From: a virus
Virus record (IMG/VR): IMGVR_UViG_3300028829_004530
Location: 1-56,907 of that record
DNA length: 56,907 nt
Direction: 5' to 3' (one strand)
Shown here piece by piece: positions 1 through 56,907 of this stretch. A model generated the notes under the pieces. That model made no database searches. It was given only the letters and a program-made list of their open reading frames with translations, and was not told the DNA's origin. The translations under genes and the position numbers were made by a program. Each line of letters opens with the position of its first letter. The stretch's first letter is position 1.

Positions 1-603
1 AAGGTTAGTGATAAGACTGAAAACTTAGTAACTGAGGATTTCAATTACATGGGTGGTCTTATGAACAAAAAGAGTGAGGCTTATCCTTCATATGCTAAGG
101 CAACTAAACATTTAAACCTTAAATTCATGTCATTGGCTGAATCATTAGGTACTGAGAAAGTATTCAACATACTTAGAAATGATAACCTATTAAACGAGGG
201 AACAGACATCAACGGTGGTGACGCTAAGGTTGATAAAAAGACTTCTGGTGATAACCTTGCAACTGGTGATAACATCGGAGAAGATGATTTCGAGAAAGCT
301 AAGGCTGATGGAACAAAAGATGGTAACACTGGTACACACGCTGAAAAGCATGTAATGGAAGAAGTTGAATTAACAGAGGACGAAACATACATCGATGAGA
401 TGATTGACCCAAGTAAAGTAGTAGAGGAAGAAGAAATTACTGAATCTAAAACAAACAAAGGTATTAGTATTGCTGAATCAATGGAAAAAATTGATGGTAT
501 TATTGATTCCGTTACACCAAGTGATAAGGTTAATGAAATCCTTGAAGGACTTACTGAAAGTGAGACTCTTAGATTAGCAGAACTTTTAAAAAAAAAAGCA
601 TAA
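1..603 (+). CDS. Acidic virion-associated protein, 5' end outside window
   Basis: The reading frame is open from base 1, so the true start lies upstream and the ATG at 49 is probably internal. I do not recognise the family. A folded-looking stretch (MNKKSEAYPSYAKATKHLN) is followed by an L-L-N-E-G site, then about 80 residues of acidic, Gly/Asp/Glu-rich linker, then a short helical C-terminus ending in Lys-Lys-Lys-Ala. The L-N-E-G site fits the T4-type prohead protease consensus (I/L-x-E before a small residue), which suggests a head protein. The gene ends in a T4A10 run (584-597) at a classic slippery site; the region after its stop is coding-like in the -1 frame, so this gene may be fused to the next one by frameshifting. 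Confidence 0.6.
   Translation, partial: KVSDKTENLVTEDFNYMGGLMNKKSEAYPSYAKATKHLNLKFMSLAESLGTEKVFNILRNDNLLNEGTDINGGDAKVDKKTSGDNLATGDNIGEDDFEKAKADGTKDGNTGTHAEKHVMEEVELTEDETYIDEMIDPSKVVEEEEITESKTNKGISIAESMEKIDGIIDSVTPSDKVNEILEGLTESETLRLAELLKKKA
585..603 (+). other. Candidate -1 frameshift site (T TTA AAA in an A10 run)
   Basis: In the frame of the first gene the codons are CTT TTA AAA AAA AAA GCA TAA. T-TTA-AAA (585-591) is the classic X-XXY-YYZ heptamer and is followed by six more A residues, with the stop 10 nt downstream. Slipping back one base leads into an open frame running from 573 through 603 to 2225. A homopolymer length error (A10 for A11) would look the same. Confidence 0.5.
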
Positions 604-737
604 GTGAAAATTCTATAGAACTAAAAACTTTAGGTGAATCAGAAGAAGCATGGAAATCTGGTGATGGAGTTGAATTTCTAGATAATTTAGTATTTGTTCG
701 AGTTGTTACTGATAATAAAGTTGTTGGTAAGGAAAGA

Positions 738-2225
738 ATGTTGACACCTAACCCAGATTTGGGAAATTTTAATTTTGAGTTAATTAAAAAATTAAATGGT
801 GGTAAGTCTTGGTTAATGACTGATTCTTATGGTAACAAATATGTAATCTCAACAAACGAATTAAATAAAAGAGGTGGTAGTCTAGGTAATAAATGGAATG
901 ATTCTGGGATTTCATCAATTGGTGAAGCATCACAAAAAAACATAACTGAGGCTAATACTATTGTTTGGTCTAAAAGTGAATTAACAAAAATGGTTTACCA
1001 AGATGGTAAGCCATATTTCAGTAAACCTAAGGTGTTCGCTTCAATTGAAGATTTAACAACTGATATAAACCATTATAAAAATAATGATATTTATAAGGAT
1101 TATAAATTAATCATAAATGAGACTCATTCTGATGGGATGTCTACTGGTCTATTTGCAGACGAGGAAGATGGTTATAACATAGATACAAAAAATTTAGAGG
1201 AAACAAAATACGTGTTGAAGGGCAGTGCCCCTTCAACCGATTCTTCTATGGAAGATGAAATGCCTTTACCAGATGATGCAGAAATGGAAGACCCGTTAGC
1301 TGGATTAGATGATATGGATGCTGAGGGTGGTGATAAACCATTTGATGATGAACCATTCGATGCTGAGGTTGAGGCTGATGAAGATACAGACCCAGAAAAA
1401 TACATACAACAACTTTCTGGAAAATTAGGACAATCACTAAGACAATATACCGAAGATGAAGGTCAACCAGACTTTGACCTTGAGAAATTTGCAGTTAATT
1501 CTGTATTATCCGCTACACATACTGGTGAGATGGACAAAGAAGACCAACGAGATATTATTAACAAGGTTAAAGATTCTGGGAATGAGGACCCAGAAGACAT
1601 GCCTGTAGATGGTGAAGAAGATATTGAAGAACCAATAGATAATGAGGTAGAGAATGAAGACAACTTCGACTTTGGTGAGGAACCAGTAGAAGAAGCAGAC
1701 TCTAGATTTGGTAAAGATGAACGTTGGGGTTCTGGTGATAAACGTTGGGGAGATGATGACCGTTGGGGTGCTGGTTTGCAAGAGTCAGAAAAAAATCGTA
1801 CCTTTGTAGATAAAGACAAAATTATGGAAGCTGCTGAACCATTGGTGGAACCTGTTACTAAACCAACAGTAAAACCAGAGAGAAAAAGAGAAATTGATAG
1901 ACCATTCTTACCAAAGAGAAAAGATAAGGTTAAAGTACCACCTAAGGCTGGAGAAATGATGCATGAAGAAGGTGATTCAGAAGGAATCGAATTCAACGGG
2001 AGTGTGGTTGATGTTAATACTATTAACATTGAAGGTGTTAAGGTTAATGATTATCCAGACTTTGTAGATGCATTTATAGCTTCTGCATCATATGTAAATG
2101 GTAAACCTTTAACTGATGATGAGTTAGTTAACTTTCAAGGTGAAAATGATATGTTAGTAAATGATATAATTTTTGACAAACAGCTTTATGCGTCTTATGA
2201 TGAAGACGGAGGTAAATACGAATAA
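738..2225 (+). CDS. Large acidic protein of unknown function with RWG repeats
   Basis: The first ATG of this frame is 738, preceded by AAGGAAAGA, but the frame is open back to 573 and codons 603-737 look protein-coding (for example W-K-S-G-D-G-V-E-F-L-D-N-L-V). The real product may therefore begin upstream, through frameshifting from the preceding gene. From ATG 738 the protein has an N-terminal globular region (about 1-150), a long Asp/Glu-rich middle (about 165-320), three closely spaced R-W-G units near residues 330-345, a Lys/Pro-rich linker, and a compact C-terminal domain (about 415-490) with V-N-D-Y-P-D-F-V-D-A-F. I do not recognise the family. Position at the head of the capsid block, two bases before the next gene, suggests a virion role. 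Confidence 0.75.
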   Translation: MLTPNPDLGNFNFELIKKLNGGKSWLMTDSYGNKYVISTNELNKRGGSLGNKWNDSGISSIGEASQKNITEANTIVWSKSELTKMVYQDGKPYFSKPKVFASIEDLTTDINHYKNNDIYKDYKLIINETHSDGMSTGLFADEEDGYNIDTKNLEETKYVLKGSAPSTDSSMEDEMPLPDDAEMEDPLAGLDDMDAEGGDKPFDDEPFDAEVEADEDTDPEKYIQQLSGKLGQSLRQYTEDEGQPDFDLEKFAVNSVLSATHTGEMDKEDQRDIINKVKDSGNEDPEDMPVDGEEDIEEPIDNEVENEDNFDFGEEPVEEADSRFGKDERWGSGDKRWGDDDRWGAGLQESEKNRTFVDKDKIMEAAEPLVEPVTKPTVKPERKREIDRPFLPKRKDKVKVPPKAGEMMHEEGDSEGIEFNGSVVDVNTINIEGVKVNDYPDFVDAFIASASYVNGKPLTDDELVNFQGENDMLVNDIIFDKQLYASYDEDGGKYE

Positions 2226-2227
2226 TA

Positions 2228-2656
2228 ATGGAAGAATTATACTTGATATATATTCATGTGATTGGGAGTGATAGAAAGGGTGTTGCACTCTATGAGTTTA
2301 TCTTTTCAGATACAAAAGAAAATGTTGATGGTGATGGTTGGGATTCAATCCCAGCTGGTGGTAATCCAAACCCTCCATTTGAAGAATTGGTAAAGAAAGT
2401 TGGTGTATTGGTATCACCAGATAAACAATTTAATGTCATACAAGATAATGATTCATTTTCAGTATGGGATGCAGTAGATGGGGTAATTGGATTAGCTTGG
2501 GAGAATATGGATGGTTATGAAGTATACCCAGAATCAAGATTACACTTTCACTTCGGTGAAGAAATAAAAGATGTAGAGTCAAAGCTTTACGAACATGACC
2601 TAATATTAGATTACAAGAAAGAATTGAGCAATGGACAGAAAGAAGAAGATAACTAA
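2228..2656 (+). CDS. Conserved-looking hypothetical protein, 142 aa
   Basis: It starts two bases after the previous stop and overlaps the next gene by 26 nt, so it belongs to the same transcription unit. The protein is acidic and looks globular, with alternating hydrophobic residues suggesting a beta-rich fold and a conspicuous R-L-H-F-H-F segment near residue 105. No signal peptide or membrane segment is visible. I do not recognise the family; the surrounding head genes suggest, but do not prove, a role in virion assembly. Confidence 0.7.
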   Translation: MEELYLIYIHVIGSDRKGVALYEFIFSDTKENVDGDGWDSIPAGGNPNPPFEELVKKVGVLVSPDKQFNVIQDNDSFSVWDAVDGVIGLAWENMDGYEVYPESRLHFHFGEEIKDVESKLYEHDLILDYKKELSNGQKEEDN

Positions 2657-3224
2657 AGGGTTAAAGACCATAAATGAAGGAGGACCTATTGATGCTAAGG
2701 AATTAGAAGCAAATATCGATAATTTAGTTGATATCGCTGGGAATAGTTTAGGTATTGACGAGCCAGAAGCTAAAAGTTTTGTTGCTGGTATTGTTGGTGA
2801 GGGTGATGGTGTTGTAAGTAGAGGTATTGAACACGGAATGAACCCAGAGGTTCAAGCTGATGAATACGAAGATTATAGAGCTCTTATGAACCAATTAGCA
2901 TCTGATGAAGGTGAAACACCAATAGATGAGGGTAATGACCCAGTAAAACTTAAGAACGATGTTGCTAGGGTTTTAGGAAAATTAGATATGTCGTCTATTC
3001 AACCATACTTAGTAAAGATAGATAATCCAACAGAACAAGCAGAAATGATTGGGCAATTTGCTGAAAAAATTGGGGTACCAAGAGCAAAACTTACAGCAAT
3101 AATTGCACAACTTAAAATTACATCAAAAGCAGAACAAAATGGTGCACCTCAAAATACCGCAAATGAAAATATAAAGACTAATAAGAACGTTATAAGAACA
3201 GTTAAAGTAAAAGATATTAAGTAA
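2631..3224 (+). CDS. Probable head protein with N-terminal processing site, 197 aa
   Basis: The family is not recognised. The N-terminus is short and basic (MDRKKKITKGLK) followed by T-I-N-E-G-G, which fits cleavage by a T4-type prohead protease after Glu16. A central acidic region follows (about 20-110), then a helical C-terminal domain (about 110-165) and a Lys/Asn-rich tail. The next gene's ATG overlaps its stop in a TAATG arrangement, so the two are translationally coupled. A basic leader plus I-x-E-G is what capsid-targeting leaders of T4 internal head proteins look like; this is inference from sequence form only. Confidence 0.7.
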   Translation: MDRKKKITKGLKTINEGGPIDAKELEANIDNLVDIAGNSLGIDEPEAKSFVAGIVGEGDGVVSRGIEHGMNPEVQADEYEDYRALMNQLASDEGETPIDEGNDPVKLKNDVARVLGKLDMSSIQPYLVKIDNPTEQAEMIGQFAEKIGVPRAKLTAIIAQLKITSKAEQNGAPQNTANENIKTNKNVIRTVKVKDIK

Positions 3225-4435
3225 TGGATTATAGAAAACTAGCAAAGAAGTCTTTAGATGAGGCAAGGAAACCTAAGCAACCAATGAATGAGAACATTAG
3301 GTATGCTGAGGGTCATAGTGAAAGAATGGACCCACAACTTGAAAGAGAGTTAAAGGAAAGAAAACATTCATTAGGTGACCACCCAATATTTCCAGAGAGT
3401 GATGAAATGACTTTCGAACAAAAGATTGTTGGTGAGAGATTCGAAGATGTAATGAAGAATTACAAAGAGAAATTTGAGGTTAGTGAAATAGATAACCAAG
3501 CAGTTATGCATGACCAATTACCAATGGTTAGTGATTGTGTTGAGATTGAGAGTAAGCATAAGAAAGAACTTGAAGACCTAGCTGTTCAAATGATTAGAGA
3601 TGAATACAATATATCTGAGGATGTTTGTGAGATTACAGCTGAATTGACTTCTACTATAGATATGGAAGGTACTAAGCGTGAGAAGTCACCAGTAGCTGTA
3701 GATTTAGAATTTGATAACCATGCTCAAATAAAAGAAGCTAACGCTGGGGTATATAAAAGAAGATTCCTTAATGCTATGACACAAGGGGCGGCTAAGAAGT
3801 CAAGTCACATGTTCCATATGGTTAAGAAAGAATTATTAGATATAGACCCAACACTTAGCACTAAGTATGCTAAACTTATAGCAGCCGCTGATTACTGTTA
3901 TTTTGTTATCCCAAATATGGACCAACAAGTTAATGGTGGTGTTGTTAGTGTTACCCTTCCAACAGAAGAAAACCCTAAGTGTCAAATACACGCACAAGGT
4001 ATGGTATTCCCAGTACTTGTACATGAGTTGGTTAAGGGTGTTATGGAAATCCTTTCAGCACATGGTTTACCAGAAGAGGAAAAGATGGCTGAATACGTAA
4101 TTGGTAAGGCTGACTTCTTAGCAGCTGAACCATGGGATATGAGATTAGGACCAGCATTGTGGGAACGATTTACAAAACTATTTGAAGGTGAAGATTTTAA
4201 ATATAAACATAATGTTTATTCTGAATTAGCTTCATTACCAATTGAAGAGTTTAATCATAAGATGAGAGAAATCATGGCTGGGACTAGTGAAGGTAAAGAA
4301 ATCATTTCAAGATTAGTTGAAGAAACGAAGAGTAGAATTAAGGATGATGAATACCGAGACGAGATTGGGGATGACGACTCCAACGGATTCTCACTAAATG
4401 ACTTAGACGATATCGACATAAACGACTTATTGTAA
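3224..4435 (+). CDS. Unknown structural protein, 403 aa
   Basis: The start codon overlaps the previous stop (TAATG). The N-terminus is basic (MDYRKLAKKSLDEARKPK) followed by P-M-N-E-N, a weaker match to a prohead-protease site. A large alpha-helical core spans about 85-360 and contains H-E-L-V-K-G near residue 268; this resembles the start of a zinc-protease HExxH motif, but the second histidine is missing, so I make no enzymatic call. The C-terminus is very acidic (D-D-L-D-D-I-D-I-N-D-L-L), as in other head proteins here. A strong terminator follows at 4441, so this closes the first transcription unit. Confidence 0.75.
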   Translation: MDYRKLAKKSLDEARKPKQPMNENIRYAEGHSERMDPQLERELKERKHSLGDHPIFPESDEMTFEQKIVGERFEDVMKNYKEKFEVSEIDNQAVMHDQLPMVSDCVEIESKHKKELEDLAVQMIRDEYNISEDVCEITAELTSTIDMEGTKREKSPVAVDLEFDNHAQIKEANAGVYKRRFLNAMTQGAAKKSSHMFHMVKKELLDIDPTLSTKYAKLIAAADYCYFVIPNMDQQVNGGVVSVTLPTEENPKCQIHAQGMVFPVLVHELVKGVMEILSAHGLPEEEKMAEYVIGKADFLAAEPWDMRLGPALWERFTKLFEGEDFKYKHNVYSELASLPIEEFNHKMREIMAGTSEGKEIISRLVEETKSRIKDDEYRDEIGDDDSNGFSLNDLDDIDINDLL

Positions 4436-4440
4436 AAGAA

Positions 4441-4464
4441 AGCCTCACCTAGTGAGGCTTTTTT
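4441..4464 (+). terminator. Rho-independent terminator
   Basis: AGCCTCAC / CTA / GTGAGGCT forms a perfect 8-bp stem with a 3-nt loop (4441-4459), followed by a run of T residues. It closes the first unit and separates it from the terminase genes. Confidence 0.9.
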
Positions 4465-4497
4465 GTTTTAGTATATATTTTTTTTATTTTCGTATTA

Positions 4498-4505
4498 TAT
4501 TTATC
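4498..4505 (+). promoter_or_regulatory. Late-type promoter motif, variant TATTTATC
   Basis: TATTTATC followed by AAAA lies 13 nt before the ATG at 4519 and just after a terminator. It is a one-base variant of the recurring TATTTATA box of this window, so transcription of the ATPase-only terminase copy probably starts here. Confidence 0.5.
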
Positions 4506-4518
4506 AAAACTAAAATAT

Positions 4519-5424
4519 ATGGTAAGTATTGATATTACAAAGGAATACATTAAATGTGTTAATAACCCTCAATATTCTATTGAGAATTATTTTAAGATTT
4601 GGAATAACGTGGTAGGTGATTATGTACCGTTTAAGTTGTTATCAAATCAAAAACTAGTTATAGACGGTTACGAAACAAATAAACTAAATATAGTTAAGAA
4701 ATATAGACAAGCTGGTATATCATCTATAAGTGAGGCTTATTTGTCACATAAGGTGGCTTTCAGTGACCCAGACAACCCAGAATTGGTTATGGTGGTATCA
4801 AATAAGTTAGATTTGGGTAAACATATGTTAGCTAAGATGAAGAACTTTTTATTAACTTTACCTAGATGGGTTTGGGGTTCAGAATACTATGGTTCAGAAG
4901 AAAATGAAAGTAAGTCAATTTTTATAGTAGACAATCAAGTAGAAGCTGTATTACCAAATGGTTCTATGATTAAGGTCACCTCATCCAGACCAGATGCATT
5001 CAGAGGGTGGGCACCAACATATATATTAATGGATGAGGCAGCATTTATTGATAAGAACGATGAGTTATTTATGGCTACTTATGCTTCACTAGCTGTTGGT
5101 TGTAGGTTGATTATGGTTTCAACCCCTAATGGTATGGATGGATTATTCCATAAAACTTTCATGGGTGTTGTTTGCGGTCAAAATAATTTCAATTTAATTG
5201 AATTGAACTGGTGGGATGATGAACGATTCAATAAAGACCTTAAATGGGTTATTGAAATAGATGGTAAAATAATCGACACCCTAATTGGGGTTTTACCAGA
5301 ATATTATGATAAAGTAATACTTGCTGGTTATAAACCAACAAATGAATGGTATGAAAAAATGCGAATAATGCTTAATTATAACGAAAAACAACTCCAACAA
5401 GAGATGGGTGGGTTTGTGATTTAG
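4519..5424 (+). CDS. Terminase large-subunit paralogue, ATPase domain only
   Basis: This 301-residue protein aligns along its full length with the N-terminal ATPase half of the complete terminase encoded just downstream. It keeps the variant P-loop segment Y-R-Q-A-G-I-S, the Walker B Y-I-L-M-D-E-A-A-F-I-D and the coupling motif S-T-P-N-G-M-D, and stops where the second copy enters its nuclease domain. The last residues (M-G-G-F-V-I) do not match the paralogue. In the -1 frame from 5415 the codons read C-D-L-E-L-F-G, resembling the lost linker (L-D-V-S-F-L-G), so a frameshift probably truncated an older full-length copy. The ATPase motifs are intact and it has its own promoter, so it may still make protein. 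It could be a decaying duplicate or a motor accessory subunit. Confidence 0.85.
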   Translation: MVSIDITKEYIKCVNNPQYSIENYFKIWNNVVGDYVPFKLLSNQKLVIDGYETNKLNIVKKYRQAGISSISEAYLSHKVAFSDPDNPELVMVVSNKLDLGKHMLAKMKNFLLTLPRWVWGSEYYGSEENESKSIFIVDNQVEAVLPNGSMIKVTSSRPDAFRGWAPTYILMDEAAFIDKNDELFMATYASLAVGCRLIMVSTPNGMDGLFHKTFMGVVCGQNNFNLIELNWWDDERFNKDLKWVIEIDGKIIDTLIGVLPEYYDKVILAGYKPTNEWYEKMRIMLNYNEKQLQQEMGGFVI

Positions 5425-5435
5425 AGCTATTTGGG

Positions 5436-5475
5436 CTTGTTAACATATTTATAATAAAAAGAATATGTTAACAAG
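5436..5475. repeat. 13-bp inverted repeat over terminase promoter and start codon
   Basis: CTTGTTAACATAT (5436-5448) is the exact reverse complement of ATATGTTAACAAG (5463-5475), separated by 14 nt. The left arm overlaps the start of the TATTTATAAT promoter box and the right arm contains the ATG at 5465. The palindrome could be a binding site or, if both arms are transcribed, a hairpin hiding the start codon. Confidence 0.8.
5446..5455 (+). promoter_or_regulatory. Late-type promoter motif TATTTATAAT
   Basis: An exact copy of the recurring late box, followed by AAAAAG, lying 9 nt before the ATG of the complete terminase gene and inside the inverted repeat. Confidence 0.65.
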
Positions 5476-7279
5476 AGCCGAAATATATAGTGAGTATGCC
5501 AATTGTTTGAAGGACCCAATCTATGCTATCGAAAACTTTTTAGAAACTTTCGATAAGACACAGGAAGGGTATGTACCATTCAAATTATTCCCAAGGCAAA
5601 GGCAGATTGTTAACGCTTATGAGAAACATAGATATAATTTAGTTACCAAGCCAAGGCAAGCTGGTATATCTACCACTACACAAGCTTATATGGCGGTTAA
5701 AGCTGGTTTTGCTGATAAGGATAACCCAGAGGTTATACTTGTAATTGCAAATAAGCTTAAATTATCACAAAAATTTTTAAAGGGTATTAAGGATTATCTA
5801 AAGCAATTACCAAGATGGATATGGGGTTCTGATTATTATGGTACTGAAGAAAACGAAAGAAAATCAATCTTCGTTGTTGATTCTAAGATAGAAATCGAAT
5901 TACCTAATGGTTCACAAGTTATTGCCGTTGCGACATCGGAAGATGCACTTCGTGGATATACACCAACATATCTTGTATTTGATGAGGCAGCCTTCATTGA
6001 TAATGGTGACGCTGTATATGCAGCTGCCATGTCATCAATATCTACTGGTGGTAATGTGATTCTAATTTCCACACCAAACGGTATGGACCCACTTTACTAT
6101 AAAACATACGAACAATCTAAATCTGGTGATAATAATTACCATATTGTTGAAATGCGTTGGTTTGAAGACCCACGATACAATAAAGACCTTAGATGGTACA
6201 AGAAAGTTGAGGGTGATGATAATGATGATATTGTAGAGAAGGAAGTTGAGTTTAATCTTGAATCTTATCTTAAGAGAATTGAAGATGATTGGAAACCAAC
6301 ATCAACATGGTATGAGAACATGTGTATGGCACTTAATAATAATTCTAGAAAGATTGCACAGGAGTTAGATGTATCATTCTTAGGTTCTGGTGGTAACGTT
6401 ATTGAAGATGAGACCATTGAAATGCACGATAAGAAAAATGTTCGTGACCCTAAATTCGTTGAGGGTGTTGAACAAGAGTTTTGGATATGGGAAGAACCTA
6501 TAGTGGACCATAAATATATTATGGGTGTCGATGTATCAAGAGGTGATGGTGAAGATAGTTCAACAATAGTTATCATTGATTTTACAACCATGGAACAAGT
6601 AATGGAGTATCAAGGTAAAGTACAACCAGATATACTAGCTCAATATGTATATGATTACGGTAATATGTACAACGCATACACTGTTGTCGATATTACAGGT
6701 GGTATGGGTGTCTCAACGGTACTTAAGTTGATTGAATTGGATTATAGTAAGAAACTATTACATCATGATAAACAAGCAATGGGTAAGGTTTTAGCTAACC
6801 AATCTAGATTAGGTTTGGTTAAGGAGAATGAAAAGGTGCCAGGTTTCAACGCCAATGGAGTTCGTCTTCCAATGATTTCAAACATGGAAAAGGTATTAAG
6901 AGAGAACTTCGTTAAGATTAGGTCAAGAAGAATGGTTTCAGAAATGAAAACATTTATATATAAGAATGGTAGACCAGACCACATGGATGGTTACCACGAT
7001 GACCTTCTTATGTCATTGGGTATGGCTATGTGGGTTCTTGAATATTCATTTAAAAACCTTAAGAAAGCTACGGCTCAAAATAAAGCGATACTTAACAGTT
7101 GGACCACTGGTGGTCAGAATGTTGAGGAAATCAATAATAAAAGTTACGATGGTGGATTTGTATCTAAGGATAACAAGGGTAAGAAAACTGCTCCTAGACC
7201 AAGATTTAATCCTAACGTATCAAACAACATGCAAGACCCTAACGGGGACTACATGTGGTTATTTAGTGGAACAAAATAA
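5465..7279 (+). CDS. terL: Terminase large subunit (T4 gp17-like)
   Basis: This is the DNA-packaging motor ATPase with a headful nuclease; it docks on the portal and pumps DNA into the prohead. The 604-residue length is normal for the family. The ATPase domain (about 1-300) has a variant P-loop K-P-R-Q-A-G-I-S-T (62-70), in which the usual Gly-Lys-Thr is replaced by Gly-Ile-Ser, Walker B Y-L-V-F-D-E-A (169-175) and the coupling motif S-T-P-N-G-M (202-207). The RNase H-fold nuclease domain has the three acidic positions: Asp356 in G-V-D-V-S-R-G, Asp409 in V-V-D-I-T-G-G, and Asp512/Asp513 in H-D-D-L-L. It sits directly behind an ATPase-only paralogue and three bases ahead of a small gene, with the portal next. 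Confidence 0.96.
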   Translation: MLTRAEIYSEYANCLKDPIYAIENFLETFDKTQEGYVPFKLFPRQRQIVNAYEKHRYNLVTKPRQAGISTTTQAYMAVKAGFADKDNPEVILVIANKLKLSQKFLKGIKDYLKQLPRWIWGSDYYGTEENERKSIFVVDSKIEIELPNGSQVIAVATSEDALRGYTPTYLVFDEAAFIDNGDAVYAAAMSSISTGGNVILISTPNGMDPLYYKTYEQSKSGDNNYHIVEMRWFEDPRYNKDLRWYKKVEGDDNDDIVEKEVEFNLESYLKRIEDDWKPTSTWYENMCMALNNNSRKIAQELDVSFLGSGGNVIEDETIEMHDKKNVRDPKFVEGVEQEFWIWEEPIVDHKYIMGVDVSRGDGEDSSTIVIIDFTTMEQVMEYQGKVQPDILAQYVYDYGNMYNAYTVVDITGGMGVSTVLKLIELDYSKKLLHHDKQAMGKVLANQSRLGLVKENEKVPGFNANGVRLPMISNMEKVLRENFVKIRSRRMVSEMKTFIYKNGRPDHMDGYHDDLLMSLGMAMWVLEYSFKNLKKATAQNKAILNSWTTGGQNVEEINNKSYDGGFVSKDNKGKKTAPRPRFNPNVSNNMQDPNGDYMWLFSGTK

Positions 7280-7281
7280 TT

Positions 7282-7527
7282 ATGGCTTTATTTAAGAAAA
7301 AGGTATTTACTAGAAGGAATGGGAATCAAAAAGGTGGTGAGCTTTATAAATGGTCACCTATCCCAACAACTAAAATAGCAAAGGGTGGTAATGCGAACGC
7401 ATTCTTTTGTACAGCAACACCTCGTTCACAAGGTGAGGATTGGAAGGTTACATATGTTTACCAAGTTGTACTTGATGATGGTATTGAACATAGAATTGCA
7501 TATGTCGAATGTGATTATGTGATATAA
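7282..7527 (+). CDS. Small hypothetical protein between terminase and portal, 81 aa
   Basis: It starts two bases after the terminase stop. It has a basic N-terminus (MALFKKKVFTRRNGNQKGG) followed by a small beta-rich domain with W-K-V-T-Y-V-Y-Q-V-V-L-D-D-G. I do not recognise it. The position suggests a packaging or neck accessory protein, but nothing in the sequence proves this. Confidence 0.65.
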   Translation: MALFKKKVFTRRNGNQKGGELYKWSPIPTTKIAKGGNANAFFCTATPRSQGEDWKVTYVYQVVLDDGIEHRIAYVECDYVI

Positions 7528-7532
7528 GTATT

Positions 7533-7542
7533 TATTTATAAT
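7533..7542 (+). promoter_or_regulatory. Late-type promoter motif TATTTATAAT
   Basis: Exact copy of the late box followed by AAAAAT, in a 46-nt gap, 31 nt before the portal start codon at 7574. Confidence 0.65.
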
Positions 7543-7573
7543 AAAAATACAGTATAATTAATAAAAAAGTAAT

Positions 7574-9602
7574 ATGGCTAAGAAGAATTTGACGGTCTTT
7601 CAGAGAATGAATAATATGTTTGGACCAGATGGTGTAAATGTACCTAAGGAAAAAACAAACAGATATTCAATTGGTAACGGTGAGTTGTTAAAAACTACTG
7701 ATAAAGCTGAATATGAAACTCAGAAATTACAAGCACAACAAAATAAATATGTTGGTGGGTTATGGAAAAAGGTTGATGGTGAATTATTCCAACAATCAAT
7801 TCATTATGAAACAACACGTATTGGTTCATATTCCGATTTCGAGAATATGGAGTTCTATCCAGAAATTGCAGCTGCTCTAGATATCATGATGGAAGAGGCA
7901 ACTACAGTTAATGATAAAGGTGAGGTACTTAATATTTATTCTGATTCAAAGAGAGTTAAGAAGATACTTAAAGACCTATTCAACAATAGACTTGATTTAC
8001 ATACAACGCTTCCTATGTGGACTAGAAACACATGTAAGTATGGTGATGACTTTGTATATCTTAATATAGATGATAAGGCTGGAATTATTGGGGTGAGACA
8101 AATGCCTAACTTCGAAATGGAAAGAAGAGAGGGGAATATGTATGATGCTATTTCAAGAAGTACGGATGATAGTGATGATGGTAAAGTGAAGTTCTTTTGG
8201 AAGGGTAGAGATATTGAATTCTCATCATGGCAAATGGCACACTTCCGTTTATTAGGAGATGATAGAAGATTACCTTATGGTACATCGGTACTTGAAAAGG
8301 CTAGCAGAATTTGGAAACAACTTCTTTTATCTGAGGATGCTAACAAGAGCACCAGAGAGAAGAGTATATAAGATTTATGTTGGTAACATCGATGATGAAG
8401 ATGTAGGACCATACGTAGATGAGATTGCAAATAGATTTAAACGTATGCCAGTTATTGACCCACAAACAGGTCAAATTGATTTAAAATATAATCAAATGGC
8501 GAATGACCAAGATTTCTTTATTCCTGTTAGGGATGAGAGCGCACCTAATCCAATTGATACACTTGCGGGTGCACAGAACTTAGACCAAATTGCAGATATT
8601 GAATATCTTCAAAGAAAATTGTTTACAGCACTTAGAGTACCTAAATCATTCTTAGGATTTGAAGATGCTGTTGGTGAAGGAAAGAACCTTGCCTTGCAAG
8701 ATATTAGATTCTCAAGAACAATCAACAGAATTCAACAAGCGATGATTCAAGAGTTAAATAAGATAGCAATTGTTCACTTATATATTCTAGGATTTGAGGA
8801 AGAGTTAGATAACTTTACACTTACACTTAATAACCCATCAGTACAAGCTGAGATGCTTAAGGTTGAACACTTACAATCTAAGATGACACTTTACAAGGAT
8901 GCAGTTAATGATGCTGGTAATGGGTTCGGTGCTATGAGTATGACTAAAGCTAAGAGAGAAATTCTTGGATGGTCAGATGATGAAATCAAACAAGACCTTC
9001 TTGAACAAAGAATGGAGAAAGCGGCTGCTGCTGAACTTGAGAACACTTCTAACGTAATCAAGAACACTGGTATGTTTGATAAGGTAGATAGAATTTATGG
9101 TGATATCGAACTTGCTAAACAAGGTGGTGCACCAGAAGGTGAAGAAGGTGGTGACGCAGAAGGTGGTGGTCCAGCTGGTGGAGGTGGAGGCTTCGGAGGT
9201 GGAGGCTTCGGAGAAGAAGACTTAGGATTAGACGCAGAAGGTGGTGAAGACTTTGGTGGTGAAGATGCTGGTGGTGAAATTGATTTTGGTGAAGAAGATG
9301 CTGGTGCGGATGCTGGTGGTGAAGACATGGGTGCTGAGACTACTGAGGAATCAATCAAGCAAGCTGAAAATTTACTTACAGAGCAAAAAGCTTTACTTAA
9401 AGGTAAGAGTATACTTAGAACAAATAAACATAATAAAACTTATTTAGATAGGTTAAGTGAATCAATTAAGAAGGATGATTCCCCAAATATTATTAGAGAA
9501 AAGATATACGATAAGAACTTGAAAATAAATGAAGATGTTGACAATATGATTGGTGATATCAATAAAATGATTGATGAGTTGGATGACACTATAGGAGAAT
9601 AA
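7574..9602 (+). CDS. 20: Portal protein (T4 gp20-like), frame interrupted near 8340
   Basis: The portal is the dodecameric vertex ring through which DNA enters the head. The first segment (7574 to about 8338, frame 2) covers the N-terminal and stem region and ends at L-L-L-S-E-D-A. The protein then continues in frame 3 from about 8340 with L-T-R-A-P-E-R-R-V-Y, the conserved continuation in gp20-type portals. Relatives have roughly six residues between these two motifs (a ...YR... stretch), so about 17 nt seem to be missing, which accounts for the frame change. The frame-2 reading runs into a stop at 8369. The joined protein would be about 675 residues, longer than T4 gp20 because of a Gly/Asp/Glu-rich tail (about 9110-9350) and a helical end. 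The gap could be an assembly error, a mutation or a recoding event. Confidence 0.9.
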
Positions 9603-9625
9603 CGGTTTTTCTGTCACCAAACACA

Positions 9626-9635
9626 TATTTATAAT
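9626..9635 (+). promoter_or_regulatory. Late-type promoter motif TATTTATAAT
   Basis: Exact copy of the late box followed by TAAAAT, 13 nt before the ATG at 9649. Confidence 0.65.
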
Positions 9636-9648
9636 TAAAATACAACAC

Positions 9649-10425
9649 ATGCAAAACTTCGGTAAAATAAAAAATGCATTTAATGAAATCTTAGCTGAAT
9701 TCATAGTGGATAAGAATGCAGAAAAGAAATCAATCGTTAAAAGATTTATTAAGGGTATGAGTGAGAGTAAAATACTCAAGACTCAATTTTTAATTTATAA
9801 TAATATCGAAAATAGAGTTGATGAGAATGAGTTCTCTGCTAATCTATTTATAACTGAGAATATCAATATATTAAATGAATTCTCAAAAGAAGAGATTGAC
9901 GCAGAAAATACCAAGTTGATTAATATGTCTCAAATGGTATCTGAAAGATTAGATTCAGAATATCCAAACAACGATTTACACGAAGCTATCTCAAAATTAA
10001 TATTCACTGAACCAACACCATCTACTGTTAAAGAAATAACTAGTAGTAGATTATCTATTGTTAAGTATATCAATGAAAATGAAGAGAAGGTAATTGTAGA
10101 ATCCGCTGAGGTAATCCCTAATAGTCTTTTAGTTAATTTATCAGTTGATAAGTTCAATGAAAAATATGCTGACTTAACCGAAGGTGAGCATAAGGTATTG
10201 AATGTTATCTTAGATAACAATAATGATGAAGCTAGGAAAGAAGTTTATACTGAAACATTGAAGGGTTGTATTTCATTAATTAATGAGAAATTAAAAGTAT
10301 CTACAGATAAAGAAAAATTATTAGATGTGAAAGATAAATTACTTAATGGTTCATTTGTGTCTGAAACGTTTGTTGATGATATTAGTAAGCTTTTAGATTT
10401 AAATAGAGCGTTAGGAGAAAACTAA
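9649..10425 (+). CDS. Hypothetical protein in prohead-core position, 258 aa
   Basis: Mostly alpha-helical, Glu/Asn/Lys-rich and apparently soluble, with no recognised domain. It lies between portal and prohead protease, where T4 carries its small core genes 67 and 68, and it has its own late-type promoter. Residues I-T-E-N and I-L-N-E-F (near 70-80) resemble prohead-protease sites. A core or scaffold role is an inference from position and composition only. Confidence 0.65.
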   Translation: MQNFGKIKNAFNEILAEFIVDKNAEKKSIVKRFIKGMSESKILKTQFLIYNNIENRVDENEFSANLFITENINILNEFSKEEIDAENTKLINMSQMVSERLDSEYPNNDLHEAISKLIFTEPTPSTVKEITSSRLSIVKYINENEEKVIVESAEVIPNSLLVNLSVDKFNEKYADLTEGEHKVLNVILDNNNDEARKEVYTETLKGCISLINEKLKVSTDKEKLLDVKDKLLNGSFVSETFVDDISKLLDLNRALGEN

Positions 10426-10434
10426 TATAATATT

Positions 10435-10734
10435 ATGGAATTAGAATCATTAGTCCAAATATTTGGAGGGGCTGGGGCAACATTCTATGTTATGTGGTTA
10501 TGGCTTAAAAGTATTCAAGATGAAAAAAAGGTATTAGCTGAAAAGTTGGAAGAAGAACAACTGGCAAGAGTAAATGAATTGAGGGAGATGTTACCATTAT
10601 TATCGGATGCATCCAAGGGCTTACAAAAAGTACTCAAATCAAAGTCAGAAGATAATAACCAATTTATTAGTGTAATAAAGTCTCACATAGATGATAAAGT
10701 AATTGAAATAACAGAAAAATGCAAAAGGAAATAA
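10435..10734 (+). CDS. Single-pass membrane protein with coiled coil, 99 aa
   Basis: Residues about 8-26 (I-F-G-G-A-G-A-T-F-Y-V-M-W-L-W-L) form one hydrophobic segment with a short N-terminal outside part, followed by a charged, heptad-like helix to the end. This layout is shared by small phage holins, spanin-like proteins and membrane anchors; the sequence alone does not decide. The gene starts 9 nt after the previous stop and its last 16 nt overlap the PAS-domain gene, so the two are probably made together. One possibility is that it anchors or pairs with the PAS protein. Confidence 0.65.
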   Translation: MELESLVQIFGGAGATFYVMWLWLKSIQDEKKVLAEKLEEEQLARVNELREMLPLLSDASKGLQKVLKSKSEDNNQFISVIKSHIDDKVIEITEKCKRK

Positions 10735-11123
10735 CCAACAATCTACAACTTACCATTGCTAAATTGGAATTGAAACAATTGGAATTCATTGATAAGGTTT
10801 CAAAGAAACACAATGATTATGTTATACGTTGTATAACGGACCCAATTAAAAAGACATTTATAGCTGTTAATGGTGATTGGAAAAAAGTCACTGGTTATGG
10901 TGAGGATTTTTGTGTTGGTAAGGAGTGGAGTGAATTCATTCCAGATGAACATGCTGAGGTTGTAATTTCAGAAGCTAGTAGTATTTTAGATGAAGAAGGT
11001 GGTTTTGATTCTTTTGTGTGTGATATTGTCAGTGTAACTGGTGAATTAATCAGTGTAGATTGGAAGGCTAAGTTCTATCCAGAAATCAATTCAGTTGTAT
11101 CTATTGGTAGGGTTAAAAAATAA
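10719..11123 (+). CDS. PAS-domain protein, 134 aa
   Basis: After a helical N-terminus (1-30), residues about 35-130 form a PAS fold: the F-I-A-V-N-G-D-W region, the signature V-T-G-Y-G-E-D-F-C-V-G-K, then F-I-P-D-E-H and the terminal strands V-D-W-K-A-K-F-Y-P. PAS domains sense small ligands, redox state or light, or mediate dimerisation. No kinase, cyclase or DNA-binding domain is attached. The first 16 nt overlap the membrane coiled-coil gene. Finding a free-standing PAS domain inside a capsid gene block is unusual. The PAS call is fairly secure; ligand and partner are unknown. Confidence 0.78.
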   Translation: MQKEITNNLQLTIAKLELKQLEFIDKVSKKHNDYVIRCITDPIKKTFIAVNGDWKKVTGYGEDFCVGKEWSEFIPDEHAEVVISEASSILDEEGGFDSFVCDIVSVTGELISVDWKAKFYPEINSVVSIGRVKK

Positions 11124-11125
11124 AT

Positions 11126-11154
11126 TTGACTTATCCAAATATTTTCCTTATACT
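11126..11154 (+). promoter_or_regulatory. Possible sigma70-like promoter TTGACT-N17-TATACT
   Basis: TTGACT (11126-11131) and TATACT (11149-11154) are spaced 17 nt apart in the 49-nt gap before the gene at 11173. The form fits general bacterial -35/-10 boxes rather than the Bacteroidetes consensus, so it may be an accidental match. Confidence 0.35.
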
Positions 11155-11172
11155 TAAGAGAAAATACCAGGT

Positions 11173-11616
11173 ATGATAAAAAAAGGAAAAGAAATTAAAA
11201 TGGGAAAGACTTATAAAGATTATAAAGTTGTTTCGGGAACAGTAGATTCCAAAAACCCAACAAGTGTTTACATTAACATCTCAGCATGGGGTGAACCAAT
11301 CAACGAAGAAACAGAACATTATGTAAGTGTTATTAGTGGATTGAAGAAAAGAGTCAAGCAATATGTTTATGATTCAATACCAATGACGTATAATCCACAT
11401 AGAACTATTATAGATTTAGATATGCGTGAATCTGGAGTTGGTTACGGTAAAAGAAGTTACATGAGTTGTGAGGTTACATTATATCAAAACGTAAGGAATG
11501 GGAAGATATTAATGTCAAATGACCTTAAGAGGTCCATGACTCAATTGACCGATAATCTAATAGAAGATGTATTTGATAAAGACGAACACTTTAAATTTTA
11601 TAAGAAGAAGAACTAA
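11173..11616 (+). CDS. Hypothetical protein, 147 aa
   Basis: A small, probably beta-rich soluble protein with basic C-terminus (F-K-F-Y-K-K-K-N). I do not recognise it. The second in-frame ATG at 11212 (MGKTYKDYKVV), preceded by a purine-rich stretch, is a credible alternative start that would remove the Lys-rich first 13 residues. It sits alone between a possible promoter and a strong terminator, so it may be transcribed separately from its head-gene neighbours. Confidence 0.65.
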   Translation: MIKKGKEIKMGKTYKDYKVVSGTVDSKNPTSVYINISAWGEPINEETEHYVSVISGLKKRVKQYVYDSIPMTYNPHRTIIDLDMRESGVGYGKRSYMSCEVTLYQNVRNGKILMSNDLKRSMTQLTDNLIEDVFDKDEHFKFYKKKN

Positions 11617-11624
11617 ATAATAAG

Positions 11625-11654
11625 AAACCGAATCCACTAAGATTCGGTTTTTTT
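11625..11654 (+). terminator. Rho-independent terminator
   Basis: AAACCGAATC (11625-11634) pairs perfectly with GATTCGGTTT (11641-11650) around a 6-nt loop and is followed by T residues. It separates the 147-aa gene from the prohead protease unit. Confidence 0.9.
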
Positions 11655-11667
11655 ATTTCCCTTGATG

Positions 11668-11677
11668 TATTTATAAT
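11668..11677 (+). promoter_or_regulatory. Late-type promoter motif TATTTATAAT
   Basis: Exact copy of the late box followed by TAAAAT, directly after a terminator and 15 nt before the prohead protease ATG at 11693. Confidence 0.7.
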
Positions 11678-11692
11678 TAAAATCTATAGATT

Positions 11693-12406
11693 ATGTCAAA
11701 CAGGTTAAATGAAGATATTAAATTACTAAAGGCTGGTGATGTCGGGTTTGGGTTCATGATTGAACACGATGCTGGATTCATCGACCCTAACGATTCACGA
11801 AATGAAAAGTTCGTAAATGAGGTTAAGAAATTAGCTTCTGGGGAGATTGCAATGATAGAGCCATTAGTAGTTACTGTAGTATTACAGAAATGGGGTGTTA
11901 AGAATAGGAATGGTAGAATATACCCAGAGAGAATACTTAAGGCTCAAGCTGAGGCATACAATGAATTAATCAAGAACAAATCTGCATTAGGTGAATTAGA
12001 CCACCCAGAGTCATCCATTATAGCTGGTGACAGAGTATCTCACAACATAACTAGAATATGGTGGGAAGGAAGAACTCTAATGGGAGAGATGCAAATCAAT
12101 ACAACATTAGGATTTATCAATATGGGTATCTGCTCTACCAAGGGTGATGAGGTTGCTAACATGCTTAGACATGGTTGGAGAATCGGAGTATCATCTAGAG
12201 GTGTAGGTACACTTGAAGAAGATTATGAAGGAAATGCAATCGTTCAAGATGATTTTGAATTGATTGGTTGGGATGTTGTTACAGCACCATCAACTCCAGG
12301 TTCATGGATATTTGGAAACAAAAAAGATGCGGCTCCTTTCATGGAATCAAAAATAAGGGAAGACAAGTCTTTAGATGATGACTTAGATAAATTCTTATTG
12401 GGTTAA
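11693..12406 (+). CDS. 21: Prohead core serine protease (T4 gp21-like)
   Basis: This protease degrades the core and trims capsid proteins during head maturation, cutting after Glu in I/L-x-E sites in T4. The 237-residue length fits the family. Recognised motifs are N-R-N-G-R-I-Y-P (about 71-78), G-E-L-D-H-P-E-S-S with the catalytic His104, and I-G-V-S-S-R-G-V-G with the catalytic Ser at 167/168. The N-terminal R-L-N-E-D may be a self-cleavage site. The order protease, acidic core protein, major capsid is the T4 order 21-22-23. It has its own late promoter directly behind a terminator. Confidence 0.93.
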   Translation: MSNRLNEDIKLLKAGDVGFGFMIEHDAGFIDPNDSRNEKFVNEVKKLASGEIAMIEPLVVTVVLQKWGVKNRNGRIYPERILKAQAEAYNELIKNKSALGELDHPESSIIAGDRVSHNITRIWWEGRTLMGEMQINTTLGFINMGICSTKGDEVANMLRHGWRIGVSSRGVGTLEEDYEGNAIVQDDFELIGWDVVTAPSTPGSWIFGNKKDAAPFMESKIREDKSLDDDLDKFLLG

Positions 12407-12456
12407 AAAAAATCACATTATTTTACTGTAAACTTGGTTTTATGGAAAATAGAATA

Positions 12457-12487
12457 TATTTATTATCAAATGCCCTTTATTGGGTAT
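12457..12487 (+). promoter_or_regulatory. Late-type promoter variant with leader hairpin
   Basis: TATTTATT (12457-12464) lies 65 nt before the acidic core gene. A 6-bp hairpin ATGCCC / TTTATT / GGGTAT (12470-12487, one G-U pair) follows five bases later and would lie at the start of the transcript. The rest of the 123-nt gap is A-rich leader. Confidence 0.45.
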
Positions 12488-12529
12488 AACTAAAAAAGAA
12501 TAAAACTTTTAAAATAAAACAAAAACAAA

Positions 12530-14059
12530 ATGGCTAAAAAGAATAAATCAATTATTGATGAAGCGGTACTGGATGCGAAAAGAATCCAAGAAACTTTAAA
12601 TGCCAACACAAAAGAAATACTTCGTTCGATTGCGAAAGAAGAAATTGATGACCTAGTGAAAGAATCTCTTAACGAGTTTGATGAAGAAGATGTTGAAGAA
12701 CCAATAGATGCAGATGCTGTAGATGGTGGAGAAGTAGACGTAGATGCTGAGGCACCTATGGATGTTGATTCAGTTGATGTAGATGGAGCTGATATTGAAG
12801 GTGAATTAGAAATTGGAGAACCCGAAGAAGGTGACTTAGAAATAGGTGACGAAGAATTAGGAATGGACGCTGAGGTGTCGATGGGTGACGAGATGGATAT
12901 GACAGCCGCATCAGATGATGACGTTATCGCAGTTTACAAGAAGTTGACTGGTGATGATGAAATCCAAATCGTAAGTAATGAAGCTGGAGATATCGAGTTA
13001 ACTGTTAATGAACCAGGTGAGTTTGTAATTAAAACTGGTGAAGATAACGGTGGTGTTGAAGCGGAACCAGAAATGGGACTAGAACCAGAAATGGAATTAG
13101 AACCAGAAATGGATGCAGAACCAGAAATGGGAATGGACGCAGAAGTGGGTGCAGAACCAGAAATGGATGCAGAACCAGAAGCTGACTCAGAATATGAACT
13201 TACCGCTGGTGAGGATTCAGAAGAAGAGGAAGAAGAGGAAACTTACGAAGAAAGTTACGATGTGAATGAATCACAAGTTGTATACGAAATAGCAATAGAT
13301 GAAATGGAAAACATAGAAAGTGTTAGCGCACCTGTCGGAAATGAAAATGAAGACAATTGGGCTGGTGATAATCTTGAAGGTGGTTTTGACGATAATGGTC
13401 AAAACGGAACTGGTGATGCTCACGGAGAACACATAATGGAAGATGAAAACGTAAATGAAGATGAAACTGTAACGGAAGAAGAAACTGTAACAGAAGAAAC
13501 TATCGAAGAAGCTATCCCTAAGGGACAAGGTGAAGCACATAGAGTGCCAGCTAAAGCTGACATCGGACAACCAGTAGCACCAGGTGCGAAGGGAGTTACA
13601 GGTGTAAAAGGTGGTGCAAATGAATCTAAATTCGTTTCTAAAGAAGATTACGATAAACTACTTAAGGAAGCTAAAGCACTTAAAGGTAGAGCTACACAAA
13701 TGGCTGAAACTTTACAAGAGCAAAGAAGAATGTTAGGACAAGTTGTTGTATTCAATACTAATCTTACAAATGTAACTAGATTATTTACTGAGCATTCTAC
13801 AACTAAAGATGAAAAGAGAAACATTATCGAAAGATTCGATGAAGAAGTATCAAGCATTCAAGAGTCAAAAAGACTATTCAAGTCTATTGAAAAGGAATTA
13901 GGTAATAAACAACCAATGAACGAATCAATAGAAGGGAAAATTTCCAAGGAAGCATCAAGTAGTACTTCAAAATTAAATGAAAGTACTGCATATGTAGACA
14001 AGGACACTAAAAGAATAATGGACCTTATTTCTCGTGTAGAGAACAAGGACAAATATTAA
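12530..14059 (+). CDS. Acidic prohead core/scaffold protein (T4 gp22 position)
   Basis: A 509-residue, extremely acidic protein between the prohead protease and the major capsid gene, exactly where T4 has its main scaffold gene 22. The N-terminus is helical and basic (MAKKNKSIIDEAVLDAKR) with I-D-E-A and L-N-E-F, both possible protease sites. Residues about 50-250 are Asp/Glu/Gly/Met-rich with a tandem E-P-E-M repeat (coded by about 13063-13190). The C-terminal 140 residues (from about 360) are a charged coiled coil, as expected for scaffold. No catalytic motif is present. Homology to gp22 is not provable by eye; the call rests on position, composition and coiled coil. The leader is A-rich without a Shine-Dalgarno site. 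Confidence 0.75.
   Translation: MAKKNKSIIDEAVLDAKRIQETLNANTKEILRSIAKEEIDDLVKESLNEFDEEDVEEPIDADAVDGGEVDVDAEAPMDVDSVDVDGADIEGELEIGEPEEGDLEIGDEELGMDAEVSMGDEMDMTAASDDDVIAVYKKLTGDDEIQIVSNEAGDIELTVNEPGEFVIKTGEDNGGVEAEPEMGLEPEMELEPEMDAEPEMGMDAEVGAEPEMDAEPEADSEYELTAGEDSEEEEEEETYEESYDVNESQVVYEIAIDEMENIESVSAPVGNENEDNWAGDNLEGGFDDNGQNGTGDAHGEHIMEDENVNEDETVTEEETVTEETIEEAIPKGQGEAHRVPAKADIGQPVAPGAKGVTGVKGGANESKFVSKEDYDKLLKEAKALKGRATQMAETLQEQRRMLGQVVVFNTNLTNVTRLFTEHSTTKDEKRNIIERFDEEVSSIQESKRLFKSIEKELGNKQPMNESIEGKISKEASSSTSKLNESTAYVDKDTKRIMDLISRVENKDKY
13063..13190 (+). repeat. Tandem E-P-E-M coding repeats
   Basis: GAACCAGAAATGG and close variants recur at least six times, coding for E-P-E-M followed by G, D or E. 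The array lies in the acidic linker of the core protein and is a likely site of length variation between strains. Confidence 0.75.
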
Positions 14060-14086
14060 AAATAAAATAAACAAAAATAAAATAAA

Positions 14087-15856
14087 ATGTCAAATTCACA
14101 ATTATTAAATTCTGGGCAAATTGGAAACATCGGATTAAACCACATGAAGGCTATCCGTCAACAAACCCAACAAAAGTGGAACTCTTTAGGATTCTTAGAA
14201 GGTCTTAAAGGTCATGTTAAGGAGAACATCGCTCAGTTATATGAGAACGAAGCTTCTTACCTATTAAACGAAGCTACTTCTGCGGCTGATTCATCTGGTT
14301 CTTTCGAGACAGTTGTATTCCCAATCGTAAGAAGAGTATTCTCTAAGTTGTTAGCAAACGATATCGTTTCTGTACAAGCAATGAACATGCCTATCGGTAA
14401 ATTGTTCTTCTTCGTACCTCAAACGTCTTCAAGAGTTGATTCAACTGGTGCGGCTGGTAACGTACATTCTGATGCAGTATTCTCTGCACATACAGGAATG
14501 GGTGACCAACTTCCAGATTGCGTTAACGCTTTATGTACTGTAACTCAGTATGAAGCTAAGAACTTATACGATATCTATTATAATGATGGATTATTCGATA
14601 ACTCTAAAGGAACTGCTACTATTACTATAATGGATGCTATTCCTGTAGCAATGGACTCAAACGGAGAATTCTCTGAAAACGGTTCACCAGCTGCATCTAC
14701 TGATGGTTCATACAGAAATGTTATGTTAAGAATCTCTGGATTCTCTTCAACTAATAAAGGTAGATTAACTGGACCAGATGGTAATGAAATGGACACGGAA
14801 GGATTCCTTGCGTCTCTTAAAGTTACTTCTGCATTGCCACTTACTGACCCAGATGGTAACGTAATTGTTGCTGCTGCTGGTGAGGTACCATTTAGATTAG
14901 TTACTCAAAAGTATGGTAAAGGAATCGTTACTTATGACGATATCTGTGACGCTGCTGGTGAGTTATATATAGAATTAGATATGAGTCACCCAGTTGCACA
15001 AGGTGGTACTGCTACATTCGACGGTTACGTTGGGTCTACAGCATCTACTTATGCTTCTACAGCGTTTGACGCTTCATGGGCAACTTATGCTAGTCTTGAA
15101 TTAGAAACAGAAATGGGAGAGGTATCTTTCAAACTTGATGAAGTTGTTGTTTCAGTTGAAGAAAGAAAATTAAGAGCTACATGGTCTCCAGAATTAGCGC
15201 AAGATGTTAGTGCATTCCACAACATTGATGCTGAGGCTGAATTAACGGCTATGTTATCAGAGCAAGTTGCTGCTGAGATTGATAGAGAAATCTTGAGAGA
15301 CCTTAGAAAAGCTGCTGCTTGGACTCTTAGATGGGATTATAATGGATGGAGAAAGACTTCTCAAGCGTCTAACGCTTACACACAGAAGGATTGGAACCAA
15401 ACTTTAATCACTAAAGTTAACCAATTATCAGCGCAAATTCACAAAGCGACATTAAGAGGTGGTGCAAACTACATCGTTGTTTCTTCTGAAATCTCTGCTG
15501 TATTCAATGATTTGGAGTACTTCCACGTAAGTGATGCTTCTCCAGAGCAAGACCAATATAACATGGGTATCGAAAGAATCGGTTCTCTTGGTGGTAGATT
15601 CCAAGTATACGCTGACCCGTATTCTCCATGGTACTCTATGATTATCGGTCATAAAGGAAAGTCACTTCTTGACACAGGGTATATCTATGCTCCATATGTG
15701 CCATTACAATTGACACCTACAATGTATAACCCGTTCAACTTCGCTCCAGTGAAGGGTATTATGACTCGTTATGCTAAGAAAGTGGTAAACAACAGATTCT
15801 ACGGACACGTAAGATGTGATGGTGTTCCTCACTTTAACATTGATGAATTAAGATAG
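14087..15856 (+). CDS. 23: Major capsid protein (T4 gp23-like)
   Basis: This is the main shell protein of the head. The 589-residue protein has the gp23-type N-terminus (helical propeptide with Q-T-Q-Q-K-W), the segment F-P-I-V-R-R-V-F, the R-K-L-R-A-T-W-S-P-E-L-A-Q-D strand-helix region, and a C-terminal part ending in H-V-R-C-D-G-V-P-H-F. Residues L60-N61-E62 before Ala63 fit the prohead-protease consensus and match the place where T4 gp23 is cut (after Glu65), so mature protein should start at Ala63. The leader is a run of A and T without a Shine-Dalgarno site, typical of strong Bacteroidetes translation starts. A terminator follows. Confidence 0.95.
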   Translation: MSNSQLLNSGQIGNIGLNHMKAIRQQTQQKWNSLGFLEGLKGHVKENIAQLYENEASYLLNEATSAADSSGSFETVVFPIVRRVFSKLLANDIVSVQAMNMPIGKLFFFVPQTSSRVDSTGAAGNVHSDAVFSAHTGMGDQLPDCVNALCTVTQYEAKNLYDIYYNDGLFDNSKGTATITIMDAIPVAMDSNGEFSENGSPAASTDGSYRNVMLRISGFSSTNKGRLTGPDGNEMDTEGFLASLKVTSALPLTDPDGNVIVAAAGEVPFRLVTQKYGKGIVTYDDICDAAGELYIELDMSHPVAQGGTATFDGYVGSTASTYASTAFDASWATYASLELETEMGEVSFKLDEVVVSVEERKLRATWSPELAQDVSAFHNIDAEAELTAMLSEQVAAEIDREILRDLRKAAAWTLRWDYNGWRKTSQASNAYTQKDWNQTLITKVNQLSAQIHKATLRGGANYIVVSSEISAVFNDLEYFHVSDASPEQDQYNMGIERIGSLGGRFQVYADPYSPWYSMIIGHKGKSLLDTGYIYAPYVPLQLTPTMYNPFNFAPVKGIMTRYAKKVVNNRFYGHVRCDGVPHFNIDELR

Positions 15857-15883
15857 TAGTATCTTATATAAAATATAACACTA

Positions 15884-15912
15884 AAGCCTTAACGAAAGTT
15901 AGGGCTTTTTTG
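15884..15912 (+). terminator. Rho-independent terminator after capsid gene
   Basis: AAGCCTTAAC (15884-15893) pairs with GTTAGGGCTT (15898-15907, one G-U pair) around a GAAA tetraloop and is followed by T residues. It ends the head block and faces the convergent gene that stops at 15919. Confidence 0.9.
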
Positions 15913-15918
15913 TGTTTA

Positions 15919-16212
15919 TTACATTCCTACATCACTAGGTGATATATAAGGGTGTCTTAGAGGCATTTCATAGTTCTCACCAGCTTGAACACATAGTCCA
16001 GCAATCTTTCTAAGGTATTCCATTGCACCCTCATGTGGTTCAGAACCGTGATACCAAGCCTTTCTAGCTAAGTCAAGGTTATATTGAATAGCAGATAATG
16101 TATCTCCAACATGGAGTTCCTTAATCATATCTGGACGGTCATCTCTTAAAGTCATTTCGTTCTGAAAATCTCTTTCAGTATCGATTACTTCATATACTTC
16201 ACTTCTATCCAT
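15919..16212 (-). CDS. Small conserved-looking phage protein, 97 aa
   Basis: The protein is helical and acidic, with L-S-A-I-Q-Y-N-L-D-L-A-R-K-A-W and Y-L-R-K-I-A-G-L-C-V-Q-A near the C-terminus. Small phage proteins of this shape (a helix pair resembling MazG-like folds) are common, but I cannot assign a function. Its start overlaps the stop of the upstream helix-turn-helix gene by one base, so both are expressed from the host-type promoter at 16468-16499, probably early in infection. Confidence 0.65.
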   Translation of the reverse strand: MDRSEVYEVIDTERDFQNEMTLRDDRPDMIKELHVGDTLSAIQYNLDLARKAWYHGSEPHEGAMEYLRKIAGLCVQAGENYEMPLRHPYISPSDVGM

Positions 16213-16436
16213 TATGCTTGTTTAACTAATTTGTATTTAGCGTAATGAATCTTATCACCAAATTTATTTACTCCTTCTACAACCTCAGTAGTAATCTCAT
16301 GTCCATCTTTCTTCAATGAGAAGATGGTTGCAGCCAATCTAGTATTACCTAATTCATTGATTGCATACCATGGAGAAATTGTTCTTCCATTCTGCATTGA
16401 ATCTAATACTCTTTGCTTGTGTGTTACTTTTGCCAT
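16212..16436 (-). CDS. Small helix-turn-helix protein, 74 aa
   Basis: A winged-helix-type small protein: K-Q-R-V-L-D-S-M-Q, then I-S-P-W-Y-A-I-N-E-L-G-N-T-R-L-A-A-T-I-F as the helix-turn-helix, and a C-terminal beta-wing with H-Y-A-K-Y-K-L-V. This pattern is familiar from small phage and prophage proteins of the HTH_39-like family, thought to bind DNA. A clear Bacteroidetes-type host promoter lies 32 nt upstream, so it is probably an early regulator; targets are unknown. Confidence 0.75.
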   Translation of the reverse strand: MAKVTHKQRVLDSMQNGRTISPWYAINELGNTRLAATIFSLKKDGHEITTEVVEGVNKFGDKIHYAKYKLVKQA

Positions 16437-16467
16437 AATTTTAATTGTTAATTAATTATTTAGATTA

Positions 16468-16499
16468 CAAATATACGAAATACTTTTTAATAAAACAAA
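16468..16499 (-). promoter_or_regulatory. Host-type (Bacteroidetes) promoter TTTG-N20-TATATTTG
   Basis: Read on the minus strand, TTTG (16499-16496) is followed after 20 nt by TATATTTG (16475-16468), matching the known Bacteroidetes primary-sigma form (TTTG at -33, TAnnTTTG at -7). It lies 31 nt before the start of the helix-turn-helix gene. Confidence 0.75.
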
Positions 16500-16502
16500 T
16501 AA

Positions 16503-16637
16503 TTATTTATCTTTTTTTAATGAATTTATAAATGCTCTAATTTCTGCACCTAATGACATATCGTTAGGGTTTTTATCAGCTAAGGCTTTGATTGCTGAAA
16601 TACATTCGTTAACAATAAATGATTCTTTAGTTTTCAT
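16503..16637 (-). CDS. 44-residue small protein
   Basis: Start ATG at 16637-16635, stop TAA at 16505-16503. The product begins MKTKESFIVNE and continues as two helices (A-I-K-A-L-A-D-K-N-P, then G-A-E-I-R-A-F-I-N-S-L-K-K). It has no recognised domain. Support: sensible amino-acid composition, and a late-type TATTTATA box placed 14 nt ahead of its start. It ends just upstream of the -33 element of the next promoter. Confidence 0.6.
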   Translation of the reverse strand: MKTKESFIVNECISAIKALADKNPNDMSLGAEIRAFINSLKKDK

Positions 16638-16651
16638 AATATTCAATTTTA

Positions 16652-16659
16652 TATAAATA
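16652..16659 (-). promoter_or_regulatory. Late-type promoter motif TATTTATA (minus strand)
   Basis: Read on the minus strand, TATTTATATAAAATT ends 14 nt before the ATG of the 44-residue gene, the same placement as at structural genes. Confidence 0.5.
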
Positions 16660-16661
16660 TA

Positions 16662-16698
16662 CAAATAAAAAACGGGAAATGCAATGCAAATCCCGTTT
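16662..16698 (-). terminator. Rho-independent terminator (minus strand)
   Basis: On the minus strand AAACGGGA (16698-16691) pairs with TCCCGTTT (16677-16670), followed by further T residues to about 16662. It terminates the zinc-ribbon gene ending at 16730. Confidence 0.8.
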
Positions 16699-16729
16699 AA
16701 TTATAGTTAACTCTTTAGTTTAGTTTTTA

Positions 16730-17725
16730 TTAAGCTCTAGTTCCACAAGATGGACAGAACTTAAAATTTGGTTTTTGTTTATTACCGCACTTGGTACAGT
16801 ATCTTTTGACTTGTACGTCATTAACCGTATTAACCTTTTGTGATAGTGGTAACATCTTATACTTAATGGTATGGAACGGAGAACTTTCCCAGTTCATATA
16901 TACCGTTTCAAGTGTTTGGTCAGAACTAGAACCCATCTCAACTCTACCAGTCTCAATTGACTTCTTAGACCTTTTAGATTTTAAACGTTTCTTAAGTTGT
17001 GAACGACCACTTTCTTTTTGGTCTCTAGTAGAAGTCTTAACTTCCCTAAGTGGACTATTAAGTATTTCTCTACTATATTCTTGGTCCATCCAATCCAAAG
17101 TAACTTCACCGTTGGTGGTTGTTGTATTAGAGATTGAAGTTAAACCAAGTGTACCATCATTAATAGCACCCATTAATGGTACATCAGTAGCGTGATAATT
17201 TGTGTTGATGTTGTCAGCACTTAAATTGAATGTACTACGCTTAGTACCAGTATTTTCTCTTATATTCGGACCACCAAATGTATTGGTAAGAGTATGTGGA
17301 TAATTATACCAAGTAGTAGTATTACCACCACCTAAAAAGGTTGATGTGTGGGTGATACTAAGTTCTTTATAGAACTCCACATTAAAATCTCCATTGTCTT
17401 CAATTGCTTTTCTCGTCTCAGACGTGTTTGCAACCTCGTACGTGTCGAATTTAAACTTTCTTGCTACATCGATGTATCTATCAAGAAAAACTCGCTGTGC
17501 TGGCTTTAAAACAAGCCCACCTTGTGCGATTGGTTTTCCGTTTAGGGAAATCTTTGCTAAGATTGTGTCTTTAGTTGGATTAAATAGTTCGATTTGGAAC
17601 TCTTGCCCTTTTGTTAGATAGTAAGTTGGGACTTCTGAATTCTTACCATAAACTTTCATCCTACTTTTGTTGATAGCTAGATTAGCTGTGGGCGTAGGTA
17701 TCCCTTGTTTTGTTTGTTTGTACAT
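16730..17725 (-). CDS. Probable virion protein with C-terminal zinc ribbon, 331 aa
   Basis: The N-terminal third (about 35-130) is a beta-rich domain with L-T-K-G-Q-E-F-Q-I-E-L-F-N-P-T and L-K-P-A-Q-R-V-F-L-D-R-Y, a pattern I recall from surface proteins of large phages and giant viruses. A Thr/Asn-rich middle and a basic segment (K-K-R-L-K-S-K-R-S-K-K) follow. The last 25 residues form a zinc ribbon: C-T-K-C-G, then 11 residues, then C-P-S-C-G. Zinc ribbons bind metal and commonly protein or nucleic acid. The gene stands alone: a 161-nt leader upstream, its own terminator downstream. A virion location is inferred. Confidence 0.7.
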   Translation of the reverse strand: MYKQTKQGIPTPTANLAINKSRMKVYGKNSEVPTYYLTKGQEFQIELFNPTKDTILAKISLNGKPIAQGGLVLKPAQRVFLDRYIDVARKFKFDTYEVANTSETRKAIEDNGDFNVEFYKELSITHTSTFLGGGNTTTWYNYPHTLTNTFGGPNIRENTGTKRSTFNLSADNINTNYHATDVPLMGAINDGTLGLTSISNTTTTNGEVTLDWMDQEYSREILNSPLREVKTSTRDQKESGRSQLKKRLKSKRSKKSIETGRVEMGSSSDQTLETVYMNWESSPFHTIKYKMLPLSQKVNTVNDVQVKRYCTKCGNKQKPNFKFCPSCGTRA

Positions 17726-17831
17726 AATTTACTTTTTAATATATGTTATTATCGTACCAATCTTTTTACTTCCTAAAAAGTTCTAAAGCCAAATGAATGA
17801 CTCAAGACTAATACTAGAGTTAACTTGCACT

Positions 17832-17859
17832 AATATACTACAACACTTAAATAAGTCAA
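17832..17859 (-). promoter_or_regulatory. Possible promoter TTGACT-N16-TATATT (minus strand)
   Basis: On the minus strand TTGACT (17859-17854) and TATATT (17837-17832) are spaced 16 nt, about 107 nt before the gene starting at 17725. TTGACTTAT also occurs in the candidate promoter at 11126. The rest of this 161-nt gap shows no gene or clear structure. Confidence 0.3.
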
Positions 17860-17886
17860 GTAAAAAATTAAATTATTTTTGGGTGA

Positions 17887-18129
17887 TTACATGTAAGCCC
17901 CGTCTGGTGTGTTATTCGGACCATCAAGATTTCTACCTTTTTTTCTTAGACCATCTTGAAAGACTTTAATTAATTGTGGTGGCATTTCTTCTTTACCACC
18001 TAAGTCGTAATCGATTAAGTCACATAACATACCTAATACCTCATGTTCAGTAAATGTAACTGGTGATGGAAGACTCTCATTTAGGAGTCTTTTATTTGCT
18101 ACTTCTATTAATCTTTTTTTTGTGCTCAT
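17887..18129 (-). CDS. Hypothetical head/tail protein with processing site, 80 aa
   Basis: The N-terminus is basic and helical (MSTKKRLIEVANKR) followed by L-L-N-E-S-L-P-S, which fits prohead-protease cleavage after Glu18. The rest is a small acidic helical domain. It begins one base after the 466-aa structural gene ends, so it shares that gene's late promoter. I do not recognise the family; the leader form hints at a packaged or virion protein. Confidence 0.65.
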   Translation of the reverse strand: MSTKKRLIEVANKRLLNESLPSPVTFTEHEVLGMLCDLIDYDLGGKEEMPPQLIKVFQDGLRKKGRNLDGPNNTPDGAYM

Positions 18130-18130
18130 A

Positions 18131-19531
18131 TTATTGTGAAATTCTTAAATTACTTTCACTTACAATGTCGAATGAAATAGTATCCTTAATGGTTGTTACT
18201 TCATTGTTTGATGATACCTTAACGTCTAAGTAATATGTGTTAGGGATAAGACTCTCAGTGTGTAGTAAGAAGTAATTAGCATTGTTTGACATCTCCACAT
18301 CTTGGAAGTCAATTACTGTTAATTCATTTCTACCTTCTTTAACATAAAGTCTGTATTGCATACCGTTTACCAATTCTGTTTGGTTGGTTGTGTATGGGAT
18401 TCTAGCTGATACATTTACACGTCTAATATCACCCCTTTTGATTCTCTCATCTCTTCTGATACCAGATACGTTGAAAGCGTACTTCTTAGGTGAATTATTG
18501 TTATCACCAATATTGTAATATTCATTACCATCAACCAAAGGAATATCTAGTATAATATCTGGTCTAGTAACACCATTGATGGTGATATTACTCCATACGT
18601 CAGTGAATATACCACAGTCAGTAGTAGCACTAGATGAAGGGATGATTGCATCAATACAATAAACACCCTTTGTTACATGTGTTACATTGGTAATACTTGA
18701 ATATACAACATCATTATCATCCTTAATCTGTACAGTTGGTAGAGAATCAAGGTTAGTTGGTTCACCTCCTATATTCACATATAAATAAAGTTTATTATTC
18801 TTATCTAAATAAAAGTTTGACCTATCATCATTAATATGACAATCGTATACAGTTTCTACATATGGTTCATAGAATGTTTGCGTGTGTCTTGTAAAGAACC
18901 CAACATATTGTGGGTTTACAGTATCAGTAACCTCGAATGGTCTAGAATATGCAATACCTAATCCGTAATTTGTATCACCCGTTAAGTATCCGTTTACGAT
19001 ATCAGAAATATCTAAACTAATATTTTCATTACCCTTATCAAAGTGTATTGTTGCTAATGCTGTTGTACTACCAGTATATGTACCATTACCACCAGACCAA
19101 GGTACTAATGATTGTGCCTCAGTCCAATTAGATGGTGCTGAACTAGTAGATGAACCACCACCTATGAAGTTACAGTCACCATAATCATAACCACATCCTT
19201 CATCCCAAGTTTGGTCCATTGAGAATAAAATAAGGTCAAATGAACAACTTCTATCTTTACCATCACATGTTGTACTACCTAAAAGTTCTAAGTCAAAGGC
19301 ACCAGTGTTGGTTAAATTAAGTGTGTGTTTAAGTTTTGTGATGTCAGCGTATGTACCACCAGTATATAAAGTTTTTAGGGTAGTTTCATCGAAATAGAAT
19401 AAAAATCTACTGTACTGATTAGCAGCACCAGTCCCACCGTAAAATAATTCAGTTACAGGGTTTAGTCCAGTATTAGTTAAACTGTTATATACTATTGTAT
19501 TGTTTTTATCAAAATAAGTGCGTACTACCAT
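18131..19531 (-). CDS. Large beta-rich virion protein, 466 aa
   Basis: The N-terminal half (about 1-215) is beta-sandwich-like: Y-S-R-F-L-F-Y-F-D, paired L-T-N-T-G strands, and conserved aromatic and Asp residues ending in I-S-L-D-I-S-D-I-V-N-G-Y. This resembles the DNRLRE/carbohydrate-binding type of beta-sandwich seen in adhesins. Several Cys residues (C-D-G-K-D-R-S-C, C-G-Y-D-Y-G-D-C) are notable. The C-terminal half contains repeated immunoglobulin-like strands. It is the first gene behind a late promoter and lies next to the gp5-like baseplate gene, so a tail or baseplate adhesin is likely; the exact part is unknown. Confidence 0.7.
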   Translation of the reverse strand: MVVRTYFDKNNTIVYNSLTNTGLNPVTELFYGGTGAANQYSRFLFYFDETTLKTLYTGGTYADITKLKHTLNLTNTGAFDLELLGSTTCDGKDRSCSFDLILFSMDQTWDEGCGYDYGDCNFIGGGSSTSSAPSNWTEAQSLVPWSGGNGTYTGSTTALATIHFDKGNENISLDISDIVNGYLTGDTNYGLGIAYSRPFEVTDTVNPQYVGFFTRHTQTFYEPYVETVYDCHINDDRSNFYLDKNNKLYLYVNIGGEPTNLDSLPTVQIKDDNDVVYSSITNVTHVTKGVYCIDAIIPSSSATTDCGIFTDVWSNITINGVTRPDIILDIPLVDGNEYYNIGDNNNSPKKYAFNVSGIRRDERIKRGDIRRVNVSARIPYTTNQTELVNGMQYRLYVKEGRNELTVIDFQDVEMSNNANYFLLHTESLIPNTYYLDVKVSSNNEVTTIKDTISFDIVSESNLRISQ

Positions 19532-19542
19532 CTTCTTCTTTT

Positions 19543-19552
19543 ATTATAAATA
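19543..19552 (-). promoter_or_regulatory. Late-type promoter motif TATTTATAAT (minus strand)
   Basis: Minus-strand reading GTATTTATAATAAAAG, an exact copy of the extended late box, 11 nt before the start at 19531 and in the 31-nt gap behind the gp5-like gene. Confidence 0.7.
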
Positions 19553-19562
19553 CCTATAAATG

Positions 19563-20558
19563 TTAGTTAATACGTATGTTTTTAGATAATATTTGAGCTA
19601 AATCATACTCATTCATATTTTGAATTGCAACAGCAGCGTCAGATTGACCTTCGGAGTGTGCTGGTAGACCTGGGTACTTATGGTTATGATTACCAACAGC
19701 AACTTTAACCAATTCAAGAAATTCAAGAAGTTTATCACCGAATACCAATGGGTGTGCTTCCTCTAAAATCCTTTGCATTTCTTTATCACTAATCAAGTTA
19801 TCTTGGTTGGTTAAATTGAATCTAGGTTCACCCTCTTTATGTGTTAATAAGTTTATCTTGTTTGATACTACATTAGTTATCGTACCAAATTCTTTAGAGT
19901 CATTTTCATCCTCTGGAACATTTATTTGAGCATTATATTTAACTTGGATAAATCCTTGAGTTCTTGAATTAAACTTATAATTTAATTTATTATCAAATTC
20001 ATCATCACTACGACTATTATTAGCGTTATCTTCTGGGAATACAAATTTACCAGCCCTAATAAGAACTTCATCATCTTTAAGGATTAAATCTGAATTCTTT
20101 CTTCCTTGAATAGCTATGTCTGCCTTATCTGGATAACCACCCTTAATTTTTCTCCTTTGTGTTGGTGCTGGTCCTAATTTCCTTGAACCGAATGAAAAGG
20201 CATTCCAAGCTTCTAATTGATGGTCTGCATCATACAAGTCTTGTGGTTGACTCACAATTGGTCCCATATACATAGTGTCTATGGTTTTATCATCACTATT
20301 AAAACTAAATAATAGAACTGCTTCTTCAAGTTTTGGTACGATATTAAGGTGTTTAGGTAACATTGGAAAAGCAATAATAGTTTTGTTAGTATTGTCATCA
20401 TTATCATCCTTATCGGTTCCTTGAATCCTAACTTGTATTCTACCAGCATCATCTTTATCCACTATAGAGGTTACAATACCCCTTCTAATTAGAGGTATCC
20501 CATTTGGACCTTGGTAAGCATTACCACCACTACGTGTATATTTTCCGTTAAAATACAT
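19563..20558 (-). CDS. Baseplate hub OB-fold protein (T4 gp5 N-domain-like)
   Basis: Residues about 25-110 form an OB-fold of the gp5/VgrG type: R-R-G-I-V-T-S-I-V-D-K-D-D-A-G-R-I-Q-V-R-I, then F-P-M-L-P-K-H-L-N-I-V-P-K-L-E-E-A-V-L-L-F and T-M-Y-M-G-P-I-V. This domain forms the central baseplate spike ring. There is no lysozyme domain as in T4 gp5. The C-terminal region (from about 250) is helical with H-P-L-V-F-G-D-K-L-L-E-F-L, typical for this class. It overlaps the small coiled-coil gene by one base, as part of the tail block. Confidence 0.82.
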   Translation of the reverse strand: MYFNGKYTRSGGNAYQGPNGIPLIRRGIVTSIVDKDDAGRIQVRIQGTDKDDNDDNTNKTIIAFPMLPKHLNIVPKLEEAVLLFSFNSDDKTIDTMYMGPIVSQPQDLYDADHQLEAWNAFSFGSRKLGPAPTQRRKIKGGYPDKADIAIQGRKNSDLILKDDEVLIRAGKFVFPEDNANNSRSDDEFDNKLNYKFNSRTQGFIQVKYNAQINVPEDENDSKEFGTITNVVSNKINLLTHKEGEPRFNLTNQDNLISDKEMQRILEEAHPLVFGDKLLEFLELVKVAVGNHNHKYPGLPAHSEGQSDAAVAIQNMNEYDLAQILSKNIRIN

Positions 20559-20779
20559 TATACCTCACCTTTTAATCTCTTAACAATTATTGCATTATCC
20601 TCATTGAATCTAGATTCAATATCTTCCAACTTAGCAAAATCTTTCTTCATCTTAACTTTAAGTGCTTCAATTGTATCATAATCCTTAACTAAACTTAGTT
20701 TAAGATTTTCATGTTCTACCTGTAATTGTTTAATTTCAAGTAATATTTCGTTGTTTGACTTTTCTTCTAATCTACTCAT
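20558..20779 (-). CDS. Small coiled-coil protein, 73 aa
   Basis: Almost the whole length is a charged heptad-patterned helix (I-L-L-E-I-K-Q-L-Q-V-E-H-E-N-L-K-L). No catalytic features. It is wedged between two tail genes with 1-nt overlap and 4-nt gap, so it is probably a small tail or baseplate component or an assembly chaperone; function unknown. Confidence 0.65.
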   Translation of the reverse strand: MSRLEEKSNNEILLEIKQLQVEHENLKLSLVKDYDTIEALKVKMKKDFAKLEDIESRFNEDNAIIVKRLKGEV

Positions 20780-20783
20780 AACA

Positions 20784-21230
20784 TTATCTAATTATTCCGT
20801 TCGCCTCTTTATAGTTGGTTGTATAACCTTGTATTATTACTGGGGCACCGTAGTTACCAGCACCAACACCAGTTAATGAAATACCAGGTGGTACCACAAT
20901 ATCAACCTTAGCCTCAGTTTGTATCGAACTAACCATTTCCTCACACATAATAGTAATTAAACCTTCCATTGGGTTCTCACCATCACCCCAAATATCACCA
21001 CTCGGTGCTCCAGCCTCTGATTGTCTAGATATAACCCTAGAAGCAATCTGTTTAGAGCTCATACCAGTTCTCATACTCCCACCAATCATAATCAATGGTG
21101 GTGGTAATGGAGTTACTGGTTCTTGCGGCATAGTAAATGCTGCAAGTATTATCTGAATAATACTATTAATAGACCCCATGTCAACCGATGATTTTGGTCC
21201 AGCTTTCTGTGTACTTTTTTTATTACTCAT
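20784..21230 (-). CDS. Probable baseplate protein, 148 aa
   Basis: A hydrophobic helix (I-N-S-I-I-Q-I-I-L-A-A-F) is followed by a Pro-rich turn and a Gly-rich beta region with V-V-P-P-G-I-S-L-T-G-V-G-A-G-N-Y-G. I do not recognise the family. Its start overlaps the stop of the 476-aa gene by one base and it is in the unit with the gp5-like spike protein, so a baseplate or tail-tip role is the best inference. Confidence 0.65.
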   Translation of the reverse strand: MSNKKSTQKAGPKSSVDMGSINSIIQIILAAFTMPQEPVTPLPPPLIMIGGSMRTGMSSKQIASRVISRQSEAGAPSGDIWGDGENPMEGLITIMCEEMVSSIQTEAKVDIVVPPGISLTGVGAGNYGAPVIIQGYTTNYKEANGIIR

Positions 21231-22660
21231 TATAATCCTTGTATCATTCTTATCACTTCTTGTGGAACACCCACAAGACTTAGTATTTGAGCCACTTTAG
21301 CCTTCCCCTTTTCTTTTTGTATTTCACCTTGTGAAACCCCAACTAAAATCGTTATTTCTTTTAAAGCTTTGGTTAATAATATCTCAACAATTTCATTTCT
21401 AATTGTATCTGCAACTACCTTAATAAGATTTTTATTTTGCTTCATGAAATCAATAGCATTTGTATAGGTTTCATTTGGACCATAAACTATCTTATAATTT
21501 ATTAAAAATATACTAATAATTTTAGGTGAAAGAATGAAGCTAACAATACTAGTTATTAGGTTCTCGATTAGATTCTCAATAAAATTTAATTCAAGTGTAT
21601 GGGTATCTTTACTACTACTTGCTTGACCACCTATCTCACTAGATGCATTACTGATAGCATTATCAATAGCTACCTTTTGTTCTTGACTTGTTGTTGCACC
21701 ACTAATTTCATTATTTATATTAACAATCGTATTTGGTGATATGCTAACGGGTAATCTACCACATGATTCAATAACCTTAATACCCTTCTGCCTAAGAGTT
21801 GCAGACTCTTCTTGTGTTGCAATCTCTTCGTTAGTAAAGGTAAAGAAAGAGTCATCAATCACATCATCGTCATCAGCATTTATAATAGACTTGATAATGT
21901 CTTTGATTTGTTCTTCTTTAGTTAATTGTTTTGTAGTCTTATTAAGTTGGACTGATATACTACCAAATATAGCATCTAAAATACCATTTAATAAATTCTT
22001 AGCATCAAATAAATCAATAGAATCAATGAAAGTATTGTTAAACTCAGTTAACTTCTTATTATCAAAATCACTATTGGCGTTAAATGTAAGTGTATTGTTG
22101 GGTGTTGGGTCCACATTTACCGAATCAAATCTTATATCAAAGATGGATGGTGAATTTCCCCAAGTTTCTGGAACACCTTCATTTTGTATTGTACCATATA
22201 AAAATGTATTATAATCGGTACTATTTGTTAATGGGTTTGCTGTTGTATCTGTGTATATAAAGGCACCCTCAGTTGTAGTTGGATTGGTTTTTAGTACATC
22301 AAAAAAATCAATTTTATTAACCTCAGTGACAATACCTACACCACTAGATTTTATATACGCTGGGATAGATGGGTCAACACCACAATTAACCAATTCCTTA
22401 AGGGATTGTTTCATTACGGTTTTAATTTTTTCCTCCATCTCATCTAGATTAAAGGATAGGGTATCAACAATAACTTCACGCAAGTCTTCAAGACCAATTA
22501 ATGACTTTAATAGGTCAACTAAGAATGCAACGCTATCCCCATCATTATTTATTGATGGGAAAGATGATGTAAGTGAATTTAAATCTGGTAACCCTTCACT
22601 CAATACTCTTGCAGCGGCAATGTTACCAAATACATCACTTTTTTGGTCAATTATCCCCAT
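21230..22660 (-). CDS. Probable baseplate/tail structural protein, 476 aa
   Basis: The protein has helical N- and C-terminal parts and a variable middle. Near the N-terminus A-R-V-L-S-E-G-L-P fits a prohead-protease-like site, although tail proteins are not usually processed. The C-terminal 130 residues are hydrophobic helices (N-L-I-T-S-I-V-S-F-I-L-S-P-K-I-I-S-I-F) that could insert in the hub or membrane. Neighbouring genes encode the gp5-like spike and other tail proteins. I do not recognise a specific T4 counterpart. Confidence 0.65.
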   Translation of the reverse strand: MGIIDQKSDVFGNIAAARVLSEGLPDLNSLTSSFPSINNDGDSVAFLVDLLKSLIGLEDLREVIVDTLSFNLDEMEEKIKTVMKQSLKELVNCGVDPSIPAYIKSSGVGIVTEVNKIDFFDVLKTNPTTTEGAFIYTDTTANPLTNSTDYNTFLYGTIQNEGVPETWGNSPSIFDIRFDSVNVDPTPNNTLTFNANSDFDNKKLTEFNNTFIDSIDLFDAKNLLNGILDAIFGSISVQLNKTTKQLTKEEQIKDIIKSIINADDDDVIDDSFFTFTNEEIATQEESATLRQKGIKVIESCGRLPVSISPNTIVNINNEISGATTSQEQKVAIDNAISNASSEIGGQASSSKDTHTLELNFIENLIENLITSIVSFILSPKIISIFLINYKIVYGPNETYTNAIDFMKQNKNLIKVVADTIRNEIVEILLTKALKEITILVGVSQGEIQKEKGKAKVAQILSLVGVPQEVIRMIQGL

Positions 22661-22665
22661 AAGTA

Positions 22666-23061
22666 TTAGTTTTTATCTTGCTCGTTATTATCTTGTATAT
22701 CTTGGTCTTTATTAAGCATTTCTCTAATACTCTTGAAGTCTTCTAAATTAGCTTTACCTTCCGACCTTTCGTCAACAGCCTTGTCTACATTACCACTATG
22801 CTTAATGATATCACTTTGAAGTTTAGCAACCTCTAGTTTAATCTTGATAGCAGAATCTTTAACCTTCTGTGCATCAGTTTTACTCTTAGCTATCTTTGAA
22901 GCGTCTTCTACGTCCTCTGGGGTAGTAGATGCATCGATAACATTAATAGTCTTCTGTGCGTCAGTTATTTGTGAACACGCATCATTATATACCTCTTGCA
23001 TTAGACCTTCTAATGAAGTGGAGTTGTTAACTTTAACTTGTTGTTTCTTTTTTCTTGGCAA
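22666..23061 (-). CDS. Coiled-coil protein with UUG start, 131 aa
   Basis: The only start near the frame's beginning is TTG at 23061 (product MPRKKKQQVKV), directly after an in-frame stop; the next ATG is about 20 residues in. The protein has a basic head, a helical body with alternating A/K/D patterns (about 35-115) and an acidic Gln/Asn-rich tail. It is first in the tail unit after the late sigma gene, 5 nt from the next gene. A possible late promoter variant and a GNRA hairpin lie in its 75-nt leader. Function unknown; coiled-coil tail protein or chaperone is possible. Confidence 0.65.
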   Translation of the reverse strand: MPRKKKQQVKVNNSTSLEGLMQEVYNDACSQITDAQKTINVIDASTTPEDVEDASKIAKSKTDAQKVKDSAIKIKLEVAKLQSDIIKHSGNVDKAVDERSEGKANLEDFKSIREMLNKDQDIQDNNEQDKN

Positions 23062-23093
23062 AATTTATAGTTTTTAATAATTATTAGTTTTAT

Positions 23094-23107
23094 TGAGGTT
23101 TCCCTCA
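23094..23107 (-). other. Leader hairpin with GAAA tetraloop
   Basis: On the minus strand TGAGG / GAAA / CCTCA forms a 5-bp GNRA hairpin. No T run follows, so it is a leader structure rather than a terminator. It lies between the late motif at 23129 and the UUG start at 23061. Confidence 0.45.
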
Positions 23108-23128
23108 TAGACATAATATTCCTTTATT

Positions 23129-23136
23129 AATAAATA
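23129..23136 (-). promoter_or_regulatory. Late-type promoter variant TATTTATT (minus strand)
   Basis: Minus-strand GATATTTATTAATAAAG, directly after the late sigma gene stop and 67 nt before the UUG start at 23061. It resembles the box ahead of the core protein gene, which also has a long leader. Confidence 0.45.
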
Positions 23137-23922
23137 TCAACCATATGGGTTTTCCTCAAACCCGTCTTCAAGACCATCAAATTTTAATATATCATAGAGT
23201 ATTCTATATCTTTTCATAGACACTCTAATATCCTTAGTTGATAGTCTAGAACAGTTCCTCATGGTTTCGAGCCATTGGTTTTTATTGTATTTAGCACCAC
23301 CCTTCATATCATCGAAAACGGTTTCCCATTGTTCTAAGATATCAATTAGACAATAACCGACCTTTATCTCATTGTCAGTTAATTTTTTCTTGTCTGGATT
23401 AGTGTCCAACATTTCGGCTTCAACCTCAATGATGATTTTATTAATAAAATCCTTCATATTAAGACCGTTACCGTCTAGTGAATAACTTAAATTACCATTT
23501 GATTCTAACCTTTCGTAGTTCTCATCGAAGGACGCAAATTGTTTTAAATTTCTATCGTCTTTCTGGAGTATTCCTATCAAATAATTTTTAACTATAGTAC
23601 CGTAGTACGAGTAAGCTTTCTTTCCCTTTGACGGCTCAAATTTAGCCGCCTTGGTTATTAGAAATGAAATTGTATCAGTATGTGATTCCTCAAAGCTGAT
23701 ACCCTTTCTATGTAAACCATAAGTTCTGATAATCGACTCAACCATTTTATTGATTGGATGATACAGAAACTTATTATAAATCATGTTTCTCTCTATTTGG
23801 TCGTCAGATTCTAAAAATCTAACTACCGCTTCTTCTTGCTCTGGACCGAAATACAAATCATTTTTCCTTTTCCTACCCCTTTTTTTAGGTTCAGAATTGG
23901 GTTTGTTTTCAGCTTTTCCCAT
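23137..23922 (-). CDS. 55: Late-transcription sigma factor (T4 gp55-like)
   Basis: gp55 proteins are minimal sigma factors that direct host RNA polymerase to phage late promoters. This 261-residue protein has a basic N-terminus (K-K-R-G-R-K-R-K, 13-20), then a sigma region-2-like helical core: Y-F-G-P-E-Q-E-E-A-V-V-R-F-L, K-F-L-Y-H-P-I-N-K-M-V-E-S-I-I-R and F-E-P-S-K-G-K-K-A-Y-S-Y-Y-G-T-I-V-K-N-Y-L. It is longer than T4 gp55 (185 residues). The C-terminus is a second helical region. It follows the glycan block with no gap and precedes tail genes. The recurring TATTTATAAT box in this window is its likely target. Confidence 0.82.
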   Translation of the reverse strand: MGKAENKPNSEPKKRGRKRKNDLYFGPEQEEAVVRFLESDDQIERNMIYNKFLYHPINKMVESIIRTYGLHRKGISFEESHTDTISFLITKAAKFEPSKGKKAYSYYGTIVKNYLIGILQKDDRNLKQFASFDENYERLESNGNLSYSLDGNGLNMKDFINKIIIEVEAEMLDTNPDKKKLTDNEIKVGYCLIDILEQWETVFDDMKGGAKYNKNQWLETMRNCSRLSTKDIRVSMKRYRILYDILKFDGLEDGFEENPYG

Positions 23923-24819
23923 TTAGTTAGTTTCTTCGTAATCTACAACTCTATCTTGTTCAAAATAGTATTCTTTCTTAGCTTGTGATAACCACCACTT
24001 ACTTTCTACTGGGTCTAACTCAGCTTTGTAAGAATGGAATAAGGAACCAACTCTTTGATTAAGGTGTTTATATCCAAATTTAGGAATAACAAATATCTTA
24101 TTATCTTTGAATGTCATTCTAAGTAAGAACTCATAAATGAATGTAAGTTTTATATTTGATTTAAGACCACCGAAGTCTTCGAATAATGATTTTTTAATTA
24201 CTGAACCATCAATGTTGAAGTTCTGATATGTAAGTAATGCTCCATTATCAAGGATACCCATTTCTTCTGAGAAACTTTGAGCCCATACAGCCTCGTTGGT
24301 AAGTCCAATGAATTGAGTTTGCTCATTTACATCCACAATTAATGGTAAGAACATATCCACATCTGAATGTGCTGCTCTATATTCCACAACATTCTTAAAC
24401 CAAATTTTAGCGTATTCATCATCTAATTCTAAGATGGATACCCACTCAGTTTTAGCAACTTCAACCCCTAAGTTAATTTGAGATGAGAAATCAGTCTTAC
24501 CATCGTTTTCAACAATAGTAACAATACTCTTAATCGCACCAAAATCATACTTACTTAACTCTTTAAATACATCACTACCTTTAGGTACAATGATTAAAAC
24601 TGCATCTGGTTTAGTCATTTGGTCTTCAATACTCTTTACTGCGTTAGCAAATAAAGTTCTCGTATCATCAGTTAATTCGTGAACTGGTAATAATACTGAA
24701 ATATCTGTTTTGACTGTTTTCTTTTTAACTGCTACTTTTTTGGTTGCTGTCTTCTTGGTTGTAGTCTTCTTAGCTGTAGCCTTCTTAGCTGTAGCCTTTT
24801 TGTTTGTTTTCTTTTCCAT
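23923..24819 (-). CDS. GT-A glycosyltransferase with basic repeat tail
   Basis: Residues 1-39 are Lys/Thr/Ala repeats (K-K-A-T-A-K-K-T-T) like the tails of histone H1-type proteins. The rest is a family-2-type GT-A domain: I-S-V-L-L-P-V-H (40-47), S-I-E-D-Q-M-T-K-P-D-A, and the acidic metal-binding site L-E-L-D-D-E (130-135). The acceptor half ends with H-L-N-Q-R-V-G-S. It sits two bases behind the next glycosyltransferase and abuts the late sigma gene. It probably transfers a sugar to a virion or envelope acceptor; the basic tail could hold DNA or an acidic protein. Donor and acceptor are unknown. Confidence 0.8.
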   Translation of the reverse strand: MEKKTNKKATAKKATAKKTTTKKTATKKVAVKKKTVKTDISVLLPVHELTDDTRTLFANAVKSIEDQMTKPDAVLIIVPKGSDVFKELSKYDFGAIKSIVTIVENDGKTDFSSQINLGVEVAKTEWVSILELDDEYAKIWFKNVVEYRAAHSDVDMFLPLIVDVNEQTQFIGLTNEAVWAQSFSEEMGILDNGALLTYQNFNIDGSVIKKSLFEDFGGLKSNIKLTFIYEFLLRMTFKDNKIFVIPKFGYKHLNQRVGSLFHSYKAELDPVESKWWLSQAKKEYYFEQDRVVDYEETN

Positions 24820-24821
24820 AA

Positions 24822-25946
24822 TTATGCTTTTGTTTCTACGTTAGTTTCTTTAGGTACCATAGCAACCACTTCTTCTCTTCTTGAAGCAACAATGTTTCCA
24901 TAAGTTTCCTCAATAGCTTTTCTTTGCTTTTCTAATGTGTAAGTCCCTCTAGTTTCTGCCATACCATCTAATAAACCTTGTGGTACTGAATCTTCAAACC
25001 AAACCTTCATATATGTTCCAATTAATTCTGGAATATTAAGTGTTGTGTTTGTCCAAACACCATTATTTTTAAGTGTAGTTTCACCCTTATCTGATGTTTC
25101 TTCCATCCATTCTGGAATCATGTTAGGAATCTTACCAATTACTGGTGTGTTACACTCCATAGCCTCAATTGGGAATGTTCCGAACCCAGATGGGTCATCA
25201 ATCCATACTGCTAAACAAGAGTTGGTTAATTCGTTTGCAAATGCTTCTTTTGGAAGACCTCTAAGTTCCTTGAATGTTACAAACTTGTAAATTGGATATT
25301 GAAGGTAGAATGATTTTGCTATTTTTTGTGCATCACCGTGATTTCTTGTTAAGATTGTCACGATAGGTTCTTTTGGTTTATCATTCATTTTGAACGAGTC
25401 AGAAATCCCAACAGGTACAATATGTGATTTCATACCAGGAAACAGGCTATTAATATAATCAGCTTGTTTATGTGATGTTGTAATTACATCACTAAAACCA
25501 TAATCCATATGCCATCTCTTTCCAATTGGTAATAACTCTAACAAGTAATCATATGATTGTGAAAAAACAATCTTCTTACATGGGAAAGCCTTAACTTGGT
25601 CCATTACATTAGAGAATACCTCTGGGATTATAATATAATCTGTTGGTGATACGTTTAGTTGTTGTGCCTCAATTGAAACGTGAGGTAGATTTGCATATTC
25701 CTCACCTAACCAATCTGAGATACCCATACCTTCTTCGTTTCCACGTACTCGATAATTATTTTTCTCATGCATGATATATGCCTTATAACCTAATTCATTT
25801 AACACTTTAACGTGCTCATAAATGTTAGCAACACTAGCTACTGGGTTACCCAATGTATCTAATGTAAAAAAGTAAAATGAGAAATCTTTGCTATCTATTT
25901 TTGCAAGGAGTTCTGCTACTTGTGTTTCTGGTGTTTTATTTTCCAT
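24822..25946 (-). CDS. GT-B glycosyltransferase, 374 aa
   Basis: A two-Rossmann-fold glycosyltransferase. The C-terminal half shows P-I-V-T-I-L-T-R-N-H, and the donor-site segment G-F-G-T-F-P-I-E-A-M-E-C-N-T-P-V-I-G, matching the E-x7-E-like region of GT4 enzymes. The N-terminal half has the acceptor-side pattern (V-K-V-L-N-E-L-G-Y-K-A-Y). An A-rich leader (A and T only) precedes the ATG, suggesting efficient translation. Overlap-free but tight spacing places it in the glycan operon. The sugar is not predictable from sequence. Confidence 0.82.
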   Translation of the reverse strand: MENKTPETQVAELLAKIDSKDFSFYFFTLDTLGNPVASVANIYEHVKVLNELGYKAYIMHEKNNYRVRGNEEGMGISDWLGEEYANLPHVSIEAQQLNVSPTDYIIIPEVFSNVMDQVKAFPCKKIVFSQSYDYLLELLPIGKRWHMDYGFSDVITTSHKQADYINSLFPGMKSHIVPVGISDSFKMNDKPKEPIVTILTRNHGDAQKIAKSFYLQYPIYKFVTFKELRGLPKEAFANELTNSCLAVWIDDPSGFGTFPIEAMECNTPVIGKIPNMIPEWMEETSDKGETTLKNNGVWTNTTLNIPELIGTYMKVWFEDSVPQGLLDGMAETRGTYTLEKQRKAIEETYGNIVASRREEVVAMVPKETNVETKA

Positions 25947-25964
25947 TTTTTTTATTTTTTATTT

Positions 25965-26351
25965 TTATTCTTCATCAATTTCTGTTAATACCCCAAATCC
26001 AAGTAACGTACTACACGCTATTTTAAATGGAATTGTGGTACTCGCTAATGCTCTTTCAAAACCTAACGTCTCATCAATTTCTTCATTATATGTTAGTAAA
26101 ACCTCTAAACACATTCTTAGGACATCATACTTTGGTCCATCAATAACTTGTGTTTTTTCATATTCTCTAGTCATCACACTTGTTGAAGTTGATTTCTGAC
26201 CACCAGCATCATTAGTGGTAATTTTTTCAGTTTCCGTTTCAGTAGCCATATCGTTATCACTACCGTTGGATACTATATTGGTGTATTTTTCTAAATCGAT
26301 GATATAATTCTTATCACCTAAACTTATCATACCCTCATTATAACTCTTCAT
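25965..26351 (-). CDS. Hypothetical protein, about 128 aa
   Basis: I prefer the ATG at 26351 (MKSYNEGMISLGD), which overlaps the previous gene by 14 nt; a longer start at 26399 would overlap it by 62 nt. The middle is a Thr/Ser/Glu-rich linker, and the C-terminus is a helical domain (Y-D-V-L-R-M-C-L-E-V-L-L-T-Y). No recognised family. It is coupled to the HAD-like gene upstream, so the two may act together. Confidence 0.6.
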   Translation of the reverse strand: MKSYNEGMISLGDKNYIIDLEKYTNIVSNGSDNDMATETETEKITTNDAGGQKSTSTSVMTREYEKTQVIDGPKYDVLRMCLEVLLTYNEEIDETLGFERALASTTIPFKIACSTLLGFGVLTEIDEE

Positions 26352-26976
26352 AGTCAGCTGTTTTGGTTCCGAAGATAGTCTCTCTAAGTTTCTCATCATT
26401 CATGAATTCCATAAGGTCATCAATTTCAAAGTCTGCTTTAACATCTTTATTATATGGTGAGTTAACCTTAACCGATATCTTACCAGAAGGTTTCGCTTCA
26501 AGAGCTACTGGACATGCAGTGATTAATACATCAAGACCATCCCATTTGTCAGCATAAGCTGTTACAAATCTAAAATTACTCGCTTTACAATGAGTCTTAG
26601 ATAAGAAAAAGAATGTTGCTGGGATACTACCAGCCGCTTCACGACTAACAATCTCAAACTCATGCTCTTCTTCATCCTTCATCTCCATAAGGAATTGATT
26701 AAGGTGGGTCATCATGTTAGGGTGTTGTTGGTCGCCTTGACCAAAGACCTCTAGAGGTGCCTCTAAATAAAGAAACTTTTTTAGTTCACGCTCATCTTCG
26801 AAATTAACCAATTCGTGATTCATAAGATTAAAATCTGTGATTGGGTATTTCGTAAGGTCAAATTCTATTGGTTTACCTTCTTCGTCACGTCCTGTATCAT
26901 GATACTTTTCGTACGTATAGGCAAATTGTCCAATATAGTCCCTTAGGACTTCGTTAAGTGTTATTCCAATTTTCAT
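26338..26976 (-). CDS. Possible HAD-like protein, 212 aa
   Basis: The N-terminus M-K-I-G-I-T-L-N-E-V-L-R-D-Y has the position and pattern of a HAD phosphatase motif I, but the two catalytic Asp residues of D-x-D are replaced (T-L-N). The C-terminal part with F-F-L-S-K-T-H-C-K and the strand D-V-L-I-T-A-C-P-V-A-L-E-A-K-P looks like motifs II-III of nucleotidase-like HAD folds. If so, it is a non-catalytic relative. The fold call is weak; the gene itself is convincing. It lies between PhoH and a short unknown gene. Confidence 0.55.
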   Translation of the reverse strand: MKIGITLNEVLRDYIGQFAYTYEKYHDTGRDEEGKPIEFDLTKYPITDFNLMNHELVNFEDERELKKFLYLEAPLEVFGQGDQQHPNMMTHLNQFLMEMKDEEEHEFEIVSREAAGSIPATFFFLSKTHCKASNFRFVTAYADKWDGLDVLITACPVALEAKPSGKISVKVNSPYNKDVKADFEIDDLMEFMNDEKLRETIFGTKTADYEEL

Positions 26977-27012
26977 ATGTTAATTATATTAATAATAGTC
27001 TGTAAGTAAACC

Positions 27013-27864
27013 TTACCATCTAAAATTCTTTCTAAACCAGATAGTGAGTTTTCTAAGGAATTTAGGTTTTTTCTTTTTATTCTTTTTTATTGTGGTTGCA
27101 ATGTTTACTCTTTCTATAACCTTATCAAAGTCTACATTAGAATAGTCACGACCATTGAGACTTGTTGGTTTATAGTTGTTAAGTATTTTAGAAATCAATG
27201 GGTTTCTAACAATCTCATCTTCACTGAATTCAATATACCCAATTTGTTCTATATTTTTATGCTTCTTAATACCATCATATAAACCACTATCTTTATAATT
27301 CTTGTATCTATCAGATTGGTCAAGGTCACCAGATATGATGAACTTTGAATTGTAACCAATTCTAGTAAGGAGTGTTTTCATTTGATGTGGGGACATGTTT
27401 TGCGCTTCTTCCATTACAAGTATGGTATTATCAATACTCTTACCTCTAATGAAACCCAAGGCACCAACAGATATAACACCGTCTTTTTCTAATCCAAGTC
27501 GATTCTTAATACCCATGATTTTATCTACGATATCTAAAGAAGGACCAACGAATGGGTCTAACTTTTCACGAAGGTCACCAGGCATGAAACCATATTTTTC
27601 CTCAGCCTCAACAGCTGGGTTTATAATAATAATTTTATTATATTGGTTGGAGACATTTTGGATTAACTCAATTGCTCTAGCAATCGCAACATAACTCTTT
27701 CCAACACCAGCTGGTCCAATTGCAAATATAATTTCTTTTTCAGTGATTAACCTAGAGAAATCTTTTTGTTTATGATTCTTACATTTAAGTCTGTGTCTTG
27801 TTGGGGTTTCCTTTGATACACTTTCCTCATTAGCTTGTTTTGTAGGCGTTTTCTTCTTCCTCAT
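27013..27864 (-). CDS. phoH: PhoH-like ATPase
   Basis: I choose ATG 27864, two bases after the upstream stop; an ATG at 27948 would overlap that gene by about 80 nt. From 27864 the product is 283 residues: basic Lys/Thr-rich N-terminus (1-30), then a PhoH P-loop domain with Walker A G-P-A-G-V-G-K-S (50-57), P-G-D-L-R-E-K (96-102), and Walker B I-L-V-M-E-E-A-Q-N (148-156) and I-S-G-D-L-D-Q-S. PhoH is common in large and marine phages; its role there is unsettled (RNA-linked NTPase or phosphate stress). The C-terminal end is highly basic. Confidence 0.92.
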   Translation of the reverse strand: MRKKKTPTKQANEESVSKETPTRHRLKCKNHKQKDFSRLITEKEIIFAIGPAGVGKSYVAIARAIELIQNVSNQYNKIIIINPAVEAEEKYGFMPGDLREKLDPFVGPSLDIVDKIMGIKNRLGLEKDGVISVGALGFIRGKSIDNTILVMEEAQNMSPHQMKTLLTRIGYNSKFIISGDLDQSDRYKNYKDSGLYDGIKKHKNIEQIGYIEFSEDEIVRNPLISKILNNYKPTSLNGRDYSNVDFDKVIERVNIATTIKKNKKKKPKFLRKLTIWFRKNFRW

Positions 27865-27865
27865 A

Positions 27866-28852
27866 TTATCTACCCTTTTTTCTTTCTTTATTCTTGTATC
27901 GTTCATCAAGTTCATCTTCTCTGAATTGTTCAATAAGACTAACTCCATCCTTTAATACCTCACTCTTAAATTTGATAACATAATAACCATCAAATTCAAT
28001 CAACTTATCAAATCCTGTAATCTTATATTCAAAATCATGTAAGTCCATAACACCTATCGTATTATATGAAACAAAATCGACTGTTGAAATGTCTAAGAAA
28101 TCAGCAACTCTAGGATTCTTCATCGCTTTCTTTACCTCAGATATAAAAAGTTTAGATTTTCTATCATCTGGGTTGGCGTATTTAGATACGTAAAACTCTA
28201 GTAATTTTTCAGTTTCAGAAATGGTTCTAACATTCATCTTTTTAGTAAACATTTCAAGTTCAAACTTAGCTCTAAATTCTCTAGTACAAGAAATCATTCT
28301 TTCTGTTTTATTACTTGATTCATAACCAGCACGACTTATCTCTCCTATAGTTGCTTGCCCCTCTTGTTTACCTGTATCTGGGTTTTCTGTTATTTGTATT
28401 GTCTTTTCAATTTCTTCACGTGAAAGTTCTTTAATATCAAAATCTAATGAGTCAGTCATAACCGAATCATTATTAACAACTATTTCTAACTCGTAATCAT
28501 CATATTCATCAATCTTTATCTTAGCCATCCCAGCTTTCTTTCGACTACCAACAGTTTCAACAATTGGGGTTCCATCATCTTCATATCCAATGACGTTGAT
28601 TCTTTTCTCATTTTCAAATTTTTCAGTCTCATCTAAAACCTTATACATTCTCCATCTAAGGTCTCTAACTTCTTGGTTTATTTCACCTCTAGACAATGCA
28701 TCGGCAAGTGTTCCTTGGTTATGTCTTCGTTCTTTAGAAGACCCACCACCAGACTCACTATCACCACCTTGTGATAACATGTTCTCTTCAACGTTACCTG
28801 TTGCTAATGCAACAGCAGTAAGTTGTTTCTTTATCCATTTACCCAATCCCAT
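27866..28852 (-). CDS. Hypothetical protein, 328 aa
   Basis: ATG 28852 (MGLGKWIKKQL) is preferred; it overlaps the epimerase stop by 14 nt, while a GTG at 28912 would overlap it by 74 nt. The N-terminus has a possible amphipathic helix followed by a Gly/Ser/Glu-rich linker, and the rest is mixed alpha/beta with charged helices. No recognised domain. Its stop is one base from the PhoH start (TAA T ATG), so the two are translationally coupled. A virion or regulatory role cannot be assigned. Confidence 0.65.
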   Translation of the reverse strand: MGLGKWIKKQLTAVALATGNVEENMLSQGGDSESGGGSSKERRHNQGTLADALSRGEINQEVRDLRWRMYKVLDETEKFENEKRINVIGYEDDGTPIVETVGSRKKAGMAKIKIDEYDDYELEIVVNNDSVMTDSLDFDIKELSREEIEKTIQITENPDTGKQEGQATIGEISRAGYESSNKTERMISCTREFRAKFELEMFTKKMNVRTISETEKLLEFYVSKYANPDDRKSKLFISEVKKAMKNPRVADFLDISTVDFVSYNTIGVMDLHDFEYKITGFDKLIEFDGYYVIKFKSEVLKDGVSLIEQFREDELDERYKNKERKKGR

Positions 28853-29849
28853 ATCTCTCAAAAATTTTACAAATTCGTTTAGATGACATACCGTCACCAT
28901 AAGGTGATTCACTTGTTACGTCATAATTATTTATGTGTTTATCAAACAACCCTTTTAAGTCTTTTGGTTCCTCAACCATGAAACTAGTAAGACCAACTGA
29001 TTCTGGTCGTTCGGTTACCTTTCGACAAACCAATGCCTTCTTATTAAAGAATGAACATTCTTCTTGGATACCACCACTATCTGTAATAACCAATCTACAC
29101 TTAACTAATGTTTTAATTAACTCATCGTGAGTCATTGGTTCAACAACCTTAACCCAACTACTTAATTTTTTCCTGTGTTTTTGAACATTAGGATTCGGAT
29201 GTAATGGTAAAATAAACTCTAAGTGTGGGTGTACCGCAGCAATATCATTTAATTCGTTAAACCATTCACCCATTTGCTTATGATTCTCCCTTCTATGCAT
29301 TGTAATTAAGACCTTATTGGTGTATTCACAATCTTTTTTATATGGTAAAAGATTATCTAGTACCGTATTCCCAACAACTTGTATCTTAGAACCACTAATA
29401 TTTTCGTTGCGTAGATTTTTAAGATTTAACTTAGTTGGGCAAAGATGTAAATCAGCAATTGTTGAAACAATCATTCTATTATTCTCTTCTGGAAATGGGT
29501 TCTCGACATCACCAGTTCTAAGTCCAGCTTCTAAGTGAACTACCTTAATCTTTCTATGCATTGCAGCTATGGCTAAACCAACAACTGATGTGGTATCACC
29601 TTGTACTAGTATATGTGTAATACCCTCAAAACATTCATCTGGAATACTTAAACAATTTTTCATTACTGAATCTAATCGATTACCATCATAATCAACCATG
29701 GTCAAATTAAAGTCAGCATCCTTAGGTGCAATGTCTTTGTGTTGACCAGTGAACAGAGTTTTAAAGGTCATGTTTGACCTAGTCATCTCATCAATTAATG
29801 GTTTAACTTTAATATATTCTGGTCTAGTCCCGTATGTTATTAATATCAT
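28839..29849 (-). CDS. wecB: UDP-N-acetylglucosamine 2-epimerase (WecB-like)
   Basis: Converts UDP-GlcNAc to UDP-ManNAc in the cytoplasm, feeding surface-glycan synthesis. All hallmark segments are present: G-T-R-P-E (7-11), Q-G-D-T-T-S-V, V-H-L-E-A-G-L-R-T, F-P-E-E-N-N-R, H-L-C-P-T, V-V-G-N-T-V-L-D, M-H-R-R-E-N and D-S-G-G-I-Q-E-E. The 336-residue length is close to the usual 360-380. It overlaps the sugar-kinase gene by 4 nt (ATGA type), so both are co-translated. The call is strong; no dehydrogenase for ManNAcA is present in the window. Confidence 0.93.
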   Translation of the reverse strand: MILITYGTRPEYIKVKPLIDEMTRSNMTFKTLFTGQHKDIAPKDADFNLTMVDYDGNRLDSVMKNCLSIPDECFEGITHILVQGDTTSVVGLAIAAMHRKIKVVHLEAGLRTGDVENPFPEENNRMIVSTIADLHLCPTKLNLKNLRNENISGSKIQVVGNTVLDNLLPYKKDCEYTNKVLITMHRRENHKQMGEWFNELNDIAAVHPHLEFILPLHPNPNVQKHRKKLSSWVKVVEPMTHDELIKTLVKCRLVITDSGGIQEECSFFNKKALVCRKVTERPESVGLTSFMVEEPKDLKGLFDKHINNYDVTSESPYGDGMSSKRICKIFERYGIG

Positions 29850-30595
29850 ATAAAATCACCTATTTTATTTACTCCCTTATGTTGTACAATTATAGTTGCA
29901 CAATCGTTGGCAAATTCAATTGCTTTGGTTATATCACCACATTCTAAATACTTAACAACCAATGTAGCCATGAACGTATCCCCAGCACCAGTCATATCTT
30001 TGATATCAACCTTTTCTACTGGATAAATAATCCCTTCGTAATTACAACCTTTACTTCCGATGGTAACAATTAAATTGTGGTTAAATTTACTCATATCAAC
30101 ATGAGCTTTTACATTGTTATCATATTCTAATTTGTTAATCTTAATTATCTTTGCATTTAAGCAATAATCACCTAGAATTTTCTTGGTATCAATGAAGACG
30201 TTCTTATGATTATTACATAACCATTTAATTTCTTCAACCCCAATAAAACCCTTACAATAATCTGAAATTATTATAACATCATAATCTTGAAGTCTTATAG
30301 ACATTAAATCCTTAAGTTTATCAACACTTGATTTGTCTGAATCGACTCTAACTAACATCTGATTAGTCTTCTCATCAACATATCTAGTCTTGGTTATTAA
30401 TTCTTTATTGGTGATGATGTCAACATTCTCATGAATTGACTTAACATTATCAAAAACATTCATAGCCATTCCACCATTTTCAATTGTTTTTGTTGGGATT
30501 AGTACTGGTACTGGTGCATCTGGACACAGTCTATCACATCTACCATAAATGTAAATGTCACGACAACTATCACCAATAATTAAAACCCTACCCAT
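29846..30595 (-). CDS. PfkB-type sugar kinase, HldE N-domain-like
   Basis: The ATG at 30595 overlaps the upstream stop (TAATG) and is preferred to the TTG at 30601. The protein matches the kinase half of HldE/RfaE, which phosphorylates heptose 7-phosphate at C1 in ADP-heptose synthesis: G-D-S-C-R-D-I-Y-I-Y-G, C-P-D-A-P-V-P-V-L, N-G-G-M-A-M-N-V and the PfkB signature D-M-T-G-A-G-D-T-F. At about 249 residues it is shorter than the usual 310-residue domain, and the nucleotidyltransferase half is absent. The natural substrate could be another sugar phosphate. Confidence 0.82.
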   Translation of the reverse strand: MGRVLIIGDSCRDIYIYGRCDRLCPDAPVPVLIPTKTIENGGMAMNVFDNVKSIHENVDIITNKELITKTRYVDEKTNQMLVRVDSDKSSVDKLKDLMSIRLQDYDVIIISDYCKGFIGVEEIKWLCNNHKNVFIDTKKILGDYCLNAKIIKINKLEYDNNVKAHVDMSKFNHNLIVTIGSKGCNYEGIIYPVEKVDIKDMTGAGDTFMATLVVKYLECGDITKAIEFANDCATIIVQHKGVNKIGDFI

Positions 30596-30999
30596 TACCA
30601 ACTAACTTCCCAATCTTTAAAATCAGCTGCAAGACAATCAATTTTATAATCTTTACGACCACCAGCTGCTTCTTGAATTTTATTCTTAGCGACATTACGA
30701 ATACCGTTTAATCCGTGTGTTAATTCTAAGTCATTACCATCCTTTATACCCTTACGGTAGTTAGATTCATTATGCCAGATGTGTAAGTTCATTTGAGATA
30801 GGACCACAATTGCTCTTATAATCTCAGCAGTCATCTTCCCTTCATTTTCATCTAAGTGAAGTTGAATATCATGTACGATATCATTAATCTCATCTGCATA
30901 TTCTTCTTTATGGTCTGTTATGAATACCTCTTTAAGTTGAGTTATTGATAATCTATCTACTAATTCAGATAGTGTTGGTAAATATTTTCTTTGTTTCAT
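30595..30999 (-). CDS. Helical phage protein near sugar genes, 134 aa
   Basis: A helical protein with L-S-E-L-V-D-R-L-S-I-T-Q-L-K-E-V and a C-terminal region I-W-H-N-E-S-N-Y-R-K with H-G-L-N-G-I-R-N-V-A-K-N. I recall this layout from proteins found beside nucleotide-sugar genes in other large phages and LPS loci (DUF4254-like), but no activity is known to me. It shares a TAATG junction with the sugar kinase gene, so it probably works in the same pathway. Confidence 0.65.
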   Translation of the reverse strand: MKQRKYLPTLSELVDRLSITQLKEVFITDHKEEYADEINDIVHDIQLHLDENEGKMTAEIIRAIVVLSQMNLHIWHNESNYRKGIKDGNDLELTHGLNGIRNVAKNKIQEAAGGRKDYKIDCLAADFKDWEVSW

Positions 31000-31000
31000 A

Positions 31001-31666
31001 TTAATTTACTTTATATATTAATTCGGAGCATGACGTTAGTCTACCACCCCAGTTTGCCTTATTTAAAATCTTAACATCCATCTTAGTTAAATTAAAGTTG
31101 GTTGTTAGGTATGTGTGCCACTCCGCACCAGTCTTAACGTTACAGTGGACATGTCGTTCCTCTGGTTTCGTATATAACCAATTAGCCGCAGATGCAATTA
31201 TACATGTATCTGACTTAGAGTGTTTAATTAGATTACTCATGAATACATCAAAACTACTAGGTTCAATGTGTTCAAAGTGTTCAAATGAACAGATTAAATC
31301 GAATATAATTCTCTCACCATTCTCATCAACCAATTCATAATCAACATCCGTTCTTAATATGAAGTGATTATCTAAGTCGAGGAATGGACTATTAACAGTT
31401 TCCTTATTCCCATCTAGTGTTACAATAACCAAATCTGGATTTAGTTTTAATAACCAATGTCTTAAATGACCAGCCCCCGAACCAACATCTAGAACATACT
31501 TCACATCTTTGAAGTTGTCTAATATATCCTTAGACAAATTTTCAAACATATTATGTAATGCGTCACAAGTTGGACCTTCGAAATGAAGACCGTCATGGTG
31601 TTGGTAACCAGCTACAGTTTCTGAGGCATCAATCCCAACGTTTTCAGTATTTGTTTGTTTAATCAT
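31001..31666 (-). CDS. SAM-dependent methyltransferase, 221 aa
   Basis: A class I Rossmann methyltransferase. Motif I is V-L-D-V-G-S-G-A-G-H-L (60-70), followed by an acidic post-I residue in V-T-L-D-G-N and a motif IV-like region L-I-C-S-F-E-H-F-E-H. The protein ends in a short basic tail. It overlaps the upstream epimerase gene by 8 nt. Sugar O- or N-methylation of the glycan made by this operon is the likely role; substrate unproven. Confidence 0.82.
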   Translation of the reverse strand: MIKQTNTENVGIDASETVAGYQHHDGLHFEGPTCDALHNMFENLSKDILDNFKDVKYVLDVGSGAGHLRHWLLKLNPDLVIVTLDGNKETVNSPFLDLDNHFILRTDVDYELVDENGERIIFDLICSFEHFEHIEPSSFDVFMSNLIKHSKSDTCIIASAANWLYTKPEERHVHCNVKTGAEWHTYLTTNFNLTKMDVKILNKANWGGRLTSCSELIYKVN

Positions 31667-32564
31667 TTTCTACTCTATCTTTATAATAATTTATTGTTGT
31701 TGATAACGCTTCATCCATTGGTGTGAACTTAAAGTCTGGTAATAAATTAAACATCTCTGTCGTATCTAATCGTTTAGACCTCACCCCAACATATTTACTG
31801 GTATCGTAAAAAATATCATCTGAATTATAGTCAACTGCGTTACAAATGCTTTGAGCGTATTCCCTTATGGTATATTCAACCCCAGTACCTAAATTTAAGA
31901 TTTTATTCTCTAAGTGTAAAGTGTAAAACATAATATTTATCGCATCGTTAACGTAAACCAACTCACGCTTTTGATAACCATCACCCCAAAGTTCAACATC
32001 GGTTCCATGATTCTTACCAGAATAAATCTTCTTGATTAAATCAAATATGAAGTGGGAATCATCTAACTCAAAGTCAGTACCGTATAGTGTTGATGGAACG
32101 TAATACATATACTTCAATCCATATTGTTCAGCATACGACTTAAGACCAACTAAAAGCATTCTCTTGGTCATCGCATACGTATAAAGTCCAGTATCTGGCT
32201 CACCCTTCAAATAATTTTCCTCACTCATGAGGGTATCTGGTGAGTATGAACAACTAGTTCCCATAGCAATCATCTTTGCTTGTGGTTGATGGTCACTCCA
32301 ATACTTAAGGATGTTAGCGTTTATCCTCTCATTAACTTCATATTGCTCCGCTTTATGGTATAAACACCAATCACCAGCCTTAGTATGTGCCGCTAAATGG
32401 AAGATATAATCAAATTTGACATCATTATAAACATGTAAGTTCTTATCATCCATAAGGTTCGCCACCTTGGTGTTAGATATTAATACTTCCCAACCTAACT
32501 CATCTAATTTCTTCTTTAGGTGTCTACCTAGAAACCCACTTATACCTGTTACTAATACTTTCAT
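31659..32564 (-). CDS. Nucleotide-sugar epimerase/reductase (GDP-fucose synthase-like)
   Basis: An extended short-chain dehydrogenase. NAD(P)-binding motif T-G-I-S-G-F-L-G (6-13), H-L-A-A-H-T-K-A-G (57-65), catalytic Tyr130 and Lys134 in Y-A-M-T-K, and the substrate-side motif G-D-G-Y-Q-K-R-E-L-V-Y-V-N-D, most like GDP-L-fucose synthase (Fcl), whose signature is G-x-G-x-x-x-R-E-F. It would convert a keto-sugar nucleotide into an L- or 6-deoxy sugar. No GMD-type dehydratase is in the window. It overlaps its neighbours by 1 and 8 nt. Confidence 0.87.
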   Translation of the reverse strand: MKVLVTGISGFLGRHLKKKLDELGWEVLISNTKVANLMDDKNLHVYNDVKFDYIFHLAAHTKAGDWCLYHKAEQYEVNERINANILKYWSDHQPQAKMIAMGTSCSYSPDTLMSEENYLKGEPDTGLYTYAMTKRMLLVGLKSYAEQYGLKYMYYVPSTLYGTDFELDDSHFIFDLIKKIYSGKNHGTDVELWGDGYQKRELVYVNDAINIMFYTLHLENKILNLGTGVEYTIREYAQSICNAVDYNSDDIFYDTSKYVGVRSKRLDTTEMFNLLPDFKFTPMDEALSTTINYYKDRVEND

Positions 32565-33502
32565 TATAGATTAGTAAAGTTTCTGTTGTTATACTTAATA
32601 ATCATCTTATAAGCCTTAATAAGCTCCACTACACCACTATCTATTGTATGTGTAGGTCTCCACCCATAATTCTCTAATTTATCATTAGAGACGATGTAAT
32701 TCCTATTATCAAAGTCTGATGAAAAGTCATTTTCCACAATAACTAGACTTGGTATGTGTTCTTTAATCTTCTCAGCTAATTCCATCTTAGATAGGTTAGC
32801 GGTTGAAAGACCTACGTTGAAGACATCATTATTTAATCTTTGATAATTCTCAATCCCGAAAAGGAATGTCTTAGCGATATCCTTAACATGGATATAGTTT
32901 CTCTTGAAATGAGATTGGAATAGAACTAGATAACCATCAACAACTGATTTGTAAACAAAGTCATTAACAAGAAGGTCAGTTCTCATTCTAGGTGATGCAC
33001 CGAATACAGTTGCCAATCTAAAGCAGATACCATTACCACTATTCATGATGTAGTCCTCAGCATCACATTTAGTCTTAGCATAGTGTGAAAGTGGGTTGAA
33101 TGGGCTATCCTCTGTGATAATATCTTCCGAACTACCATACTGACTATTCGTGTTAGGCATTAGTAGTTTTTGAGTTTCACTCATATTATCAACAATTACC
33201 TTAACGTGACCAAAATTTAACTTTGTTGCCAATTCCTTATTAGCATCACATGCTGGTGCACCAACAATTGCCGCCAATGGAATTATGATATCATAATTGG
33301 GAACAATACTAGTTAGATATTCAAAATCTGTTGCATCCTTGAGGATGAAATCAAAATTTTCATTTGAACAAAGATGTAGTAATGATGTTTGTCTGAGTGT
33401 TAGGTTATCTAAAACGTCTACCGCATAACCCTTATTTAATAATAATTCTGTTAATGTGGAACCTAAATATCCAGCCCCACCCGTGATTAAAACTTTTTTC
33501 AT
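32564..33502 (-). CDS. NAD-dependent sugar epimerase/dehydratase
   Basis: Extended SDR: NAD motif G-G-A-G-Y-L-G (8-14), acidic end of beta-2 in V-L-D-N-L (30-34), P-L-A-A-I-V-G-A-P-A-C (75-85), and the catalytic pair Tyr141/Lys145 in H-Y-A-K-T-K. The C-terminal R-N-Y-I-V-S-N-D-K-L and G-W-R-P-T-H-T pattern is common in UDP-glucose 4-epimerase-like enzymes. Likely role: epimerisation of a UDP- or dTDP-sugar for the glycan. The exact substrate cannot be read from the sequence. Confidence 0.87.
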   Translation of the reverse strand: MKKVLITGGAGYLGSTLTELLLNKGYAVDVLDNLTLRQTSLLHLCSNENFDFILKDATDFEYLTSIVPNYDIIIPLAAIVGAPACDANKELATKLNFGHVKVIVDNMSETQKLLMPNTNSQYGSSEDIITEDSPFNPLSHYAKTKCDAEDYIMNSGNGICFRLATVFGASPRMRTDLLVNDFVYKSVVDGYLVLFQSHFKRNYIHVKDIAKTFLFGIENYQRLNNDVFNVGLSTANLSKMELAEKIKEHIPSLVIVENDFSSDFDNRNYIVSNDKLENYGWRPTHTIDSGVVELIKAYKMIIKYNNRNFTNL

Positions 33503-33508
33503 TTGTAA

Positions 33509-34204
33509 TTATTTTATTTTCTTTAGAATGAACCCAATATCATTGGTATCTAATGGGTTATATGTGTGTCTAGGTGATGCGTTAAAGTCGAATCCGATAT
33601 CTTCAAGACCACATTCTTTAAAGGTCTTTAACCACCATTCATTAGACTTAATACATTGATGGTTCTTACCTTCAACCAAATTAATCAGACAGATAAAGAC
33701 ACCATCATCATTAAGATGTTTCTTAATGTTATTCAAAACACTAGGTATATCTTCTGGTTTCGGGTGCTCTAAAACATCCCAAGCGGTGATAACATCAAAC
33801 GTTTGTTCACCAGTATCGTTAAACATTTGGAATGGTTTTGTGATGTCTGCTTTAAAGAGACACTTATCCTTAAGATTCAACCAATTATCATGAATGTCCT
33901 CAGTAAGTTTACTGGTATCACCAATATACCTAGGTTGTGGTTTTATTCTATTTTTCGATATTTGTATCATCTTAGATAAATCACTACCTTCAACCCCAAC
34001 AGCAACATTACCCATATTATAGACATCAACTACTGATTGACCACCAGCACAACCTAAATCCATATAGGAAAAGTCTTCTTTGTTGGTGATTCGTTTTAGT
34101 TCCTCTAAGTATACTGGGTTAGAGTGATTATTTTGTGCAGCCCCTTGTATTGGATTTTCAAAGTCTGGTCCAACAGCATTCGGGTGATTAGTTTCTATTC
34201 TCAT
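33509..34204 (-). CDS. SAM-dependent methyltransferase, 231 aa
   Basis: Class I methyltransferase with motif I Y-M-D-L-G-C-A-G-G-Q-S (47-57), acidic G-V-E-G-S-D, and motif IV V-I-T-A-W-D-V-L-E-H-P, the pattern of Methyltransf_11/23 enzymes. Its start overlaps the upstream C-methyltransferase gene by 4 nt (ATGA). It probably modifies a sugar or a glycosylated precursor. Three methyltransferases in this operon suggest a heavily decorated glycan. Confidence 0.82.
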   Translation of the reverse strand: MRIETNHPNAVGPDFENPIQGAAQNNHSNPVYLEELKRITNKEDFSYMDLGCAGGQSVVDVYNMGNVAVGVEGSDLSKMIQISKNRIKPQPRYIGDTSKLTEDIHDNWLNLKDKCLFKADITKPFQMFNDTGEQTFDVITAWDVLEHPKPEDIPSVLNNIKKHLNDDGVFICLINLVEGKNHQCIKSNEWWLKTFKECGLEDIGFDFNASPRHTYNPLDTNDIGFILKKIK

Positions 34205-35433
34205 GCATCAACATTTTCAACTATCTCGACTTCTGGAAATGGTATAATGAATTTAACACCACCTTCAATCAGTTCCTTATTTCTTTCTATAATCTCATCA
34301 ACAAAGTTGTGTGCCAATAAAAGATAATAGTCTGGTACATCATCAGCACTCTCACGAACTATAGGTATGTGAGTGTTTGGTAGATAAAGCCCAATCTTAA
34401 GGTCATTAACCTCAACACACTTATCAATGAGTGTATTATCAATATTGAAGTAATTTAAAAGCGTATTACCCTTTGCTGGTGCCCCGTATGCATATATCTT
34501 AGCATCTGGGTTCTCTTCTTTGATTTTAACTAACATGTCTCGCAAGTCATTTCGCTTATCCTCAACAGTCTTCGCAAAATCTAAGAACACATCCTTAGTG
34601 TATTTCATATCCAACTTTTTAAGGTCAGTATACCTTTGATATTTCTTAGTATAGATAAATGGTGCCTTAGCATGTGATACCTTCGCAATAACGCTACCAC
34701 TATGGATTTCACTATAGTAAGCATCGAATATTTCAAGACCATATGGTTCTAAAAGTTTCCCTAGACTCCTAAGTGTGTAATAACACAAGTGCTCATGGTA
34801 AATACCATCAAAGTTTAACTTTTCAACCATCGTACCAGCATACATAAATTGAACAACAAATACACCGTCATCCATAAGAGCTTTCTTGATTCCTCTAATA
34901 ACACTATGTAATTCCTCTAAATGAAAGAATACACCAGATGCATTGATTAATTTAACCTTACCCTCAAGTTCATGTTTGGTGATTACTTCTTCATTGAAAA
35001 AATCGTTGATTGTTGAGATACCAGCATCCTTCGATAACTGTGCAATGTTGTCAGCTGATTCTACATTTAAAACATTATACATACCAGCCCTAGTATATTC
35101 TACTAATTGGGTTCCATCATTCCCACCAATATCTAAGATAAGGTCTTTAGGACCCAAATTAAATTGGTCTCGATTCTCAACTGCCAACTCAAAGAAGTGT
35201 TTCTTAAGAGTTTTGGTTGTTGACGATACGTACGTATGATTTTTAAACATTACTTCTTTAGGTACGGTGTAGTTTAATTGTAGTAATTCACAATTATTAC
35301 AATGTACTAAGTGTAATGGGTATTTTTCTTCTTTTCCTAATCTATCTTCGGTTAGAAAATCATTACACCAAGGATGTTCTCCTAGGTCTAATATGCTACT
35401 ATAATTTTCACTTTTACAAGATTTACATTTCAT
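34201..35433 (-). CDS. Sugar C-methyltransferase (NovU/TylCIII-like)
   Basis: The three-part layout of sugar C-methyltransferases is visible. An N-terminal zinc-binding module has C-K-S-C (3-6) and C-N-N-C (45-48). A SAM domain follows with I-L-D-I-G-G-N-D-G-T-Q (about 98-108) and the F-D-G-I-Y-H-E-H-L-C-Y-Y catalytic segment. A C-terminal domain has A-Y-G-A-P-A-K-G-N-T-L-L. Length 410 is normal. Family members add a branch methyl to keto-sugar nucleotides. The gene overlaps the next by 4 nt. The call is strong, though the sugar is unknown. Confidence 0.9.
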   Translation of the reverse strand: MKCKSCKSENYSSILDLGEHPWCNDFLTEDRLGKEEKYPLHLVHCNNCELLQLNYTVPKEVMFKNHTYVSSTTKTLKKHFFELAVENRDQFNLGPKDLILDIGGNDGTQLVEYTRAGMYNVLNVESADNIAQLSKDAGISTINDFFNEEVITKHELEGKVKLINASGVFFHLEELHSVIRGIKKALMDDGVFVVQFMYAGTMVEKLNFDGIYHEHLCYYTLRSLGKLLEPYGLEIFDAYYSEIHSGSVIAKVSHAKAPFIYTKKYQRYTDLKKLDMKYTKDVFLDFAKTVEDKRNDLRDMLVKIKEENPDAKIYAYGAPAKGNTLLNYFNIDNTLIDKCVEVNDLKIGLYLPNTHIPIVRESADDVPDYYLLLAHNFVDEIIERNKELIEGGVKFIIPFPEVEIVENVDA

Positions 35434-35442
35434 GGTTTAAAG

Positions 35443-36381
35443 TTAACCATTTTTTATAATATTGTAAAGGTTTTGTGTTGAGTAATTTAAAGATTTTTTA
35501 TAAGCTGATTCAATGATTGGTGTGTAGTCATCCCAATTGTTTAAGATATCTTTTATTTTACCTTCTAACTCAGTATTAGAATCGAAATATATAAAGTCCT
35601 CACCAGCGGTGTAGTATTCCTCTACTAGGTTCCATGGGTCTCTTTGAATTAGATTAAGTGTTCTAGACATTGCAGCTTCATTGAATCTAGATTTAAATTG
35701 AGGTGCTATCCCTAAATCATCAATGTGTTTAAAGGCTTCATTCTTAGACCAATCTTTTCGACTTTTAATATTATTAATATCTTTGGTACCTCTAATTGGG
35801 AATGTATTGTAACATATGGAAATCTTACACTCAGAAATCAAATTTAATTTTTCCTCGTTGGTTAGATTTAGATTTGTCGCATATTTACCTATTGTTTGTT
35901 TAGTTAATGGATTAATTCCAGTCGTCATCGACATGTATCTATAATTAAATTTAGATAGGGTTTCAAGGCATTGTATATATGTTGGACCATGTATCCCACC
36001 GTGATAACATACATCATACTTTTTCTCGGTATTTTTAGGTATATCAATTTCATTAAATGGATAACAGATAGTTTTATATTTATGAACACCTTTAACCTCA
36101 TTCAACCATCTATTAGTATATGGACAAATACCATAAATTTCATCAAATTTATTATCTAAATCCATATTCTGTTTACTACAAAATTCAGTTGGCATTGTTA
36201 CATTTAGATATACTTTTCTTTTGTAGTCTTTAATTTGATTAAAAGTATTATTATTAATTAAATTATTATAACCATATAATAAAACATTTTCCCCATCATC
36301 CTCATCAGATAATTCATCCAATCTAAAGAAATGGGTATTCGTCCCGTTAATTTCAAGTGATAAATCCTTTAAGACTCTCAT
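35443..36381 (-). CDS. Probable GT-B glycosyltransferase, 312 aa
   Basis: A divergent glycosyltransferase-like protein: Y-D-V-C-Y-H-G-G-I-H-G-P-T-Y-I in the hinge/donor region, a K-S-R-F-N-E-A-A-M-S-R-T-L-N segment like the E-A-x-x-x-G motif of group 1 enzymes, and a C-terminal helical closing segment. The N-terminal domain is Asn-rich. No membrane segment. It lies 9 nt behind the C-methyltransferase start and overlaps its upstream neighbour by 4 nt, within the glycan operon. The exact family is uncertain. Confidence 0.65.
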   Translation of the reverse strand: MRVLKDLSLEINGTNTHFFRLDELSDEDDGENVLLYGYNNLINNNTFNQIKDYKRKVYLNVTMPTEFCSKQNMDLDNKFDEIYGICPYTNRWLNEVKGVHKYKTICYPFNEIDIPKNTEKKYDVCYHGGIHGPTYIQCLETLSKFNYRYMSMTTGINPLTKQTIGKYATNLNLTNEEKLNLISECKISICYNTFPIRGTKDINNIKSRKDWSKNEAFKHIDDLGIAPQFKSRFNEAAMSRTLNLIQRDPWNLVEEYYTAGEDFIYFDSNTELEGKIKDILNNWDDYTPIIESAYKKSLNYSTQNLYNIIKNG

Positions 36382-37115
36382 ATATACCCTCTTTTTTTTA
36401 TGTCGATATTATATTCATCTAATAATGGTAGTAATTCTTTAGGGTATTCTGATTTATTCCATTTACCTTTAATTATTGCGGTTGCAATGTATGGAAATAC
36501 ATCAGTATCATAATGATACATCCCACGCTTTGCTTCACCACTATAGTATGATAAACCAATCATATTTAATTCTCTACACAAATCATTTCCAGCCACTTCA
36601 AAATGACCGTGTTGTGCACCACCAGCCCCTATGTGTAAGTCTGGTCCAATCTCATGTATTTTTTTAATACTATCAGTCCTCCAAATTGCTGCTGTTTGAC
36701 TATAAAAATGGGGTTGTTTATGAGTTAGGAAGTATAATTCATTATTAAATTTATCGTTGGTGAAGTTTGGTCCTCTAGCTAATCTAATAAATGAGAATTC
36801 TGGGTTCTCTTCCAGTATTGATAAATAATCATTTATCTTGTCAACATTAACATTATCGTATAGTATATAATCTTCATTCAAATATAATATAAACTTCTCT
36901 GAAACTTCTTCAATACATTGTAAGTATTGTGTTCTGAACATATCATTACTATTATATATAATAGGTGTGTATTTAGAATCTAAACCATCACTATTATCAG
37001 TGAATATATATAGTTTATTGTTTGGGTAATATTTTTCTAACTGAATTAGAAATAAATCTAAAACATCTCTAGACGATGAGTGTGTGTTAACAACAATTGC
37101 GTAATTAGTATTCAT
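36378..37115 (-). CDS. GT-A-like glycosyltransferase, 245 aa
   Basis: The N-terminal strand Y-A-I-V-V-N-T-H-S-S and the acidic metal site I-L-Y-L-N-E-D-Y-I-L (77-86) have the form of a GT-A fold. The C-terminal half (Q-T-A-A-I-W-R, E-V-A-G-N-D-L-C) supplies the acceptor region. The classical D-x-D is replaced by N-E-D. It overlaps the sulfotransferase gene by 11 nt. Glycan assembly is the likely role; donor unknown. Confidence 0.68.
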   Translation of the reverse strand: MNTNYAIVVNTHSSSRDVLDLFLIQLEKYYPNNKLYIFTDNSDGLDSKYTPIIYNSNDMFRTQYLQCIEEVSEKFILYLNEDYILYDNVNVDKINDYLSILEENPEFSFIRLARGPNFTNDKFNNELYFLTHKQPHFYSQTAAIWRTDSIKKIHEIGPDLHIGAGGAQHGHFEVAGNDLCRELNMIGLSYYSGEAKRGMYHYDTDVFPYIATAIIKGKWNKSEYPKELLPLLDEYNIDIKKRGYI

Positions 37116-37671
37116 AATTAAAGTATTCTATATCTTCTTTGAAAAGGTTTCGTACTAACTCTATACTTTCCTTATCATAATATTCCTTATACCCCCCTCG
37201 TTTACTCTTTTTTTTGTGGGGTATATTATTAATCTGTATCCCAACTTTATCACCAATTGATTGAACCTCAGTATCATAATCCTCAAATCTAGCAATATAG
37301 TCAACTAATAATTCTCCATTATCGTCAATAATCCAAGATTTCTGTGATTTAATTAATATATCATACCATTGATTATCCCTATTACAAAAACCAACCACGA
37401 ATTCTTTAAATGAGTTTGGAATGGTTTTTTTATGGTGTTGATTTTCTGGTTCTGAACCAAATTTATAATAATGGTAAATTGAAACTAACCTATCCCATGG
37501 ATTTCTAACAAAGGTGAATTTTAAATAATCATCCCAAATATCTGAGTAAGTTTCCTTGGCAACAACACCATTTAAATGTTGAACTCCCTTCATCCCTAAT
37601 ACGGTTTCAATTGAACTACCACCAGTCTTAGGTATGTGAATTATTATTGTTTTTAGTTTATGAGAAATCAT
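37105..37671 (-). CDS. Sulfotransferase family protein
   Basis: Sulfotransferases move sulfate from PAPS to sugars or proteins. The 5'-phosphosulfate loop is H-I-P-K-T-G-G-S-S (12-20), and the 3'-phosphate site is F-T-F-V-R-N-P-W-D-R-L (52-62), with an S-I-Y-H-Y-Y helix following. This is the pattern of the heparan 2-O-/carbohydrate sulfotransferase group (Sulfotransfer_2). The length of 188 is compact. It overlaps genes on both sides, so it belongs to the glycan operon and probably sulfates the glycan. Sulfated glycans are common in marine settings; in phage genomes the gene is rare. PAPS would come from the host. Confidence 0.85.
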   Translation of the reverse strand: MISHKLKTIIIHIPKTGGSSIETVLGMKGVQHLNGVVAKETYSDIWDDYLKFTFVRNPWDRLVSIYHYYKFGSEPENQHHKKTIPNSFKEFVVGFCNRDNQWYDILIKSQKSWIIDDNGELLVDYIARFEDYDTEVQSIGDKVGIQINNIPHKKKSKRGGYKEYYDKESIELVRNLFKEDIEYFNYEY

Positions 37672-38318
37672 ATTTTATCATATTTTTTAAATACAGTAAA
37701 CTCAGTTAAGTCTCTATAACCGTTATCTTCACCTAAATCTGGAACATGCTCTGGATAGTTCTGCATTAGGGATAGACCGTGAGCAGCTTCTTGTGGTGTC
37801 ATGTACATATTCCACCCAAGCATTTTAATATCATCTTCATGGTATAATTTCTCACTTCTACCTTCATATCTAGCAGTCTTAAACCACTCAACAGCATCAG
37901 CATCATTAGTTAAGATTACCCCACCCTTCCCAATCTTGAGGTGTTTCTTGATATGAAATGATAAACACATGAAAGTGTCTTTAATATACATGTCACTAGT
38001 GAAGCGTTTAGCCGCATCATAAATTGGATACGGAGCTAATTGATAAATCCCCCTCCAATTATTGGTTTTGAATGATGTATCAAATACTAAATTATGTCCA
38101 GAGTGAATCACCGATTGTGGAACCGATAAATATGTCTTACTAGGTATGATAACATCTTTGTTATTACCTAAGTGTTTTTGATACATTAAACACAAGAATA
38201 ATGCATTGGTACAGCTATCAACAGATACTGCATATTTAGCTCCTGTGTATTCAGCAACTGATTCTTCAAACATCTTTACGATATTATAAGGGTTGTGTTT
38301 CTTTCTATCAAATCCCAT
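37668..38318 (-). CDS. DegT/DnrJ-type aminotransferase, short form
   Basis: Sugar aminotransferase-like PLP protein: Y-A-V-S-V-D-S-C-T-N-A-L-F (cofactor phosphate region), V-I-I-P-S-K-T-Y-L-S-V-P (substrate region), Y-D-A-A-K-R and the PLP-lysine region S-F-H-I-K-K-H-L-K-I-G-K-G-G. At 216 residues it lacks most of the C-terminal domain of the usual 370-residue enzymes. It may be a trimmed active enzyme, since large-phage versions can be compact, or a degenerate one. It overlaps the acyltransferase gene by 11 nt, the common pair for making N-acylated amino sugars. Confidence 0.8.
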   Translation of the reverse strand: MGFDRKKHNPYNIVKMFEESVAEYTGAKYAVSVDSCTNALFLCLMYQKHLGNNKDVIIPSKTYLSVPQSVIHSGHNLVFDTSFKTNNWRGIYQLAPYPIYDAAKRFTSDMYIKDTFMCLSFHIKKHLKIGKGGVILTNDADAVEWFKTARYEGRSEKLYHEDDIKMLGWNMYMTPQEAAHGLSLMQNYPEHVPDLGEDNGYRDLTEFTVFKKYDKI

Positions 38319-39099
38319 GTGGTGTAAATTTAGCTTTTGTTGGAAGTAAGAATTTCATAAATTCCACCTCATCTTTAGTTCTTTTTTTGGTATATGTTCT
38401 AGTGTCTACATCAAAGTAAGATAATTCATCATCTAGATTAAATTTGTCAACACTATCAACAATTTTAATGGTTGAGTGTGCATCGAAGTCAAATAAGTGT
38501 TCAACCATCTTATCCATTTTCTCATCTATTGTTACATGATTGAACTGAGGTCCTACTTTATCAGTTATATCCTTTGCTGGTGTCCCAGCATATACATGAT
38601 TATATTCCATATCTTTAGTTATAACAGAACCAACCAATGCCATTGCTTTATCAGCAATAGTAACTGGTGAAACAATGCAGTGCCCAACCAACCAAACATC
38701 GTTGCCGATATTTAATTCATCATTGGACATGAATCGATTACCTTCAAGCATATCACCATAAAGGATGTGTGACCATAATTGAGAATTAGCTCCAATACCA
38801 ACATTATTACCTATTGTTGTACCACCAATACAATCCATTATTGTAAATTGACCAACCCAGCAGTTATGACCCATCTTAAATGGTTTGTAACCGTGTATAT
38901 TACAATGATGGTGTATCTTACTATAGTCACCTATTTCTACATCATCACAGATGATTTCAACGTTATGACCAATGTAAACATTATCCCCAAGAACTACTCT
39001 CTTAGCAGCACCATCAATACCCCTAATCTTCGCTGATGGGTCAATAAATGTACCCTCACCAATAATTAATTCCTCAACATGAATGTTTCCATTATTCAT
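38308..39099 (-). CDS. Hexapeptide-repeat acyltransferase
   Basis: ATG 39099 overlaps the upstream stop (TAATG) and is preferred to 39111. The N-terminal two thirds are left-handed beta-helix hexapeptide repeats (I-I-G-E-G-T, V-V-L-G-D-N, V-Y-I-G-H-N, V-E-I-G-D-Y, I-G-N-N-V-G-I-G-A-N), ending in Y-A-G-T-P-A-K. This is the LbetaH acetyl/acyltransferase fold. A distinct C-terminal domain of about 80 residues follows. It probably N- or O-acetylates a sugar made with the adjacent aminotransferase. The call of fold is firm; acyl donor is presumed acetyl-CoA. Confidence 0.87.
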   Translation of the reverse strand: MNNGNIHVEELIIGEGTFIDPSAKIRGIDGAAKRVVLGDNVYIGHNVEIICDDVEIGDYSKIHHHCNIHGYKPFKMGHNCWVGQFTIMDCIGGTTIGNNVGIGANSQLWSHILYGDMLEGNRFMSNDELNIGNDVWLVGHCIVSPVTIADKAMALVGSVITKDMEYNHVYAGTPAKDITDKVGPQFNHVTIDEKMDKMVEHLFDFDAHSTIKIVDSVDKFNLDDELSYFDVDTRTYTKKRTKDEVEFMKFLLPTKAKFTPHGI

Positions 39100-39890
39100 T
39101 ACCATATACAATTCTTATTTAAGTAATTTCTACCTTGTTTTAACCAATATTCAGATAGGTAAGCTCTACTACCTTTCCAACCTTCCATCTTCATTAATGG
39201 ATTTAATGTACTTCCAATGTCTATATATGTGTTTGTATCGTTCGCCTCATATAGTTGGTGAATGATGACGTTACTAAGACTACCACAAGATACTAGAAAT
39301 ACATGATTCTCAATACCTTCCTTTTCAATATAATCCTTTAATACATCCACTAAAAAGTAATCGTTTATAAAACAATTGGACCCGACTCTAAAACTCTTCT
39401 TAACGTCGAATGGTAATTCATTTAATTTTGCAATTTCATTAACAACCATTATAATTTCTTTATCCTTGAATAACGGTACAATTTCATCCATGAATTTCTC
39501 ATAGTTACCATTATTCCATAGATTTGCCCATGTAAGACTTTCATCCGTATTATCAGTACCATGCAAATCTAACTGCCAATTAAAATCTGTATCACCAACA
39601 CAGCATCTACAGCTAATACCCTTGTAGTAATTATCCTTTTTAAATTGTAGGGAATCTATTAATTTTTGTCTGTTGAATTGGTGTTCCTCTGGGATGAATT
39701 TTTTTTGTTCTTCTTTATTATACCATCCACTACGTTGGACACCATCTAATGACCAAAAGTTTTCAGCTAATTCAACTGGTCTGTTTTGTAATGTATGTAA
39801 TTCACCATCAGAAAATCTAGCAAAGGCAAAATTCTCACCCTTAACTAATTTATCTTTTAATTTATTAAAATCCTCTTTAAAATCTTTCAT
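39099..39890 (-). CDS. GT-D-like glycosyltransferase (DUF1792 type)
   Basis: The segment F-A-F-A-R-F-S-D-G-E-L matches the R-F-G-D-G-E signature with the D-x-E metal motif of GT-D fold enzymes. Near the C-terminus V-F-L-V-S-C-G-S-L-S-N-V-I and Y-I-D-I-G-S-T-L-N match the V-x-x-x-G-P... and D-I-G... segments of the same family. Length 263 is normal. Its ends overlap neighbours by 1 nt on both sides. It probably adds one sugar in glycan assembly. Confidence 0.72.
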   Translation of the reverse strand: MKDFKEDFNKLKDKLVKGENFAFARFSDGELHTLQNRPVELAENFWSLDGVQRSGWYNKEEQKKFIPEEHQFNRQKLIDSLQFKKDNYYKGISCRCCVGDTDFNWQLDLHGTDNTDESLTWANLWNNGNYEKFMDEIVPLFKDKEIIMVVNEIAKLNELPFDVKKSFRVGSNCFINDYFLVDVLKDYIEKEGIENHVFLVSCGSLSNVIIHQLYEANDTNTYIDIGSTLNPLMKMEGWKGSRAYLSEYWLKQGRNYLNKNCIW

Positions 39891-40606
39891 TACTTTGCAT
39901 TTATTATCTTAAATCCATTTCCAATTAAATGTTTATAATATTTATTCATCAACTCAATATTAGCTGGAATCAATGATAAACCATTTTTCTCAGTTCCCAT
40001 TTCCCAACCCTTAAGGCTACTCCACATCTCCTTTGCATGTTCTGGGTGTGGTGGGACATATGTGTTAATACCTAAGTATTTTTGAAGCATATAAGAAAAA
40101 TGCATATCTTCCCCAACAACATTAAAACCTTCTGGTGGTAATTCTCTAAACATAGTTGAGAGCCATTCTCGTTTGAAAAACCAAGCGTGTCCAACTATAT
40201 CAACTTGGACTGGTTTGTTGTTGGGGTTAGCCCATCCAAATCTAGTGTTTGGTAAATAACCATTTTCAGAGTTATAAACTAACCCAATACCACCTAATAA
40301 ACCTTCATGACTTTTCATCGTATTGAGGCAGTTTTCAAACCACATAGGACCTGGTATTGTATCATCATCAAATACACAAATATACTCAGTTTTAGCATTT
40401 AAAGCATATGCGAATCTAGCCCATACACCAAAGTTTTTATTTGATGAAGCTGTAGTCAATTTCGATGTTAATTCTGGGTCAAATCCCTCAGAACTATTTT
40501 GCCAAAGCATTATCTCAGCTGGCTCCACCGTTTGATTTTGAATCGCCTCTACTTGTTCTTTAAGAAATTGTGGTCTTTTATAACCATTTAAAATTGCTGT
40601 AATCAT
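39890..40606 (-). CDS. Family-2 glycosyltransferase, 238 aa
   Basis: GT-A domain: M-I-T-A-I-L-N-G-Y-K-R-P, I-Q-N-Q-T-V-E-P-A-E-I, the nucleotide/metal site V-F-D-D-D-T (78-83), and the acceptor region with G-E-D-M-H-F-S-Y. No membrane segment. It overlaps the two-domain glycosyltransferase gene by 4 nt. It acts in the cytoplasm on an unknown acceptor. Confidence 0.85.
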   Translation of the reverse strand: MITAILNGYKRPQFLKEQVEAIQNQTVEPAEIMLWQNSSEGFDPELTSKLTTASSNKNFGVWARFAYALNAKTEYICVFDDDTIPGPMWFENCLNTMKSHEGLLGGIGLVYNSENGYLPNTRFGWANPNNKPVQVDIVGHAWFFKREWLSTMFRELPPEGFNVVGEDMHFSYMLQKYLGINTYVPPHPEHAKEMWSSLKGWEMGTEKNGLSLIPANIELMNKYYKHLIGNGFKIINAK

Positions 40607-42246
40607 TGTACGATTTCTTTATACTCTTCTATTATTTCTTGAGCAACATTATCTGCTCTAAATTTATCAATATCATCTGGTACTTGATGTAATTCCTTAC
40701 CTTTGATGTGTCCAGAAGAATCTACATCATAAATCCACCCAGCTTTACCACATAACCAACCTTCGATAGTTGTTCTACCTAATAGAATTCCAGCAGTTTC
40801 ATCACACTTCTGTACAAATTTTTCTACAGACCCACTTGGTCCATGATAAGTAACATGGTCATTATCACCAATTAAATCAGAAGCTAACACACCATTTTCC
40901 TTCCCAACAATCCAAAGTTCTTTTCCGTCAGCCTTAGTTGTTGATATTAAATCTCTAAGAGTTTCTTCACGTAAGTAATCTAAGGTTCCAACAAATAAAA
41001 CAATTGGTTTCTCATTCTTACTTTCAACAACTTTAAAACGCTTATAGTCAATTGGGTTGTAAACCACATCAATCATATCCTCAGCAATCTCGAAGCGTTC
41101 CATTAAAAAGTCTTTAATTTCTGGTCTAATTGCTATGTATTTTTTAATTTGTGGGTTAATGATTGGATGTTCAAGGTCAATAACCTCAGAATGTATTGAA
41201 CAAATAGTATCTGTGTCTGGGTACAACTTTAATAAATGTTCAGTAATTGGTTTATGATTTAAATGTAATACATCAAATTGAACATCTTGAATCTTGTATA
41301 GGTGATTCTTTACTGATTTAACTTGACCGTTAGGTGTGTTAAGTACCCATTCACCATCACCTAATTTGTAGCCTGGTGGTTCTTGAATATTAAATAACTT
41401 AATCCCATGTGCATGTGCCTTTCTAGCTATTGGGTCTCCAAGTGTTGAACACACAGAAACGTCACACCCTTGGCTAACTAATTCCTTAGCTAATTCATAA
41501 ACATATAATTCAGAACCAGTATAATTAGCAAAATTAAGACACCCAATAAGTACCTTTATCTTTTCGTTTTTTCTAAATTCTCTTTTGATGTTGATTGGTA
41601 ATACCTTAGCGAATCTTTCAGCAAATCTCTTTCTATTAACTTCCCACTCATCATTAGTTTCACCAATTGATTGGTGATTAACTTTAAGAAAAGTATGAAC
41701 ACCAACCTTTACACCATCTAGATAGTTTCTAAATGTAAAGTCAATATCATAGAAGTGAAATCCTTCAACTGATTCATCAAAACCATGTTTAATTCTCCCC
41801 TTATGACACGAAAAGAATACACCATCAACAACGATAACTTCTTCTATGTCAGTACCAATGTCAGCACTGTAGGAGTTCAACCAACTTTTACCTTCACTAG
41901 TATGCTTAACTCTACCGTACATTTTCTTACGCTTCTCCCACCACATACCAGTCTCTGCCATGTACTTGGTTCCAGCAACACCAAGAATACCAAACTCTGG
42001 ATTCTTATCATACATCTTAACCAATTTCTTACCCCACTGTTTAGTTTCAACAGTAAGGTCATCATGACAAAATACTACAATATCATATTTGGCTTGTTCT
42101 AAGCCACGATTGTAACATTTAGTTAGTGATTCACCATTATTAATAATTTCAATCACCTCGACGTGCTTATGTAGTCCAGAGGACTTTATAAGGTGTTCCT
42201 TATGTGCTGGATTTGTTTCTCGTGTACAATATACAATACTTACCAT
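40603..42246 (-). CDS. Two-domain glycosyltransferase (GT-A plus GT-B fusion)
   Basis: The first domain (about 1-225) is GT-A: M-V-S-I-V-Y-C-T-R-E, Y-N-R-G-L-E-Q-A-K-Y-D-I-V-V-F and the metal site C-H-D-D-L (60-64). The second (from about 229) is GT-B: V-L-I-G-C-L-N-F-A-N-Y-T-G-S-E-L-Y, V-D-V-V-Y-N-P-I-D-Y-K-R-F and V-L-F-V-G-T-L-D-Y; the E-x7-E region reads T-T-I-E-G-W-L-C-G-K-A. Such bifunctional proteins can add two sugars in sequence. It is the first gene of the tight glycan block, 11 nt from dUTPase. Length 547 fits two intact domains. Confidence 0.85.
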   Translation of the reverse strand: MVSIVYCTRETNPAHKEHLIKSSGLHKHVEVIEIINNGESLTKCYNRGLEQAKYDIVVFCHDDLTVETKQWGKKLVKMYDKNPEFGILGVAGTKYMAETGMWWEKRKKMYGRVKHTSEGKSWLNSYSADIGTDIEEVIVVDGVFFSCHKGRIKHGFDESVEGFHFYDIDFTFRNYLDGVKVGVHTFLKVNHQSIGETNDEWEVNRKRFAERFAKVLPINIKREFRKNEKIKVLIGCLNFANYTGSELYVYELAKELVSQGCDVSVCSTLGDPIARKAHAHGIKLFNIQEPPGYKLGDGEWVLNTPNGQVKSVKNHLYKIQDVQFDVLHLNHKPITEHLLKLYPDTDTICSIHSEVIDLEHPIINPQIKKYIAIRPEIKDFLMERFEIAEDMIDVVYNPIDYKRFKVVESKNEKPIVLFVGTLDYLREETLRDLISTTKADGKELWIVGKENGVLASDLIGDNDHVTYHGPSGSVEKFVQKCDETAGILLGRTTIEGWLCGKAGWIYDVDSSGHIKGKELHQVPDDIDKFRADNVAQEIIEEYKEIVQ

Positions 42247-42257
42247 TTTTAATTTTA

Positions 42258-42830
42258 CTATTTTATACCTGTTGAGCCGAACCCACCAGAACCTCTATCA
42301 GTTTCTTTATTGATGGACTTAACTTTATTTAAGTTAATTATATTTTTAGCCGTAACTGTTGCTATAACCGCTTGTGCTATCCTATCACCATTGGTTATAG
42401 GGAATACTGAACTACCATGATTAATTAGAATAACCTTGATTTCACCAGTATAATCTGAGTCAATTGTGCCTGGAGAATTCAATACTGTAATCCCATACTT
42501 TGCAGCCATACCACTTCTTGGTCTAATCTGAATTTCAAAGTTTTCTGGTAGGTCAAAATAAAGACCTGTTGGGATAACTCTGAATTCATTTGGCTGTATG
42601 TTTGAGTTTTCACTTGCTCTAAGGTCAAACCCAGCAGACCCAGAAGTTTCCCAATCTGGGTCTTGGTTCGTTGATTCATTTACAAATGAAATATCAATCT
42701 TAGGATTTTCAAATTGGAGTATACTATCATCGTTATACTCGTTCATGAAGTCATCGTACGAATACTCCTTAGTTGGGTCCATTGCCTCAGCTAACTTAGC
42801 TTGTGCTTCTTCTGTTGTGAATTGACCCAT
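42258..42830 (-). CDS. dut: dUTPase with N-terminal extension
   Basis: Hydrolyses dUTP to dUMP, keeping uracil out of phage DNA. All five trimeric dUTPase motifs are present: S-A-G-F-D-L-R-A (65-72), R-P-R-S-G-M-A (103-109), G-T-I-D-S-D-Y-T-G-E (121-130), N-G-D-R-I-A-Q (147-153) and R-G-S-G-G-F-G-S-T-G (179-188). Residues 1-40 form an extra acidic helical extension not seen in the basic enzyme. Its start overlaps the HD-like gene by one base. Confident call. Confidence 0.95.
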   Translation of the reverse strand: MGQFTTEEAQAKLAEAMDPTKEYSYDDFMNEYNDDSILQFENPKIDISFVNESTNQDPDWETSGSAGFDLRASENSNIQPNEFRVIPTGLYFDLPENFEIQIRPRSGMAAKYGITVLNSPGTIDSDYTGEIKVILINHGSSVFPITNGDRIAQAVIATVTAKNIINLNKVKSINKETDRGSGGFGSTGIK

Positions 42831-43396
42831 TAAGCGTTCGCCTTTTCTTCTAGAATAGCTAACTCATTTGCTTGTCTAAGAATGACAGCAAGTGATGTAG
42901 AATGCCACTTAGCTTGTTTATCTGAATCATCTTTATCATGGTTGACTATTGCTTGGTACTCATCTTCTGATAGAGAAACACCATTATCCATAGCTATGTG
43001 TGCTGACCTTTCACCTACATGCATAGATACTAATGAATCATTAAATTCATACATTATACCTCTATCATTATGCCATTTAGATTTTAATGGCTTGTAGAGT
43101 CTTGCTTTACCAATTTGGTGGAGTAGACAAACTTTGATTAATGAAACAGTATCCACCTTAAGTGAGTCTGCTAATATTGCATTTAGTGATACAGCGTACT
43201 TAGTAACTAAAAGTGAGTGGGCAATAAGACCACCATTAAAAGCGTTATGTAAGTTAGTTGCTGTAGATGCTGGTGCTGTAATGAAATCTTGACCTAAGTA
43301 TTCCATTAACTCATCAGTCATGAATTCATACTTTTCACCCGTTTTAAAGTATTTTTCTGTGTTTTTTAAAACTTTTTCTTCTGTTAACATATTCAT
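42830..43396 (-). CDS. HD-domain-like protein with altered metal residues
   Basis: The order of motifs follows HD phosphohydrolases: G-G-L-I-A-H-S-L-L-V (first His), C-L-L-H-Q-I-G-K-A (normally H-D-x-G-K), a helix with S-A-H-I-A, and L-R-Q-A-N-E-L-A (normally A-D-x-L). Both metal-binding Asp residues are replaced (Gln and Asn). The protein may have lost hydrolase activity and act as a nucleotide-binding or regulatory protein. It is 188 residues and directly coupled to dUTPase, which points to nucleotide metabolism. Confidence 0.72.
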   Translation of the reverse strand: MNMLTEEKVLKNTEKYFKTGEKYEFMTDELMEYLGQDFITAPASTATNLHNAFNGGLIAHSLLVTKYAVSLNAILADSLKVDTVSLIKVCLLHQIGKARLYKPLKSKWHNDRGIMYEFNDSLVSMHVGERSAHIAMDNGVSLSEDEYQAIVNHDKDDSDKQAKWHSTSLAVILRQANELAILEEKANA

Positions 43397-43400
43397 AGAT

Positions 43401-44186
43401 TTATTTTTTATTTGTTTTTCTTTTTTTAGTACTTACTTTATCAGTTGGTCTTTTAGCTGGTCTCTTTCTAGTTGATTTCTTTTTTGGTTCTTCTTTCACC
43501 AATACTTCTGCTTGATTACCAGACGTAAGGTTAGGTGCATCCATCATTGCATCTTTAATAGATTGAGGTAAAGAATTAGTGTTTTGTGATTCTTTAGATA
43601 TTTTTTCTAAATGTTCTTTAGATATTTTTTCTAAATGTTCTTGGAAAGTTCTTGAGATTGGTTCAGCGTTATCATCTTTACTAAGTGGAATATTGTTTCT
43701 TAATTCCGTCGGTATTTTTACTGGTTTTATTTCTCCACCATCTAATACCATACCTACTCGCTCACCAGTTTCTTCCAAGTATTCTTTAACTTCATTATTC
43801 ATACTTTCTGTAGCGTTTTTACGTGCTTCCTCTTTAAGTTTTTTAATTTCGTCAATGAGTGGTCCTGTTGCCTTCTTTACAGTTCTAGTTTTTAGTACCT
43901 CTTGTCCATTCATCTTGTCTAAGTCATCCATCTTCTTGATAAGCTCAACTGAATGCTTTGCAATATTCTCAAGTGGATTCTTATATTCAATCATTGGATT
44001 TAAAACTGGGTGTGGTGGCATTGAAGGGTTTGCTAACCTGTATACCGATTCCAATCCTTTATCTTCTGTTTGGTCAGTTTTTATTTCTTTTACTAATACT
44101 TCTTCATTAGTTTTTGTACTTGTGTTTACATCTAACAATTCCATAAGGAATCCGAATAGATTTAAAAGTTCTTTATTTTTCGACAT
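43401..44186 (-). CDS. Lys-rich-tailed hypothetical protein, 261 aa
   Basis: No recognised family. The body is helical and charged with a central coiled-coil-like part (L-I-D-E-I-K-K-L-K-E-E-A). E-H-L-E-K-I-S-K occurs twice in a row, from a perfect 24-bp DNA duplication. Further on L-P-Q-S-I-K-D-A-M-M-D-A-P matches a segment of the 206-aa protein encoded at 45643-46263. The last 30 residues are very basic (K-K-K-S-T-R-K-R-P-A-K-R-P). A host-type promoter sits 34 nt upstream, so this and the HD/dUTPase genes may be early genes. Confidence 0.68.
   Translation of the reverse strand: MSKNKELLNLFGFLMELLDVNTSTKTNEEVLVKEIKTDQTEDKGLESVYRLANPSMPPHPVLNPMIEYKNPLENIAKHSVELIKKMDDLDKMNGQEVLKTRTVKKATGPLIDEIKKLKEEARKNATESMNNEVKEYLEETGERVGMVLDGGEIKPVKIPTELRNNIPLSKDDNAEPISRTFQEHLEKISKEHLEKISKESQNTNSLPQSIKDAMMDAPNLTSGNQAEVLVKEEPKKKSTRKRPAKRPTDKVSTKKRKTNKK
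43591..43638. repeat. Perfect 24-bp tandem duplication
   Basis: TCTTTAGATATTTTTTCTAA plus ATGT occurs twice, 43591-43614 and 43615-43638, coding on the minus strand for E-H-L-E-K-I-S-K twice. Perfect identity implies a recent slippage or unequal exchange. Confidence 0.9.
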
Positions 44187-44220
44187 TTATTAATTTTTTT
44201 ATCTCGTCTTAGTTTATTTA

Positions 44221-44251
44221 CAAATATACTATTAATTAAGTTATTATGCAA
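44221..44251 (-). promoter_or_regulatory. Host-type (Bacteroidetes) promoter TTG-N20-TATATTTG
   Basis: On the minus strand TTG (44251-44249), a 20-nt spacer and TATATTTG (44228-44221), followed by TAA as in the copy at 16468. It lies 34 nt before the start at 44186 and is the only promoter-like signal at the head of the HD/dUTPase genes. Confidence 0.7.
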
Positions 44252-45527
44252 TATCTTCTTCTACTGATTCCGCTTTTTTTAATTCCGCTAATGCAGCTTT
44301 ATATAAATCACGTCTATCGCTAGTTACAGCTTCAATACTATACGTATCTTTAACTGTATTGTGTAGGTTTTTTTGAAGTGTTGTAACAAGCTTTGGATTG
44401 TTTATCAAATGTTTGATATACTTGTACCATTGTTTGTGATTCTTAGCTGTATCAACTAATAATGCATTCCCTGTTTCAGTATATCTAGGTTGTTCACGTT
44501 TGGAAGCACCCTTTTCATATGAACCAACTAAATCTATTTGGTATGGTCCATAATTTTGTGCAATAATTGCTTTTTTGTGGAACCCAGCTTCAATAACTTT
44601 TAATTGACTCTTAACCTTATTGAATGTGTGTTCTTCAATTGGTGCCAATGATACGTCAAATAAGTTGTAATTAGATGCATAAGTAGAGATAGGTTTTGTC
44701 CAAACTCTTCTGTAAGCTTCGTTTTCAACACCATCAAATTCATCCTTATTAAATGTTAACAAGTAATTCTTATATTCTTCTGATACAGACTTATAACCGT
44801 TGGTGAATATTTGTTCATAACGGTACCACACGCTTTCTTTTGGTTTGATTGGTCTTTGAGTTTGTTTTCCATTCTCATCAATCATTGTTACACTACCTCT
44901 AAGGTCAAAACCACATAATACAAATTGTACTTTATCAATAAGACCATCATTGGTTAATGATGCAACAACACCCTTAAGAATTTCTAAATCCTTTTCGTGA
45001 GAAGAACCACCTAACCAACCAATTCTAAGTCTTTCAGACTTCTCTGGTTTAGGTGTATATTGTTTTTCTGTTGGGTCTATTGCGTTTGGTAGGATAAAGA
45101 TATTATCCTTTCCAGTAATATCTTTTAATACATCTTTAAAGATTGGTGTAGTGGTAATAACGTTCTCAGCTGTTTTTAAATTATTTAGAATTTTCTTATC
45201 AATTTGATTATTCTTAATAATTAAGTATGCTGGGTGGTGTGGACCTGGTGCCCAATGGTCATCAATATCCATAAATGTTAAAATACCTAATTTCTTACAA
45301 CGCTCAATAACTTCTTGATGTTTTTCAAAAGGTCCGAGTGAACGGTGGTAGTGAATTATATCATATTGACTTAACCACTTATCATTATCAATCTGTGGTT
45401 CATATTCAATATCTACGTGAAATTCTTTTGGATACATTGTTTCCAATGTTATGTGTGGCTTCGTACTTCTAAAGTATGATACGCCAGTTCTGTCACTTGG
45501 TACAACTAAAACTTTAATTTTGCTCAT
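44244..45527 (-). CDS. GT-B glycosyltransferase, 427 aa
   Basis: A group-1-type glycosyltransferase: N-terminal V-L-V-V-P-S-D-R-T-G-V-S-Y-F-R, middle V-I-T-T-T-P-I-F and F-I-L-P-N-A-I-D-P, then R-I-G-W-L-G-G-S-S-H-E-K-D-L at the donor domain and L-K-V-I-E-A-G-F-H-K-K-A-I-I near the C-terminus (E-x7-E-like). An insertion (about 220-275) is specific to this protein. It is separated from the main glycan block by four genes, and its stop region overlaps the host-type promoter of the next unit. Confidence 0.83.
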   Translation of the reverse strand: MSKIKVLVVPSDRTGVSYFRSTKPHITLETMYPKEFHVDIEYEPQIDNDKWLSQYDIIHYHRSLGPFEKHQEVIERCKKLGILTFMDIDDHWAPGPHHPAYLIIKNNQIDKKILNNLKTAENVITTTPIFKDVLKDITGKDNIFILPNAIDPTEKQYTPKPEKSERLRIGWLGGSSHEKDLEILKGVVASLTNDGLIDKVQFVLCGFDLRGSVTMIDENGKQTQRPIKPKESVWYRYEQIFTNGYKSVSEEYKNYLLTFNKDEFDGVENEAYRRVWTKPISTYASNYNLFDVSLAPIEEHTFNKVKSQLKVIEAGFHKKAIIAQNYGPYQIDLVGSYEKGASKREQPRYTETGNALLVDTAKNHKQWYKYIKHLINNPKLVTTLQKNLHNTVKDTYSIEAVTSDRRDLYKAALAELKKAESVEEDIA

Positions 45528-45579
45528 ATTCGATTTATATTTTTTATAATAATAACGATTCTGAACTAATTGTAAATGG

Positions 45580-45615
45580 AAAAAGGGGAAAACAATTAAG
45601 TAATCCCCTTTTTTT
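45580..45615 (-). terminator. Bidirectional-looking terminator
   Basis: AAAAAGGGGA (45580-45589) pairs with TCCCCTTTTT (45604-45613) around a 14-nt loop, with T runs on both strands. It most likely ends the minus-strand unit that stops at 45643; the glycosyltransferase at 45527 starts downstream of it. Confidence 0.75.
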
Positions 45616-45642
45616 ATATATTTTTTATATATTTTTTTTTAT

Positions 45643-46263
45643 TTAGACGTTCTTCTTTTTCTTGATACCAACCTTACCTTCTTTGATAAGTGTATTAAGT
45701 GTCTTTTTAATTACATCTTCACTTAAGTTCTCAACAAATGTTTTTGTCATGAACTCTAATAACATATCATTCATCATTGCTTTTAATCCAGATTCAGATA
45801 CAGTAAATGTACCATTAGGATTTGCACCCATTGGTTGTTGATATTGTTGTTGTTGTTGTTGTTGTTGTTGTGGATTAGTTTGTGGTGTTGTAGGATATTG
45901 CTTCGCACTAACTAATGGTTTCCCAACAGGTTGTTCTTGAACATCTTCTAATGAAAATGTGTGGTTATGGTTAGCCATTTGTGGAATTGGAGTTGTCATC
46001 ATAGCTTCTTTGATTGCCGATGGCATATTTGAAGTCTCCATATTCTTATACATTGGTTGGTTAGCTTGAACTTGTGGTGCAACAGCATTCTGTGGTCTTG
46101 TAATACCCTCAGCCATCATTTCTTGAACACCATTTTCGGTAAGTGCTCTTCCATCAACATTTCCAGTAGAATAGTCTCCACTTTCAACTTTATTCATTAT
46201 TTGTTTAGCCCCACCAAGGATACCCTTAAGTCTGTTTACGTCAATTGGTTGTGGTATTTCCAT
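45643..46263 (-). CDS. Hypothetical protein with polyglutamine tract, 206 aa
   Basis: No recognised family. The first 100 residues are Met/Pro/Asn-rich and apparently flexible, with N-M-P-S-A-I-K-E-A-M-M-T-T-P, a segment also found in the 261-aa protein at 43401-44186. A tract of nine Gln, all coded CAA, follows. The C-terminal 60 residues are a helical domain (G-L-K-A-M-M-N-D-M-L-L-E-F) ending in K-K-K-K-N-V. It follows the EP-repeat gene by 2 nt and is in the putative internal-head protein block. Confidence 0.68.
   Translation of the reverse strand: MEIPQPIDVNRLKGILGGAKQIMNKVESGDYSTGNVDGRALTENGVQEMMAEGITRPQNAVAPQVQANQPMYKNMETSNMPSAIKEAMMTTPIPQMANHNHTFSLEDVQEQPVGKPLVSAKQYPTTPQTNPQQQQQQQQQYQQPMGANPNGTFTVSESGLKAMMNDMLLEFMTKTFVENLSEDVIKKTLNTLIKEGKVGIKKKKNV
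45844..45870. repeat. (TTG)9 trinucleotide microsatellite
   Basis: Nine uninterrupted TTG units, read as CAA (Gln) on the minus strand. Pure triplet runs are prone to in-frame length change by slippage. Confidence 0.95.
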
Positions 46264-46265
46264 AG

Positions 46266-46988
46266 TTAAAAATCTTTTATTTCATCATTATATTCGTCAT
46301 CTTCAATGTCCTCTTCTTCGTAGTCATTGTCTATGTCGTTTGTTATACTTGACCCAAATTCTGTTGGCTCGTCAATCGGTTCTTCAATTGGTCTTTCAAT
46401 TGGTTCATCCATTGGCTCATCTACTGGTTTCTCAGTAGGCTCAATAGCAGTTGGTTCAGCGTTATCGTATCTATAAGTATTGTCAATATTCCTATTGTTC
46501 GAATCAATACTGTCATTTCCTGTTTCTTTGTTATCAAAGTTAACAACTTTCACATCACCAACCATTGATTCATCACCAAGCATATTAGTTTTCTGACCAG
46601 CAATTTCAATTGGTTCCCAATACTTAAGATTGGTTGGTTCCCAATGTGTAATTCTATCAGTTCTAAATAATTTCCATCCAGATGAATTGTTTGGTTGTCT
46701 AAGACTATCACCATATACTTGATAGGCTCTTATTACCTCACGACCCCCATTTTTAAGGTTACCTAAAGCATGTACAACGATGTTTCTCCATCCTTTACCT
46801 TCTCTAGTTACATTTCCGAATTTATCTTTTTTATCATCACCATCGTAATGAATTCTAATTCTCCTAATAAACTTTTGTCCATTTCTAGCGTACTCACCAT
46901 CAATGGTATCAATAATTTGTTGTGTACCTACACCTTCCGTTATTAACCCTTCTAATATAATATCTTCATATATATTGTAAAGTTTCAT
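46266..46988 (-). CDS. WYL-like protein with leader and EP-rich tail, 240 aa
   Basis: The N-terminus M-K-L-Y-N-I-Y-E-D-I-I-L-E-G resembles the T4 capsid-targeting leader (M-K-T-Y-Q-E-F-I-x-E) and is followed by L-I-T-E-G, so cleavage after Glu13 or Glu18 is plausible. Residues about 25-125 look like a WYL-type small beta domain with R-E-V-I-R-A-Y-Q-V-Y and G-W-K-L-F-R-T-D-R-I. The C-terminus is a Pro/Glu repeat (D-E-P-M-D-E-P-I-E-R-P-I-E-E-P) and an acidic tail. This looks like an internal head or virion protein; WYL domains otherwise bind nucleic acid or nucleotides. Confidence 0.68.
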   Translation of the reverse strand: MKLYNIYEDIILEGLITEGVGTQQIIDTIDGEYARNGQKFIRRIRIHYDGDDKKDKFGNVTREGKGWRNIVVHALGNLKNGGREVIRAYQVYGDSLRQPNNSSGWKLFRTDRITHWEPTNLKYWEPIEIAGQKTNMLGDESMVGDVKVVNFDNKETGNDSIDSNNRNIDNTYRYDNAEPTAIEPTEKPVDEPMDEPIERPIEEPIDEPTEFGSSITNDIDNDYEEEDIEDDEYNDEIKDF

Positions 46989-47001
46989 TAAGTTTTATTT
47001 T

Positions 47002-47328
47002 TTAATGGAATGAGAATTGTCCTTCGTTTGCTGATGTGTCTGGGTGTTGATATTGGTTATCATTATCAAACTCATTCTTTGCCACATTTTGAATCCTACC
47101 AGACCCAACAGCGTTAGATGCTCCATTGATATCAATAGAACCACCACCATTATATGTATCTAAGAAAACCCCTGTACCTTTACCAGCAACTGGTGTTGTT
47201 TGGTCGGATAATGCTCTTGTATGTGTTGCACTGTAGTTGTGTCCATCATCAGAATCGTTATACGTGTTAACTGGTAGAAGTGTGTTTCTTGCTGCAATAG
47301 CCGCTTGTTCTAATTTGTTACTTGCCAT
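47002..47328 (-). CDS. Hypothetical virion-type protein, 108 aa
   Basis: N-terminal helix (K-L-E-Q-A-A-I-A-A-R-N-T-L) followed by a Gly/Asp/Asn/Ser-rich stretch with no obvious fold. Such composition is typical of phage structural or internal proteins. It lies two bases from the next gene and 13 nt from the WYL-like gene. I do not recognise the family. Confidence 0.62.
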   Translation of the reverse strand: MASNKLEQAAIAARNTLLPVNTYNDSDDGHNYSATHTRALSDQTTPVAGKGTGVFLDTYNGGGSIDINGASNAVGSGRIQNVAKNEFDNDNQYQHPDTSANEGQFSFH

Positions 47329-47330
47329 AA

Positions 47331-47777
47331 TTATATTTTTTGTTTTTTGTTATTCATATACTCTATTAAATACTTCGTAGCCTCAATTTCTTTATCAATT
47401 GATTCATAAGTATTACTCCCTTCTAATTCTCTAGTACCACCTTTTATCTTAGGCATTCTAACTCTAGTTGGGTCTGCATTATCATTATCCTTCTCGTGAG
47501 TGTTCTTGAAAGCGTTACCACCTTTCTTTTCACCTTGACCATCAGTATTCATGATAATTCTCTTTTTGGTATCGTCTGCCTTGATATCATCACCCAATGT
47601 TTTCTCTATCCATTTTAGTGTTTTCAAATCAACATCACTATTTGATTGCTTGTTAGATAATTCAGATTTGACCTTTTTCATGTATTCAGTCGTAGCTGTA
47701 TCATTACCACCAAAATAAGATTTTATATTCTCATCAAAGATTGGGTATACATTTCTTTCTATAGCTTTATTTGGCAT
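47331..47777 (-). CDS. Hypothetical protein, 148 aa
   Basis: Charged, hydrophilic protein: helical N-terminus (Y-M-K-K-V-K-S-E-L-S-N-K) and K-W-I-E-K-T-L-G-D-D, then a flexible Lys/Asp/Asn-rich part and a short C-terminal helix (T-K-Y-L-I-E-Y-M-N-N-K-K-Q). Unknown family. It starts one base after its upstream neighbour ends, in the same late unit. Confidence 0.62.
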   Translation of the reverse strand: MPNKAIERNVYPIFDENIKSYFGGNDTATTEYMKKVKSELSNKQSNSDVDLKTLKWIEKTLGDDIKADDTKKRIIMNTDGQGEKKGGNAFKNTHEKDNDNADPTRVRMPKIKGGTRELEGSNTYESIDKEIEATKYLIEYMNNKKQKI

Positions 47778-47778
47778 A

Positions 47779-48378
47779 TTATAGTCCTTTTCTAATTATA
47801 TTCTTATAATCCCTTGGTATTTGAGAAGTCTCAATATTCATCATTAAATAATTTAAAACAATTCCAATTTCCTCACCAGAAAGATTATTACTATTTATTG
47901 TTTCAATAAAATCCCTCATCTTACCAACAACAATCATTTGATTATCAGATAAATCATCGATGTCTGGAATTTCATTTCTATTCACATCACTAGCATTAGA
48001 CTTAGCAACCATATCTTGGTTGTTAGACCTACGTTTAAGGATATCTTCAACCATTTTATTAACATTGTTTTCAGTGATATCATCACCCTCACCAAGATTA
48101 CCAGCTAAAGATGGTGCTCTACTCGCACCTTGCCCATAACCATATGACATAGACCACCACCAATTACGTGGTTGAATTGCTTGTGCTGCAAAATCATCTG
48201 TAGTTTGTGGGATTCCCTTTATATCACCTTGATGGTTTATAGGACCAGTTTTAATTTCAGTTCCTTTGTTAAATGACTCATCACCACTAATTATCCCACC
48301 ATCATCATTGACAAATTCATCAACATTGCTAGATTCGATAATAATTCTTTTGAAGTCTTTCTTTTTAAAAGTTTTCAT
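47779..48378 (-). CDS. Probable internal head protein with targeting leader, 199 aa
   Basis: The N-terminus M-K-T-F-K-K-K-D-F-K-R-I-I-I-E-S-S is like the T4 capsid-targeting leader: short, basic, beginning M-K-T-F/Y and ending in I-x-E before Ser, a prohead-protease site after Glu15. The body has a Trp-rich patch (R-N-W-W-W-S-M-S-Y-G-Y-G) and a helical C-terminal domain (about 125-199). It is first in the minus-strand unit behind a perfect late promoter, 13 nt upstream. Packaging into the head is inferred from the leader only. Confidence 0.7.
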   Translation of the reverse strand: MKTFKKKDFKRIIIESSNVDEFVNDDGGIISGDESFNKGTEIKTGPINHQGDIKGIPQTTDDFAAQAIQPRNWWWSMSYGYGQGASRAPSLAGNLGEGDDITENNVNKMVEDILKRRSNNQDMVAKSNASDVNRNEIPDIDDLSDNQMIVVGKMRDFIETINSNNLSGEEIGIVLNYLMMNIETSQIPRDYKNIIRKGL

Positions 48379-48391
48379 ATTATATACTTTT

Positions 48392-48401
48392 ATTATAAAT
48401 A
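48392..48401 (-). promoter_or_regulatory. Late-type promoter motif TATTTATAAT (minus strand)
   Basis: Minus-strand ATATTTATAATAAAAG, exact copy of the late box, 13 nt before the start at 48378. It forms a back-to-back pair with the copy at 48418. Confidence 0.72.
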
Positions 48402-48417
48402 TAAGCGAGGTGGGGAA

Positions 48418-48427
48418 TATTTATAAT
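48418..48427 (+). promoter_or_regulatory. Late-type promoter motif TATTTATAAT
   Basis: GAATATTTATAATAAAAC, exact copy of the late box, 14 nt before the large fibre gene ATG at 48442, divergent from the copy at 48392. Confidence 0.72.
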
Positions 48428-48441
48428 AAAACAGATTAATT

Positions 48442-51400
48442 ATGAATTTTAGAACTAGATTAGATATCACCGACAGACAGGTAAAACAGTTAGAGAGGAC
48501 AGATGTTTCATTATCTGGTAGTAGTGTGTTTGGTTTACCTTTCAGTGCTTTGACTACAGGACCAAGTGAAAGTGTCTCTGGAGTTAGTGAAACTGTCATT
48601 AATGTAATTAGTACATTTTCTGGTAATACTGGGACTACAGTATTCACATTTGGTGATTCTAGAATGGATATAGCATCAAGTAGTATTTCAGCCTTAACAT
48701 CATCTAATAGTGCAACTACACAAGATACTGGTAATGTATGGACTGGGAATACATCACAGGTAGTTGATGGTAATTTTTCATACTTAGATTATACAGGTGT
48801 ATCATTTAATCTTGAAGTGACAGCAATAACAGAAGTTTCATTGGGTGTTTTCACTGGTACGTGTGTATCTGATGATGTATTCATATTAAGTGCTGATACT
48901 CTTGATTTTACTGGTAGAACAATTTGGGTTGATAATCCAGAAATCACAAGAACTAATAAATTGATTGTATCAGATGGTGCCATAAGTGGATATGTACTTA
49001 AATCAGACTCTGAGGGTATGGCAACATGGCAACCATCTAGTGCTATATCAGCTGATACCAACACGTATACAACTGGTACAACACTTGTTGGGTCTGACTT
49101 ATATTTCGATACTAATGCGATACTTTCAGCTTATACAGCTGATTTATCATCATTTGGTGGTGCATTCGTTCATGCAGCAAGTGGTCAAATTACTCCAACA
49201 AATGCTTATGCTAATTCAGTTACATCTAATTACTCATCAGTTCTTGGTGGTAAGGATAATACAATATCTGGAACTACCACGTATTCAACTATTGCTGGTG
49301 GACAAACTAATGAAATATCTGATAGTGCTAGATGGTCATTCATTGGTGCTGGTAAAGGTAATGACATAAATGGTTTTGGGTATTCAAGTATTAACTCTGG
49401 TAGGAATAACTTTATTAGTCATGGTGGTTATTCAACTATTGGTGGTGGTAAAGGTAATCAAATAACGGTTAGTAATGTTTTTTCCACTAGCATCGGTGGT
49501 GGACAATATAATCGTGCTAGTGCAGCATTTTCAACTATTGGTGGTGGTAATTATAATAAACTTGGTGGTGGATTACAACCATCATCACCTACTGATGGTA
49601 GATATAGCTTCATCGGTGGTGGTAAAAGTAATAAATTATATAATACCCTATCGGTTATTGCTGGTGGTGAACTTAATCAAATTGGTAGTCCTAGTGATGC
49701 TGTTACTCTTGAACATAATACTATCGGTGGTGGGAACTCTAATACGATAGGTAGTTATAGTTACAATACTATTGCTGGTGGTGAAAGTAATACTATAACA
49801 ACTGGTGGTGGTTCTACTATTGGTGGTGGTAATGGAAATAAAGTGTATACATGGGGTTCTACAATTGCTGGTGGACAAAGTAATATTATTCATTATAGTA
49901 GTTATTACTCATTTATTGGTGGTGGTGATAGTAATGTCATTCAAACTGGGTTTACTTATTCATCAATTGTAGGTGGACAAAGTAATGTTGTTAATCATAG
50001 TGGAGCACACATTATAGGTTCAAACATTACATCTTTTACCGCTAACACAACTCATGTTGAGAAATTAAATGTTAAAACTCTTAATGGTACGACAGCAATT
50101 ACTTCATTGGCAGTTGATGCTAATGGAATGGTTGTGGATGGTAGTTCATTGGGTGGTTTCACTGGGAATACTTCTGGTGATTGTATAACAGATTTATATG
50201 TTAGTAATATACATTCTTGTTCACCACTTAATATAAATCCTCTTGATGAGGGTAATGTTTATGTGGGTTCCAATAGTGGGTTCACATTAGATTTAACCAA
50301 TACTAGACTTGGTTTAAATAATGCTACCCCACAAGAATTATTACACGCAAAAGATGGTGATTTTTTAATAGAACACACTAGTGGTACATATCTTAGTGAT
50401 TTTGACAATGCTACTGGTGGGCTTATATTATTGAGTGGTTTAACCACTGGTGTACCAAGATTCGGTGTTAAAACACCTACCGCAGACTCTATTACCATGG
50501 GTGTTAGAGGGATTAACAATGTTGGTGGTAGTGGATATGGTAAGCCAGGTGATGGTTTTATATATTCATCGATTGCTAATAATGGAATAAATATTATTAG
50601 TCAACCTGGTACTGGAACAGATGATTATATTAGATTTTTTGCTGGTCAAGCTGGTGGTGCAGCTGGTACACCAGATTTATATATACAAGGTACTGGTGCA
50701 ACTAAAGGATATGTTGCTTTTGGACATGACACACCAACAGAAAGGGTTGACATATTAGGTTCTATCAAAATGGTTGATGGTAATGAAGCAAATGGTTATG
50801 TGATGACTTCTGATGTCAATGGTGTTGCTACATGGCAACCATCTAGTGGTGGAACAACATCACCTTGGACTGCTGGTACTGGGACTAACTCTGCTGTATT
50901 AGGTAATACAACCAATATCGCTTCTGGTACAACATCTGTAGCTGAGGGTAGTGGAACTATAGCTGGTGGAAGTAATTCACATGCAGAAGGTCTTACTACA
51001 ACAGCAAGTGGTACTAAGGGGTCACATGCTGAGGGTCAAAGTACTATAGCTAGTGGAACATCTGCACATGCAGAAGGTAGTGCTACAATTGCTGGTGGTG
51101 ATTTCTCACACGCTGAGGGTAATGGTACGACAGCTAGTGGTGCTCAATCACACGCTGAGGGTCAAGGTACAATAGCTAGTGGTATTCAATCACATGCAGA
51201 AGGTCTTACTACAACAGCAAGTGGAAGTCAATCACACGCTGGTGGTGTTAGTTCAATAGCTAGTGGTGCTACATCGTTTATTCATTCCACTAACTCTAGT
51301 GTTACTGCTGATAGAAGTGTTGTCTTAGGTGGTCAAAATATAACTGGTGATACAGCTGACATGGTATATGTACCAGACCTTGTTATCGATGGACTTACAT

Positions 51401-52059
51401 CAACCGACCCACTTGCTACTGATGCTGATGGTAAAATAATTGCTGGGGCTTCGGATGCTAGACTTAAGACTAATATTAAAGAGTTAGAGTCAGCGTTGGA
51501 TAAAGTACTTACTTTGAGAGGTGTTTCATATGAATGGACAGAAGAATCTAATATGGGTGCTGATGTTACCAAGTATGGTCTAATTGCACAAGAAGTTAGA
51601 GAAGTTATTCCAGAAATGGTTAAACTAAGGTCTAAGGGTGATGGTATGCTTACATTGAGTTATACTGAAATTATCCCTTGGTTAATCGAAGCAATTAAAG
51701 AGTTATCCAGCGGTACAACATTTACTCGTAATGAAATGGTCCTTGAGACACAAACAATTGCATCCGAAGATAATAATATTGAATTAAATTATAATGGTAA
51801 TCACGATACAGCTGTTGGTGGTGGTGTTAAGGTTCTTGATGCAATCAATGACGGTGTTCACTCTGAAATAAAAACAGATAAGAATGGTGGGTGGTCAATT
51901 ACTCCTTCATTATCAACACCAAGTTTAATAGTCCCAGAATATACTCCAACGTCAACAAGTGATGAGTCTGGAAGTAAGGGTGATACTGTATGGGATGATG
52001 ACTATATTTATATTAAGACTAACACTGGGTGGAAGAGAAGCTCACTTGAAAACTTTTAA
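48442..52059 (+). CDS. Large tail fibre/adhesin with S74 chaperone domain
   Basis: A 1205-residue virion adhesin. About 1-240 is beta-rich and includes G-Y-V-L-K-S-D and the module Y-T-T-G-T-T-L-V-G-S-D-L-Y-F-D. About 258-530 carries many G-G-G-x-x-N repeats (T-I-G-G-G-K-G-N-Q-I), a beta-helix-like stack. About 833-936 holds S-H-A-E-G repeats (T-I-A-S-G-x-x-S-H-A-E-G) as in trimeric YadA-type heads. About 1004-1089 is the S74/intramolecular chaperone domain with S-D-A-R-L-K-T-N-I and G-L-I-A-Q-E-V, which normally trimerises the fibre and then cleaves itself off. Here about 115 more residues follow it. It is first in the fibre array, with its own late promoter. Confidence 0.88.
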   Translation: MNFRTRLDITDRQVKQLERTDVSLSGSSVFGLPFSALTTGPSESVSGVSETVINVISTFSGNTGTTVFTFGDSRMDIASSSISALTSSNSATTQDTGNVWTGNTSQVVDGNFSYLDYTGVSFNLEVTAITEVSLGVFTGTCVSDDVFILSADTLDFTGRTIWVDNPEITRTNKLIVSDGAISGYVLKSDSEGMATWQPSSAISADTNTYTTGTTLVGSDLYFDTNAILSAYTADLSSFGGAFVHAASGQITPTNAYANSVTSNYSSVLGGKDNTISGTTTYSTIAGGQTNEISDSARWSFIGAGKGNDINGFGYSSINSGRNNFISHGGYSTIGGGKGNQITVSNVFSTSIGGGQYNRASAAFSTIGGGNYNKLGGGLQPSSPTDGRYSFIGGGKSNKLYNTLSVIAGGELNQIGSPSDAVTLEHNTIGGGNSNTIGSYSYNTIAGGESNTITTGGGSTIGGGNGNKVYTWGSTIAGGQSNIIHYSSYYSFIGGGDSNVIQTGFTYSSIVGGQSNVVNHSGAHIIGSNITSFTANTTHVEKLNVKTLNGTTAITSLAVDANGMVVDGSSLGGFTGNTSGDCITDLYVSNIHSCSPLNINPLDEGNVYVGSNSGFTLDLTNTRLGLNNATPQELLHAKDGDFLIEHTSGTYLSDFDNATGGLILLSGLTTGVPRFGVKTPTADSITMGVRGINNVGGSGYGKPGDGFIYSSIANNGINIISQPGTGTDDYIRFFAGQAGGAAGTPDLYIQGTGATKGYVAFGHDTPTERVDILGSIKMVDGNEANGYVMTSDVNGVATWQPSSGGTTSPWTAGTGTNSAVLGNTTNIASGTTSVAEGSGTIAGGSNSHAEGLTTTASGTKGSHAEGQSTIASGTSAHAEGSATIAGGDFSHAEGNGTTASGAQSHAEGQGTIASGIQSHAEGLTTTASGSQSHAGGVSSIASGATSFIHSTNSSVTADRSVVLGGQNITGDTADMVYVPDLVIDGLTSTDPLATDADGKIIAGASDARLKTNIKELESALDKVLTLRGVSYEWTEESNMGADVTKYGLIAQEVREVIPEMVKLRSKGDGMLTLSYTEIIPWLIEAIKELSSGTTFTRNEMVLETQTIASEDNNIELNYNGNHDTAVGGGVKVLDAINDGVHSEIKTDKNGGWSITPSLSTPSLIVPEYTPTSTSDESGSKGDTVWDDDYIYIKTNTGWKRSSLENF
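49215..50030 (+). repeat. G-G-G-x-x-N coding repeats in fibre
   Basis: ATTGGTGGTGGTAA and close variants recur at roughly 40-75 nt intervals, each coding I-G-G-G or I-A-G-G followed by x-x-N. At DNA level the similarity is high enough for recombination between units. Confidence 0.8.
50940..51250 (+). repeat. S-H-A-E-G coding repeats in fibre
   Basis: Seven or so tandem units of about 14 residues each contain T-x-A-S/G-G and S-H-A-E-G (or A-H-A-E-G). TCACATGCAGAAGG and TCACACGCTGAGGG alternate, so protein repeat is kept while DNA differs. Confidence 0.85.
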
Positions 52060-52061
52060 CA

Positions 52062-53876
52062 ATGGGTAATATATTAAATTTTAATGTGAACAAGGTTGAT
52101 ATGAGACTCAGTAATGTAGACTACTGGGACTTATATTTAGCTAAGACTGATATCGCACCGACACCTCAAGATACTATTATCTCTGGGGATTGTCTTGTTG
52201 CACATTATGATTTTAATAATAACAACATTTTTGATAACCCAACAGAATACACCTACGAATATAGTGATGAGTATGGAAATGCATATCCAGTAGGTCAATC
52301 TCAATATAATAACCCATATGCAGCACAATACGGTGATATACTTGGTTATGTCCCAACAATTTATAGTCTTACAACATGGGGTAATGCTGTCAATACTGGT
52401 TATACAATGTCAACCATTGGACTTACAGGTATTGATAACGGTTTATTATTATTTGATAAACCAAGTGGTGATACAACAAATCAAGCACTACTAAGTACTT
52501 TAACAGCTTCAACACTACACATAGCATCTGGTGATACCAGACTTTGTTTAAATGCTGTTAGTGGTATGACTGGTGATTATGTATACCCTGTTGAAATGGT
52601 CGGTAATCCAGAGGATGCTGGTAATTTCTTAAGATTATGTGGTGGGTTCTATCAAGGATACTACAAATTGGATGGTAATTCTTATGAAGTTTTACCAAAT
52701 AGAGTTCCGAAGACTTGGACCGCTGAGGTTTGGCTTAGAAAACCTTGTATTAGTAATTGTAACGTCACTGGAACGACTTTAAATGATATTTATACTGGTA
52801 ACACTGGATTTTTCTTATACTTCGGTACAAGAGCTGAAAACAAGTTCTGGAATGTATTTGAAGGTCTTAACACTGGAACAACGTCTGGTTGTACATCTGG
52901 TCAAACAGAATGGTGTACAATACCTAAGGAAACAGATGTATCGGTTGTTAACAATGATGGTTATAGCATTCCCCTTGCCCCTCCACCACTTAAATTTGAT
53001 GTAATTGACAATAAATTTATGATGTATAGTAGAGCTAGTGCTGGTGGTAGTGGTAGATGTGGTGGTTGTGGTGGTACACATGAGGCTGGTAAAACAGTTT
53101 GTTCATTTACGGGAGATACAATAACATTAACTAGTACAACACAAGTTGTTACTGATGATAGAAACCCATTCTTAATTTTTAGTAGAGCTAGTGCTGGTGG
53201 TAGTGGTAGATGTGGTGGTTGTGGTGGTACACATGAAGCTGGTGAAACAGTTTGTTCATTCTCTGGATTTACAGCTGATGATTTAACATTGGATAAAGAT
53301 GCTGACTTGATAGATAATGCTATTGGATTTAGAATAACACCAGAAGGTGCTATTGGTTATAGAAAATTAATTGTCACAGCAACTTGTATTAATGATGTTA
53401 CTGTAACGGGTTGTTCAATTGAGGAATCATATTCAGCTAGTGGGATGGTTAGTTGTGATGAATGGAAAATGATATCAATTAGGTATGTTGCTAATGAAAC
53501 ACTTGATGAGTGTGAATTGGAATACAAACCAGCTAGGAAGGGTAAGTTAATGTTTTATGTTAATCGTAGACTTATATATGTGGTTGATGATTTTGATGAA
53601 TTCATAGCTAGACGTTTGGTTGAGGATAGTGTAAAGCAAGTGGCAGTTCCATATAATATTAGTCTTGGTGGGGGTACACAAGGATTAATTGAATCTATGA
53701 CATTCGATGGACAAGACCCAGATGATATACCTTCATGTTTACAGAATAATTTTGCTGGTACCTTTATCGGTGATATTTCCCAATTCAGATTTTATATTTG
53801 TGGGATGAATTATTGTGACATTAAAAACAATTTTGAACAAGAGAGAGAAAGATACGGTTTATCCGATAACGACTAA
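52062..53876 (+). CDS. Lectin-like virion protein with duplicated Cys/His knuckle, 604 aa
   Basis: It starts two bases after the fibre gene. The N-terminus (V-D-Y-W-D-L-Y-L-A-K-T) and C-terminal half, with I-S-L-G-G-G-T-Q-G and F-I-G-D-I-S-Q-F-R-F-Y, look like a laminin-G/concanavalin-type beta-sandwich. W-T-A-E-V-W-L-R and M-I-S-I-R-Y-V also fit this fold. Inserted in the middle are two nearly identical segments, each C-G-G-C-G-G-T-H-E-A-G-x-T-V-C, 51 residues apart, forming C-x2-C-x3-H-x6-C. This may bind zinc or iron. Likely a tail adhesin binding surface glycan; the fold is inferred. Confidence 0.75.
   Translation: MGNILNFNVNKVDMRLSNVDYWDLYLAKTDIAPTPQDTIISGDCLVAHYDFNNNNIFDNPTEYTYEYSDEYGNAYPVGQSQYNNPYAAQYGDILGYVPTIYSLTTWGNAVNTGYTMSTIGLTGIDNGLLLFDKPSGDTTNQALLSTLTASTLHIASGDTRLCLNAVSGMTGDYVYPVEMVGNPEDAGNFLRLCGGFYQGYYKLDGNSYEVLPNRVPKTWTAEVWLRKPCISNCNVTGTTLNDIYTGNTGFFLYFGTRAENKFWNVFEGLNTGTTSGCTSGQTEWCTIPKETDVSVVNNDGYSIPLAPPPLKFDVIDNKFMMYSRASAGGSGRCGGCGGTHEAGKTVCSFTGDTITLTSTTQVVTDDRNPFLIFSRASAGGSGRCGGCGGTHEAGETVCSFSGFTADDLTLDKDADLIDNAIGFRITPEGAIGYRKLIVTATCINDVTVTGCSIEESYSASGMVSCDEWKMISIRYVANETLDECELEYKPARKGKLMFYVNRRLIYVVDDFDEFIARRLVEDSVKQVAVPYNISLGGGTQGLIESMTFDGQDPDDIPSCLQNNFAGTFIGDISQFRFYICGMNYCDIKNNFEQERERYGLSDND
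53028..53260. repeat. Two 80-bp direct repeats coding Cys/His knuckles
   Basis: 53028-53107 and 53181-53260 differ at only two of 80 positions by eye. Start-to-start spacing is 153 nt (51 codons), so reading frame is kept. Such high identity between neighbours points to a recent duplication or ongoing gene conversion. Confidence 0.9.
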
Positions 53877-53884
53877 TATTTATA
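53877..53884 (+). promoter_or_regulatory. Late-type promoter motif TATTTATA
   Basis: AATATTTATAAATAAAG, directly after the stop of the lectin-like gene and 16 nt before the ATG at 53901. Confidence 0.6.
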
Positions 53885-53900
53885 AATAAAGACTTAAATT

Positions 53901-54452
53901 ATGGCAACAACAGCAACAACACCTAATGAATTATATGAATCAATTGACTCAACGATTAGGAATCAAACAACACCTAATAGTATTACACCAGAGTCACATT
54001 CTGACCTACTTTACAATATAGTTGAAGTACTTAGTGCTGATACATATACAACTAGTGGGGTATATGATACTACAGCATCAACAATAAACTTCACAACATC
54101 TAATACTGGTGTTACATATAATGTTAGTGGGATTACTGGTACTTATACAACTGGTGGTACTTATACCCTTACTGCGTCAACAATCACATTTGAAGATAAT
54201 GTTGGTGGGACTTATAATGTAAATGGAATTGCTTCTGTTAATTCATATAGTATAGTTACTGGTTTAACAGATAGTGTGGGAACACAAATAACACATAACT
54301 TGAATACAGCAAATGTAATGGTTCAAGTTTGGGATGCAACTGATTTTCTAGTTGATGCAACTATAAGTAAATTTAGTGGTGATACAAATAATATAATAGT
54401 AGTTGAACCGACTACCACTGAAACATTTAGAATTAATATATTAGGGTTGTAA
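53901..54452 (+). CDS. Small fibre/adhesin protein, 183 aa
   Basis: A helical N-terminus (E-S-I-D-S-T-I-R-N-Q) is followed by Thr/Gly-rich repeats (Y-T-T-G-G-T-Y-T-L-T-A-S-T-I-T-F) that also occur in the 491-aa protein downstream. The C-terminal domain, with I-T-H-N-L-N-T-A-N-V-M-V-Q-V-W-D, resembles the small beta-sandwich tips of phage fibres. It has its own late promoter. Probably a short fibre or fibre tip. Confidence 0.72.
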   Translation: MATTATTPNELYESIDSTIRNQTTPNSITPESHSDLLYNIVEVLSADTYTTSGVYDTTASTINFTTSNTGVTYNVSGITGTYTTGGTYTLTASTITFEDNVGGTYNVNGIASVNSYSIVTGLTDSVGTQITHNLNTANVMVQVWDATDFLVDATISKFSGDTNNIIVVEPTTTETFRINILGL

Positions 54453-54468
54453 ATAAGGGTTGTAAATA
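54443..54468. repeat. Perfect 13-bp tandem duplication at gene junction
   Basis: AGGGTTGTAAATA occurs twice in a row (54443-54455, 54456-54468), covering the stop of the 183-aa gene and the leader directly before the ATG at 54469. It duplicates a purine-rich AGGG stretch that could help ribosome binding. Confidence 0.9.
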
Positions 54469-55122
54469 ATGGCTAATAATAAACTAATATTAAGAAGTCT
54501 AAATAGCGGTTTTCCAACACCTTTCCAAGATATAACACTTGGAAGTGTATTAAGTCATGCAGATTTAGACAACAACTTCATCTATTTGAAGAGTGAACTT
54601 ATTCATAGTGGCACAACTTCGGGTACAATACTTAGTTTATCTAAGATAGGTGGAGGTGAAATTAATATTGATTTAGCTGATATTATTACATCTGGTTTAA
54701 CAGATAATTACACTACAGGTAGTACCTTGATTGGGAATCAATTGTATTTTAACACAGTTGACTCGTTGTCAGCTTATACGGTTGATTTAACACCATTGGT
54801 TAACTCATCAACAGCATTTAGTAGTTTGACTGATACTATTATTGTTTCACCCGTAAACGGTGACTACGTAGTCTATTCGGGTAATAATGTTATAAATATA
54901 TCAGAAAAAAACATTGTATTTAGTGCAACTAGTGGGGGTCAAACTGTATTTAATATACTAACGGACATACCTTTAAATAGTGGTAATTCAAAATTATATG
55001 TCAATGGTGTTAAACAAACCTACACCACCGATTATATAATTACGGGTGGTACTAATGTAGTGTGGGTAAGTGCAAAACATAATATAGAAATAAACGATAC
55101 CTTAGAAATAAGCTATTTATAA
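54469..55122 (+). CDS. Fibre-like protein, 217 aa
   Basis: N-terminus with F-Q-D-I-T-L-G-S-V-L-S-H-A-D-L-D-N-N-F, a segment I recall near the start of many phage fibres. The central module Y-T-T-G-S-T-L-I-G-N-Q-L-Y-F-N matches modules in the 1205-aa and 491-aa proteins. The C-terminal beta domain (Y-V-N-G-V-K-Q-T-Y-T-T-D-Y) is typical of fibre tips. Translation probably continues from the previous gene, 16 nt upstream. Confidence 0.75.
   Translation: MANNKLILRSLNSGFPTPFQDITLGSVLSHADLDNNFIYLKSELIHSGTTSGTILSLSKIGGGEINIDLADIITSGLTDNYTTGSTLIGNQLYFNTVDSLSAYTVDLTPLVNSSTAFSSLTDTIIVSPVNGDYVVYSGNNVINISEKNIVFSATSGGQTVFNILTDIPLNSGNSKLYVNGVKQTYTTDYIITGGTNVVWVSAKHNIEINDTLEISYL
55114..55121 (+). promoter_or_regulatory. 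Late-type promoter motif TATTTATA
   Basis: GCTATTTATAAATAAG overlaps the final codons and stop of the 217-aa gene, 29 nt before the ATG at 55151. An A-rich leader follows. Confidence 0.5.
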
Positions 55123-55150
55123 ATAAGACTAAAAAAAAAAATAAAATAAA

Positions 55151-56626
55151 ATGGCAAATTTAATCCATGGTAAACAAATAAGACAGAATACTCTTAAGGA
55201 GAACCTTCTGTTAGTCACTGGTACAACAGCTACCAACGGACAAATCCTATCTTATGATTCCTCAAATGGTGGTTTCAGTTGGGTGGATGACTTACACATA
55301 ACTGGTGGTACGTATGATAACGGTGCAGCAGACATTACACTTACAGATAGTAACGGTGGTACTGTAGTAATAGATATGAGTACAATGGACTTGAACGATA
55401 CGTTCATTTCTGGTATGACTTTCAATACTGGTAACTACAATTTAACTATTGATAGGAATGATGGTACTAGTTTTACAGAGAGTCTAGGTATTCTTGCTGG
55501 TGACATGTGGGTTACTGGTGGTACTTATGACATAGGTACAGGTATCGTAGAGTTCACTAATAATAGTGGTGGTACATTTGAAGTAAGTGGTTTCACAAGT
55601 GGAATGACTGATAGTTACACAACTACAGCATACACTGTAGGTAATGAACTTAGATTTGATAATAATATATTAGGTGTAAATACATATAGTGTTGATTTGA
55701 GTTCGTTCGCAGTCGATACCTTTGTAACTGGTGGTACTATAGCTTATGTAGATGAGGCTGGTACAACAACATATACATTGAATGATGCGACCACATTCCA
55801 AGTGACTGGTATTAATGATACCACTATTACTGGTGGTACATATAATAATGGTACTGGGGATATTACACTTACAAATAATGCTGGTGGTACTGTAGTTGTT
55901 GATATGAGTACAATGGACTTGAATGACACGTATACTACTGGTACAACACTTGTCGCTTCAACATTATACTTCGATACAACAGATGCGTTGTCTGCTTATA
56001 CAGCTGACTTATCACCATTATTGGATGATACAAACTTCTATACCACAGGTGCAACAGTTATTGGTAATACTGCATACTTTGATAGAACTGATACACTTTC
56101 AGCATTCACATTAGATTTAAGCTCATTCGCAGCTGATATCTACGTAACTGGTGGTACCGTTTCAAATGGTTCACTTGCATTGGCTATGAATGATGATAGT
56201 ACGGTTAACGTAACTGGTACAATTATTCAATCAGTATCTGGTAACTCACCAATAACAGCTTCAACGACTAACGGAGCAGTAACTGTTGGTATAGATTACA
56301 GTGCCCTACAATTAGCAGTTCCAACTACTGGGAATAAACAAATGGAACCAACACCAAGTACTGGTAATACATCTAATACTGGTTTAACATTGGCTAGTAC
56401 CCCAGCAAATAATGGATACGTAAAAGTAGAGGTTAATGGTGTTGGTTATACAGTTGGTGATGGAGTTACTACTGAGGATAGTTATTTCTCTAGGGATGAT
56501 GGTGCCACTGCTGAATCAATTGCTGATTTAATTGTGGGTGATACATTAATTTGGAATGGTGATTTCGTTAGTTTCGAATTGGATGATGCTGATAGAATTG
56601 ATTTCTTCTACAATATACTTCAATAA
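55151..56626 (+). CDS. Modular fibre protein, 491 aa
   Basis: The N-terminus M-A-N-L-I-H-G-K-Q-I-R is repeated as M-S-N-L-I-N-V-K-Q-I-K in the next gene. The body is built from two repeating modules: T-G-G-T-Y-x-x-G-x-x-x-I-T-L-T (at least four copies) and Y-T-T-G-T-T-L-x-x-x-x-L-Y-F-D-T (three or more). One pair of module copies is nearly identical at DNA level (around 55360-55400 and 55890-55930). The C-terminal 110 residues are a separate domain with V-K-V-E-V-N-G-V-G-Y. An A-rich leader precedes the ATG. Virion fibre or adhesin is likely. Confidence 0.78.
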   Translation: MANLIHGKQIRQNTLKENLLLVTGTTATNGQILSYDSSNGGFSWVDDLHITGGTYDNGAADITLTDSNGGTVVIDMSTMDLNDTFISGMTFNTGNYNLTIDRNDGTSFTESLGILAGDMWVTGGTYDIGTGIVEFTNNSGGTFEVSGFTSGMTDSYTTTAYTVGNELRFDNNILGVNTYSVDLSSFAVDTFVTGGTIAYVDEAGTTTYTLNDATTFQVTGINDTTITGGTYNNGTGDITLTNNAGGTVVVDMSTMDLNDTYTTGTTLVASTLYFDTTDALSAYTADLSPLLDDTNFYTTGATVIGNTAYFDRTDTLSAFTLDLSSFAADIYVTGGTVSNGSLALAMNDDSTVNVTGTIIQSVSGNSPITASTTNGAVTVGIDYSALQLAVPTTGNKQMEPTPSTGNTSNTGLTLASTPANNGYVKVEVNGVGYTVGDGVTTEDSYFSRDDGATAESIADLIVGDTLIWNGDFVSFELDDADRIDFFYNILQ

Positions 56627-56659
56627 TTAAAATAATACCTTATATTAATATAATAACTG

Positions 56660-56681
56660 ATGGTGTCTTGATTGATACCAT
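56660..56681. other. Intergenic hairpin
   Basis: ATGGTGTC / TTGATT / GATACCAT forms an 8-bp stem with one G-U pair in the 75-nt gap before the last gene. No T run follows, so it is more likely a leader structure than an intrinsic terminator. Confidence 0.5.
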
Positions 56682-56701
56682 TGGTTCTAAAGTGCAGATA
56701 A

Positions 56702-56907
56702 ATGTCGAACCTAATAAACGTTAAACAAATAAAATCTGGTAATGACGGTTATGTCCTAACTAGTACTGGCTCCACGTCATCGTGGTTACCATTGTCTGGG
56801 TTTACTAGTTTGGATGGTATTTATGGTGGGAGTGGAACTGTTCCGACAAGTGTTAATGTTGCTTTAACAGATACTCTTACTTTTGATACAAATACACTTA
56901 AACTTTA
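56702..56907 (+). CDS. Fibre-like protein, 3' end outside window
   Basis: Start ATG at 56702; 68 codons remain open to the window edge. The product begins M-S-N-L-I-N-V-K-Q-I-K and continues with G-Y-V-L-T-S-T-G-S-T-S-S-W-L-P. The first part parallels the 491-aa fibre gene upstream, and G-Y-V-x-x-S-D/T-x-x-G...W-x-P occurs twice in the 1205-aa fibre. It is therefore a further member of the fibre array. Confidence 0.8.
   Translation, partial: MSNLINVKQIKSGNDGYVLTSTGSTSSWLPLSGFTSLDGIYGGSGTVPTSVNVALTDTLTFDTNTLKL

Follow-up and report, generated by a model that had tools for sequence, protein, structure and literature searches.

Two vertically inherited glycosyltransferases and an exchangeable sugar cassette, suggestive of modified-heptose and N-acylated amino-sugar synthesis, in a large uncultured phage

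The window analyzed here is the whole 56,907-nt stretch of IMGVR_UViG_3300028829_004530 (positions 1-56,907), from a large uncultured phage for which no DNA-level relatives were found among phage records. Its glycan genes, their neighbors and the associated signals are listed below in descending order of coordinates, with the values of the named family or PDB matches.

48388..48401 (-): candidate late-gene motif TATTTATAATAAAA, heading the leftward genes
44244..45527 (-): conserved glycosyltransferase phrog_7162 (PHROG 6e-37); left edge of the module
44221..44251 (-): Bacteroidota-type promoter TTG-N20-TATATTTG, preceding the unit formed by HD, dUTPase and cassette
42830-43396 (-): HD protein (HD 0.0028); syntenic flank upstream of the cassette
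42258-42830 (-): dUTPase (Pfam dUTPase 1.5e-30); syntenic flank upstream of the cassette
40603..42246 (-): two-domain GT2 + GT4 glycosyltransferase (PF13712 1.6e-30, PF13439 1.7e-12); cassette boundary
39890..40606 (-): GT2 glycosyltransferase (PF00535 1.5e-8), DDD motif
39099..39890 (-): GT-D-like glycosyltransferase
38308..39111 (-): hexapeptide acyltransferase, WcaF/NeuD-like (Hexapep 2.7e-11), directly upstream of the mini-DegT gene
37668..38318 (-): half-size DegT-type sugar aminotransferase (mini-DegT), 216 aa (DegT 2.1e-24)
37105..37671 (-): carbohydrate-type sulfotransferase (PF03567 3.3e-14), both PAPS motifs
36378..37115 (-): candidate glycosyltransferase, kept in relatives' cassettes
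35443..36381 (-): GT-B glycosyltransferase (PF13524 1.5e-5)
34201..35433 (-): sugar 3-C-methyltransferase (PF08421 + PF08484; PDB 4rv9, D-mycarose 3-C-methyltransferase, E 8.8e-66)
33509..34204 (-): SAM methyltransferase (PF13489 5e-12)
32564..33502 (-): SDR, NDP-heptose C4-dehydrogenase-like (Cj1427 type)
31659..32564 (-): SDR, GDP-L-fucose-synthase-like, C4-reductase type (PDB 4b8w E 2.6e-32)
31001..31666 (-): SAM methyltransferase (PF13489 8.3e-7)
30595..30999 (-): 134-aa helical protein, weak DUF4254
29846..30601 (-): PfkB kinase, HldE heptose-7-phosphate kinase type, 251 aa (TIGR02198 8.5e-33)
28839..29849 (-): WecB, UDP-GlcNAc 2-epimerase (NCBIfam equivalog TIGR00236 241.8 bits, cut-off 210.15; Pfam 5.6e-68)
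27866..28852 (-): phage protein adjoining PhoH, in 21/45 testable loci
27013..27864 (-): PhoH ATPase, from an internal ATG (PF02562 2e-58), in 53/54 loci; right boundary of the cassette
26338-26976 (-) and 25965-26399 (-): non-glycan lineage-core proteins, in 63/63 and 63/76 loci
24822..25946 (-): core GT4-like glycosyltransferase (PDB 8xsg, AmGGT, E 4e-11 with an alignment)
23923..24819 (-): core GT2 glycosyltransferase (PF00535 1.3e-7)
23137..23922 (-): lineage-core protein, in 80/80 loci; phage matches are hypothetical proteins

The first-pass annotation had described an 18-kb glycan operon at this locus. The glycan genes are real, and the minus-strand packing that it reported is found throughout 28839-42246, with overlaps of 1-14 nt and ATGA or TAATG junctions. 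However, the block is not a single operon but two layers with phage core genes between, being broken by the non-glycan genes at 27013-27864 (PhoH), 27866-28852, 26338-26976 and 25965-26399. The first layer consists of lineage-core glycosyltransferases that stand among conserved phage genes (44244-45527, 40603-42246, 24822-25946 and 23923-24819), and the second is a 12-kb cassette (28839-40606) bounded by the two-domain glycosyltransferase and the PhoH region. A search for the same gene order in related phages, suggested at the outset, recovered the flanks around a variable interior: in 13 syntenic relatives the slot spans 2.7-10.7 kb between the same flanking genes and differs in sugar-gene content, the 85 interior ORFs including GT2, GT11, SDR, FkbM and other methyltransferases, hexapeptide or GNAT acyltransferases, and DegT. 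Its recurrence in syntenic relatives puts the gene set far above what chance would give.

At least seven glycosyltransferases had been claimed. Those listed at 23923, 39890 (both GT2) and 40603 (GT2 plus GT4) were borne out. Three others (24822, 39099 and 36378) gave no Pfam match as single sequences and were followed up with alignments, which recovered 24822 and 39099, the latter with a GT-D resemblance in 11 of its 21 family members (strongest 1.2e-8) and an invariant DGE; for 36378 the alignment, too, found nothing in the PDB. The match at 35443 is borderline to the Pfam cut-off, and one further conserved glycosyltransferase (44244-45527) lies beyond the range first described. HMM searches agreed with the assignment of WecB, both SDRs, all three methyltransferases, the hexapeptide acyltransferase and the sulfotransferase. 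The kinase belongs to the PfkB family and HldE is its best-matching type, yet this short protein scores 113.8 bits against the TIGR02198 cut-off of 345; the DegT family assignment likewise held, for a protein of half size. Catalytic motifs are intact in the sulfotransferase (PKTGGSS and FVRNPWDR), the DegT protein (SFHxxK) and the PfkB kinase (GAGD).

The core glycosyltransferases keep their places across the lineage. Homologues of 44244-45527 are 48-75% identical in relatives at an unchanged position, 40603-42246 shares its slot position with relatives, 24822-25946 occurs in 75 viral loci at 56% identity or more, and a homologue of 23923-24819 is present in 86/86 loci; a protein search of phage records returned no match to the lineage's core glycosyltransferases. 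Mantel correlations with the core gene 23137 are 0.84 for 24822 and 0.87 for 23923, compared to 0.84-0.88 for other core genes, 0.38 for PhoH and only 0.22 (nine loci) for 40603. Of the four, 24822 and 23923 thus show vertical inheritance with the phage core. The closest solved relative of 24822-25946 is AmGGT, which is homologous to Agt, a GT4 enzyme acting in the cytosol to elongate protein-linked glucose (PMC12159676). An apparent fusion of 24822 and 23923 in five relatives was dismissed, as the ORFs are just 382-409 aa and the overlap is due to a low-complexity tail. The Lys-rich N-terminal tail of 23923-24819 is specific to the present species and its nearest relative; absent from the other relatives, it was ruled out as a DNA-binding feature of the lineage.

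The promoter at 44221 keeps its position in seven of 14 loci, the present species being one, where 0.04 would be expected per locus. Such a host-type promoter, ahead of the cassette and beside nucleotide-metabolism genes, suggests that the unit is transcribed early, which is compatible with either a virion or a host acceptor. Exact copies of TATTTATAATAAAA lie directly upstream of structural genes, and 25 matches with up to two mismatches were counted against 11.6 expected, a number reached in none of 100 shuffles. The canonical T4 late promoter TATAAATA was discarded, its 19 sites (11.4 expected, simulated maximum 20) not being above chance; TATTTATAATWAAA suits better, and relatives hold few copies of it with at most one mismatch. 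The 23137-23922 product is possibly a gp55-like late sigma factor, through a weak match (phrog_984, just 0.0095). The tail fibre gene (48442-52059) lies outside the cassette. Since genes have A-rich leaders and no Shine-Dalgarno sequences, the host looks like a member of the Bacteroidota rather than SAR11, and we consider the former the probable host group. Among isolates, RM378 alone has a capsid protein that aligns over most of the length of the present one.

Judging from the enzyme families, the cassette is suited to two products, a heptose that is further modified and an amino sugar that is N-acylated, which refines the generic glycan proposed before; enzymes for synthesis, transfer, methylation, acylation and sulfation are all present, as that proposal held. 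In a PDB search the SDR at 32564-33502 matches 6vo6, which we take to be Cj1427, the Campylobacter capsule heptose C4-dehydrogenase, at E 2.9e-100, with the next best match at 5e-18. The SDR at 31659-32564 matches the NCBIfam Fcl model (4.4e-35) under its cut-off. The heptose kinase of C. jejuni is of a type other than PfkB/HldE. Four cassette enzymes would serve to make the heptose here: the kinase of HldE type, the C4-dehydrogenase resembling Cj1427, the reductase resembling fucose synthase, and the 3-C-methyltransferase. The route is incomplete in the window, because a nucleotidyltransferase and a C3/C5 epimerase are absent and the searched relatives have no GmhA or NTP_transferase. The nucleotidyltransferase (PF01467) was not found in a near-identical 72.7-kb contig, though 12 of the 18 contigs that were searched carry it, no RmlC-type C3/C5 epimerase was found in the window, GmhA (PF13580) appeared in 0 of 19 records searched, and NTP_transferase in none of the phage relatives searched. 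Relatives do carry the HldE-type nucleotidyltransferase and the RmlC-type epimerase, and in the same slot the sister locus L146 has a contiguous set of Cj1427-like SDR, 134-aa protein, HldE-type nucleotidyltransferase, cupin, kinase, WecB and PhoH. The missing steps may be supplied by host enzymes or other phage genes, and GmhA in particular could come from the host. Our literature search turned up nothing specific on phage heptose pathways.

The mini-DegT protein has 216 aa, compared with about 360-400 aa for full-length DegT/DnrJ/EryC1/StrS proteins, and is without the C-terminal small domain, so its aminotransferase activity is only putative. It has at least 115 viral relatives, mostly of 195-241 aa, and the PLP residues D101 (the cofactor aspartate) and K125 (the PLP lysine) are invariant in 25 sequences. 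Its AlphaFold model (pLDDT 88.7) retrieves DegT enzymes in Foldseek, with a best E of 1.6e-8 and TMq of about 0.5-0.66 among the top matches. A split aminotransferase with the C-domain encoded adjacently was rejected: the neighboring small ORF is a GNAT in three of the four relatives examined and had no confident match in the fourth. In several relatives (L006, L019, L022) a GNAT acetyltransferase replaces the hexapeptide acyltransferase. Because the PLP residues are invariant, the fold is that of DegT and an acyltransferase lies alongside, we propose that an N-acylated amino sugar may be made by mini-DegT and the adjoining acyltransferase.

The 134-aa protein occurs in at least 436 viral contigs, with 73-88% identity, and had no match in a protein search of phage records; a structure search with its low-confidence model also gave no match. 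Heptose-type genes lie within 4.5 kb of it in 45 of 71 distinct loci (SDR in 38, kinase in 26, RmlC-type epimerase in 25 and nucleotidyltransferase in 15). A strict link to glycans was rejected, as Flavobacteriales chromosomes carry the protein without homologues of the window's glycan genes around it. Across diverse phages mini-DegT and the 134-aa protein are 65-88% identical, which argues for purifying selection on both.

We infer that a virion protein is the most likely target of the glycan, with the host surface as the main rival and DNA unlikely. Our preferred reading, to which we give even chances, is a core-plus-cassette glycosylation module that puts exchangeable sugars on a soluble phage protein, probably a virion component. 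The cassette would produce two tailor-made sugars inside the infected cell, its glycosyltransferases would add them, and the methyl- and sulfotransferases would trim them, while the core glycosyltransferases would attach and extend the glycan on the soluble protein in the cytosol. Exchange of the cassette would bring new outer sugars with acceptor and core enzymes unchanged, in effect a phage 'serotype'. A virion acceptor is favored because a membrane component is absent and two core glycosyltransferases are vertically inherited: by simple hydropathy no glycan enzyme has a membrane segment (hydrophobic score at most 1.6), and no flippase, polymerase, ligase or lipid-linked initiating transferase was found in the block. 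By the same simple hydropathy, the membrane flippase or membrane-bound transferase of gtr-type lysogenic serotype conversion was not found in the glycan genes. The core pair 24822/23923 could instead act on a conserved host molecule, and the early expression hinted at by the host-type promoter shared with dUTPase and HD counts against the virion reading. A bolder version, in which a viral modified-heptose pathway (with the 134-aa protein as an unrecognised component) and the half-size DegT provide the outer sugars, exchangeable from phage to phage, for a cytosolic glycosylation core that is itself conserved, and so create capsule-like virion serotypes, is speculative and rather doubtful.

Remodelling of the host surface, in which the phage rebuilds the sugars of the host's LPS or capsule, for instance to keep out competing phages or to prevent re-adsorption of progeny to debris, is a possibility to be taken seriously, if on the whole a doubtful one. 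The enzyme families are those of O-antigen and capsule loci, the host-type promoter precedes the cassette together with dUTPase and HD in half of the 14 loci, and this is the function favored for pelagimyophage islands (PMC7029224); yet the block lacks the membrane and lipid-linked components just listed, and a core pair inherited like core phage genes is unexpected if the acceptor were a variable host glycan. That the glycosyltransferases protect the genome by decorating modified bases in phage DNA is improbable. Several GT2-type enzymes and a dUTPase do occur in one phage, the core GT2 has its Lys-rich tail in the present species, and virus-encoded DNA-glycosylating enzymes have precedent (cited in PMC12619734), but the tail is unconserved, the 3-C-methyl, heptose and sulfate chemistry resembles surface glycans, and thymidylate synthase homologues are canonical (LGLPFN) in five large relatives, with no separate hydroxymethylase, the window itself being a fragment. 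No Tet_JBP match was found, though the control of that search was silent. Diversion of NDP-heptose or related metabolites during infection, for metabolism or signalling and with no polymer, would fit the way heptose-type genes travel with the 134-aa protein, often in phage loci without the window's glycosyltransferases near, and the fact that one flavobacterial chromosome carries this protein in a housekeeping neighborhood. It is very improbable given that multiple glycosyltransferases and tailoring enzymes share one overlapping gene string. Least probable is decaying or neutral cargo with no present role: the heptose route is incomplete compared with L146, but no reading frame or catalytic motif is broken, overlaps are tight, and the conservation of mini-DegT and the 134-aa protein across phages opposes decay.

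Several known systems resemble this locus, and the earlier label of an undescribed system was too strong, since glycan islands of T4-like phages (PMC7029224) and four core glycosyltransferase groups of moraphages (PMC12619734) are known; it is the core-plus-heptose-cassette form that is new. The host recognition cluster of pelagimyophages and cyanomyophages is a T4-like hypervariable island between VrlC and gp14, with tail fibres (PMC7029224). This island is likewise a large non-syntenic set of glycosyltransferase and sugar genes, with rfaE mentioned, between syntenic core genes (PMC7029224). In contrast, the present cassette lies between GT2+GT4/dUTPase and PhoH and has no tail-fibre gene, lineage-core glycosyltransferases stand outside it, and the host looks like Bacteroidota rather than SAR11. 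Moraphages are large aquatic phages with predicted Bacteroidota hosts and four core glycosyltransferase groups (PMC12619734), and a Rhodothermus phage stands in their capsid tree, in keeping with the alignment of the RM378 capsid to the present one; the accessible part of that paper does not describe the cassette, the heptose genes or mini-DegT for them, and some relatives of the present phage are larger (345-362 kb). The cultured Flavobacterium phage vB_FspM_immuto, from a Baltic Flavobacterium, has a contiguous gp169-gp181 cluster with glycosyltransferases, a methyltransferase, an epimerase and a mini-DegT (44% identity), whereas no heptose genes and no 134-aa protein were found in that cluster; literature searches for it and for phage sulfotransferase or LPS islands turned up nothing specific. 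Capsular heptose modification in C. jejuni involves Cj1427, Cj1428 and Cj1430 (PMC10680097, PMC7949155). The phage shares with it the C4-dehydrogenase-like SDR (6vo6) and, as a putative C4-reductase, the fucose-synthase-like SDR, and has an RmlC-type epimerase in relatives only, but its genes are phage-borne, its kinase is of PfkB/HldE type, and the nucleotidyltransferase and epimerase are not in the window. Mycobacteriophages encode glycosyltransferases and are reported to bear glycans on capsid and tail tube subunits (cited in PMC12619734); unlike theirs, the present system has a whole predicted set for sugar synthesis and tailoring.

Phages with many glycosyltransferases are often reported, while product and acceptor are almost never known. 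Comparing this locus across relatives tells the inherited core apart from the exchangeable cassette and yields chemical predictions open to assay: an N-acyl amino sugar, and a heptose that is branched and oxidised at C4. Mini-DegT and the 134-aa protein emerge as widespread, strongly conserved viral families. If virions do bear such sugars, phage serotypes would shift by cassette exchange, much as bacteria vary their capsules, and this would affect adsorption, clearance and co-infection.

The first-pass annotation had described an 18-kb glycan operon in this region, and a recheck of its ORFs, overlaps and enzyme families found the claimed sugar enzymes with their motifs intact. The block is not purely a glycan block, however, as PhoH (27013-27864) and three other phage proteins occupy 25965-28852. 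The minus-strand genes most discussed here, named by start coordinate where convenient, are:

23923-24819, minus strand, core GT2 glycosyltransferase
24822-25946, minus strand, core GT4-like glycosyltransferase
28839-29849, minus strand, WecB
29846-30601, minus strand, PfkB-type kinase
30595-30999, minus strand, 134-aa protein
32564-33502, minus strand, Cj1427-like SDR
37668-38318, minus strand, half-size DegT aminotransferase (mini-DegT)

Among the proposed glycosyltransferases, 39099 (GT-D-like) and 24822 (GT4-like) were recognised only with alignments, while an alignment of 18 sequences still gave 36378 no independent backing. The closest solved relative of 24822 is the Actinobacillus AmGGT structure (E 4e-11); AmGGT is homologous to Agt, a cytosolically acting enzyme that elongates protein-linked glucose (PMC12159676). 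The Lys/Thr/Ala-rich N-terminal tail of 23923 (24709-24819) gives a weak histone-like (HC2) match and, outside the window, is present in one close relative only; tails of this type could yield ‘histone H1-like’ calls in related phages.

Relatives gathered with four protein queries (mini-DegT, 40603, 30595 and 24822) separate these genes into two layers. In the surroundings of 24822, all testable loci have its neighbour 23923 (86 of 86), 23137 (80 of 80) and 26338 (63 of 63), and all but one have PhoH (53 of 54). Across 57 deduplicated loci, gene distances correlated against those of the reference gene 23137 give r 0.84 for 24822 and 0.87 for 23923, which matches other core genes (0.84-0.88) and differs from PhoH (0.38), so both glycosyltransferases are inherited with the phage core; for 40603, a GT2+GT4 gene, r is 0.22 on 9 loci only. 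The slot between 40603 and PhoH spans ∼12 kb in the window and 2.7-10.7 kb in 13 relatives, with differing gene content. Pfam assignments for 85 ORFs in the relatives' slots include GT2, GT11, SDR and GDP-mannose-dehydratase types, FkbM and other methyltransferases, hexapeptide and GNAT acyltransferases, and DegT. One relative's cassette carries an unexpected beta-keto acid cleavage enzyme (L022:9943-10770, E 5e-61) directly after mini-DegT.

WecB scores above its NCBIfam equivalog cut-off. Several other cassette products point to heptose chemistry. The short PfkB protein best matches heptose-7-phosphate kinase, below cut-off (8.5e-33). SDR 32564 matches PDB 6vo6 at E 2.9e-100 (next structure 5e-18), which we take to be Cj1427, the Campylobacter capsular heptose C4-dehydrogenase. 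The place of this C4-dehydrogenase in Campylobacter capsular heptose synthesis has been described (PMC10680097). SDR 31659 is GDP-fucose-synthase-like, as would be expected of a C4-reductase, and 34201 matches D-mycarose 3-C-methyltransferase (8.8e-66). In the sister locus L146 the slot runs Cj1427-like SDR, 134-aa protein, HldE-type nucleotidyltransferase, cupin, kinase, WecB and then PhoH, whereas in the window neither nucleotidyltransferase nor cupin separates the 134-aa protein from the kinase. An RmlC-type epimerase, named by reading its sequence, occurs in other relatives (L112). GmhA was found in none of the records searched, and NTP_transferase in one cellular genome only. The heptose reading is therefore strong as a statement about the family, while the predicted pathway is incomplete in the window contig.

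The 134-aa protein is carried by at least 436 viral contigs and by none of 50,697 phage records. The members sampled share 73-88% identity with the window's protein and have long invariant blocks, and a heptose-type gene lies within 4.5 kb in 45 of 71 distinct loci. Marine Flavobacteriales genomes encode it too (73-85% identity), and at L178:8001-8405 it is flanked by translation genes and recA, with no glycan genes close by. Similarity to DUF4254 is weak, and a structure search gave no match. In L189, a 130-kb contig from a Prochlorococcus single-cell genome that may be of phage or host origin, the 134-aa protein occurs together with an HldE-type kinase and a Cj1427-like SDR.

Relatives of mini-DegT (216 aa) are encoded by at least 115 viral contigs; the 79 kept outside the window's species share 62-76% identity, and most have 195-241 aa. 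Phosphate-binding, aspartate and PLP-lysine residues are conserved, and the predicted model (pLDDT 88.7), which has no C-terminal domain, aligns with PseC, WbpE and GDP-perosamine synthase. An acyltransferase gene lies directly upstream (hexapeptide in the window, GNAT in three relatives), so the natural reading would be transamination of a keto sugar followed by N-acylation. A second, divergent copy (35-40% identity) accompanies the first in five loci (L008:12284, L009:14335, L027:15445, L051:18097 and L146:4789-5400).

The record is a linear virus contig of 56.9 kb, with a near-identical IMG/VR contig of 72.7 kb. Its plus strand encodes terminase, portal and a T4-type major head protein, and 48442-52059 is a tail fibre gene with a chaperone domain. 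Among phage records, only Rhodothermus RM378 has a capsid protein that can be aligned over most of the window's (94% of the length, 29% identity). For Flavobacterium phage immuto and Microcystis phage Mel-JY01, the alignment covers ∼56-60% of the protein, with 37-42% identity. Gene starts show no Shine-Dalgarno excess (6 of 61 versus 4 expected) and are A-rich at −13 to −11 (67-72%). Since A-rich starts without Shine-Dalgarno sequences characterize Bacteroidota translation, this points to a Bacteroidota host.

A Bacteroidota-type promoter, TTG-N20-TATATTTG, immediately follows 44244-45527, a conserved glycosyltransferase (phrog_7162) whose weak, cut-off-level Glyco_hydro_53 similarity is probably spurious. 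The promoter precedes a unit of HD, dUTPase, 40603 and the cassette, and 7 of 14 loci, one being the window's species, have it at the equivalent place, versus 0.04 expected per locus. Exact copies of the motif TATTTATAATWAAA stand before several structural genes, and one (48388-48401) heads the leftward genes; near matches number 25 versus 11.6 expected, and no shuffle reached that count. We infer that the former is an early or host-type signal and the latter a late one. In the divergent intergenic region 48379-48441, each strand carries TATTTATAATAAAA, and the start codon of a leftward gene or of the tail fibre follows 9-10 nt later; these copies are possible near-leaderless late promoters.

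The region had also been proposed as a candidate for an undescribed system. Glycan islands are known from T4-like marine phages (PMC7029224), which resemble the window in carrying glycan genes on a T4-like genome. Moraphages, to which the window's lineage may belong, are reported to have four core glycosyltransferase groups (PMC12619734), a likeness to the window's core glycosyltransferases. What stands of the proposal is narrower: within the literature examined we found no description of the two-layer core and cassette organisation, of the Cj1427-type heptose genes, of the half-size DegT family or of the conserved 134-aa partner.

Glycosylation of phage DNA is unlikely, given canonical thymidylate synthases in five relatives and no TET-type gene found, in a search whose positive control was silent. 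Remodelling of the host surface is kept alive by the host-type promoter before the cassette unit and the precedent of pelagimyophage islands. Simple hydropathy found no hydrophobic segment that could form a membrane helix in cassette or core glycosyltransferase proteins, and the block holds no flippase, polymerase or lipid-linked initiator, which makes a soluble acceptor the simplest model. Inheritance of 24822 and 23923 with the phage core in turn argues for a phage molecule as the acceptor of the glycan.
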